Shown here in pieces: positions 1 to 35,100 of a DNA stretch of 35,100 nucleotides. Source of the DNA: Bacteroidota bacterium. Its GTDB lineage: Bacteria > Bacteroidota > Bacteroidia > Chitinophagales > Saprospiraceae. The stretch is from positions 1 through 35,100 of the forward strand of contig JACRAN010000091.1 of the NCBI GenBank assembly GCA_016234735.1, written 5' to 3'. The stretch's first letter is position 1. Every line of letters starts with the position of its first letter. The translations under genes were made by a program, and so were the position numbers. Below the pieces are notes generated by a model, which saw nothing but the letters and a program-made list of their open reading frames with translations, did not search any database and was not told the DNA's origin.

Positions 1-621
1 AACCTCGGCCTCATCAAGGCTGCCCAGCGCTTCGACGAAACCAGGGGTTTCAAATTCATTTCCTACGCCGTTTGGTGGATCCGCCAATCCATCCTCCAGG
101 CATTGGCCGAGCAATCCCGCATCGTGCGCCTGCCGCTCAACAAGGTGGGTTCGCTCAATAAAATCAACAAGGCATTCTCCGAACTGGAGCAAAACTTCGA
201 GCGGGAACCTTCTGCCGAAGAACTGGCCACGCTGCTCGAAATTCCGACCGAAGAGGTGGAAACCACGCTCGGCGTAGCCGCCCGCCACGTTTCGATGGAC
301 GCCCCGTTCGTTGATGGCGAGGACAACTCCCTGCTCGACGTGCTCGAAAACCCGCACTCGCCGAAAACCGACCGGGACCTGGAGTACACCGAATCGTTGC
401 GCCTCGAAATCGAGCGCTCACTCAGCACCCTCACCGACCGCCAGATGGACGTCATCAAGCTCTATTTCGGCATCGGCGTAGAGCATCCCATGTCGCTCGA
501 AGACATTGGCGACAAGTTCGGCCTGACCCGTGAGCGGGTGCGCCAAATCAAGGACAAAGCCATCAATAAACTGCGCTCCGCCAACCGGAGCAAGTTGTTG
601 AAGCACTACCTGGGGGCTTGA
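1..621 (+). CDS. rpoD: RNA polymerase primary sigma factor RpoD/SigA, C-terminal part (5' end outside the window)
   Basis: The reading frame is open from base 1, so the gene begins upstream; 206 residues are visible. They cover the end of region 2, with the -10 recognition helix [11 protein letters not shown], then region 3, then region 4 with the helix-turn-helix [18 protein letters not shown] that contacts the -35/-33 element. This order and spacing is that of the housekeeping sigma-70 group, which directs RNA polymerase to most promoters. The protein ends KHYLGA, a typical end for Bacteroidota RpoD. The TGA stop at 619-621 is followed at once by the word-repeat inverted repeat and a long hairpin, probably the terminator. 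The C-terminal domain identity is certain; the N-terminal length cannot be judged. Confidence 0.97.
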
Positions 622-764
622 CGATTTCGGATTTCGGATTTGCGATTTCGGAATAGGTGTTATCAGGATTCAAAGAGAAAAGGGTATGAAGCGTATCGCT
701 TCATACCCTTTTCTCTTTGTGGAAAGCGGGTTCTCCGAAATCCGAAATCTCAAATCCGAAATCG
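622..764. repeat. Word-repeat inverted repeat (GGATTTC type) enclosing the rpoD terminator
   Basis: Two 30-base arms at 622-651 and 735-764 are made of repeated GGATTTC-like heptamers. They are inverted relative to each other: both outer ends read CGATTTCGGATTT inward, and the inner 7 bases also match. The arms start at the base after the rpoD stop and end 5 bases before the stop codon of the convergent minus-strand gene. The 83-base loop contains an independent 23-bp hairpin. The same word occurs at 17915-18020 and 31567-31596. Confidence 0.85.
671..719. terminator. Perfect 23-bp hairpin between convergent genes
   Basis: Bases 671-693 and 697-719 are exact reverse complements (arm ends CAAAGAGAAAAGGG and CCCTTTTCTCTTTG) with a 3-base TAT loop. 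It lies 50 bases after the rpoD stop, in a convergent gap. There is no run of T after the stem, but the pyrimidine-rich descending arm and extreme stability make it a likely bidirectional terminator or 3'-end protecting structure. Confidence 0.75.
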
Positions 765-768
765 TATG

Positions 769-1752
769 TCAATCCAAAATCACCGCCCCGGTGTTGTTGG
801 TTTTGTCACATTCAAATTTGAACTGGTCGGAATCGAGTGAAAGAATCAGGCTTTTCATGTAGCGGGTTTTCTTGCGCACATCGAGCCGCATCCTGCCGGA
901 GTAGGTGTCGCCCGGCAGCAGGTCGCCAGATTGGCCGGACTGTGCTTTCACCATTTGGCCGCCCAGCGGCAGCGCCCCTCTCGACAGCACCGGCACCCCG
1001 GAAATGTAGGCTTTCACCACTAATTTTTCCTCTGAATTGCTCCCTTTTTCAAAGAGTTTAAAAATTCCTTGCCCCTTGTTTTCAATCGTGTATTCAACCG
1101 TGGCCGACTTGTCGTCCTGCTCGACGATGCGGAGTTGGTTGAAAAAAATATCGGGACAGTCCGCCGGGGTATTGGGCGATTCAGCAGAAGGCTGCACAGG
1201 TTCCTCCTCGCCGCCTTTGGCAGCAAATCCGGCCTCAACACTTTCCTTTTCCGCCGGTTCGATGGTGGCAAAACCGGCAGGTTTTTCTTCGGGCTTTCCC
1301 GGTTTTTGGAGAAGCACCACGGGAACTTTCAGTTCCTTGTCCCGTTGGATTTTGCCTGCTGCCAACACAAAATTATCGTCGTACAGCGCCTGCCGGAGAT
1401 TGTCGCGCAGGCCCCCTAATTTATTGTCGAAAAGCGTTGGGTCGAAGTTGATTTGCACCCAATGCTCCGTGCCTTTTTTACTGAAATCCACGTCCATCCG
1501 GCCAGAGTTGATGACCGTGAACCGCACCCTGACCCAATCATCCGTTCGTTTTACCACTTCAAAATTTGTGAGGTCGAGCCGGAAGCCGCGGTATTTGACG
1601 GTATCGTCTGAGGGGTGGGGCGAGAGCTGAGGGGTGAGGGGTGAGGGGTGAGGAATCGGTTGAAAAAAATCGGAGAATGCCAAACCTGCGATGCCTGCGG
1701 CAATGGAAAGCGAGAGGAAAAATATGTTTGCAGGTTTTAGATTCAAAAACAT
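769..1752 (-). CDS. Hypothetical secreted or membrane-anchored protein with two beta-rich domains
   Basis: The protein is 327 residues long. Residues 9-29 (IFFLSLSIAAGIAGLAF region) form a hydrophobic segment that could be a signal peptide or membrane anchor, so the rest would be periplasmic or surface-exposed. A Pro/Ser/His-rich stretch (about residues 32-48) follows; it is encoded by a heptamer word array. Two regions, about 50-150 and 200-327, look like beta-sandwich domains with phrases such as RVRFTVINSGRMDVDF and ATVEYTIENKGQGIFKL, similar in style to CARDB/Ig-like domains. They are joined by a Glu/Pro-rich linker. I do not recognise the family. It lies downstream of the Lrp-like gene on the same strand with a 118-base gap, and converges on rpoD. 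An alternative start inside the hydrophobic segment is unlikely. Confidence 0.7.
   Translation of the reverse strand: MFLNLKPANIFFLSLSIAAGIAGLAFSDFFQPIPHPSPLTPQLSPHPSDDTVKYRGFRLDLTNFEVVKRTDDWVRVRFTVINSGRMDVDFSKKGTEHWVQINFDPTLFDNKLGGLRDNLRQALYDDNFVLAAGKIQRDKELKVPVVLLQKPGKPEEKPAGFATIEPAEKESVEAGFAAKGGEEEPVQPSAESPNTPADCPDIFFNQLRIVEQDDKSATVEYTIENKGQGIFKLFEKGSNSEEKLVVKAYISGVPVLSRGALPLGGQMVKAQSGQSGDLLPGDTYSGRMRLDVRKKTRYMKSLILSLDSDQFKFECDKTNNTGAVILD
1610..1654. repeat. Heptamer array (GAGGGGT type) inside a coding region
   Basis: GAGGGGT-like units are repeated in tandem on the plus strand. The array is within the minus-strand gene 769-1752 and stays in frame, encoding the low-complexity linker HPSPLTPQLSPHPS just after the membrane segment. 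It resembles the intergenic arrays in unit length and G-rich composition, but has only one arm. Confidence 0.6.
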
Positions 1753-1870
1753 AGTCAGGAAACGCTAACTCCGCCCGGTTATTGAGAGGAAACCGGACGG
1801 TATTTTTCACAGAAGACGCCTGCCAGCGCTGCTTCAAAATCGTTTTTAAAAATGGTGGCAGGGCTTCCCT

Positions 1871-2344
1871 TCAAACTTCCTCGTCCGTCAAAATATCGAC
1901 TGGCCGGTTGATGCTTTCCTGAAGGGAAATGAAGGTTTCCGTGCGCTGGATGCCAGCGATTTTCTGGATTTTATCGTGCAGCACATCCCGCAGGTGGTCG
2001 GTGTCCCGGCAGTATATTTTGGCAAAAATGCTGTACAGGCCAGTCGTGTAGTATGCCTCCACCACTTCGGGGATTTTTTTCAACTCCTCGGACACAACGT
2101 CGTACAAGGAACTTTTATCAAGGTAAATGCCGAGGAAGGCGCAAATATCATACCCCAATCGCCCGTGGTCCACCACCAGATTGGCCCCCTGCACGATGCC
2201 CATGTCCCGCAGTTTTTTCATGCGCACATGCACCGTGCCTCCTGACACGTAGCCGATTTTTTTGGCAATGTCGGTGTAGGGCTGCTCCGCATCGGTCATC
2301 AACATGGAGAGGATAAGCTTGTCGGTTTTGTCAATTCCGTTCAT
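1871..2344 (-). CDS. Lrp/AsnC family transcriptional regulator
   Basis: 157 residues, the usual length of the family. The N-terminal winged helix-turn-helix (about residues 4-52) starts with IDKTDKLILSMLMTDA and includes the recognition part GGTVHVRMKKLRDMGIV. The C-terminal RAM/AsnC effector domain (about 65-145) contains VVEAYYTTGLYSIFAKIYC and ends near IQRTETFISLQES, as in family members that sense amino acids and assemble into octamers. Lrp/AsnC proteins repress or activate amino-acid metabolism genes and often their own gene. The effector is not deducible. The neighbouring protease gene is divergent across a 353-base gap that could hold operators; the secreted protein gene 769-1752 follows on the same strand. 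Confidence 0.92.
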   Translation of the reverse strand: MNGIDKTDKLILSMLMTDAEQPYTDIAKKIGYVSGGTVHVRMKKLRDMGIVQGANLVVDHGRLGYDICAFLGIYLDKSSLYDVVSEELKKIPEVVEAYYTTGLYSIFAKIYCRDTDHLRDVLHDKIQKIAGIQRTETFISLQESINRPVDILTDEEV

Positions 2345-2697
2345 AAATCCGGGTTGTGGCCATTGGGCAACGGGGTATTCGGATAGCCCATTGATGGCGT
2401 TTCATTTATTTTCAACAAAAATGCTTTTTTAAGATGATATTTTCAAAATGTGCTGGCGATATTTCCCGTAAATTGAGGATTCTGTAAAACTTTTAACAAA
2501 ACGGCACTGCTCCGTGCCACATTGCCCCCCCATTCCGTGGCCATTGAAGTTTTTTGTTTTCCTTGCAAACTTTAGGTGTGCCTGGTACATTATTATGGTT
2601 TGGCCACGGATTCAAGGCCGAATCCGACAGTTTGGCTTAGTTTTGTGGCAAAATAAATTTGACTCCCCTATCCGTTTCAAATACACTCCAACCCGGC
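2345..2697. other. Divergent intergenic region between the Lrp-like gene and the S41 protease gene
   Basis: This gap of about 350 bases has no convincing gene. It is AT-rich around 2400-2500 (runs such as TTTTTTAAGATGATATTTTC), as expected for a regulatory region. A TAGTTTTG at 2638-2645 fits the Bacteroidota -7 element for the plus-strand protease gene. A small hairpin (GGCAC/GTGCC, 2503-2518) is present. No clear minus-strand promoter was found for the regulator gene. Confidence 0.5.
2638..2645 (+). promoter_or_regulatory. Possible -7 element (TAnnTTTG) for the protease gene
   Basis: TAGTTTTG matches the Bacteroidota -7 consensus and lies 52 bases before the chosen ATG at 2698. No TTG at the right distance upstream (-33) was found, so this is weak. 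If it is real, the in-frame TTG at 2659 would still be transcribed, so it does not settle the start. Confidence 0.25.
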
Positions 2698-4359
2698 ATG
2701 AACAACGACATTTTACAAACGCCGAAAAAGTTAAAAATCTGGCTTCCCCTGCTCTTTTCATTGGTGCTGGTGGGGGGAATGCTGATCGGCACCAGAATGC
2801 AGTCCAACCCGCCAACCGTTGCCGCCATCGACGTGCCCAAAAACGAAGATTTGCCTCCCAGCGCCCTGGGCCAGGGCAAGTTGGAGGAACTCATCCGCTA
2901 CATCGAAGCCCGCTACGTGGACGACGTGAACAAGGACGAACTGGTGAAGGAAGCCATCGACAACATCCTTTACCAACTCGACCCTCACTCCAGCTACATC
3001 TCCGCCGAACAACTCAAGGAAGTGAACGAGCAACTCGAAGGCAGCTTCGACGGCATCGGCATCGAGTTCGTGGTGGTGGACGATACGGTGATGGTGGTGG
3101 CCGCCCTGGCAGGTGGCCCGGCAGAAGGTGCGGGCATCCTCTCCGGTGATAAAATCGTGCAGATTGAAGACTCCCTCACCGTCGGTGAAAATATTAATTA
3201 CGAAGGCATACTGTCAAAACTCAAGGGAGACAAAGGCTCGAAAATCGACATCGGCATTCTGCGGGGTTTGGAAAGAAAACTGCGCCGCTTTACCCTGACC
3301 AGGGACAAGATTTCGGTACACAGCGTCGAAGTCGCCTACATGCTCGACGAGGTGAGCGGCTACATCAAAATCAACCGTTTCAGCGCCAACACCTACGAAG
3401 AGTTCATGAAATCGCTCGAAGACCTCGTTGACAACCAGGGCATGAAGCACCTCGTCATCGACCTGCGCCAAAACCCCGGCGGCTACTTGCAGGAAGCGAC
3501 CAGCATCCTGAGCCAGCTTTTCAAGGAAAAAGACAAACTGCTCGTGTACACGGAGGGCAAAAACGTGCCCCGCAACGACTACAAGTCCACCGGCAGGCCA
3601 TTTTACGAAGTGGGAAACATCGCCGTGCTGACCGACGAAGGCTCGGCCAGCGCCAGTGAAATCGTTGCCGGGGCCATCCAGGACTGGGACCGGGGCATCG
3701 TCATCGGCAGGCGCTCGTTCGGCAAAGGGCTGGTGCAGGAGCAGTACCACCTGCGCGACGGCTCCGCCATCCGCCTGACCGTGGCCCGCTACTTCACGCC
3801 CTCTGGCCGTTGCATCCAAAAACCCTACGAAGGCCGTGAAGATTATGAAGACGATGTGGCCGGGCGCATAAAAAACGGCGAGTTGTACGGCGAAGAAGTT
3901 ATCGAACACGATGATACCACCCGGTACTTCACTAATGGCGGCAGGGTCGTGTACAGTCACGGTGGCATTCAGCCCGATGTGTTCATCCCGCTGGATTCCT
4001 TCCTGCTCAATCCCTACTACATCAAGCTGCACCAACACCTGCCCTCCTTCGCTTTCCGCTACCTTGAAACGAACCGGGCTGACATCGAAAAAACTTCACT
4101 GGTGGACTTTTCAAAAAAATTCACCGTGACGGACGGCGTGGCCAACGAGTTTCTTGATTTTGCGGTGAAACGAGGCGAAAAGCGCAATGGGCGCCAATGG
4201 AAAGCTGTCAAAAATGACATCAAATTAACCCTGAAAGCCTCCATCGCCCGGCACCTCTGGTCAGAAAAAGGCTACTACTACGTGATGAACGAGGACGATG
4301 CTGCCGTAAAAAAAGCGAAACAACTGCTACGGCAAGAGAGGCCGCTGACCTTGAAATGA
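2698..4359 (+). CDS. C-terminal processing peptidase, S41 family (CtpA/Tsp-like)
   Basis: 553 residues from the ATG at 2698. An in-frame TTG 39 bases upstream is possible but would put 13 extra residues before the membrane segment. Residues about 12-33 (LPLLFSLVLVGGMLIG) form an N-terminal anchor, so the protease works in the periplasm. A PDZ domain follows (about 100-195, with FDGIGIEFVVVDDTVMVV and the carboxylate-loop region). The S41 catalytic domain has GSASASE with the likely nucleophile Ser318, and the general base Lys343 in RSFGKGLVQ, 25 residues later as in Tsp/CtpB. YTPSGRCIQ-like and NPGGYL motifs are also present. The C-terminal region (about 400-553) is the longer tail seen in Bacteroidota members. 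Such enzymes degrade or trim periplasmic proteins from the C terminus. The stop overlaps the next start in ATGA. Confidence 0.93.
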   Translation: MNNDILQTPKKLKIWLPLLFSLVLVGGMLIGTRMQSNPPTVAAIDVPKNEDLPPSALGQGKLEELIRYIEARYVDDVNKDELVKEAIDNILYQLDPHSSYISAEQLKEVNEQLEGSFDGIGIEFVVVDDTVMVVAALAGGPAEGAGILSGDKIVQIEDSLTVGENINYEGILSKLKGDKGSKIDIGILRGLERKLRRFTLTRDKISVHSVEVAYMLDEVSGYIKINRFSANTYEEFMKSLEDLVDNQGMKHLVIDLRQNPGGYLQEATSILSQLFKEKDKLLVYTEGKNVPRNDYKSTGRPFYEVGNIAVLTDEGSASASEIVAGAIQDWDRGIVIGRRSFGKGLVQEQYHLRDGSAIRLTVARYFTPSGRCIQKPYEGREDYEDDVAGRIKNGELYGEEVIEHDDTTRYFTNGGRVVYSHGGIQPDVFIPLDSFLLNPYYIKLHQHLPSFAFRYLETNRADIEKTSLVDFSKKFTVTDGVANEFLDFAVKRGEKRNGRQWKAVKNDIKLTLKASIARHLWSEKGYYYVMNEDDAAVKKAKQLLRQERPLTLK

Positions 4360-4688
4360 GCATTTTCACAATGATTGCAAAAACACCACCCCCGCCCTAC
4401 TACGCCGTCATCTTCTCCAGCCTGCGCACCGACGTTGCCGAAGGCTACGCCGAAACCGCCCAACGCATGTTGGAACTGGCTGCGGAGCAACCGGGCTACC
4501 TGGGCGTGGAGGGCGTTCGGGAAGGGCTGGGCATCACCGTTTCCTACTGGGAGAGCCTCGAAGCCATCCGCCACTGGAAGCAGCAAACCGAACACCTCAT
4601 TGCGCAGCAAAAAGGCCGGACGGACTGGTACGCCGCCTACAAAACCCGCATCTGCAAGGTGGAGCGGGACTATGGTTTTGAAAAATGA
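4356..4688 (+). CDS. Antibiotic biosynthesis monooxygenase (ABM) fold protein
   Basis: 110 residues with the dimeric alpha-beta barrel pattern of the ABM family: YYAVIFSSLRTD strand, helix MLELAAEQPGYLGVEG, strand GITVSYWESLEAIRHWK, then a helix with HLIAQQKGRTDWYAAY. The phrases PGYLG and SYW.S.EAI.HWK are hallmarks of the heme-degrading/YgiN-like group found in many Bacteroidota. The actual substrate is unknown; many members are small oxygen- or heme-related enzymes or have lost catalysis. The start ATG overlaps the protease stop by 4 bases, pointing to translational coupling. A second in-frame ATG at 4371 is possible. The functional connection to the protease is unclear. Confidence 0.85.
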   Translation: MSIFTMIAKTPPPPYYAVIFSSLRTDVAEGYAETAQRMLELAAEQPGYLGVEGVREGLGITVSYWESLEAIRHWKQQTEHLIAQQKGRTDWYAAYKTRICKVERDYGFEK

Positions 4689-4770
4689 AAAAATGAAGCC
4701 TGCCTGTCAGCACCCTCTCCGTTTTCTTTCCTAAATTCCGCCGTTTTTCATCCTTTTTTTAAAAAAAAAC

Positions 4771-5952
4771 ATGAGCAACGGCAAAATCTCCCGCAAGCAA
4801 TTTCTCAAGACTTTCGGCGCAATGGGCGCTGGCGCGATATTGGCGCCCATCATCGGCAAGGCCGAGGGGCTTCATTTCACAGACCGCAAAATCAAAGTCG
4901 GCATCATTGGTTGCGGCAGCGTGAGCAACATGTACCTGCCACACCTCAGCAAGTCGCCCTACGTGGAGCTGGTCAGCGCCTGCGACATCATCCACGAACG
5001 GGCCATCAAGCAGGCTGAGAAGTTCAAAGTGCCAAACCACTACCCACACATCGACCAGATGCTGGCTGGGGCGCCTTTCGACCTGCTGGTGAACACCACC
5101 GACATGCAGGAGCATGGCCGCCTCAACCAACTGGCGCTCAACGCAGGCCGCCATGTCTGGAGCGAAAAACCCATGGCCAACAGCTACAAGGAAGGCCGGG
5201 CGCTGCTCGATTTTGCCATCTCCAAAAACCTGCGGCTTTGGGGCGCACCTGCCGTGGTCAACAGCCCACAGTTTGCCTTCATGGCCAAGGCGCTCAACGA
5301 GGGCAAGCTGGGCAAAATGGCTGCCGCCCACGCCCACTACGGCCATACCGGGCCGGGCTGGTCGGCATTTTTTTATGAAAAAAACGGGGGAAGCCTCCCC
5401 GACCTCGGTGTGTACAACATCGCCACCCTCACCGGGCTGCTCGGCCCGGCCCTGGCCGTGACGGCCATGACGAGCATCGTGACCCCGGAGCGCACGGTGG
5501 ACAACAAGGGCAAAATCAAGGTGGAGGCTGAGGACAATGCCATGCTGCTGATGGACCACGGCAACGGTGTGCTCTCGCACGTGCAGTGCGGCTTCAACTA
5601 CTTCGACCCCTTCGGCCACGAGGGCAGTGGACAGGACCGCCCGACCATCCTGCTCTGGGGCACGCAGGGCAACATGGCCATGATTGGCTACGACTGGGCA
5701 CCCTTCGGCGTCCACCTCGCCAACGACTGGGACAAACCGGAAGGCGAGCGCTTCGTGCCCGACCCCGGCGACTACGTCTGGCAGCAGGGCGCATCGGTCA
5801 TCGCCGAGAGCCTCGTGAGCGGCACCGAGCCGCTCATCGCTGCCGAACATGCGCTGCATGTGCTGGAAATCATCGAGGCAACCCGCAAATCCGGCAAAAG
5901 CGGCAAGCGGGTGATGTTGAAGTCGAAGTTTAAGTTTCCGGTAGTGAAATAA
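4771..5952 (+). CDS. Tat-exported Gfo/Idh/MocA family oxidoreductase
   Basis: 393 residues. The N terminus has a twin-arginine-like signal with RK in place of RR (SRKQFLKTFGAMGAGAI), so export of the folded, cofactor-loaded enzyme is likely. The Rossmann domain begins about residue 41 with VGIIGCGSVSNMYLPHL (GxGxxx nucleotide-binding loop). The family motif EKPMANSYKEG follows at about 131, with the Lys that usually takes part in catalysis. The C-terminal alpha/beta domain includes GGSLPDLGVYNI, where the conserved Asp and nearby His of the family are expected. Members oxidise sugars, sugar acids or inositols with NAD(P), or act as glycosidases by an oxidation mechanism. The substrate here is not deducible. 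The homopolymer T/A tract just before the ATG stands in for a ribosome binding site. An amidohydrolase gene follows. Confidence 0.92.
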   Translation: MSNGKISRKQFLKTFGAMGAGAILAPIIGKAEGLHFTDRKIKVGIIGCGSVSNMYLPHLSKSPYVELVSACDIIHERAIKQAEKFKVPNHYPHIDQMLAGAPFDLLVNTTDMQEHGRLNQLALNAGRHVWSEKPMANSYKEGRALLDFAISKNLRLWGAPAVVNSPQFAFMAKALNEGKLGKMAAAHAHYGHTGPGWSAFFYEKNGGSLPDLGVYNIATLTGLLGPALAVTAMTSIVTPERTVDNKGKIKVEAEDNAMLLMDHGNGVLSHVQCGFNYFDPFGHEGSGQDRPTILLWGTQGNMAMIGYDWAPFGVHLANDWDKPEGERFVPDPGDYVWQQGASVIAESLVSGTEPLIAAEHALHVLEIIEATRKSGKSGKRVMLKSKFKFPVVK

Positions 5953-5955
5953 GTT

Positions 5956-6022
5956 GGTATTGGGAATTAGGTATTGGGTATTGCGAGATGCCCCAATACC
6001 CAATTTCCAATACCCAATTTCC
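5956..6022. repeat. Word-repeat inverted repeat (GGGTATT/GGGAATT type)
   Basis: The left arm 5956-5983 consists of GGTATTGGGAATTAGG-like units. The right arm 5993-6022 is its inverted counterpart (CCAATACCCAATTTCC-like units). The loop is about 9 bases, so the transcript could form a long hairpin between two plus-strand genes. The array starts 4 bases after one gene and ends 8 bases before the next start. It creates a spurious ATG at 5988 that extends the downstream frame. Confidence 0.8.
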
Positions 6023-6029
6023 ATTCCCC

Positions 6030-6851
6030 ATGCTCGACACCCACGTCCATTTCTGGCAGTACAATCCGGTGCGGGATGCCTGGATTGACGACTCGATGCA
6101 GGTGCTGCAACGGGACTTCCTGCCCGCCGATTTGGAACCGAAACTGGCCGCCCACGGTATCTCCGGCTGCGTGGCCGTGCAGGCCGACCAGTCAGAGGCG
6201 GAGACGCATTTTCTGTTGCAATTGGCTGATATTTATGATTTTATAAAAAAAGTGGTGGGCTGGACCGACTTGCGTTCGCCCTACGTGGCGGAGCGGCTGG
6301 CTTATTTTTCCCAGTTTGAAAAACTGGCAGGCTTCCGCCACATCGTGCAGGGCGAGGCGGACGTGAATTTTTTGCTCCGCAAAGATTTTTGCCGGGGCGT
6401 GGCAGGGTTGGAGGCGCCTGGTTTTACCTACGACATCCTCGTTTTCCCGCACCAATTGGGGGCGGTGCTGGAGTTCGTGCGGCGTTTCCCCAACCAAAAA
6501 TTCGTGATTGACCACCTCGCCAAGCCGTACATCCGGGACGGCTACTACGACGGCTGGGCGGCGTTGATGCTGGAAATTGCCGGGGAAGAAAATGTGTGCT
6601 GCAAAATCTCCGGCATGGTGACGGAGGCCGACCGGCACGGCTGGAAACAAGACGATTTTCGACCCTACCTCGACCTCGTGACGGAGGCGTTCGGCACCCG
6701 GCGGCTGATGTTCGGCTCGGACTGGCCGGTGTGCTTACTGGCGGGCAGCTACGGCGATGTGACGGGAGTGGTTCGGCGGTATTTTGGCAGCTTTTCAGCG
6801 GATGAGCAGGCGGGCATCATGGGTAGGAATGCGATGGAATTTTATGCTTAA
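6030..6851 (+). CDS. Amidohydrolase family 2 protein (TIM-barrel hydrolase, lactonase-like)
   Basis: 273 residues from the ATG at 6030. The in-frame ATG at 5988 lies inside the repeat and would add a repeat-encoded peptide, so 6030 is preferred: it opens MLDTHVHFW, with the DxHxH metal/active-site start of the family. Further marks are CVAVQADQSEAET, FVIDHLAKP with the conserved His, and MFGSDWPV near the C terminus with the catalytic Asp. This is the group that contains L-rhamnono-/L-fucono-lactonases and related 2-pyrone or dicarboxylate lactonases. With the Gfo/Idh/MocA oxidoreductase upstream, a sugar-to-lactone-to-acid route is a reasonable inference, although the oxidoreductase is probably exported and this protein has no signal. 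Its stop TAA overlaps the convergent gene's stop in TTAA. Confidence 0.9.
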   Translation: MLDTHVHFWQYNPVRDAWIDDSMQVLQRDFLPADLEPKLAAHGISGCVAVQADQSEAETHFLLQLADIYDFIKKVVGWTDLRSPYVAERLAYFSQFEKLAGFRHIVQGEADVNFLLRKDFCRGVAGLEAPGFTYDILVFPHQLGAVLEFVRRFPNQKFVIDHLAKPYIRDGYYDGWAALMLEIAGEENVCCKISGMVTEADRHGWKQDDFRPYLDLVTEAFGTRRLMFGSDWPVCLLAGSYGDVTGVVRRYFGSFSADEQAGIMGRNAMEFYA

Positions 6852-7351
6852 ACCACCCTTTCAAACACCTTGTCCACCGAAATCTCAATCCCGGTAGCAG
6901 GGTCAACGAGGTTGCCGGAACTGAAGTAGAGGTTACTGTCCGGAAGCAGGACATGGATGGCTTTGAAGGCAGGAACGACAATCCAGGCGGATTTCACGCC
7001 GTTGGGGAAATATTGCTTCCTGATTTTGAGCGCCATCGCTTCCAGCGATTGGCTGGGCGACAAAATCTCAATGGTGGTGATGGGCATTTCCGTTTCTTTC
7101 GCCTGCATTTTTGACCAATCGAACTTTTCCGAACGGGGGTAGATGCAAATATCGGGGGTAGTGCCAGGCTCTGTGGCAAGACTCACCTCTGTTGGGAAGT
7201 CGTACAGATTTCCATAGCCCTGTTCGAGCAGAAACCCAATGAAATGTTGCAGGATACCGTGTAGTTTGTTTGGCATAGGCTTGTTGCGTTCCGTTTCGTA
7301 ATCAGGCTCGAACGTTTGGATTTCTTCGGTAAAAACGTCGTCTTTCAGCAT
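6848..7351 (-). CDS. Uma2 family protein (PD-(D/E)XK nuclease-like fold)
   Basis: 167 residues from the ATG at 7351 (MLKDDVFTEEI). An upstream in-frame start at 7402 would lie before the likely promoter and adds an atypical hydrophobic segment, so it is not used. The Uma2 pattern is present: HGILQHFIGFLLE helix, TEVSLATEPGTTPDICIYP with the acidic PD, then ITTIEILSPSQSLEAMALK, where the E and the following SPSQS form the nuclease-like E-x-LSPS core. The family is very common in Cyanobacteria and in some Bacteroidota. Its cellular role is unproven; mobility or DNA-repair functions have been suggested. It converges on the amidohydrolase gene with stop codons sharing bases 6849-6850. Confidence 0.88.
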   Translation of the reverse strand: MLKDDVFTEEIQTFEPDYETERNKPMPNKLHGILQHFIGFLLEQGYGNLYDFPTEVSLATEPGTTPDICIYPRSEKFDWSKMQAKETEMPITTIEILSPSQSLEAMALKIRKQYFPNGVKSAWIVVPAFKAIHVLLPDSNLYFSSGNLVDPATGIEISVDKVFERVV

Positions 7352-7370
7352 AGTTGAATATTTTTCCTGA

Positions 7371-7398
7371 CAAATATAACGAATTAGCAGCACCCAAA
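7371..7398 (-). promoter_or_regulatory. Candidate promoter of the Uma2 gene
   Basis: On the minus strand TATATTTG (7378-7371) is an exact TAnnTTTG -7 element. TTTG at 7398-7395 could be the -33 element, but the 16-base spacer is shorter than the usual 19-20. The predicted transcript would start about 7364, just upstream of the ATG at 7351, which supports that start. Confidence 0.35.
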
Positions 7399-7412
7399 CC
7401 ACTTGTTCTTCC

Positions 7413-8471
7413 TCACTTTATCTCCCACGTACTCCCCCCCGCCAGCAATTTATCCAGATTCCCTTCGCCCAGGCTGCTCACCGTCGAGTCAATTTGTTGG
7501 TGCAGCAACGCCTCGTAGCAAGGCCGCTCCGTCTGGTAGAACACCCCGAAAGGCCGGGGCATCGCATTCGCATCCACCGTCGGGTTGTCGAAGAAGCGGG
7601 AGAGGATTTGCGCTTTGATGAGGTCGGTTTCGTCGTGTACCCAGAGGTCGTCTTTGGTCATACCGTCCGTGCGGAGGTCAACGATTTTTGGTGTGAAGCC
7701 ATCGAGGTGGATGCCCTTCTCGTTCTCCTTGCCGAACACCAATGGCTGGCCTTTTTCGAGCAGCAGCGTCGTGTCAGGCTTGGTGTCTTTTTCCGTGAAA
7801 GTCTCGAAAGCACCGTCGTTGAAGATGTTGCAGTTCTGGTAGATTTCCAGGAACGAAGTGCCCCGGTGCCCATCGGCTTTCATCAACATGTCCTTCAGGT
7901 GCTTCGGGTCACGGTCCATCGAGCGGGCGACGAACGTGGCATCGGCACCGAGCGCAAACGCAATCGGGTTCAGCGGGTGGTCGATGGAGCCGTAGGGCGT
8001 GGAGGCGGTGCGCTTGTTCTCTTCCGAAGTCGGTGAATATTGCCCCTTCGTGAGGCCGTAAATCTGGTTGTTGAACAAAATCAGGTTCAGGTCAAAATTG
8101 CGGCGGAACATGTGCAGCATGTGGTTGCCGCCGATGGACAGCCCGTCGCCGTCGCCAGTGATGACCCAGACGCTGAGGTTGGGATTGGCGATTTTCAGCC
8201 CGGAAGCGAACGCCGGTGCCCGCCCGTGGATGCTGTGCAGCCCGTAGGTTTCCATGTAGTACGGGAAACGGGACGAGCAGCCGATGCCGGAGATGAACAC
8301 CGTCTCGTGGGGTTGTTTCCCCAGGTCGGCCAGCACGGTTTGCACCTGTTTCAGGATGGAATAGTCGCCGCAGCCGGGGCACCAGCGCACATCCTGGTCG
8401 GTGGCGAAGTCCTTGGCCTTCAAGGGGATGGGTACGCCGTTGGTACCGTTCAAATTTACATCAACTGCCAT
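7413..8471 (-). CDS. korB: 2-oxoacid:ferredoxin oxidoreductase, beta subunit
   Basis: 352 residues. This subunit carries thiamine diphosphate and the iron-sulfur contact. The N-terminal [13 protein letters not shown] is the classic beta-subunit motif, followed by [12 protein letters not shown]. The ThDP-binding segment runs from [16 protein letters not shown] to [17 protein letters not shown]. With KorA it converts 2-oxoglutarate (or another 2-oxoacid) and CoA to the acyl-CoA, CO2 and reduced ferredoxin, a cytoplasmic step that Bacteroidota use in the TCA cycle. It is downstream of korA in the same operon, 99 bases apart. That gap is largely a word-repeat inverted repeat. Substrate choice (2-oxoglutarate versus pyruvate) is from family resemblance. 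Confidence 0.95.
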
Positions 8472-8490
8472 TTTTTTATTGATTTATAAG

Positions 8491-8558
8491 GGTTGACGAG
8501 GGTTGATAAAAAGTTGATAAATATCTCGTTATCAACCAACTATCAACCCTCATCAACC
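8491..8558. repeat. Inverted repeat built from GGTTGATAA-like words between korA and korB
   Basis: Arms of 30 bases at 8491-8520 and 8529-8558 are complementary except for a few positions (both carry GAGGGTTGATA and GTTGATAA in the same order). The loop is 8 bases. Further GTTGATAA-type copies extend the right side to 8570, the base before the korA stop codon. The repeating unit here is about 10 bases rather than 7. In the korAB transcript it would be a stable intercistronic stem. Confidence 0.85.
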
Positions 8559-8570
8559 TGTTATCAACTT

Positions 8571-10412
8571 TCACAAAAGCGCAAGCGCAACATCGTACAA
8601 CTCCTCGTGTGCAATGGGTGTGCCCTGGATTCTGTTGAACGGAACCACCGGCAGCAGGAACTTGTCACGGATGACTTTCACCAACTGGCCGTTGTTGATT
8701 TCCGGTATCAAAACCTTGTCAAAACGCCGCATCAAACCGCCGAGGTTGCGGGGGAACGGGCGCAGGTAACGCAGGTGCGCATGGCCTACGCGGTAGCCAA
8801 GTTCGACCAGGCTGCGGGTCACCGACTCGCACACCCCGAACGTGGAACCCCAGCCGAGGATGAGCAGTTGCCCCTCGTCGAAGCCTGCATCGATTTTTTG
8901 CTCGGGGATGTAATCAGCTATGGATTCCACCTTGCGCTCCCGCGTTTTCACCATGTGTTCGTGGTTGGCGGGGTCGTAGCTGATGTTGCCCGTCACGTCT
9001 TCTTTCTCAATACCACCCACCCGGTGCAACAGCCCCGGTGTGCCAGGGATGGCCCACTGGCGCACTAATTTTTCGTCCCGCTGGTAGGGCATGAAATGTT
9101 CGCCATTTTCCGATTTCTTGGCAAATGAAACTTTCATTTCGGGCAAATCCGCTGCTTTCGGGTAGCGCCAGGGTTCTGCGCCGTTGGCGATGTAACCGTC
9201 ACTGAGCAGGATGACCGGGGTCATGTGCTGAACGGCGATGCGGCAGGCCTCCATCGCCGTTTCAAAACAATCGGAAGGTTTGCTGGTCGAAATGACCGGC
9301 ACCGGGCACTCGCCGTTGCGGCCGTACAGCGCCTGCATCAGGTCGGACTGCTCGGTTTTGGTGGGCAGGCCGGTGGAGGGGCCGCCCCGCTGAACGTCAA
9401 TGACGACGAGCGGCAGTTCCAGCATCACAGCCAGGCCCATCGCCTCGCCTTTCAGGGCCAGGCCGGGGCCGGAGGTGCCCGTGATGCCGAGGTTGCCGCC
9501 GTAGCTGGCCCCGATGGCCGAGGCGACCGCTGCAATTTCGTCCTCCGCCTGGAAGGTGCGAACGCCGAAATTCTTGTATTTCGACAGGGAGTGCAAGATG
9601 CTGGACGCAGGCGTGATGGGGTACGAGCCGTAAAAAAGCGGCAAATTCATTTTTTGCGAAGCGGCAATGAGGCCGAGCACGAGCGCATCGTTGCCCATGA
9701 TGCTGCGGTAGCTGCCTTTTTCAAGTTCGGCAGGCTTCACCGTGTAGCGGTCGCTGAACTCCTCCATCGTGTCGCCGAGGTGGTAGCCGGCGTACAGCGC
9801 TTTGAGGTTGGCATCCAGCAGGTCGGGCTTGCTTTTGAACTTGGCTTTCAGGAATTTAAGCGTGGTGTCCACTGTGCGGTTGTATCGCCAGAGCAGGAAA
9901 CCCAGCACGTACATGTTTTTGCAGCGGTCTTTTTCCTTCGTCCCCAATGTGGACTCGGCAAGTGCTTCCCGGGTCATTTTCGTCACCGGAATTCTGATGA
10001 CTTCAAAGCCGTCCAACGTGCCGTCCTCCAATGGGTTTTGAGCCTCGTCGTACTTGGCGAGCCGCAGGTTTTTCGAGTCGAAACCATCTTCGTTGATGAG
10101 GATGGCCCCGCCCCTGCGCACCTGTTGGATATTGGTTTTCAGCGCAGCGGCGTTCATCGCCACCAGCACGTCGAAGCGGTCGCCGGGCGTGAAAATCTTG
10201 CGGCTGCCGAAGTGCAACTGGAAACCCGACACGCCTGCCAGCGTACCGATCGGGGCACGAATTTCGGCAGGGAAGTCGGGAAAAGTGGCAAGGTCGCTGC
10301 CCGAAATGGCAGTATCGTCGGTGAACAGGCCGCCTGTGAGTTGCATCCCGTCGCCGGAGTCGCCGGCGAATTTGATGATGACGGCTTCTTTTTCGATTAT
10401 TTGCGTGGACAT
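8571..10412 (-). CDS. korA: 2-oxoacid:acceptor oxidoreductase, fused gamma-alpha subunit
   Basis: 613 residues, the length of the fused form common in Bacteroidota. The gamma domain is first (about 8-190, starting VIIKFAGDSGDGMQLTGG). The alpha (pyrimidine-binding) domain follows from about 230, with the signature FYGSYPITPASSIL, then AEDEIAAVASAIGASYGG and TSGPGLALKGEAMGLA. The C-terminal transketolase-like part ends with LPVVPFNRIQG. It forms the heterodimer with KorB that makes succinyl-CoA from 2-oxoglutarate with ferredoxin as electron acceptor. The start ATG at 10412 is the first of the open frame and is preceded by an imperfect hairpin (10433-10451). It is the first gene of the korAB transcript; the terminator of the gene further upstream is at 10542-10573. 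Confidence 0.95.
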   Translation of the reverse strand: MSTQIIEKEAVIIKFAGDSGDGMQLTGGLFTDDTAISGSDLATFPDFPAEIRAPIGTLAGVSGFQLHFGSRKIFTPGDRFDVLVAMNAAALKTNIQQVRRGGAILINEDGFDSKNLRLAKYDEAQNPLEDGTLDGFEVIRIPVTKMTREALAESTLGTKEKDRCKNMYVLGFLLWRYNRTVDTTLKFLKAKFKSKPDLLDANLKALYAGYHLGDTMEEFSDRYTVKPAELEKGSYRSIMGNDALVLGLIAASQKMNLPLFYGSYPITPASSILHSLSKYKNFGVRTFQAEDEIAAVASAIGASYGGNLGITGTSGPGLALKGEAMGLAVMLELPLVVIDVQRGGPSTGLPTKTEQSDLMQALYGRNGECPVPVISTSKPSDCFETAMEACRIAVQHMTPVILLSDGYIANGAEPWRYPKAADLPEMKVSFAKKSENGEHFMPYQRDEKLVRQWAIPGTPGLLHRVGGIEKEDVTGNISYDPANHEHMVKTRERKVESIADYIPEQKIDAGFDEGQLLILGWGSTFGVCESVTRSLVELGYRVGHAHLRYLRPFPRNLGGLMRRFDKVLIPEINNGQLVKVIRDKFLLPVVPFNRIQGTPIAHEELYDVALALL

Positions 10413-10541
10413 AAATCAAGTGTCATTTTAGCCTGCCCGCACTACGGGCAGTTTCAGAAAACAAAATCGGGGTGTAAAGAAACAAAGGAAGCAGAAGATT
10501 CGGACGAATCGACAGGATGATTTTTCTCAAATATGGCAAAT

Positions 10542-10573
10542 AAAAAAAACCTGCCTGGTATAAAACCGGCAGG
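10542..10573 (-). terminator. Rho-independent terminator for the small membrane-protein gene
   Basis: Read on the minus strand, CCTGCCGG (10573-10566), loop TTTTATA and CCAGGCAGG (10558-10550, one bulge) form a stem followed directly by eight U (A8 on plus at 10542-10549). It is about 100 bases after the stop of 10677-10889 and upstream of korA, so it separates the two transcripts. Confidence 0.8.
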
Positions 10574-10676
10574 CTTTTAAATATGCAATTTGTAACCATA
10601 ACCCGACCCTCACCGCAAGTTAGAGGGCCAAGTTCTTTTCGTATTTTTAACGACGAACGAAGCCGGCACAAAACCA

Positions 10677-10889
10677 CTACCCGGCAGCGAAGTTGCCCAG
10701 GTCGAAGATGCCTGCAATCCATTCCGGTTGTTGTTTGAGTAAAAAAAGGATGGAGCCGATGGCAATCAGCAAAGATGCTTTCAAAATGCGCATCTGATGC
10801 CGACGGGCATCTGCTTTTTCATTGACGAGCCATTCTGTGAATTCGGGAGAAAAGTCGATAGGTGCGTTGGTAGTGCTTGTCTGCTTCAT
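10677..10889 (-). CDS. Small single-span membrane protein, hypothetical
   Basis: 70 residues. The first half is hydrophilic (DFSPEFTEWLVNEKADARRH) and the second half has one clear membrane segment, ILKASLLIAIGSILFLL (about 37-54), with basic residues before it, so the N terminus would be cytoplasmic. I do not recognise a family. Support for a real gene comes from a single transmembrane helix with the right charge pattern, an A-rich leader before the ATG (Bacteroidota style) and a strong Rho-independent terminator about 100 bases downstream on the same strand. It lies between korA and the divergent ATPase gene; no function is proposed. Confidence 0.6.
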   Translation of the reverse strand: MKQTSTTNAPIDFSPEFTEWLVNEKADARRHQMRILKASLLIAIGSILFLLKQQPEWIAGIFDLGNFAAG

Positions 10890-11062
10890 GTCCGTGTTTT
10901 TGTTTTTTTATGCAAGGAAGAAACATAGAAAACCATGCCAGATTTTGAACAAACTTGCCACAGGGCAATTTTTTTTAATAAAAAGTTAGGAGACATCCCG
11001 CCCGACCTGACCGGAACGTCAGCGATTACTGAAATACAAACAAATCACCTTACCTTGCGTCC

Positions 11063-12115
11063 ATGAAAATCAAGCGTTTATTCATCAATAACTACAAGTC
11101 GCTGGTCAACTTCGAGTTGGTGGAGCCGAACCCATTTTCGGTGTTCGTCGGGCCGAATGCGGCGGGTAAGTCGAATGTGTTTGAGGCGCTGGAGTTTTTG
11201 AGTTTTGCAAGTGAAAACTTTTTAAGAGCGGATGAGCTTTTTGAAGGAGCAGTGAATTATTTGAATAAGAGCTATCAAAAAGTTCTTAGAGGGCTGGAAA
11301 ATGAATTTACCATAAACGACGATATCTCTGTAGTCCTTGATTTTTTAGAATTCAAAAATGAAGTACATATTAAGTACCGTAAGAAAAATGGAGTATATCT
11401 ACCTAGCACAAAGTCTGGCGGAGGTGCTGGGATAGTGGAAGGTGAAGATTGGAATGAATATTTAAGTAAAATTGATTTAAATGAAAAATGGTTTCGTAGT
11501 GTTCATTCCCGTTATTTTATTGGGAAAAAAGAAATAGTAAAAGCACCTATTAAATCACCAAATAAGCTAGCCTTAGATTGTGCCAATCTCGAACCCGTCC
11601 TCCACCGCATCCTCCAAGACGAAATAAAGCGGGAAGAAGTCACTGATTGGATGGAATCCCTCATTCCCGGCTTGGACAAAGTTGAAGTAGCTAAAAGCGA
11701 CCTCAGTGGCGATTATTTTCTTCGGATTTTTGAAAAACACCTCCCCGACCCCATCGGTAAAAACCTCATCTCCGATGGCACTTACAACATCCTCGCCCTG
11801 CTCACCGCTGTTTATCAGAGTGACGAACCGCAGTTCCTTTGCATCGAGGAGCCGGAGAATGGGCTGAACCCATACGTGGTGCGCACCTTGGTTGGTTTTT
11901 TCCGGCAGATGTGCGAGGAAAAAGGCCACTACATCTGGCTCAACACACACTCCGCCACGCTGGTCCGGGAGTTGCGGAACGAGGAAATCATCTTGATTGA
12001 CAAGGTGGACGGCATTACGAAGGCGAAACAAATCCCGCACGATTTCAAGCGCTACGACCTCGAAATGGACGAAGCCTGGCTGACGAATGCCCTTGGAGGT
12101 GGGCTTCCATGGTGA
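11063..12115 (+). CDS. AAA_21/OLD-type ATPase, first gene of a candidate two-gene defence module
   Basis: 350 residues. The start IKRLFINNYKSLVNFEL is the ABC/RecF-like N-terminal strand of AAA_21 (AAA_15) ATPases. Walker A is GPNAAGKS (30-37). A helical middle part (about 60-170) replaces the long coiled coil. ISDGTYNILALL (about 235) acts as the ABC-type signature, Walker B is QFLCIEEPENG (257-267), and the switch is LNTHSATLV (293-301). Such ATPases work with nucleases in OLD, Gabija, PARIS, Septu and AbiL-type phage defence. The next gene, a TOPRIM-like protein, overlaps by 7 bases. The middle (about 11205-11575) is much richer in A+T than the two ends. A TTACCTTGC just before the ATG may be a degenerate -7 element giving a nearly leaderless mRNA. 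The ATPase is certain, the defence role is inference. Confidence 0.88.
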   Translation: MKIKRLFINNYKSLVNFELVEPNPFSVFVGPNAAGKSNVFEALEFLSFASENFLRADELFEGAVNYLNKSYQKVLRGLENEFTINDDISVVLDFLEFKNEVHIKYRKKNGVYLPSTKSGGGAGIVEGEDWNEYLSKIDLNEKWFRSVHSRYFIGKKEIVKAPIKSPNKLALDCANLEPVLHRILQDEIKREEVTDWMESLIPGLDKVEVAKSDLSGDYFLRIFEKHLPDPIGKNLISDGTYNILALLTAVYQSDEPQFLCIEEPENGLNPYVVRTLVGFFRQMCEEKGHYIWLNTHSATLVRELRNEEIILIDKVDGITKAKQIPHDFKRYDLEMDEAWLTNALGGGLPW

Positions 12116-12675
12116 CGCTCGGTTTCATTGCGGAAGGCGACACAGAGAAACGGGTTTTGGCCTCTGAAAACTTCCGGGCTTTGCTCAGAAAATTGAATTT
12201 GCCGTTTTTGGAGGAAGTGGAGAACGCAGGTGGTGTGAGCAATTTGCAGCACCATAAAATCAAATCCCTCCTTCAAATCCAAAAAGATAAAGGTGCAAAC
12301 AAGGTACTGATTTTGACCGATTCGGACGGCAAGTGCATCACCTCGGCCAAGCAGGAAATTGACCCAACGGGTGAAAATATCGTCATTGTGGCTGTCCAGA
12401 TGATTGAGGCTTGGTTTCTGGCGGATACAACTGCCATGTCCAATTTGTTAAAAGGAAAATACTTTTGCGAAGCTCCAGAAACCATCCCAAAGCCTTTTGA
12501 ACTTATCAAAGCCGAAAGAAAAGAACGCCTCGGTAGTGGCGTAAGCGACAAGCGCACACTTGGGCAAAAAATGCACTACTCTGGCTTCTCCCTCGAAGCC
12601 GCAGCCACTCACCCCAACTGCCCCAGCGCCAAATACTTCCTCGACAAACTCAAGTCCCTGACCATCAACAATTAG
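12109..12675 (+). CDS. TOPRIM-like / DUF4276-like putative nuclease, partner of the ATPase
   Basis: 188 residues. The N terminus GFIAEGDTEKRVL carries the glutamate of the TOPRIM motif, and KVLILTDSDGKC (about 64-75) carries the DxD, with strand-helix order as in OLD-family TOPRIM nucleases. The middle IVIVAVQMIEAWFLAD is typical of small TOPRIM/DUF4276-type proteins paired with AAA_21 ATPases. Motifs are seen; metal-dependent DNA or RNA cleavage is inferred. It overlaps the ATPase gene by 7 bases (ATG inside the end of the ATPase frame), so the two are translated together, as in PARIS (AriA/AriB) or a split OLD protein. The C-terminal part is compact and basic. ftcD begins 9 bases after the stop, which makes co-transcription possible. 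It does not match DUF4435 closely enough to call it AriB. Confidence 0.75.
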   Translation: MVTLGFIAEGDTEKRVLASENFRALLRKLNLPFLEEVENAGGVSNLQHHKIKSLLQIQKDKGANKVLILTDSDGKCITSAKQEIDPTGENIVIVAVQMIEAWFLADTTAMSNLLKGKYFCEAPETIPKPFELIKAERKERLGSGVSDKRTLGQKMHYSGFSLEAAATHPNCPSAKYFLDKLKSLTINN

Positions 12676-12684
12676 CAACCAACA

Positions 12685-13395
12685 ATGACCAATCAACTCA
12701 TCGAATGTGTCCCCAACTTCTCCGAAGGCCGGGACATGGCCATCATCAAGCAAATCACCGACGAAATCGAAAGCGTGGAGGGCGTCAAGCTGCTCGACGT
12801 TGACCCCGGCAAGGCCACCAACCGCACCGTCGTCACCTTCGTGGGAGCGCCGGGGTCGGTGGTGCAAGCTGCATTTTTGGCCATCAAAAAAGCGGCGGAG
12901 GTCATCGACATGAGCAAGCACAAGGGCGAGCATCCCCGCATGGGCGCCACCGACGTTTGCCCGCTCATCCCCATCGCCAACATCACGATGGAGGAAACGG
13001 CCAAGTGGGCACACCAACTCGCTGAAAAAGCCGGGAATGAACTCGGCATCCCATTTTACATGTACGAATCCGCCGCTACGAGGCCAGAGCGCCGCAACCT
13101 CGCCACCATTCGGGCGGGCGAGTACGAAGCGCTACCGGAGAAGCTGAAAAAAGCAGAATGGAAGCCCGACTACGGCCCCGCCATGTTCAACGCACGGGCG
13201 GGCGCAACCGTCATCGGCGCACGGGACTTCCTCGTGGCCTACAACGTCAACCTCAACACCACCTCCGAACGCCGGGCCAACTCCGTCGCCTTCGACGTGC
13301 GGGAGCAGGGGCGGGTGCTGCGCAAGGGCGACCCGATTGACGGCGAGATTGTGAAGGACGAAAACGGTGAGCCGGTGCGGGAACCGGGCGCTTGA
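12685..13395 (+). CDS. ftcD: Glutamate formiminotransferase part of FtcD, ended by an in-frame TGA
   Basis: 236 residues. It opens with LIECVPNFSEGRD, the family start, and has DVDPGKATNRTVVTFVG, HKGEHPRMGATDVCP (formimino/folate site His and Arg) and IPFYMYESAA. This is the N subdomain and the first part of the C subdomain of formiminotransferase, which moves the formimino group from formiminoglutamate to tetrahydrofolate in histidine breakdown. The frame stops at TGA 13393-13395 after REPGA, then continues in the same frame as KAVKGIGWYIPEYG, a stretch that normally follows without a break. The full run 12685-14370 is 561 codons, about the normal length of two-domain FtcD. So this is one gene interrupted by a stop: nonsense mutation, sequencing error, or read-through. 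Confidence 0.85.
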   Translation: MTNQLIECVPNFSEGRDMAIIKQITDEIESVEGVKLLDVDPGKATNRTVVTFVGAPGSVVQAAFLAIKKAAEVIDMSKHKGEHPRMGATDVCPLIPIANITMEETAKWAHQLAEKAGNELGIPFYMYESAATRPERRNLATIRAGEYEALPEKLKKAEWKPDYGPAMFNARAGATVIGARDFLVAYNVNLNTTSERRANSVAFDVREQGRVLRKGDPIDGEIVKDENGEPVREPGA

Positions 13396-13401
13396 AAGGC
13401 G

Positions 13402-14370
13402 GTGAAGGGCATCGGCTGGTACATCCCGGAGTACGGCGTGGCGCAGGTGAGCATGAACCTGACGAACATCGAGGTGACGCCGCTGCACGTGGCCTTCGAG
13501 GAGTGCTGCCGGAGCGCCGACCGCCGGGGGATGCGGGTCACCGGCTCCGAACTCGTGGGTCTCGTGCCGCTGAAGGTGATGACCGAAGCAGGCCGCTATT
13601 TTTTGCAAAAACAAAAATGGAGTGCGGGCGTGTCGGAGGAAGAACTGATTCACATCGCCGTGAAGTCGCTGGGGCTGGACGAGCTTGCCCCATTTGACCC
13701 AAAGAAAAAAATCATCGAGTACCAACTGGCGAACGAGAAATCTGCCCCACTCGTGGCCATGGACTTGCGGGCCTTCGCCAACGAAACTGCCAAGGACAGC
13801 CCCGCCCCCGGAGGCGGCTCCATTTCCGCCTACGTGGGGGCGCTCGGCGCGGCACTCGGCACGATGGTGGCCAACCTCTCGGCAGGAAAACGTGGCTGGG
13901 ACGATCGCTTGGAAGAGTTCTCGGCCTGGGCCGAAAAGGGGCAAGCGCTCAAGGACACGCTGCTCCGCCTCGTGGACGAGGACACCGCAGCGTTCAACCA
14001 AATCATGGCCACCTTCCGTTTGCCGAAGGAAACGACGGAGGAAAAAGCGGCCCGCAAGCAGGCCGTACAGGCGGCCACCCGCTACGCCATCGAAACGCCG
14101 ATGCGCACGATGGAGGCCGCCTTCGCCGTGTTTGAACTGGCGGAAGCGATGGTGCAGGAGGGCAACCCGAACTCGGTGAGCGATGCAGGAGTGGGGGCGC
14201 TCTGCGCCCGTGCCGCCGTGTTTGGCGGCTGGATGAACGTGAAAATCAATGCCAGCAGCCTCGCCGACAAGGAACTGGCCGCCGATTTTGTCCAAAAAGC
14301 GGAGGCGATTGCGAAGCGGGCGGACGAGTGGGAAAAAGAGATTTTGAAAATGGTGGAGGGGAAGATGTGA
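13402..14370 (+). CDS. ftcD: FtcD remainder: end of formiminotransferase and cyclodeaminase domain
   Basis: 322 residues if begun at GTG 13402, in the same frame as the preceding part and 2 codons after its TGA. The first about 110 residues finish the formiminotransferase C subdomain (AQVSMNLTNIEVTPLH, RVTGSELVGLVPL, IAVKSLGLDELAPF). Residues about 118-320 are formiminotetrahydrofolate cyclodeaminase with the signature SPAPGGGSISAYVGALGAA and NPNSVSDAGVGAL. This domain converts 5-formimino-THF to 5,10-methenyl-THF and ammonia. The GTG lies in AAAGGCGGTG, with the purine run too close to serve as a normal ribosome site. If translated separately, it would depend on re-initiation after the TGA. 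Apart from the stop the sequence is intact and well conserved, so damage must be recent or only apparent. Confidence 0.85.
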   Translation: MKGIGWYIPEYGVAQVSMNLTNIEVTPLHVAFEECCRSADRRGMRVTGSELVGLVPLKVMTEAGRYFLQKQKWSAGVSEEELIHIAVKSLGLDELAPFDPKKKIIEYQLANEKSAPLVAMDLRAFANETAKDSPAPGGGSISAYVGALGAALGTMVANLSAGKRGWDDRLEEFSAWAEKGQALKDTLLRLVDEDTAAFNQIMATFRLPKETTEEKAARKQAVQAATRYAIETPMRTMEAAFAVFELAEAMVQEGNPNSVSDAGVGALCARAAVFGGWMNVKINASSLADKELAADFVQKAEAIAKRADEWEKEILKMVEGKM

Positions 14371-14392
14371 TGGGTTATAATCTAACTGACAA

Positions 14393-16858
14393 ATGATGAA
14401 TGTAGCTCGGATTTTTGTGCTATCGATACTTGTCCATTCACTGCAAGCACAGCCCCTCCCCGTCTGCACCACCCCCGCCAACGGCTCGGCGTGGACGTAC
14501 CTCGGCCCCGTCAGCCCGCCCACGCCTGGGCCGGGCGCAGGCATGGGCAGCACCGGCACGGGGGCGCAGGTTCGGGTCAAGTTTTTTGACCCGAAAGCCA
14601 CCAACCCGACCGAACTGTACGCCGCCACCCCCACCGGCGGACTCTTCCGTACCCGCAACGTGCTCGACTCGGTGCCCGTCTGGGAGAACCTCACCGACAG
14701 CACCCGCCTGCCTGTGCTGGGGGTGCGGGACTTTGAGTTCGAGCCGGGCAACCCCGACGTGATGTACCTCGGCACGGGCATCCGCTACCCGCTCGACCTG
14801 CGCCGGGCCTACGGCATTGGCCTGCTGAAAACCACCGACGACGGGCGTTCCTGGCAGCCGACTGGCCTCACGTTCGAGCCGCCCGGTTCGATGGCGGAGG
14901 TCGTCCACGACATCCTCGTGCATCCGCAAAACCCCGACACCTTGCACGTCCTCAGCGGAAAAAACTACTACCGGTCCGACGACGGCGGTGCCAGTTTTAC
15001 CCTGAAAAATACCAACCCGCACCCCTGCCCTGCCGGTTGGGAAAGCGCCTGGCGGGCCATTCTCACCAAACCGGGCAGTCCGCAGGTGCTGTACCTGACC
15101 GCCGATGCTGGCTATTTTTTTATTTCAAAAAACAGCGGGGAAACCTGGGCGGAAATCGCCGTGGACAGCAGCCTCGGCATCACCGAGCCGGTCATGCGCA
15201 TGGACGTGGCCGTGTCGGAACACAACCCTGAATTGATTTACCTCGGTTGCTCGGCGCAAAAAAACGAGTTCATCCTCCGCTCGCTCGACGGCGGAGCGAG
15301 TTGGCAGTTGGTGTTGAAAAAAAACCTCGGCTCCAGCTACGAGAAGCACGTTTTTGCCATTTCACCCAACGGCGACAACGTGCTGTACGCAGGCGGGCTG
15401 TACGTGCATCAGGTGACGATTTCCCAGGATGGCAAGGCCACGAGCAAACAAATTGCGGGCAGCGAAATCCACATGGACCACCGCGAACTCTGCGTGGTGA
15501 GCGACGGCAACGGCGGCGACATCCTCTACTCGGCCAACGACGGCGGGCTGTACCGGGGCGTTGTTGACGGTAAAAAATGGCGCTGGCGGGACGTGTCCGG
15601 TCTGGGTTTCAACAACATGCAGTTCTACGGGATTGCGGTGGCCGAGGATTTTTCGGTGGTGCCCGGCGGTACGCAGGACCTCGGCACGATGCTGATTTAC
15701 CGGGACGAAAAAGCCGTGAAGCCCAACCTCGGCGGCGACGGCACCGATTGCGCCGTTGACCCCTTCAACCCCGCCAACATTTTCAGCATCTCCTGGGCGC
15801 TCGGCCCGCCCGTCATTTTCCGCTCCACCGACGGCGGCGTGAGGTGGAGCCGCTGGAACAAGGGCACGGTGGCCAACGGCGACAGCTACTACCACCCCAT
15901 GATTTTCCATGAAAACGGCTACCTCTACACCGGCACCACGAAGGTGCAGCGGCTGCCCTACGGCTCGGACACCTGGCAGCAAATCGGCGACATCCACCTG
16001 CCGACAGACAACCCCTGGCGCGTGACGGCCATGTCGGTGGCCATGCCCGGTGGCGAAGTGATTTACGCCTACGGCGACCAGCTCTACCGCACCGACGATG
16101 CCAACGCCGATTCGGCCGTGTGGCAGCCGTTGGGAGAGAAAATGGGTGATGCCGCCAAGTTCCGAAGGGGCAGCGGCGTGATGTTGGCGGTGGAAACCGA
16201 CCCCGCCAATCCCCGCAAAGTCTGGGTGAGTTTCAAAACTTTCGACTCGCCGTTCAAAGTCTGGTTTTCCGGCGACGGTGGCGAAACGTGGGGCAGCACG
16301 GGGCCAGGGCTGCCGCCTTTCCCGGTGAGCGCGTTGGCCTTCCAGGCTGGCACCGCCGACGTGCTGTACGCTGGCACCGACGTGGGCGTGTTCGTGAATT
16401 TCAACGCCTCCGACCCCAATTCCGAGTGGCAGTGTTTCAACAGCGGCCTGCCGGTGTGCCTCGTGTCCGATTTGGAAATGAACTACTGCCAGGGAAAAAT
16501 CGTGGCGGGCACGTTCGGGCGGGGCATCTGGGAGTCGCCGCTGGCGCTGCCGTCCGATTTCAAAACCATCGAAGTCGACCGGGATGCGGTGTGGGATTTC
16601 ATGCTCCTCCGCTCCGATGTGGTGGTAAAAAAAGGCACAACGCTCACGCTGCGAGGCGAAATCCGCATCGCCTCCGGCAAAAAAATTGTCGTTGAAAAAG
16701 ATGCCGTGCTGGTGCTGGATGGCGCTCATTTGGCCGACCTTTGCGGCGAACCCTGGGCGGGCATTGTGACGGAGCAGGGCAACAGCGGGTTTCTCGGCCT
16801 GTTTTTTGGCACTGACCCCGGCAAAGTTGAACTAAAAAACAGGGCAACGGTGGACTGA
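14393..16858 (+). CDS. Secreted BNR/sortilin-type beta-propeller protein
   Basis: 821 residues with an N-terminal signal peptide (IFVLSILVHSLQAQ, cleavage about residue 20). Many BNR/Asp-box units (S/T-x-D-G-G-x-x-W) are visible: TDDGRSWQP, SDDGGASFTL, SKNSGETWAE, SLDGGASWQL, STDGGVRWSRW, SGDGGETWGS. With NPDVMYLGTG and ADVLYAGTDVG blades they indicate one or two beta-propellers of the VPS10/sortilin type found in secreted glycosidases and adhesins. No glycosidase catalytic set was recognised. The last about 110 residues form a short beta-helix-like segment (GTTLTLRGEIRIASGKKIVVEKDAVLV region, split here over several strands), ending KNRATVD. Such proteins usually end in a T9SS sorting domain, which is missing, so the protein may be shortened. 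Two ATGs (14393, 14396) are adjacent; either may be used. Confidence 0.85.
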   Translation: MMNVARIFVLSILVHSLQAQPLPVCTTPANGSAWTYLGPVSPPTPGPGAGMGSTGTGAQVRVKFFDPKATNPTELYAATPTGGLFRTRNVLDSVPVWENLTDSTRLPVLGVRDFEFEPGNPDVMYLGTGIRYPLDLRRAYGIGLLKTTDDGRSWQPTGLTFEPPGSMAEVVHDILVHPQNPDTLHVLSGKNYYRSDDGGASFTLKNTNPHPCPAGWESAWRAILTKPGSPQVLYLTADAGYFFISKNSGETWAEIAVDSSLGITEPVMRMDVAVSEHNPELIYLGCSAQKNEFILRSLDGGASWQLVLKKNLGSSYEKHVFAISPNGDNVLYAGGLYVHQVTISQDGKATSKQIAGSEIHMDHRELCVVSDGNGGDILYSANDGGLYRGVVDGKKWRWRDVSGLGFNNMQFYGIAVAEDFSVVPGGTQDLGTMLIYRDEKAVKPNLGGDGTDCAVDPFNPANIFSISWALGPPVIFRSTDGGVRWSRWNKGTVANGDSYYHPMIFHENGYLYTGTTKVQRLPYGSDTWQQIGDIHLPTDNPWRVTAMSVAMPGGEVIYAYGDQLYRTDDANADSAVWQPLGEKMGDAAKFRRGSGVMLAVETDPANPRKVWVSFKTFDSPFKVWFSGDGGETWGSTGPGLPPFPVSALAFQAGTADVLYAGTDVGVFVNFNASDPNSEWQCFNSGLPVCLVSDLEMNYCQGKIVAGTFGRGIWESPLALPSDFKTIEVDRDAVWDFMLLRSDVVVKKGTTLTLRGEIRIASGKKIVVEKDAVLVLDGAHLADLCGEPWAGIVTEQGNSGFLGLFFGTDPGKVELKNRATVD

Positions 16859-16870
16859 GGTATGAGGTAT
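16857..16870. repeat. Two GAGGTAT heptamers at the end of the BNR gene
   Basis: GAGGTATGAGGTAT overlaps the last base or two of the TGA stop of the BNR gene. It is the same heptamer that forms the inverted repeat at 32599-32698, here as a single short arm with no inverted partner nearby. Confidence 0.5.
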
Positions 16871-16929
16871 CGGCCATCGTCCAAGACAAAAAATGCCATT
16901 GCAATCAAAAGAAATAATTTTGTAAAATA

Positions 16930-17916
16930 ATGAAAACGAACCTCTTGCTCTTGCTGCTCACGCTCACAACCCTGGCGCAGGCGCAGCACAGCTACCTCTC
17001 CGACCGCCGTTTTTTCACAGCGGACGAACTGATTGGCTACGACTTCAAACCCGCCGTGAAGGAGATTCCCAACGAAAAAAAGGAAGACCTCGACCCCGGC
17101 GAATATTCCTTCGGCATCACCCACACCAACCTCTACGTGAAGGGCGAGGGCATCGAGGGCGTTTACAACATCAACAACATGCAACCGGAGGACTACGGCT
17201 TCAAACTGACGCTGATGAACGCCCGTGATGCCCGTTTGCAAGGCCATTTGAAAGTCATCCTGAACAAATACGGCATGGTGGAGACGTTGATTTTCAAACG
17301 CTCGCCCACCGACAAGGAGTTGATTTTTTACCAGGCGGCCATCCCCGGCAAGATCAACGAACAGGAGAAGGCGTATTTCACCGACCGGGGCGAGAAGGCC
17401 ATCGCAACGCCGGATTCACTTTGGGGGCAAAAAATCCATCCCTTCCTCCGCATCCACACCGAAGCGAAAGTGCAGGAACGCCTGCGGATGCGGGACAGCA
17501 CGAGCATCAGTTTCGTCGAAGAAATCACCATCGTGGAAAAAGACGTGAAAAAGAAAAAGAAACCACAGACCGACGTGGTGGAGGCCCTGCCGACCGATTC
17601 GTTGGTGCTGGATTCGACCGTTGTGGTGGCGGACAGCGCTGCTGCCGACAAAAAAGTGAAAATCACCAAGGAACACTTCGTGGTGGTGCGTTCCATCGTG
17701 CAGTTCGAGGACGGGATGCGGGAGGACAAGACCTGGAAGTACCCGGTGAAGCGGGTCACGGAGAAGGAAGACAAGCAGGCCGCCTTGCAGGAGGAGCGCT
17801 ACCAGTGGGAGTTTGTGAACGATAAAAAGGAAAACATCATCCTGTACCTCAACGGCGACCATACGGTGAGCACCATGATCATTGCCGACAAAACGTACCT
17901 GATGCGGGGGTTTTAG
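16930..17916 (+). CDS. Secreted hypothetical protein
   Basis: 328 residues with a signal peptide (LLLLLLTLTTLAQAQ, cleavage about residue 19). The mature part is hydrophilic and mixed alpha/beta. It has a Lys-rich linker (KDVKKKKKPQ, about 204-213) and an Ala/Asp/Val-rich segment before the C-terminal domain, which includes HFVVVRSIVQFEDGMRED and ends YLNGDHTVSTMIIADKTYLM. It looks like a gliding/outer-membrane-associated protein of Bacteroidota, though I cannot name the family. TAATTTTG at 16915-16922 fits the -7 consensus, but no -33 element lies at the right distance; transcription from it would begin almost at the ATG. It follows the BNR gene at 71 bases on the same strand. Confidence 0.75.
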   Translation: MKTNLLLLLLTLTTLAQAQHSYLSDRRFFTADELIGYDFKPAVKEIPNEKKEDLDPGEYSFGITHTNLYVKGEGIEGVYNINNMQPEDYGFKLTLMNARDARLQGHLKVILNKYGMVETLIFKRSPTDKELIFYQAAIPGKINEQEKAYFTDRGEKAIATPDSLWGQKIHPFLRIHTEAKVQERLRMRDSTSISFVEEITIVEKDVKKKKKPQTDVVEALPTDSLVLDSTVVVADSAAADKKVKITKEHFVVVRSIVQFEDGMREDKTWKYPVKRVTEKEDKQAALQEERYQWEFVNDKKENIILYLNGDHTVSTMIIADKTYLMRGF

Positions 17917-18020
17917 GATTTCGGATTCCTTGATTTCCGATTGCGGATTCAGGTTGATTGACGAACAAGACCGTAAGTTTGCACCCTGAATCCGAAATCC
18001 GTAATCCCCAATCCGAAATT
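17915..18020. repeat. Word-repeat inverted repeat (GGATTTC/GGATTCC type) with a promoter in its loop
   Basis: The left arm 17915-17953 has GGATTTCGGATTCC-like words. The right arm 17985-18020 has the complementary words (CCTGAATCCGAAATCC...). The inner 9 bases pair exactly (GGATTCAGG 17945-17953 with CCTGAATCC 17985-17993). The left arm begins in the stop codon of the preceding gene and the right arm ends 5 bases before the metF-like start. The loop holds TAAGTTTG. Confidence 0.8.
17954..17981 (+). promoter_or_regulatory. Candidate promoter of the metF-like gene, inside the repeat loop
   Basis: TAAGTTTG (17974-17981) is an exact TAnnTTTG. TTG at 17954-17956 gives a spacer of 17, slightly short. 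Transcription would start about 17988, placing the right repeat arm in the leader of the metF-like mRNA. Confidence 0.4.
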
Positions 18021-18025
18021 GAATT

Positions 18026-18982
18026 ATGAGAGTAACCGAATATCTTGAAAATACCAACGGCCAGACCTTAGTTTCGTTTGAAGTGCTGCCGCCGCTCAAG
18101 GGGGGCAGCATGAAGGCCATCTTCGACACGCTCGACCCGCTGATGGAGTTCAAGCCACCCTTCATCGACGTGACCTACCACCGGGAGGATTTCGTGTATA
18201 AAAAAATGCCGAGCGGTTACTTTGAAAAAGTGGCCATCCGCAAGCGCCCCGGCACCGTCGGCATCTGTGCCGCCATCATGCACCGCTACGGGGTGGACGC
18301 CGTGCCGCACCTCATCTGCGGGGGCTTCTCGAAGGAGGAAACCGAGAATGCGCTCATCGACCTTAACTTCCTGAATATCAACAATGTACTGGCCCTGCGG
18401 GGCGATGCCAGGGGACTGGACGGGAAGTTCGTGCCGGAGCCGGACGGCCATGCGTTCGCCCTCGACTTAGTGAAGCAAATCGTCGGGATGAACCAGGGCA
18501 AGTACCTCGACGACGACATCGAAAAGGGCGCAAAAACCGAATTCTGCATCGGCATCGCAGGCTACCCGGAAAAGCATTTTGAAGCGCCCAACCTCAGCAT
18601 CGACCTCGCCCACATGAAGGCCAAAGTGGATGCCGGGGCCAATTACATCGTCACGCAGATGTTTTTCGACAACCAACACTACTTCAACTTCGTGGACGAG
18701 TGCCGCAAGATTGGCATCAACGCGCCCATTGTGCCGGGCCTCAAACCCCTCACGAAACTGCACCAGTTGAGTTCCATCCCCCGCAATTTTTACATCGACC
18801 TGCCTGGCGACCTGGTGAATGAAATGCAAAAAGCCACCACGCCGCAGGCCCGTACGCAGGTGGGCATCGAGTGGCTGATCATGCAATCGAAGGAGTTGAA
18901 AGCAAATGGCGCACCCTGCCTGCACTACTACACGATGGGCGATGCCGAGACCATCCGGCAGGTGGCCGAGGCGGTTTTTTAA
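18026..18982 (+). CDS. metF: Methylenetetrahydrofolate reductase family protein (MetF-type)
   Basis: 318 residues, close to bacterial MetF. TIM-barrel landmarks are in order: SFEVLPP (first strand, folate/catalytic Glu), FIDVTYHRED, AAIMHRYGVDAVPHLICGG, NVLALRGDARGLDG (FAD contact), FCIGIAGYPEKH, IVTQMFFDNQHYFNFVDECR (substrate loop) and IVPGLKPLT. The enzyme reduces 5,10-methylene-THF to 5-methyl-THF with a flavin and NAD(P)H for methionine synthesis, in the cytoplasm. The start ATG lies 5 bases after the repeat. The interrupted ftcD, another folate one-carbon gene, is 3.6 kb upstream but separated by two secreted-protein genes. The call is firm at family level; members with other pyridine nucleotides or as split enzymes exist. 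Confidence 0.93.
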   Translation: MRVTEYLENTNGQTLVSFEVLPPLKGGSMKAIFDTLDPLMEFKPPFIDVTYHREDFVYKKMPSGYFEKVAIRKRPGTVGICAAIMHRYGVDAVPHLICGGFSKEETENALIDLNFLNINNVLALRGDARGLDGKFVPEPDGHAFALDLVKQIVGMNQGKYLDDDIEKGAKTEFCIGIAGYPEKHFEAPNLSIDLAHMKAKVDAGANYIVTQMFFDNQHYFNFVDECRKIGINAPIVPGLKPLTKLHQLSSIPRNFYIDLPGDLVNEMQKATTPQARTQVGIEWLIMQSKELKANGAPCLHYYTMGDAETIRQVAEAVF

Positions 18983-19044
18983 TCGAAACAAGGTGCTGCA
19001 CAAAGCAAAAAATCGACATCCGGCATTTTGAATGGAAGTCATGG

Positions 19045-19076
19045 TTTGTATTTTCCAAAAACCTTTTCTATTTTTG
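19045..19076 (+). promoter_or_regulatory. Bacteroidota-type promoter of the T9SS protein gene
   Basis: TTTG at 19045-19048 and TATTTTTG at 19069-19076 are separated by 20 bases, a full match to TTTG-N19/20-TAnnTTTG. Transcription would begin about 19083, leaving a leader of about 210 bases before the ATG at 19294. Confidence 0.65.
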
Positions 19077-19082
19077 CCGGGC

Positions 19083-19293
19083 AATTTTTTGAAAGCCCTT
19101 GCCTCTCATCCCACTCTGATACTCATTCACTAAGAAATAAGTTGGCATCTATACCCTTCTCAAAAGCTGCCCCCCCTTTTGGCTTGGTTTGGTTTTGAAT
19201 TTTCCTGAACATTTTTTCATAGCAGCTCTCGCTCCTGAAACTATTCGGCTGGGGCGAAAGCGGCAACAATTTTTATCAAAAAACACAGACATT
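19083..19293 (+). other. Long untranslated leader of the T9SS protein gene
   Basis: Between metF and the chosen start there are 311 bases; the promoter is at 19045-19076. The remaining 210 bases hold no convincing gene. An in-frame extension upstream to 19189 exists, but it would put a basic, non-signal segment before the signal peptide, so it is taken as untranslated. A pyrimidine-rich run with seven C follows 19160. No known riboswitch was recognised. Confidence 0.4.
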
Positions 19294-22200
19294 ATGAACT
19301 CAAAAAGACTGCTTCGCAGCGCCGTGCTGCTGGCATTGACATCCCTGTTTTTCCAACAGAAAACAATGGCCTGCGGGTACGACTACGTGTCGGATTGCGC
19401 TACCACCATCGATGTGGAACTGAACGGCGTGACTTCGACCTACCAGGTGTCAAGTTGCCCGTACCTTACCGTTTTCCACAATCACAACTTCGGCTCGCCC
19501 ACCAGCCTGAACATTACGAAGGCAAAATCCACTACCTGGGAAAGTTGCGACAACAATGTGATGAACGCCCGGCTGTACTACCGGATTTACCTGCAATCAG
19601 GCAGCCCTGGTGCGTTCACGCCGTATGTGCTGCCTCAATTGACCACCGTCACCAACGGCCCGTACCGCACCGAAACGAGGGAAGGCAACCCCAACCTCAA
19701 CCTGCTGGCGGGCCTGAACCCCGGCAGTTATTTCATCCAAATCTACTTTGAATCGGATGTGGACACAGATAACAACGGTACGCCAAACCTCCAAATCCGC
19801 AAGGACAACAACGGCCTGTACTACAAGGCCAGTTTCACCGTGCCGACCGGGCAGGGCGGCTCGCTCAACGTGCAATTGGTTTCAAAAACCAACGTGACCT
19901 GCAACGGCGGCAACAACGGCAGCGCCACCGTCACCGTCACCAACGGCACGGCCCCGTACACCTACGCCTGGTCGAACGGCGCCACCGGGGCCAGCATCAG
20001 CAACCTGCCGGCGGGCACCTACACCGTCACGGCCACCGACAGCCAGGGCAACACCGGCACCCTCATCGTCGTCATCACACAGCCTGCTCCGCTCAACGCC
20101 AACGTGACCGGCGTGGACGAAACCTCCGCACCCGCCAACAACGGCAGCGCCACTTCCGCCCCTACCGGCGGCACTGCCCCGTACACTTTCCTCTGGAGCA
20201 CCGGTGCCACCACCGCCACCATCAACAACCTGAACAGCGGCACCTACTCCGTCGTAGTCACCGATGCCAACGGATGCACGGCCACCGGCAGCGTCGTCAT
20301 CAGCGTTTCGGGCAGCAACCCCACGAACTACTGCGCCTCCAGCGGCACCCCGTGGGTGGACTGGATTACGAGGGTGAAAATCAACACCATCGACAACGCT
20401 TCCGGCAAAAGCCAATACTCGAATTTCACCAATATCAGCACCAATTTGAACACCGGCACCAGCTACACCGTCACCCTCGAAAATGGCTTCAGTTGGCAGA
20501 CTTACGACGAATACTGGAAGGTCTGGATTGATTACAACCGCAACGGCACATTCGAGGAACCTGCCGAAATCGCCTACTCCGGCATCCTTCCTGCTCCTCC
20601 GGTCGGCTCGCCGGGCGGTGTGAAAACCGGCACCGTCATCGTGCCTGCCAGCGCCGACCTCGGTCTGACCCGCATGCGGGTTTCGTTGAAACGGGGCGCT
20701 TACGCAACGCCCTGCGAAACCATCCCCTTCGGTGAGGTGGAAGATTACACCATCAACCTCGCCAGCGACGGCCCGGTGCCGTGCAGCATCACGGCCACCA
20801 TTGCCAACATCACCTGCAACGCCAACGGCACGGGCACCAACCCGAACGACGACACTTTCACCTTCAGCCTGACCATGAACGGCAACGGCACGGGCACCTC
20901 CTGGCATACCGCCATTTTTGGGCAAAATGTTACCGGGGCATACGGTACCCCGGTGACCATCGGGCCGTTCCTCATCAGCAGTGGGGTGCTGAATTTCACC
21001 GTTACTGATTCGGGAACGCCCACCTGCACGGCCACCGTCAGCGTGACGCCGCCGACGCCCTGTTCCAACGTCAACCCCTGCAACATCACGGCGACAGCTT
21101 CCACGCCCATTTGCAACAACAACGGCACCCCGACCAACCCCGCCGACGACACCTACACGTTCAGCCTGACCGTCACCGGCACGAACGCGGGCACGGGCTG
21201 GACGACGACGATTTTGGGCGCTCCGCAAAGTGGCGCTTACGGCACGGCCACCCTCCTGGGGCCGTACCCCATCAGCGGCGGGGTGTTGAATTTCACCCTC
21301 CACGACAACAACGATGCGAACTGCACCCGGTCAGTGACAGTCACACCTCCTGCCCCATGTAGCAACGGTGGCGGTGGCCCGACTTACTGCATCTCCACGA
21401 GCGCCTTCCCCTGGCACGACTGGATTGCCGGGGTCAGTTTTTCAAACGTCAACAACCCTTCCGGCAAAACCGCGTACAGCGATTTCACTGGTCTCACGGC
21501 CAACGTTACCCTCGGCCAAAGCTACCCGGTGGCGCTGACTTCAGGTTTCAGTTGGTACACCTACGAAGAACACTGGAAGGTCTGGATTGACTACAACCAC
21601 AACGGCACGTTCGAGGAACCCGGCGAACTGGCCTACTCCGCCACGCAGCCTGCGCCGCCCAACGGCACCAACGAGTTCACCGTCAATGGAACCATCAACA
21701 TTCCCGCAACTGCACTCACCGGCCCCACCCGCATGAGGGTCACGATGAAACGCGACGCAGACCCGACACCCTGCGAAACCATTCCCAACGGCGAAGTGGA
21801 AGATTACACCGTCAACATCAGTAGCAACCTCGGTGGTGGCACGGGCAATCGGACAGCCGCCATCCAGTTCAATGCCATGCCCGGTATCGACGACGTAGCG
21901 CTCTACGCCGTGCTCGAAATCCCGATGGGCGCTACTTTCTGGCAATTGGAAAAATCAGTGGATGGGCAAGGTTTCGTTACCCTGAAAACTGGCAGGGCCG
22001 ATGCTGGTGCTGACGGGCATACTGTAATGCAAACGCTTGACAGTCGGCCGATTGATGGTGAAAACCAATATCGCCTGACGCTCTTCGACCGCTGGGGCAA
22101 CGTGCTGTCGCAAGCCCCGGCAGCGGCCAACTTCCAGCTGGTCGAGGCATTCAGCGTGTTCCCCAATCCGGCGGGCAGCGAGTTTTTCCTCGAAATGTCG

Positions 22201-22395
22201 AAGCTGGAAGGCCGGCAAGTGACGGTGGAAGTTTTCGACCCATTCGGCCACCTCGTAAATCGGGAGGTGATCCCCGAAGTGAGCGGCTCCCTCCACCGCA
22301 TCCAAATCGACGGGTGGCGAGACGGCATGTACTTCGTGCTGGTGCAGCCCGAAGGCAGGCGGTCGTTCAGTAAAAAATTGATGATTGCCAGGTGA
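19294..22395 (+). CDS. T9SS-secreted multidomain surface protein with SprB repeats and GEVED domains
   Basis: 1033 residues from the ATG at 19294, which opens MNSKRLLRSAVLLALTSLFF, a signal peptide; the upstream in-frame start at 19189 has none. Order: N-terminal domain (about 25-195); two SprB repeats (about 197-340; VTCNGGNNGSATVTV, APYTYAWSNGAT, LPAGTYTVTATDSQG); GEVED domain 1 (about 346-489; KVWIDYNRNGTFEEP, GEVEDYTINL); two Ig-like Cys-rich repeats (about 496-688); GEVED domain 2 (about 698-845; KVWIDYNHNGTFEEP, GEVEDYTVNI); and a type A sorting domain (about 949-1033; FSVFPNPAGSEFFLEM, GMYFVLVQPEG, SKKLMIAR). The sorting domain sends it through the type IX system to the cell surface or outside. 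SprB-type proteins serve in adhesion and gliding. No catalytic domain was seen. Confidence 0.93.
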   Translation: MNSKRLLRSAVLLALTSLFFQQKTMACGYDYVSDCATTIDVELNGVTSTYQVSSCPYLTVFHNHNFGSPTSLNITKAKSTTWESCDNNVMNARLYYRIYLQSGSPGAFTPYVLPQLTTVTNGPYRTETREGNPNLNLLAGLNPGSYFIQIYFESDVDTDNNGTPNLQIRKDNNGLYYKASFTVPTGQGGSLNVQLVSKTNVTCNGGNNGSATVTVTNGTAPYTYAWSNGATGASISNLPAGTYTVTATDSQGNTGTLIVVITQPAPLNANVTGVDETSAPANNGSATSAPTGGTAPYTFLWSTGATTATINNLNSGTYSVVVTDANGCTATGSVVISVSGSNPTNYCASSGTPWVDWITRVKINTIDNASGKSQYSNFTNISTNLNTGTSYTVTLENGFSWQTYDEYWKVWIDYNRNGTFEEPAEIAYSGILPAPPVGSPGGVKTGTVIVPASADLGLTRMRVSLKRGAYATPCETIPFGEVEDYTINLASDGPVPCSITATIANITCNANGTGTNPNDDTFTFSLTMNGNGTGTSWHTAIFGQNVTGAYGTPVTIGPFLISSGVLNFTVTDSGTPTCTATVSVTPPTPCSNVNPCNITATASTPICNNNGTPTNPADDTYTFSLTVTGTNAGTGWTTTILGAPQSGAYGTATLLGPYPISGGVLNFTLHDNNDANCTRSVTVTPPAPCSNGGGGPTYCISTSAFPWHDWIAGVSFSNVNNPSGKTAYSDFTGLTANVTLGQSYPVALTSGFSWYTYEEHWKVWIDYNHNGTFEEPGELAYSATQPAPPNGTNEFTVNGTINIPATALTGPTRMRVTMKRDADPTPCETIPNGEVEDYTVNISSNLGGGTGNRTAAIQFNAMPGIDDVALYAVLEIPMGATFWQLEKSVDGQGFVTLKTGRADAGADGHTVMQTLDSRPIDGENQYRLTLFDRWGNVLSQAPAAANFQLVEAFSVFPNPAGSEFFLEMSKLEGRQVTVEVFDPFGHLVNREVIPEVSGSLHRIQIDGWRDGMYFVLVQPEGRRSFSKKLMIAR

Positions 22396-22404
22396 TTTAA
22401 CACA

Positions 22405-22437
22405 AACGTCGGCGGGGTTTTGAACCCCGCCGACGTT
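22405..22437. terminator. Bidirectional terminator between convergent genes
   Basis: AACGTCGGCGGGG (22405-22417) and CCCCGCCGACGTT (22425-22437) are exact inverse complements around a 7-base loop TTTTGAA. It is 9 bases after the T9SS gene stop and 3 bases before the stop of the minus-strand gene. No long T run follows, but position and stability fit a shared terminator. Confidence 0.8.
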
Positions 22438-22440
22438 CAA

Positions 22441-23328
22441 TCAATCCTTCTTCTCCGGCGCATTTTTCACCAGTTCGATGAAGCCGTTGATGACCTCGTT
22501 CGGCACAGTGACGGCGAGGTCGTAGTGCCGGATTTTCCATCCGCCGTTGGCGGAAGTTTTTTGCAGCACCCCGCTGCCCCGGCAGACACCCATCCAGGTG
22601 TCAAGCAATTCTTCAAACCAAGCAGTTTGACCGTCAGAAGACAGGTAAACCTGGCGGTCATGGGCCGTGAAGGCCCAGGCAGTTTCCTGGTCAAAATACT
22701 TTTTCGACCACTCCCGCATGTCGTCACGAAGCCAGCGCTCGGTGGCATCGGTGCCGAGGTAGATGCCGTCGGGGGTCATGCTGCCGAAAAACGTATCCTC
22801 GTCGGCAACGGCCGCGGCGTGGTGCCAGGCATCCATGAGCCGGTGGATGGCGGGCACGTCGGCAGCCGGTTCGGTCTGGCAGTTTTCGCGGCGGCGGGTG
22901 TCGCTGATCTGCGTGATTTTCCAGCCGTTTTCTCCTTTGAAAAGCTGGAAGGCATCGACCCCGCAGTGGCTCATTTTTTCACCCAAAAAAAATGTGTACT
23001 CCGTCCAGGCGGTAGCCAACAGGCCGTCGATGCGCACGTCGTAGCCCCAGATCCGCTCGTCCCAAATCTCCTCGTGCGGCGTACCGACGGCTTCCACAAA
23101 CCCCGAAATTTCCTCGGTGGCCAACGTGGGTTTGCCCTCCCGGTCGGCGAAAGCCGTCTGGAGCCGGGCCGAGGGGTCGAACACCGAGCGCACGGCAGCG
23201 CTGTCGCTCGCCCGCATCCCATCGAACATCCGCTGGATGACGGCGATGACGGCGGCACGGTCGTCCGTTTGGGCCTGGGTGGAAAAATGGAGGAGCAGAA
23301 AGGCTGGGAGGAGAAATTTTTTCAACAT
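22441..23328 (-). CDS. Secreted protein with two NTF2/SnoaL-like (DUF4440-type) domains
   Basis: 295 residues. A signal peptide (LLPAFLLLHFSTQAQ) ends near residue 20. Domain 1 (about 22-140) begins DDRAAVIAVIQRMFDGMRASDSAAVRSVF, split by the cone-shaped NTF2 fold, and has VDAFQLFKGENGWKITQISDTRR at its end. Domain 2 (about 155-285) repeats the plan with IHRLMDAWHHAAAVADEDTFF and ends GGWKIRHYDLAVTVPNE. DUF4440/SnoaL-like domains bind small hydrophobic ligands or catalyse isomerase/hydrolase steps; no specific activity can be assigned. The tandem arrangement is known in Bacteroidota secreted proteins. The start ATG at 23328 precedes the signal peptide. It is convergent with the T9SS gene and divergent from the decarboxylase gene. 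Confidence 0.85.
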   Translation of the reverse strand: MLKKFLLPAFLLLHFSTQAQTDDRAAVIAVIQRMFDGMRASDSAAVRSVFDPSARLQTAFADREGKPTLATEEISGFVEAVGTPHEEIWDERIWGYDVRIDGLLATAWTEYTFFLGEKMSHCGVDAFQLFKGENGWKITQISDTRRRENCQTEPAADVPAIHRLMDAWHHAAAVADEDTFFGSMTPDGIYLGTDATERWLRDDMREWSKKYFDQETAWAFTAHDRQVYLSSDGQTAWFEELLDTWMGVCRGSGVLQKTSANGGWKIRHYDLAVTVPNEVINGFIELVKNAPEKKD

Positions 23329-23444
23329 GGTTCAAAATTTTGTGGTTCGTTTTTTTTTGTTCCGAAGGGAATCCAGAAAAATGACATCGCCGGACTGCGA
23401 TTGTCGCTCCGAAAGTGCGACTTTTCCGGCAAATTCAACGAAAA

Positions 23445-24887
23445 ATGACGGAACTGCTGCAACAAGCCTACGACCCCGAACACTTCCGCCGGGAAGGCCA
23501 CCGCCTCGTGGACCTGCTGGCCGACTACCTCACCAACATCCGTCGAGGCGATTCGCCCGAAAAAGTGCTGCACTACGTGGACCCCAACGAACTCTACGAG
23601 CGCTGGCAGGCCGACCTCGCCGGGGCACCCCACCGGGATTTGGGCGGTTTTTTTGAAAAAATACTGCACGACACGATGCACATGCACCACCCGAAGTACC
23701 TGGGCCACCAGACCTCGAACGTGGCTCCACCTGCCGCCCTCGCCGAACTGATCGGCGGGCTGCTCGACCCCGGCATGGGCGTGTACGAGCAGGGCACGTC
23801 GGGCGTGGCGCTCGAACGGCTGCTGGTGAAGGAACTCGGAAAAATCATGCACTGGGGCGACGGCACGGAGGGCTATTTGACCTCCGGCGGCACCCTCGGC
23901 AACCTCACGGCGCTGCTCTGCGCCCGCCAGGTGATGGTGGAAAACGATGTGTGGAAGAATGGTTTTCAGGGAAAACAGTACGCTTTTTTGGTCTCGTCCG
24001 AGGCCCACTACTCGGTGGCGAGGGCGGTGCAGGTGATGGGCATGGGCAAGCGGGGCGTGGTGCAAGTGCCTGTTAATCAACGGTTTCAGATGCGTACCGA
24101 CCAATTGGAGGCGTGTTTTCAGCAGGCGGCGGACGAGGGCGTGACCGTCATCGGGGTGGTGGCCAGCTCCTGCTCCACCGCCACTGGCAGCTTCGACCCC
24201 TTGGCCGACATCGCCGATTTTTGCGAAGCGAAAAAACTCTGGCTGCATGTGGACGGGGCGCACGGCGGCTGTGCGCTTTTCTCTAAAAAATACCGCTCCC
24301 TGCTCGACGGCATTGAGCGGGCGGACAGCATGATCCTCGACTTCCACAAAATGCTGATGACCCCAAAACTTGTCACTGCCGTCGCCTTCCGGCGGGGCGA
24401 GCATTCGTACCAGACCTTCACCCAGAAGGCATCGTACATGTGGGATTCGGACGAGGGACGGGAGTGGTTCAACCTCGCCAAACGCACGTTTGAACTCACC
24501 AAAAGTTTCATGAGCGTGCGGGTGTACGCCCTCTGGCGCACCTACGGCCCGGCGCTTTTCGGGGAGTACGTCGAGCAGCAGTTCGACTTGGGGAAAACCT
24601 TCGCCCGGCTCCTCGCAGCAGCCGGGGACTTTGAAATGCCGGTGGCCGAGCCGGAATGCAACATCCTATGTTTCAGGTACTTGCAACCAGGTTGGAGCGA
24701 GGAGAAAGCCGACCGGGTGAACGCCGCCATCCGGGAGCGACTGGTGCGGGAGGGCGAGTTTTTCATCGTGCAGACGAGGTTGCAGGGCAAACTTTACCTC
24801 CGCACGACGCTGATGAACCCACACACGACGGAGCGGGAATTGGTGGTGGTGCTGGAACGAATCCGGGTATTGGGAATTGGGAATTAG
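23445..24887 (+). CDS. Group II pyridoxal phosphate-dependent amino acid decarboxylase
   Basis: 480 residues from the ATG at 23445 ([18 protein letters not shown]), preceded by an A-rich run; an in-frame GTG at 23415 is less likely. Marks of the group II (aromatic-L-amino acid/glutamate/cysteine-sulfinate/aspartate) decarboxylases: [35 protein letters not shown] (phosphate region), [16 protein letters not shown] with the ring-stacking His, HVDGAHGG with Asp270 (pyridine nitrogen), and [10 protein letters not shown] with Lys302 as the Schiff-base lysine. It removes the alpha-carboxylate of an amino acid in the cytoplasm; which one is not clear from the sequence. The last residues (RVLGIGN) and the TAG stop are encoded inside a heptamer word array, so the natural C terminus may have been altered by the repeat. 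Confidence 0.93.
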
Positions 24888-24975
24888 GTATTGGAATTGG
24901 GAATTGGGAATTGGGAATTGGGAATTGGGTATTTTTCAGTTGCCAATTCCAAATACCTAATTCCCAATACCCAAT
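24865..24975. repeat. Word-repeat inverted repeat (GGGAATT type), the longest array in the window
   Basis: The left arm 24865-24931 has about nine tandem GGGAATT/GGGTATT/AGGTATT heptamers. The right arm 24943-24975 has the inverted words (CCAATTCC, ACCTAATTCCCAATACCC). The loop is about 11 bases (TTTTTCAGTTG). The left arm contains the stop codon of the decarboxylase gene and its last codons; the right arm touches the stop of the convergent small gene. The same words form 5956-6022. Confidence 0.9.
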
Positions 24976-25313
24976 CACCACCTCAACTCCTCGTCCACCC
25001 CCTCCGACGGCTGGCTGCCGTAGAATTTTTTGGTGGCGAGCCGCTGGCGCTGGCGGTCCATGACGAGTTTGGCGAGGGCGATATTGGCAGGGTCAGGGTT
25101 GCCGGGCGAGAGGGCATCGTGGATTTTGGTTTCGGACACGTCGTTGCGGTAGAGGAGGCTGAGGAGGTACTCCATGTTGTGCTCGATGAGCCAGGAGATT
25201 CGGTCGCAGAGGGCCTGGAAAATTTCGGCTTCGGAAGGTGCCCCTCCTTCGGTCGAAGCAAGTTCGAAGTCCTTGATAATGAGTTCGTTAGCTGCGGTTT
25301 GAGCGTCGTTCAT
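24975..25313 (-). CDS. Small hypothetical protein next to the GH3-like gene
   Basis: 112 residues, acidic and mostly helical by inspection ([40 protein letters not shown]). No signal peptide or membrane segment, so likely cytoplasmic. I do not recognise a named family, though the style is that of short conserved Bacteroidota proteins. Its start lies 11 bases after the stop of the GH3-like gene on the same strand, so they probably form one operon with this gene second. Its TGA stop is at the edge of the GGGAATT repeat. Confidence 0.75.
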
Positions 25314-25324
25314 AGCTTTTGATT

Positions 25325-26848
25325 TTAAGCGAAAATTCCCGAAAATTCAAGGATGTCCTCCAGGTGCGCCCGGTTGTTGGAGAGCCTCGGCACCTTGTGC
25401 TGGCCGCCGTATTTTCCCTTTGATTTCAGCCAGTCGCTGAAGGTGCCTTTGGGTACCGTGTGGAGCCGGAGCCGTTGGAGGGCCACGGAATTGAAGCGTT
25501 TTTGTTCGTAGTTGGAGTTGACTTTTTGCAGGTTCACGTCGAGTTTTTCGGCAAAAGTTTCGATGCAAACGGGCGGTTTTTCAAACTCCACAATCCACTC
25601 GTGGCCACCTTTTTTATCCAGGTTGAAATACACCGGTGCCATCGTGTAATCGCTCATGATGGCATCCATTTCATGGCAGGTTTGGGTGATGGCGCGGTCG
25701 GTGTTGGAGATGATCACGTCTTCGCCGAAGGCGTTCACGTAGAGGCTGGTGCGCCCGGAAACCCTGATTTTAAAGGGGTCCAGCGAGGTGAACTGCACCG
25801 TGTCGCCGATGACGTAGCGCCAGAGGCCGCTGCTGGTGGTGATGACGAGGGCGTAGTCTTCGCCCAACTCCACCTCCCGGAGCGGGATGGCCCGCTGGTT
25901 TTCAGCCCCCCACTCCGATTTGGGCAGGAACTCGTAGTACGTGCCGCTGTCGAGCATGAGCAGCAGGCCGTTGTCCGAGAGGTCGTTCTGGATGGCGAAG
26001 TAGCCCTCCGAGGCGTTGTAAATTTCCTCGTAGAAGAATTTTTTTGCGGAAAAATAGTGGTCGAACTGGCGGCGGTGCGGCTCGAAATTGACGCCGCCGT
26101 GGATGTACGTTTCGAGGTTGGGCCAGATGTCGAAAATGCTGTTTTTGCCGGAAACCTGTAGCACGTTTTGAAGGAAAATATTGGTCCAGGTGGGCACGCC
26201 GCCAATCATCGAGATGTCCTCTTCGAGCAGCATTTCGGCCATCATCCTGATTTTTTCCTCCCAATTGCGCAGCGTGGCAATCTCCGGGTGCGGCACGTAA
26301 AACAGGCGGCCCACCAGTGGCATCTGGCGCAGCAGCAGCGCCGAAATGTCGCAAATGGTCACGGCAGGGTAGCCTTCGTCGGGGTAAAAAGTGCCGCCCA
26401 TCACCAGCGATTTGTGCGCAAAAACATTGGATTCCGGGTGGTTGTCATAGAGGAAAGCGAGGGTGTCCCAGGCACCTTTCACGTGGTTTTGCATGAGGCT
26501 TTCCTGCGTCACGGGCAGGTATTTGCTCACCGCCCCGGTCGTGCCCGACGACTTGGCGAACCATTCGACAAAGCCGGTGTACAGCACGTCCGTTTCACCT
26601 CTCATCATTCTTTCAATGTACGGCTGCAACGTCAGGTAGCTCTGCACGGGCACCTTCCGGGCGAAGTCAGCGGGCTTTCGGATGCTGTGAAAACGGTGCT
26701 TCGTGCCCCACTCCGTGTCGGCATGTGCCTGCACCAGTTCCATCAGTACCCGCTCCTGCGTCTCGTGCGACGTGGCCATGAACCGCCGGTTGGCCTCCAT
26801 GCGGTACTCGAGGTACTTTGAAAATATTTTGTTGACGATGGTTCTCAT
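25325..26848 (-). CDS. GH3 auxin-responsive promoter family protein (acyl-adenylate/amido synthetase fold)
   Basis: 507 residues from the ATG at 26848 (MRTIVNKIFSKYLEYRM). An upstream in-frame start near 26998 would add a basic, low-complexity 50-residue leader not seen in the family. GH3 features: SSGTTGAVSKYLPVT (phosphate-binding loop, about 98-112), GGVPTWTNIFLQNVLQ, HGGVNFEPHRRQF, YNASEGYFAIQ with the YxASEG motif that holds the adenine, LGEDYALVITTSSGLWRYVIGD, and TVQFTSLDPFKIRVSGR near the C-terminal domain hinge. Plant GH3 enzymes adenylate an acid such as auxin or jasmonate and join it to an amino acid; bacterial members, common in Bacteroidota, have unknown substrates. It precedes the small gene 24975-25313. 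Strand bias and spacing fit one operon. Confidence 0.92.
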   Translation of the reverse strand: MRTIVNKIFSKYLEYRMEANRRFMATSHETQERVLMELVQAHADTEWGTKHRFHSIRKPADFARKVPVQSYLTLQPYIERMMRGETDVLYTGFVEWFAKSSGTTGAVSKYLPVTQESLMQNHVKGAWDTLAFLYDNHPESNVFAHKSLVMGGTFYPDEGYPAVTICDISALLLRQMPLVGRLFYVPHPEIATLRNWEEKIRMMAEMLLEEDISMIGGVPTWTNIFLQNVLQVSGKNSIFDIWPNLETYIHGGVNFEPHRRQFDHYFSAKKFFYEEIYNASEGYFAIQNDLSDNGLLLMLDSGTYYEFLPKSEWGAENQRAIPLREVELGEDYALVITTSSGLWRYVIGDTVQFTSLDPFKIRVSGRTSLYVNAFGEDVIISNTDRAITQTCHEMDAIMSDYTMAPVYFNLDKKGGHEWIVEFEKPPVCIETFAEKLDVNLQKVNSNYEQKRFNSVALQRLRLHTVPKGTFSDWLKSKGKYGGQHKVPRLSNNRAHLEDILEFSGIFA

Positions 26849-26978
26849 GTATTGCCGGACAACTTTTGAAATCCTTCCTAACTTTGAGCGTTCGTGGGAC
26901 GGGCTTCGACGCAAGATGTGACGGGGCGAAAATAAGGAGTTGTTTGCAATTGTTTGAGTTTGTTCGGGATGGTTTGAG

Positions 26979-27007
26979 TTTGTCTTGAACTCAGGCAATC
27001 AATTTTG
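26979..27007 (+). promoter_or_regulatory. Possible promoter of the bile acid:sodium symporter family gene
   Basis: TTTG at 26979-26982 and CAATTTTG at 27000-27007 (one mismatch to TAnnTTTG) are 17 bases apart. Transcription from here would begin about 27014, after the first in-frame TTG at 26985, and so argues for the later start at 27069. Support is moderate to weak. Confidence 0.3.
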
Positions 27008-27068
27008 TGGAAATCCATCCCGGCACACGCCAAATAACTCAACCCACCTCATCCAAGCTGCACCTGAA

Positions 27069-27959
27069 TTGCCTGATTTTATCAATATCGAGACTTTCCT
27101 GAAAATCGTGTTGGCGATGATTATGCTCAGTGTGGGCTTGTCGTTGACCACCAACGACTTCAGGTACATCTTCCGGAACACCCGGATTTTTTTGGTGGCG
27201 CTGGTTTCAAAAATGCTGCTGTTCCCGCTGCTGGGCCTCCTGATTGCGCACCTCTGGGGCTTGCCGCCCACGTTCCAACTCGGCATTTTCCTGCTGCTCA
27301 TCTGCCCGGGCGGCACCACTTCCAACGTCATAACCTATTGGTTTTCAGGCACTACGGCGTTGACCATCTCGCTCACCACCATCACCAGTTTTCTGGCGGT
27401 TTTTCTTATCCCGCCGTTGGTCAACTGGTCGCACCGATTCTATCTGGGAGATGGTGTGATTGTCAACCTGCCCGTGTTCGAGACCACGACCAATATTTTT
27501 TACATTGTGATCATCCCCGTTTTTGTCGGCATGTTGTTCAAAATGTATTTTTCAAAACCGGCGGACGTTGCGGAGCGGATATTGAAAAACGTCTCGATTG
27601 TGCTGCTCGGCATCATTTATCTGGTCAAGTTTTTCGCCAGCAAAGAACATGGCGGGGCCGAACTCACGCAACATGAAATCTGGCTCTTGCTGCCAGTCTT
27701 GCTGGCCATCAACGTCGCTGCAATGGTCGTGGGTTATTACGTGCCGAGGCTGTTCGGAATCGGCATCCGGGACAGCATGACTACCGCCATCGAACTCGGC
27801 CTGCAAAACTTGAGCCTTGCGCTGCTCATTGGAAGCGTTTTGCTGCACAACGAAGAATTGGTCAAGCCCTCCCTCATTTACGCCATGTTTTCCTTCTGGA
27901 CGGCGGCGCTGTTCGGGCTGATTGTAAAAAAGCGGTATTACCACAAATACTGGGCTTAA
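27069..27959 (+). CDS. Bile acid:sodium symporter family transporter
   Basis: 296 residues if begun at TTG 27069, just before the first membrane helix (FLKIVLAMIMLSVGLSL). An open frame back to TTG 26985 would add a polar segment, and the first in-frame ATG (27117) would cut the first helix. Several hydrophobic helices follow: IFLVALVSKMLLFPLLGLLI, LGIFLLLICPGGTTSNV with the conserved PGGTTSN cation-site motif, ALTISLTTITSFLAVFLIPP, FYIVIIPVFVGMLF, and ELGLQNLSLALLIGSVLL with the second crossover element. This is the BASS/SBF (10-TM) fold, which uses sodium to import bile acids in animals and pantoate, pyruvate or other organic acids in bacteria and plastids. The substrate here is not predictable. 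Start uncertainty is high, identity is good. Confidence 0.85.
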   Translation: MPDFINIETFLKIVLAMIMLSVGLSLTTNDFRYIFRNTRIFLVALVSKMLLFPLLGLLIAHLWGLPPTFQLGIFLLLICPGGTTSNVITYWFSGTTALTISLTTITSFLAVFLIPPLVNWSHRFYLGDGVIVNLPVFETTTNIFYIVIIPVFVGMLFKMYFSKPADVAERILKNVSIVLLGIIYLVKFFASKEHGGAELTQHEIWLLLPVLLAINVAAMVVGYYVPRLFGIGIRDSMTTAIELGLQNLSLALLIGSVLLHNEELVKPSLIYAMFSFWTAALFGLIVKKRYYHKYWA

Positions 27960-28026
27960 AATAGTCAACTTCCCGGCGGCATCCCCTACCTGAAAAATCC
28001 CTACCTTCACCCCGAAACCAACTACG

Positions 28027-29295
28027 ATGAAAGAAGATTTGCTCCACTTCCTCTGGCGCACCCGCCGCTTCGACCACGCCAACCTGACGACCACCGAGGG
28101 CGAACCCCTCGAAATTCTCCATCCCGGCGAACACAATGCCCATGCAGGGCCCGACTTCCTCAATGCCCGGCTGAAAATCGGCGCGACCGACTGGGCCGGC
28201 AACGTGGAAATGCACCTCCAATCTTCTGACTGGCTGCGCCACCAACACCAGCACGACGCTGCTTACGCCAACGTCATCCTGCACGTGGTTTTGGAGGAAG
28301 ACCAGCCCGCTTCGAGGGCCGACGGCAGCCGAATCCCCTGTCTCGAAATGAAAAAATTAGTGCCGCCCGGCATCGCTGGCACCTACCAAAAACTGTTGCA
28401 CAACGAGCACTGGATTCCCTGCCAGCATTTTTTCCACTCGGTGCCCAACCTGACCAAATCCCTGTGGCTCGACCGCCTGCTGGTGGAGCGGCTGGAGCAA
28501 AAAACCGAGGCCATCCGCCGCTCCCTCGCCGAAAACGGGAACAACTGGGAGGAAACTTTTTACCAGTTCCTCGCCCGCAACTTCGGCCTGAAGGTGAACT
28601 CCGAACCCTTCGAGGCACTGGCCCGGTCGCTGCCGCAGCGCATCCTCGCCCGGCACAAGGACAACCTGCCGCAAATCGAGGCGCTGCTCTTCGGGCAGGC
28701 GGGCATGTTGGAGCCGCCCCACGCCGACGATTACCCGAATGCCCTGAAAACCGAGTACGCTTTTTTACGGAAAAAATATGCGCTGACACCCCTCGATGCA
28801 GTCTGGTGGAAGTTCCTGCGGCTGCACCCCGGCAACTTCCCGACCATCCGGCTGGCGCAATTTGCGAGGCTGGTGCAGCAGTCGGCACACCTGTTCAGCC
28901 GCATTCTGGAGGTGGAAAACCAGGCGGACATCGAAGCGCTCTTCAAGATAAAATTGGACGGCTACTGGCTCACGCACTACACGTTCGGGCAGGTTTCAAC
29001 GAAGAAAAAAAAATCGCTCGGCAAGGAAGCCGTGCGGCTGCTCACCATCAACACCATCGTGCCGTTCCTGTTTTTGTACGGTAAAATGCGGGGTGAGGAA
29101 GCCTTCAAGGACAAGGCGCTGCACCTGCTCGAAGCCCTGCCGCCGGAAAAAAATACCATCATCGCTGGCTGGGAACGGTTGGGCGTGGAAGCGAAATCGG
29201 CGTACTACACGCAGGCGTTGTTGCAGTTGAAAAATGTTTATTGCGATAGGAAAAGGTGTCTGGAATGTGCGGTGGGGGCGGCGATTTTGAAGTGA
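28027..29295 (+). CDS. DUF2851 family protein
   Basis: 422 residues, the normal size of DUF2851 proteins of Bacteroidota. Recognisable family parts are KEDLLHFLWRTRRFD at the start, GEHNAHAGPDFLNARLKIG, WAGNVEMHLQSSDWLRH (about 56-72) and HVVLEEDQPASRADG in an N-terminal domain resembling a nuclease-like fold. A helical C-terminal region ends with NVYCDRKRCLECAVG, where the closely spaced Cys residues may bind a metal. No signal peptide, so cytoplasmic. The function of the family is unknown; the two E/D-H-rich motifs near the N terminus are the most likely active site. It lies downstream of the transporter (67 bases) and may share its transcript. Confidence 0.88.
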   Translation: MKEDLLHFLWRTRRFDHANLTTTEGEPLEILHPGEHNAHAGPDFLNARLKIGATDWAGNVEMHLQSSDWLRHQHQHDAAYANVILHVVLEEDQPASRADGSRIPCLEMKKLVPPGIAGTYQKLLHNEHWIPCQHFFHSVPNLTKSLWLDRLLVERLEQKTEAIRRSLAENGNNWEETFYQFLARNFGLKVNSEPFEALARSLPQRILARHKDNLPQIEALLFGQAGMLEPPHADDYPNALKTEYAFLRKKYALTPLDAVWWKFLRLHPGNFPTIRLAQFARLVQQSAHLFSRILEVENQADIEALFKIKLDGYWLTHYTFGQVSTKKKKSLGKEAVRLLTINTIVPFLFLYGKMRGEEAFKDKALHLLEALPPEKNTIIAGWERLGVEAKSAYYTQALLQLKNVYCDRKRCLECAVGAAILK

Positions 29296-29334
29296 AAGTG
29301 GGCAACTGGAGCAATGCAACTGAATGAATTCCAC

Positions 29335-29718
29335 TCAAATCGTTTGGACATGAGAGTAGCCCAAGATTTTGGCATCCTCCGTCAGCACCGGGCAATTCAA
29401 AATTCTTGCCGTAGCGACAATCAACTGGTCAGCGGGATCTTTGTGAAAGGAACCGGGAAGGCGGGTGGATTCTACAACAATTTCCGGCGTGAGCGCCGTC
29501 AACTGAACCTTCGGATAGACGAGGGCAGTTTGCAACCACACCAAAACATCCACAGAAAGCGTCAATCGATTCACCTCCACCAATTTGGCAATTTCCCAAC
29601 AGGAAATAGAACTGATGTACACTTGCGAGGCAGCGTTTATGGCGGCAAGGTACTTCGATTTCAGCTTGTTGTCGCCACTCACCCACCATATCCAGATATG
29701 TGTGTCCAGCACTATCAT
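29335..29718 (-). CDS. PIN-domain toxin (VapC-like ribonuclease)
   Basis: 127 residues, the usual PIN toxin size. Four acidic residues of the PIN active site are in place: VLDTH (Asp at 5), SCWEIAKL (Glu about 42), DPADQLIVATA (Asp about 94) and LTEDAKI (Asp about 113). VapC toxins are metal-dependent RNases that cleave tRNA or rRNA when the antitoxin is lost. The ATG (29718-29716) overlaps the end of the antitoxin gene by 4 bases, the normal arrangement of type II modules. The system may stabilise this region or act in stress or phage response; this is inference. Confidence 0.9.
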   Translation of the reverse strand: MIVLDTHIWIWWVSGDNKLKSKYLAAINAASQVYISSISCWEIAKLVEVNRLTLSVDVLVWLQTALVYPKVQLTALTPEIVVESTRLPGSFHKDPADQLIVATARILNCPVLTEDAKILGYSHVQTI

Positions 29719-29945
29719 ACAATTACCTCCCAGTCATTTTCGGCTACCGGTTGGAAGGGATGGTCATATTTCAATACGGTGCCCTGCAATGGGAAATCCC
29801 CATTCAGCCGGACAGGCCCGGCTTGCATTGCCGCTTTTAAGGCATTGAAAATCAACTCCTTGTTTTCCGGGGATAATTGCGTAAAAAACCGGAGGAACTG
29901 CCCCAAGTCGAATTTCAACGGGATGGTCAAATTTTTCATCTTCAT
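29715..29945 (-). CDS. Putative antitoxin of the PIN toxin
   Basis: 76 residues from ATG 29945 (another in-frame ATG is at 29939). An open frame back to 29999 crosses the likely promoter and is not used. The C terminus LQGTVLKYDHPFQPVAENDWEV is the pattern of toxin-binding tails of Bacteroidota VapB/Phd-like antitoxins (given here only in part). The N-terminal half LSPENKELIFNALKAAMQ is helical; I see no certain DNA-binding helix-turn-helix, so autoregulation is not obvious. The call rests mostly on position: directly upstream of and overlapping the PIN toxin gene by 4 bases. Confidence 0.75.
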   Translation of the reverse strand: MKMKNLTIPLKFDLGQFLRFFTQLSPENKELIFNALKAAMQAGPVRLNGDFPLQGTVLKYDHPFQPVAENDWEVIV

Positions 29946-29968
29946 TACTTTTTTGAAAAAACGCTCGA

Positions 29969-29999
29969 CAAAGTAACGTTTTTTCGACCCAATATTCAA
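29969..29999 (-). promoter_or_regulatory. Possible promoter of the toxin-antitoxin operon
   Basis: On the minus strand TTG (29999-29997) and TTACTTTG (29976-29969, one mismatch to TAnnTTTG) are 20 bases apart. A transcript would start about 29962, just before the antitoxin ATG at 29945. Confidence 0.3.
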
Positions 30000-30035
30000 C
30001 TGATTTCAAGTACGCTTTTGTTCTTCAAACACTGT

Positions 30036-31562
30036 TCAATGCCGGAAATGCCGCACCCCCGTCATCACCATGCCCATGCCGTGCGCGTCGCAGTAGGCCA
30101 CGCTGTCCTGGTCCTTGATGGAGCCGCCGGGGTGGATGACCGCCGTGATGCCCACCTGGTCAGCGATTTCCACGCAGTCGGGGAACGGGAAAAACGCATC
30201 GGAGGCCATCACCGCCCCCTGCAAATCGAAGCCGAAGGACTTGGCCTTGGCGATGGCCTGGCGCAGCGCATCCACCCGGTTGGGCTGGCCGCAGCCCATG
30301 CCGATGAGCTGGCGGTTTTTCACCAGCGCAATGCCGTTCGATTTCAAGTGCTTGACGGCAATGTTGGCGAAGAGCAGGTCGTCGGTTTCGGCTTCGATGG
30401 GGGCTGTTTTCGTGACCACTTTCAGGTCTGCCCTCGTTTCCGTTTTCAGGTCGGTGTCCTGCTCCACCACGCCGTTCAGCAGGCTGCGGAACGAGCGGGG
30501 CCGCACGAAGAAGTCCTTGATTTTCAGCAGGATACGGTTCTTTTTTGCCGCCAATAACTCCAGTGCATCCGTATCGAAACCGGGGGCGATGAGCACCTCG
30601 TAGAACAGTTGGTCAATCTCCTGCGCCGTCGCCAAATCCAGTTTTTTGTTGCAAACGAAAATGCCGCCGAAGGCGCTCACGTTGTCGCAGGCCAGCGCCG
30701 CCTGCCAGGCTCCGGTCAGCGTCGGGCGGGTGGCCAGGCCGCAGGCATTGGTGTGTTTCAGGATGGCGAAGGTCGGCCCGGCATCCCGGAATTCCCGCAT
30801 GAGCTGCACCGCCGCATCAATGTCCACGAGGTTGTTGTAGCTGATGGCCTTGCCGCCGAGCTTGACGAACATTTTATCCAAATCCCCGAAAAAAACGCCC
30901 TGCTGGTGCGGGTTCTCGCCATAGCGCAGCGTCTCGGACTGGTGGATGCTGTGCTTGAACGACAGCTCGTCGCTTCCCCGGTTGAAATAGTTGAAAATGG
31001 CCGTGTCGTAGTTCGACGACACCTTGAACGCCCGCCGGGCGAGTTCCTTGCGGTCTTCGAGGTCCGTGAAGCCTTGTTTTCCCCGCAAAAGTTGGAGGAA
31101 CATGCCGTACTCTCCCTTCGACGGCACGACGGCCACGTCCCGGAAGTTTTTCGCCGCCGCCCGGATGAGCGAGATGCCGCCGATGTCGATTTTTTCAATG
31201 ATGGCCGCCTCGTCGCCCGTGCTGGCCACCGTCTCCTCGAACGGGTACAGGTCAACGATGACCACGTCGATTTCGGGGATGCCGTACTGCGAGAGTTGCG
31301 CCCGGTGCCCCGCTTCCCGCCGGGCGAGGATGCCGCCGAACACCTTCGGGTGCAGCGTTTTCACCCGCCCGTCGAGGATGGAGGGGTAGCCGGTGAGGTC
31401 TTCCACGGCCACCACGGGCACGCCGAGTTCCTCGATGTAGGTCTGAGTGCCGCCGGTGGAGTACATCACCACGCCGAGGCGGTGCAGTTCCCGGATGATT
31501 TCTTCCAGCCCTTCCTTGTGAAAAACGGAGATGAGTGCGGAGTTGATTTTCCTTGAGTCCAT
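30036..31562 (-). CDS. purH: Bifunctional AICAR formyltransferase / IMP cyclohydrolase
   Basis: 508 residues, normal for PurH. The IMP cyclohydrolase (MGS-like) domain comes first (about 1-190): NSALISVFHKEGLEEIIREL, YSTGGTQTYIEELGVP, DGRVKTLHPKVFGGILARR. The AICAR formyltransferase domain follows: LRYGENPHQQG, KAISYNNLVDIDAA, ILKHTNACGLA with the conserved Lys-His, SNGIALVKNRQLIGMGCGQPNRVD, VMASDAFFPFPD, and TAVIHPGGSIKD at the end. It catalyses the last two steps of IMP synthesis in the cytoplasm, using 10-formyl-THF. A well-formed promoter lies 105 bases upstream, and a single-arm GGATTTC word array sits in the leader directly before the start. Confidence 0.97.
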   Translation of the reverse strand: MDSRKINSALISVFHKEGLEEIIRELHRLGVVMYSTGGTQTYIEELGVPVVAVEDLTGYPSILDGRVKTLHPKVFGGILARREAGHRAQLSQYGIPEIDVVIVDLYPFEETVASTGDEAAIIEKIDIGGISLIRAAAKNFRDVAVVPSKGEYGMFLQLLRGKQGFTDLEDRKELARRAFKVSSNYDTAIFNYFNRGSDELSFKHSIHQSETLRYGENPHQQGVFFGDLDKMFVKLGGKAISYNNLVDIDAAVQLMREFRDAGPTFAILKHTNACGLATRPTLTGAWQAALACDNVSAFGGIFVCNKKLDLATAQEIDQLFYEVLIAPGFDTDALELLAAKKNRILLKIKDFFVRPRSFRSLLNGVVEQDTDLKTETRADLKVVTKTAPIEAETDDLLFANIAVKHLKSNGIALVKNRQLIGMGCGQPNRVDALRQAIAKAKSFGFDLQGAVMASDAFFPFPDCVEIADQVGITAVIHPGGSIKDQDSVAYCDAHGMGMVMTGVRHFRH

Positions 31563-31566
31563 GTTT

Positions 31567-31596
31567 CGATTTCGGATTTCGGATGTCGGATTTCGG
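31567..31596. repeat. Single-arm GGATTTC word array in the purH leader
   Basis: Four or so GGATTTC/GGATGTC heptamers lie 4 bases before the purH ATG, within the leader predicted from the promoter at 31667-31697. The words equal those of 622-764 and 17915-18020, but no inverted partner arm was found nearby. Confidence 0.7.
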
Positions 31597-31666
31597 TTGA
31601 AAATCTGGCATCCAAAATGGTTGGCAAACTGATTTTATGAAAAAAGTGGTTTTCGTCGGGAGGGCG

Positions 31667-31697
31667 CAAATGTAGTGTGTTTGCAGGCAGTGACAAA
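31667..31697 (-). promoter_or_regulatory. Bacteroidota-type promoter of purH
   Basis: On the minus strand TTTG (31697-31694), a spacer of 19 bases, then TACATTTG (31674-31667) fully match TTTG-N19-TAnnTTTG. The leader would be about 98 bases and would contain the GGATTTC word array. Confidence 0.65.
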
Positions 31698-31954
31698 AAA
31701 GCAGCGTGTCAAATCAGGCAAGTTGCAGGAAAAAAACGGCGGATCAGAAACCTGACTTTTGGGATAGTTTGGTTGGTCGGAAACCTTTGCCCACGCTTAC
31801 TTTGTCCTTGTAGAAAGCAATTTTTGAAAGCTGATATTTCAGATTAGACATTTCACCCCAAACAACCACACGCTCGCACCTTTTTTCCTTCTTTTTTTTG
31901 ACTCCAATGTTTAGCTGTGAAAACTTTGGGACTATTTCATACAGGATTTCGGCG

Positions 31955-31988
31955 GCCCACTGACGCACATCAGTGGGCTGTTTTTTTT
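31955..31988 (+). terminator. Rho-independent terminator on the plus strand with no plus-strand gene upstream
   Basis: GCCCACTGA (31955-31963) and TCAGTGGGC (31970-31978) form a 9-bp stem with loop CGCACA, followed by TG and eight T (31981-31988). On the minus strand there is no T run after the stem. The stem overlaps the last codons and stop of the minus-strand HAD gene. Confidence 0.7.
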
Positions 31989-32593
31989 AGGTCAAAAATG
32001 CCCAAAGCATCCAATTCCTGCCGTAATTGATCCGGTGACTGAAAATGGATGCACTTCATGCCGAGGTTTTGCGCCGCCACCACATTGCGGTAATTATCGT
32101 CGATGAACACCGCCCGCTGCGGCTCCACGTGGTAGCGGTCGAGCAGGATTTGATAAAAATCGGGAAACGGCTTCCTCGTTTTTTCCTCGCCGCTCACCAC
32201 GATGCCGCCGAACCAGTGCAGGAAATCGAACGTCTCAAGCGCCATCGGGAAGGTCTCCGCCGACCAGTTGGTGAGGGCGTAGAGGCGGTGCGATCCGGTA
32301 TTTTTGATGCTCCGCAAAATGTCCACCGTGTCGTGGATGGCACCGCCGAGCATCTCCTGCCAGCGCCCGTAGTAGGCCCTGATTTCGGTTTCCCATTCGG
32401 GATGTTGCGCCAGCAGCAGGTCGGTGGCTTCCTGGGTGGGGCGCCCTGCGTCCTGTTCCTCGTTCCAGTCGAGCGAGCAGATGTTTTTGTAAAAAAATTG
32501 CTTGCGGGCAGGGTCATCAAATAATTTATCGAAAACATAGTCCGGGTTCCAATCAATGAGGACGCCGCCGAGGTCGAAGATGATGGTATCCAT
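31970..32593 (-). CDS. HAD-superfamily hydrolase, subfamily IA (phosphatase-like)
   Basis: 207 residues from the ATG at 32593 (MDTIIFDLGGVLIDWNP). A longer open frame upstream runs through the repeat and the neighbouring gene and is not used. Motif I is FDLGGVLIDW with the nucleophile Asp. Motif II is ALTNWSAET (Thr), motif III is around EEKTRKPFPDFYQILLDRY (Lys), and motif IV is AVFIDDNYRN. The helical cap follows motif I. The set fits HAD-IA (epoxide-hydrolase/haloacid or sugar-phosphate phosphatase-like) proteins, with the substrate unknown. The last codons lie within the terminator stem at 31955-31978. A -7-like TACATTTG at 32646-32639 lies in the loop of the repeat just upstream. Confidence 0.9.
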   Translation of the reverse strand: MDTIIFDLGGVLIDWNPDYVFDKLFDDPARKQFFYKNICSLDWNEEQDAGRPTQEATDLLLAQHPEWETEIRAYYGRWQEMLGGAIHDTVDILRSIKNTGSHRLYALTNWSAETFPMALETFDFLHWFGGIVVSGEEKTRKPFPDFYQILLDRYHVEPQRAVFIDDNYRNVVAAQNLGMKCIHFQSPDQLRQELDALGIFDLKKTAH

Positions 32594-32598
32594 GAATA

Positions 32599-32698
32599 TG
32601 AGGTGAGAGGTATGAGGTTTGAGGTATTTTGTGAGGCGCAAATGTAAAAGAAAAATTTGCCAACCTGCTTTGCAATACCTCAAACCTCTCACCTCATC
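32599..32698. repeat. Word-repeat inverted repeat (GAGGTAT/GAGGTTT type) with -7 element in its loop
   Basis: The left arm 32599-32629 has ATGAGGTGAGAGGT and GAGGTTTGAGGTATT. The right arm 32673-32698 has the inverted words (AATACCTCAAACCTCTCACC). The left arm has one extra GAGGTAT. The right arm contains the end (MR and TGA stop) of the aminopeptidase gene; the left arm lies 6 bases before the HAD gene start. Confidence 0.85.
32639..32646 (-). promoter_or_regulatory. Possible -7 element of the HAD gene inside the repeat loop
   Basis: TACATTTG (32646-32639, minus strand) equals the -7 element of the purH promoter and is followed by the same GCGCC. A good -33 TTG at 19-20 bases is not present, so the promoter is weak or incomplete. 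Transcription would begin about 32632, putting the left repeat arm in the leader. Confidence 0.3.
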
Positions 32699-34080
32699 CC
32701 TCTCAACGCCTCCACCTCCGCCACCGTTTTCGGCACAGGTTTGCCGAGTACCTGATGACCGGTTTCCGTCACCAGCACGTTGTCTTCGGTGCGGATGCCG
32801 CCGAACGTGCGCCAGTTTTTCAGCGCCGAGTAGTTGATGAAGTCGGTGAATTTGCCCTCGGCCTGCCACTGGTCGATGAGTTCCGGGATGAAGTAGAGAC
32901 CCGGTTCCACCGTCAGCACGAAGCCCGGCTCCAGCGCCCGGCCCAGCCGCAGGTAGGCCGTGCCGAATTGCGTACTGCGCTGAACCTCCCCCGAATATCC
33001 CACGAAATCTTCCCCCAAATCTTCCATGTCGTGTACGTCGAGGCCAATCATGTGGCCGAGGCCGTGCGGGAAAAACAGCGCATGAGCGCCCTGCGCCACC
33101 GCTTCGTCGAGGTCGCCCTGCATCAGGCCGAGCGACTTCAGTCCCTCCGCCATGCGGCGGGCGGCGGCGAGGTGAACGTCACGGTAAGCCAGCCCAGGCC
33201 GGAGCGATTCGATGGCGCTCACCTCGGCATCGAGCACGATGTTGTAGATGTCACGCTGCCGGTCGGTGAATTTTTTGTCCACCGGGCAGGTGCGGGTGAG
33301 GTCTCCGGCGTAGTGCATGGCCGTTTCGGCACCGTGGTCGCCGAGCAGCAGTTGGCCGCTTTGCAGGGTGTTGTAGTGGTGGTGGTTGTGCAGCACCTGG
33401 CCGTTGATGGAGAGGATGATGCCATAGGACAGCGCCCCGCCCATGCCGGTGGCGATCCCTGCGGCAATGCCCGCCAGTTCCGCCTCTTTTTTGCCGGCGG
33501 CAGCAGCCCGCATCACGGCCACGTGCATGGCCCCGCTGATGTTCACGGCTTTTTCCATTTCCACAATTTCCTCCGCCGACTTGTGCGAGCGCTGCGCCAC
33601 GATGGCCCGGATCAGCACTTCCGAGGCATTTTCTTTCAGCTTCGCAACGGGCTGGCCGAACATTTCCGACAACAAAATCATGTTGTCGTGGCGGTACGGC
33701 GGGGTGAAATGCACTGGCCGTTTTTGCGCAAGCGCCTTTTTTACGAAGTCGCCTAACTCGTTGAAAGGCAGCGTTTTAGCCACGCCAACCTGTGCCGCCT
33801 GCTCCGCAATGGTAGGCTGCGGCCCCGTCCACACGACATCCTCCATCGTGAGTTCGTCGCCGAAGATGGTGTCCTCGTTGGCATCCACATCGAGCACGGC
33901 AGCGAGGCCGGGCTGGTCAAGGCCGAAGAAGTACAGGAAGTTGCTGTCCTGCCGGAAGTGGTAGGTGTTGGCGCGGTAGTTCATCGGCGCTTCGTTGTTG
34001 CCGGGGATGACGATGAGGCCGCTGCCCAGGTCCTTGCGGAGGCGGTCACGGCGGGTGGCGTAGGTGGATGGTGGAAACAT
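32689..34080 (-). CDS. pepP: Xaa-Pro aminopeptidase (M24B, PepP-like)
   Basis: 463 residues, close to E. coli PepP (about 440). The N-terminal creatinase-like domain (about 1-170) includes GLIVIPGNNEAPMNYRAN and FYFFGLDQ-type strands (FLYFFGLDQPGLAAVLDVD here). The catalytic pita-bread domain has LLGDHGAE and HYAGDLTRTCP (two metal-binding Asp), HGLGHMIGLDVHD (metal His), VLTVEPGLYFIP (Glu) and GGIRTEDNVLVTE (second Glu), the full set for two metal ions. It removes N-terminal residues before proline in the cytoplasm. A candidate promoter lies at 34197-34226, so the 12-mer array 34099-34189 would be in the leader. The C-terminal residues LRGMR and the stop are in the GAGGT repeat arm. Confidence 0.95.
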   Translation of the reverse strand: MFPPSTYATRRDRLRKDLGSGLIVIPGNNEAPMNYRANTYHFRQDSNFLYFFGLDQPGLAAVLDVDANEDTIFGDELTMEDVVWTGPQPTIAEQAAQVGVAKTLPFNELGDFVKKALAQKRPVHFTPPYRHDNMILLSEMFGQPVAKLKENASEVLIRAIVAQRSHKSAEEIVEMEKAVNISGAMHVAVMRAAAAGKKEAELAGIAAGIATGMGGALSYGIILSINGQVLHNHHHYNTLQSGQLLLGDHGAETAMHYAGDLTRTCPVDKKFTDRQRDIYNIVLDAEVSAIESLRPGLAYRDVHLAAARRMAEGLKSLGLMQGDLDEAVAQGAHALFFPHGLGHMIGLDVHDMEDLGEDFVGYSGEVQRSTQFGTAYLRLGRALEPGFVLTVEPGLYFIPELIDQWQAEGKFTDFINYSALKNWRTFGGIRTEDNVLVTETGHQVLGKPVPKTVAEVEALRGMR

Positions 34081-34098
34081 CGTTTCAGCTTTATGAAA

Positions 34099-34189
34099 AA
34101 TAGGTTACTGAATAGGTTACTGAATAGGTTACTGAATAGGTTACTGAATAGGTTACTGAATAGGTTACTGAATAGGTTACTGAATAGGT
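34099..34189. repeat. Tandem array of a 12-base unit (AATAGGTTACTG), seven copies plus a partial copy
   Basis: Seven exact units AATAGGTTACTG start at 34099, 34111, 34123, 34135, 34147, 34159 and 34171, followed by a partial AATAGGT. The array has no spacers and no dyad symmetry, so it is a simple tandem repeat, not CRISPR. It lies 18 bases upstream of the pepP start, in the likely leader. Confidence 0.95.
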
Positions 34190-34312
34190 CTAAGAGCAAA
34201 TTAATTAAGCAGTAAAATGTTTACAACAAATTGATTATCAATTAATTAATCTTAAAAATTTTATTCATTTTTACAGATTTGCTCTTAGATCTACTCTTAG
34301 ATTTACTCTTAG
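34190..34312. repeat. Inverted repeat with three tandem 12-mers (ATYTRCTCTTAG)
   Basis: CTAAGAGCAAAT (34190-34201) is the exact inverse of ATTTGCTCTTAG (34277-34288). The right side continues with two further variants of that 12-mer, ATCTACTCTTAG (34289-34300) and ATTTACTCTTAG (34301-34312). The 75-base AT-rich loop holds a candidate pepP promoter. Confidence 0.85.
34197..34226 (-). promoter_or_regulatory. Candidate pepP promoter within the inverted-repeat loop
   Basis: On the minus strand TTG (34226-34224) and TTAATTTG (34204-34197, one mismatch to TAnnTTTG) are separated by 19 bases. The leader of about 110 bases would hold the seven 12-mers, complementary to AATAGGTTACTG. Confidence 0.35.
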
Positions 34313-34343
34313 CAATCTTTCAAGAAAATACTTTAAGAGTATT

Positions 34344-35100
34344 TCAAGTGGCCTCCCAATTTGGTTTTTTGCTAGAACCTGTATTTTTAATTTTACCTTT
34401 CATGCGAAGGTTGGATATCAGATTGTTGATTTTACTCTTCTTTTGGGCATCACCTAATACACCGGGTAATTTGTCATGTAGCAATCTATCGATATCCTGT
34501 CTTGAAGCACTGTTAAATTTTTGTAGATACTCTAATATCATATCTTTGTAATGACTATCGTCAAATCCTTTATGCTTGATGTATTGGGCTTTCAAATCTT
34601 TGTCGAGAGTTGCGACGTTTGCTGCGATGATAAAATTAGGCTTTCTGCCTTCGATGAGTTTTTTTGACCTTAAATGCTTGGCTTCCGTTTTGGGTATTGG
34701 CTTTCGCTTTTGTACCCTATCAAGCATGATTATCTCTTCGAGCGAAAGGTCTTTGTGTTGAGCCAACACCCGTGCGAATTCCATGTCGAGCACCTTCCCC
34801 GTAATGGTCACTTTGACCTTATGGTTAGAAAAATCATAATCAGGCATCGGGAAAAACCTTGCTCGCTGGAAGTTGAATATTTTCCTGATACCTCCACCTA
34901 CAGTATCCACCATTTGAAGGTTGAACATGGCTGTCGCCAAAAATGGATTGCGATATTGTTCTTCCGGCGAATCCTCTATCACCACCTTTTCAACCGATCC
35001 AGGAATAAAACTGCCAAGGTTCGTGAAAACCAGTTGGTCATCCATTTCAACCACATTTATCTTGCCTCGCATCTTGTAGTCTTGGTGAGAGATGCAGTTG
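34344..35100 (-). CDS. ATP-binding protein of the Schlafen/AlbA_2 type, C-terminal part (5' end outside the window)
   Basis: The frame is open to the right edge, so the N terminus is missing; about 251 residues are seen. The edge reads NCISHQDYKMRGKINVVEM, then FTNLGSFIPGSVEKV and YRNPFLATAMFNLQMVDTVG, then GGGIRKIF, which is the HATPase_c_4 domain that follows the AlbA_2 (Schlafen-like) domain in many bacterial transcriptional-regulator-annotated ATP-binding proteins. Two winged-helix-like stretches follow (about SLEEIIMLDRVQKRKPI and ILEYLQKFNSASRQDIDRLL). The family is often found in accessory regions and defence islands; its activity (RNA or DNA binding/cleavage) is not settled. Codons are clearly more AT-rich than in pepP, suggesting transfer. 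Stop TGA at 34346-34344. Confidence 0.85.
   Translation of the reverse strand, partial: NCISHQDYKMRGKINVVEMDDQLVFTNLGSFIPGSVEKVVIEDSPEEQYRNPFLATAMFNLQMVDTVGGGIRKIFNFQRARFFPMPDYDFSNHKVKVTITGKVLDMEFARVLAQHKDLSLEEIIMLDRVQKRKPIPKTEAKHLRSKKLIEGRKPNFIIAANVATLDKDLKAQYIKHKGFDDSHYKDMILEYLQKFNSASRQDIDRLLHDKLPGVLGDAQKKSKINNLISNLRMKGKIKNTGSSKKPNWEAT

Follow-up and report, generated by a model that had tools for sequence, protein, structure and literature searches.

Heptad hairpins: a many-worded class of paired heptamer arrays in a Bacteroidota genome, with arms that may be kept matched by copying

The genome of a Bacteroidota bacterium (assembly GCA_016234735.1) was found to carry small elements, here termed heptad hairpins, whose arms are tandem heptamers built from one word of a shared vocabulary. 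By extrapolation, hundreds of such sites are peppered through the genome. We give about an even chance to the proposal that the matched arms arise by copying; in this many-worded class, we infer, template switching in hairpins is the most likely means by which the arms stay matched. Heptamer repeats are known from several phyla, but no account of their origin has been accepted. The genus supplies orthologous sites at which both arms differ in word, one around a kept loop and one in frame within an enzyme gene; such sites help to tell selection on RNA from copying of DNA, and the origin of heptamer repeats becomes testable.

Coordinates are positions in the window, the whole stretch of 35,100 nt analysed (contig JACRAN010000091.1, forward strand; Table 1). 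Arrays were located with TRF and inverted pairs by a repeat search of the window; gene calls came from a home-made caller and their start positions are approximate. The repeat search returned inverted pairs at 621-765, 5951-6019, 8491-8558, 17907-18009, 24865-24980 and 32598-32702. Paired period-7 arrays were reported by TRF at 623-652/734-763, 5956-5983/5992-6018, 17912-17949/17989-18019 and 24865-24933/24943-24975; the period-7 array at 32597-32627 has a partner (32677-32705) that was given period 14. Single period-7 arrays lie at 1609-1653 and 31564-31596.

The copies listed in the original prediction were partly confirmed, as six inverted pairs, five of them heptad, and two single arrays, but details at three positions did not hold. 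The pair at 8491 is indeed inverted, but irregular, with a best lag of 11, and is not heptad. At 16857, described as a single-arm copy, two copies are present but reach only TRF's minimum score. The stretch 34190-34312 does not consist of paired arrays: a 12-mer tandem occurs on the right only (34282-34312), and the left side is one partial 12-mer copy beside a different 12-mer array (34099-34189).

The window gave no Rfam match at gathering scores. In a consensus scan, promoter-like sites were near the shuffled counts, and terminator-like sites exceeded them in one half (46 versus 30.1, s.d. 5.4; the other half, 24 versus 20.3, s.d. 4.3); neither kind was seen at heptad arms in the scan lists. 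The Bacteroidota promoter consensus is TAnnTTTG, on which basis TAAGTTTG, in one of the loops, was called promoter-like.

Table 1. Arms, loops and single arrays in the window
Position	Strand	Feature	Basis or context
622..652	+	Left arm, word GATTTCG, directly 3' of sigma-factor stop codon	Repeat search, TRF, gene calls
671..719	.	Core of loop; terminator-like perfect hairpin of 23 bp	Repeat search, relatives' alignment
734..764	-	Right arm, GATTTCG on opposite strand, ends at convergent gene's stop	Repeat search, TRF, gene calls
1609..1653	+	Single array, GAGGGGT	TRF
5956..5983	+	Left arm, GGTATTG/GGAATTA, starts 3 nt past stop codon	Repeat search, TRF
5992..6023	-	Right arm of GGTATTG/GGAATTA pair, immediately ahead of next start	Repeat search, TRF
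8491..8520	+	Left arm, irregular GGTTGAT words, not heptad	Between two pyruvate:ferredoxin-type oxidoreductase subunit genes
8529..8558	-	Right arm of GGTTGAT pair	Repeat search
16857..16870	+	GAGGTAT, two copies over a stop codon; doubtful member	TRF
17912..17956	+	Left arm, GGATTTC-type, overlaps stop codon	Repeat search, TRF, relatives
17974..17981	+	Promoter-like TAAGTTTG in loop of GGATTTC-type pair	By eye; kept in G009, G001, G013
17982..18020	-	Right arm of GGATTTC-type pair, ahead of MTHFR start	Repeat search, TRF
24865..24933	+	Left arm, ten units GGGAATT/GGGTATT, reaches into called gene's end	TRF
24943..24975	-	Right arm of GGGAATT/GGGTATT pair, extends to convergent gene's stop	TRF
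31564..31596	+	Single array, GGATTTC-type, adjoins AICARFT/IMPCHase gene start	TRF, gene calls
32597..32627	+	Left arm, TATGAGG words	Repeat search, TRF
32674..32705	-	Right arm of TATGAGG pair, overlaps aminopeptidase stop	Repeat search, TRF
34282..34312	.	12-mer array, one-sided; excluded from members	TRF

The genome sample scanned comprised 61 sequences (746,357 bases, 15% of the genome). It yielded 74 period-7 arrays at score 12, against 0 in shuffled sequence, and 111 at score 10, against 1 and 3. Inverted repeats numbered 139, against 0 and 1 in shuffles, confirming that tandem arrays in inverted pairs occur far above chance. Heptad-periodic arms, called at a chosen cut-off of 0.5 at lag 7 or 14, were present in at least 44 of the 139, and these are the 44 heptad pairs counted below. 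The scan is an undercount: three of the five heptad pairs of the window were retained (5956, 24869, 32598), the pair at 622 being missed because it is masked by its own inner hairpin and that at 17915 because it falls below score 14. Across the genome, GGGAATTGGGAATTGGG with up to two mismatches occurs 233 times, and the reversed control 0 times.

Called genes hold 26 of the 111 arrays at a coding fraction of 0.79, so that arrays are over-represented in gaps. The expected intergenic placement is the usual one, but, besides these 26 arrays, five of the 44 heptad pairs lie in frame inside ORFs with Pfam domains, four of them within the domain match. Arm order was nearly uniform, running from a G-rich arm through the loop to a C-rich arm: 41 heptad pairs are G-first, one is C-first and two are tied (41 of 42 untied), and relatives' pairs gave 17, none and one, respectively. 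Unpaired arrays run inward from gene edges in 47 of 69 cases (p 0.004), and the G-rich array strand tends to point away from the nearest gene edge.

Between 14 and 17 word clusters recur across loci in the sample, and there is no single REP consensus. Words do change between loci, as proposed, but they belong to families that reappear at other loci and in other species, and to call them locus-specific was an overstatement. Opposite arrays of the same gap match within one mismatch in 12 of 13 pairs, compared with 10.3% between gaps, in agreement with the claim that both arms of a locus share their word.

The arms also differ together between species, as the original prediction required: several orthologous sites have a different word in both arms from one species to another, with the neighbours kept. 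The sigma-factor gap retains a 35-nt core in four species, including the sisters G001 and G013, around arms whose words differ; this part of the loop core at 671..719 is alignable in G013, G001 and G009. For five gaps pooled (23 sequences, chosen by eye out of 60 loci), own arms complemented each other better than species-swapped arms (19.1 versus 15.0, permutation p 5e-5); in two of the five, the MTHFR and APP gaps, own arms were no better than swapped arms.

Copies inside coding sequence gave a similar picture. A loop of the E1 dehydrogenase gene has in-frame arms in three word dialects over six species, with a complementarity of 19.3 for own arms versus 11.5 for swapped arms. The FMN gene shows insertion, not word change, since its heptad-bearing species have a single dialect in common; there, G004 only equals the shuffle maximum and G001 has a non-heptad palindrome. 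None of four encoded peptides was found in the literature (open-licence PMC papers). Protein function cannot explain matched arms within coding sequence. That one site can have a different word in both arms in related species, within enzyme genes too, points to copying of DNA and not to a fixed regulatory signal. In-frame copies show one route to new peptide segments in enzyme loops.

Under the copying model, an array and its partner would fold into a hairpin in single-stranded DNA at replication. Slippage would add or remove words, and copying of one arm onto its partner by template switching would bring a new or incoming word to both. Some families also spread from locus to locus as copies. 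Elements would persist where sequence is little constrained: immediately 3' of stops, immediately 5' of starts, and in protein loops that vary. A general host function would be unnecessary, and individual copies may have been co-opted. Template switching is described, in PMC8794818, as a route to creating and maintaining hairpins. For the polarity the model offers no explanation. We tentatively suggest a rewriting coupled to replication, in which the site and sometimes the loop stay and the word of both arms is quickly replaced on an evolutionary timescale, both in gaps and in frame in conserved enzymes; the inward G-rich polarity, common to these elements and the Xanthomonas repeats, would then be a signature of copying machinery in several phyla.

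Several miniature families resembling REPINs or Rickettsia palindromic elements (RPE) could instead insert whole, differing words at one site being separate insertions in tolerant spots, without conversion from arm to arm. This is possible, and we hold it to be distinctly short of probable. At least one family has a fixed 33-nt arm that has been copied from locus to locus and from species to species; it gave 23 matches, with seven pairs in the right order and none in the wrong one; three copies have a 21-nt loop, and two of three loop comparisons exceed the 99% shuffle level. An irregular arm fixed at many loci in one family fits the copying of ready-made units and counts against arm copying. 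The GATTACATGATT arm is present in G000, G004 and G010, and orthologous enzyme loops contain different repeat types between species, again as expected from insertion. However, the fixed arm type surrounds loops that are unrelated to one another, a terminator among them, and loop cores are conserved between arms of differing words. Two Y1_Tnp genes were inspected and no transposase for the class was found: L304, a strong match, is flanked by another inverted repeat and has no heptad array, and L305, a weak match, has heptad and octad repeats at 0.4-1 kb.

Selected RNA hairpins that stabilise mRNA 3' ends or tune the expression of neighbours, with selection holding the stem and slippage renewing its sequence, seem an improbable source of the class. 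The heptad pairs lie chiefly in gaps, 28 of the 44 in co-directional or convergent gaps and four in divergent ones, and most of the 13 species examined have some hairpin, of differing sequence, in the oxidoreductase subunit gap; both observations suit such a role. The five pairs inside Pfam-domain ORFs, and the enzyme gene with matched arms in six species, do not.

Quadruplex elements, as proposed for the Xanthomonas and Nostoc heptamers, could be formed by GGG words such as GGGAATT, and the position and polarity rules given in PMC4692102 agree; the motif of four GGG tracts separated by short loops was found in just 4 of the 44 pairs, and we consider this reading very unlikely. A reading as ordinary intrinsic terminators, or as a single REP family, is equally hard to credit. 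Terminators do lie within some loops (window 671-719; L015), and a fixed REP-like family, CCGTTCC...GGAACGG, coexists with the class (14 matches in the sample), but there are 14-17 word clusters. T-runs at the stem base occur in 2 of the 44 heptad pairs versus 20 of 95 other inverted repeats (p 0.012), which speaks against the terminator role suggested earlier, and the stem-base tags GTAG and CGTC (5 and 3 of 44 versus 9 and 9 of 95) show no excess. Together, the presence of copies in coding sequence and the scarcity of T-runs and quadruplex motifs weigh against a general role as terminator or quadruplex; neither these two nor REP tags, all of which were tested, account for the class. A telomere-like origin, considered for the G-rich heptamers and inward strands, was dropped because the words vary inside one genome.

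The short STRR heptamers of cyanobacteria form heptamer arrays in gaps, as here. Paired arms had been expected among cyanobacterial GGKRATT-word arrays, and an inverted partner was found by score in 2 of 61, in Xanthomonadaceae in 4 of 7 and in others in 0 of 15 (taxon labels taken from record titles); among the six partnered arrays, L154, L225 and the first L219 have no clear partner in the stretch inspected.

Paired heptamer arms do have precedents, contrary to the original prediction, and two of these are the nearest known kinds: two Xanthomonas genomes have 70 and 75 convergent inverted pairs of GGGAATC repeats, according to PMC4692102, and degenerate heptanucleotide repeats pair in the Nostoc trnL intron P6b hairpin, where PMC3488679 describes two word classes at one site. 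The elements described here are set apart from precedents in open-licence PMC papers as a many-worded class whose orthologous arms differ in word. Like them, the Xanthomonas GGGAATC and Nostoc PCC 7120 GGGGA(T/C)T repeats are mostly intergenic heptamers, with the G-rich strand sense near stops and antisense near starts, and with gene context kept and length varying; in PMC4692102 there is essentially one quadruplex-forming word per genome, in contrast to the 14-17 clusters and few quadruplex motifs found here, and it is in our elements that orthologous sites differ in the word of both arms. Nostoc P6b is a single intron locus (PMC3488679), unlike the hundreds of sites extrapolated here.

The Rickettsia palindromic elements, by description the nearest known kind to the in-frame copies, are palindromic, lie in frame in unrelated genes and form several families; in the review PMC10969869 they measure about 150 bp and have a family consensus and a conserved peptide, in contrast to heptad arms with changing words. 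REP/REPIN elements with RAYT are likewise dispersed, often in inverted pairs, mostly 3' of genes and sometimes inside them (PMC3733652); here, unlike there, GTAG/CGTC are not enriched and the arms are not self-palindromic. The TAACTGA repeats of Beggiatoaceae, Cyanobacteria and Bacteroidetes share with the present class the intergenic heptamers and species-specific turnover, but are direct: next to 169 sets, the main genome has a single indirect repeat (PMC4679880). The same paper reports that some Bacteroidetes carry mixed heptamer assemblages.

Analysis of the window with find_repeats and TRF located inverted repeats with heptad arms where the original prediction had placed them, with some exceptions. 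The window makes up contig C352 in a 359-contig genome of 4.88 Mb (G000). Chance expectation was estimated on 61 sequences (746,357 bases): the window and 60 stretches (L numbers) chosen by contig number, without regard to content. Inverted repeats scoring at least 14 numbered 139, far above chance: dinucleotide shuffling, done twice, left 0 and 1. Period-7 arrays scoring at least 12 numbered 74 (0 when shuffled); arrays of period 14 (62), 21 (23), 8 (20) and 16 (14) were also found. Both arms were heptad-periodic in 44 pairs when the cut-off was set to 0.5 for a lag of 7 or 14. Scaling up from this figure, itself an undercount, would put the total for the genome at about 290 such pairs or above.

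The 69 intergenic arrays for which the genes on either side were known fell into 17 word clusters, the largest being GATTTCG (14), GGAATTG (12) and GATTTAC (11), and the 44 heptad pairs into 14; the vocabulary is therefore shared between loci. Of 14 array pairs lying within one gap, 13 had the G-rich array before the C-rich one; 12 of these 13 had words differing by no more than one mismatch, as occurred in 10.3% of draws from different gaps. The claim that both arms of a locus share their word was thus supported.

The heptad pairs showed a strong polarity: 41 were G-first (G-rich arm, loop, C-rich arm), 1 C-first and 2 tied. This held in co-directional (20/21, one tied), convergent (7/7) and divergent (4/4) gaps, and among 18 pairs found in 8 of 13 sampled relatives (17 G-first, 1 tied). 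The remaining inverted repeats in the sample had no significant bias (51 G-first, 36 C-first, 8 tied). Partnerless arrays followed more weakly the rule that the G-rich strand runs away from the nearest gene edge (47 inward versus 22 outward, p 0.004). Among pairs of period 8 and similar, those of GGTTTGAG were G-first and the ACACAGAGG type occurred in either polarity.

A matching position rule has been reported for Xanthomonas and Nostoc heptamers, and two Xanthomonas genomes have 70 and 75 inverted pairs of the convergent kind (PMC4692102). The Xanthomonas heptamers resemble the present class in period, place, pairing and polarity, but have a single word and quadruplex features, neither of which marks the class seen here: its words are many, and a G-quadruplex motif was present in only 4 of 44 heptad pairs. 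The REP tags GTAG/CGTC were not enriched in heptad pairs, and an Rfam search of the window gave no match. The suggested terminator role was not supported, T-runs lying at the stem base in 2/44 heptad pairs versus 20/95 other inverted repeats. Two Y1_Tnp genes were found in the genome; the strong match is flanked by a different repeat, and heptad and octad repeats lie 0.4-1 kb from the weak match.

Five gaps of the window were traced through 14 genomes of the genus. In the Gfo-amidohydrolase gap (6 orthologues), GGTATTG/GGAATTA arms were common to G000 and G009; the word type, or dialect, was GTGATTC in G007, GGTGATTAGTGACT in G012 and GGAAATT in G006, and G013 had a different palindrome. The sigma-factor gap (13 loci) carried GGATTTC in G000, GATTTAC in G013, GCGGATT/GGATTTC in G001 and arms in decay in G009; the 35-nt core that they enclose can be aligned across these four. 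Inspection by eye showed a hairpin lacking heptad arms at most of the remaining nine loci. The tree places G001 and G013 as sisters (support 100%, about 0.03 substitutions per site, two proteins). In the oxidoreductase (PFOR) gap, read in 13 of 14 genomes, six species had GGTTGAT-type arms and G008 a GGTTGAA variant. In the MTHFR gap (14 loci), two-sided GGATTTC-type arms flanked a conserved promoter-like core in four species; in G007 a GGATT left arm faced a C-rich right array that differed, and G006 had a left array only. For the APP gap (13 loci, neighbour located in 7), arms were compared in three species and were weak in two.

Arms were swapped between species for 23 armed sequences, chosen by eye among the 60 loci of the five gaps. 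Pooled complementarity was 19.1 for own and 15.0 for swapped arms (permutation p 5e-5), the own arm being the best partner in 13/23 rows and 12/23 columns. The advantage was carried by the PFOR, sigma-factor and Gfo gaps; own arms were not better than swapped ones in the MTHFR and APP gaps.

Seven of the 44 heptad pairs lay within called genes, L010 and L011 at a gene edge that is perhaps miscalled, and five in ORFs with Pfam domains, where the frame stays open through each pair (for example, peptide ISDCGLRIS...NPKSEIRN). In entering genes the class resembles Rickettsia palindromic elements as described in the literature. The E1 gene was compared in 13 species, partial G006 being excluded. 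Six carried the hairpin (scores 24-28 versus shuffle maxima of 10-13) in three dialects: GGGAATT (G000, G009), GATTTAC (G001, G013, G012) and GGATTGC (G007); of the others, G004 had a C-rich right array alone and six a native loop. Own arms scored 19.3 and swapped arms 11.5. The dialects were discordant with the tree, in which some nodes are weak (52, 57%): G007 and its sister G012 have different words, and GATTTAC is spread over two subclades. The FMN oxidoreductase gene was read in 11 species. G000, G012 and G006 had clear heptad hairpins, all of one dialect; G004 had a partial hairpin, G001 a different palindrome, G007 an array on one side, and five species none. The loop at this position is shorter in E. 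coli FadH (1ps9). Since the protein gains nothing from matching DNA arms, matched arms in coding sequence speak for some DNA-level process, no particular one being singled out.

The likeliest explanation is template switching from arm to arm which, with slippage, would yield matched words in the two arms, some families arising by the copying of ready-made units. The irregular fixed arm GTTGGCAGTTCGACAGTGGGCAGTTGGCAGTC had 23 matches in our own and the relatives' samples, forming 7 correctly and 0 wrongly ordered pairs. Three copies have a 21-nt loop in common (2/3 loop comparisons above the 99% shuffle level); the remaining copies have different loops, including one terminator. An arm containing GATTACATGATT was found at two G000 loci and in G004 and G010. 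These recurrences indicate that copying between loci happens and that a single arm type encloses differing cores. A fixed REP-like family, CCGTTCCATCGGAACGGTATCT, had 14 matches in the 746-kb sample.

Features located in the sampled stretches and related genomes
Feature	Stretch	Coordinates	Observation
FMN oxidoreductase pair	L008		inside Pyr_redox_2 match
Response-regulator pair	L021		inside response-regulator domain match
HATPase_c pair	L118		inside HATPase_c match
E1 dehydrogenase pair	L145		inside E1_dh match
FG-GAP pair	L132		amid FG-GAP repeats
FMN-oxidoreductase gene	G009 contig C56	8505-10400	three match pieces, stop in hairpin region
Sole C-first heptad pair	L126	429-575	at contig end, 91-base loop
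Period-8 or similar pair	L126	224-298	
Period-8 or similar pair	L134	60-135	
Period-8 or similar pair	L118	4677-4736	
Period-8 or similar pair	L124	3386-3464	
CCGTTCCATCGGAACGGTATCT family, example	L007	3973-4026	
CCGTTCCATCGGAACGGTATCT family, example	L012	15384-15437	
CCGTTCCATCGGAACGGTATCT family, example	L022	10082-10135	
Inverted repeat	L304	988-1077	33 bp, perfect, adjoining Y1_Tnp (RAYT-type) gene; likely cognate REP
Inverted repeat	L122	7346-7613	arms almost 120 bases, 30-base spacer
Tandem repeat	window	34099-34189	AATAGGTTACTG in 7.6 perfect copies

Allowing up to two mismatches, GGGAATTGGGAATTGGG had 233 matches in the source genome, compared with 2 to 63 in 13 congeneric species; other words are in use among relatives, such as GGGAAGT in G014 and G033. 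It was matched in 186 of 395 genomes of the phylum, many with one to three matches. The reversed control GGGTTAAGGGTTAAGGG was also matched in many of these genomes, and the class must therefore be sought by period and not by a single word. The control peaked at 94 matches in G378, with 34 in G138, and is itself a further heptad word in use. Among the matches listed in a scan for GGKRATT words (at least 80 loci), most were from Cyanobacteria, together with Xanthomonadaceae, Chloroflexi and Bacteroidales.
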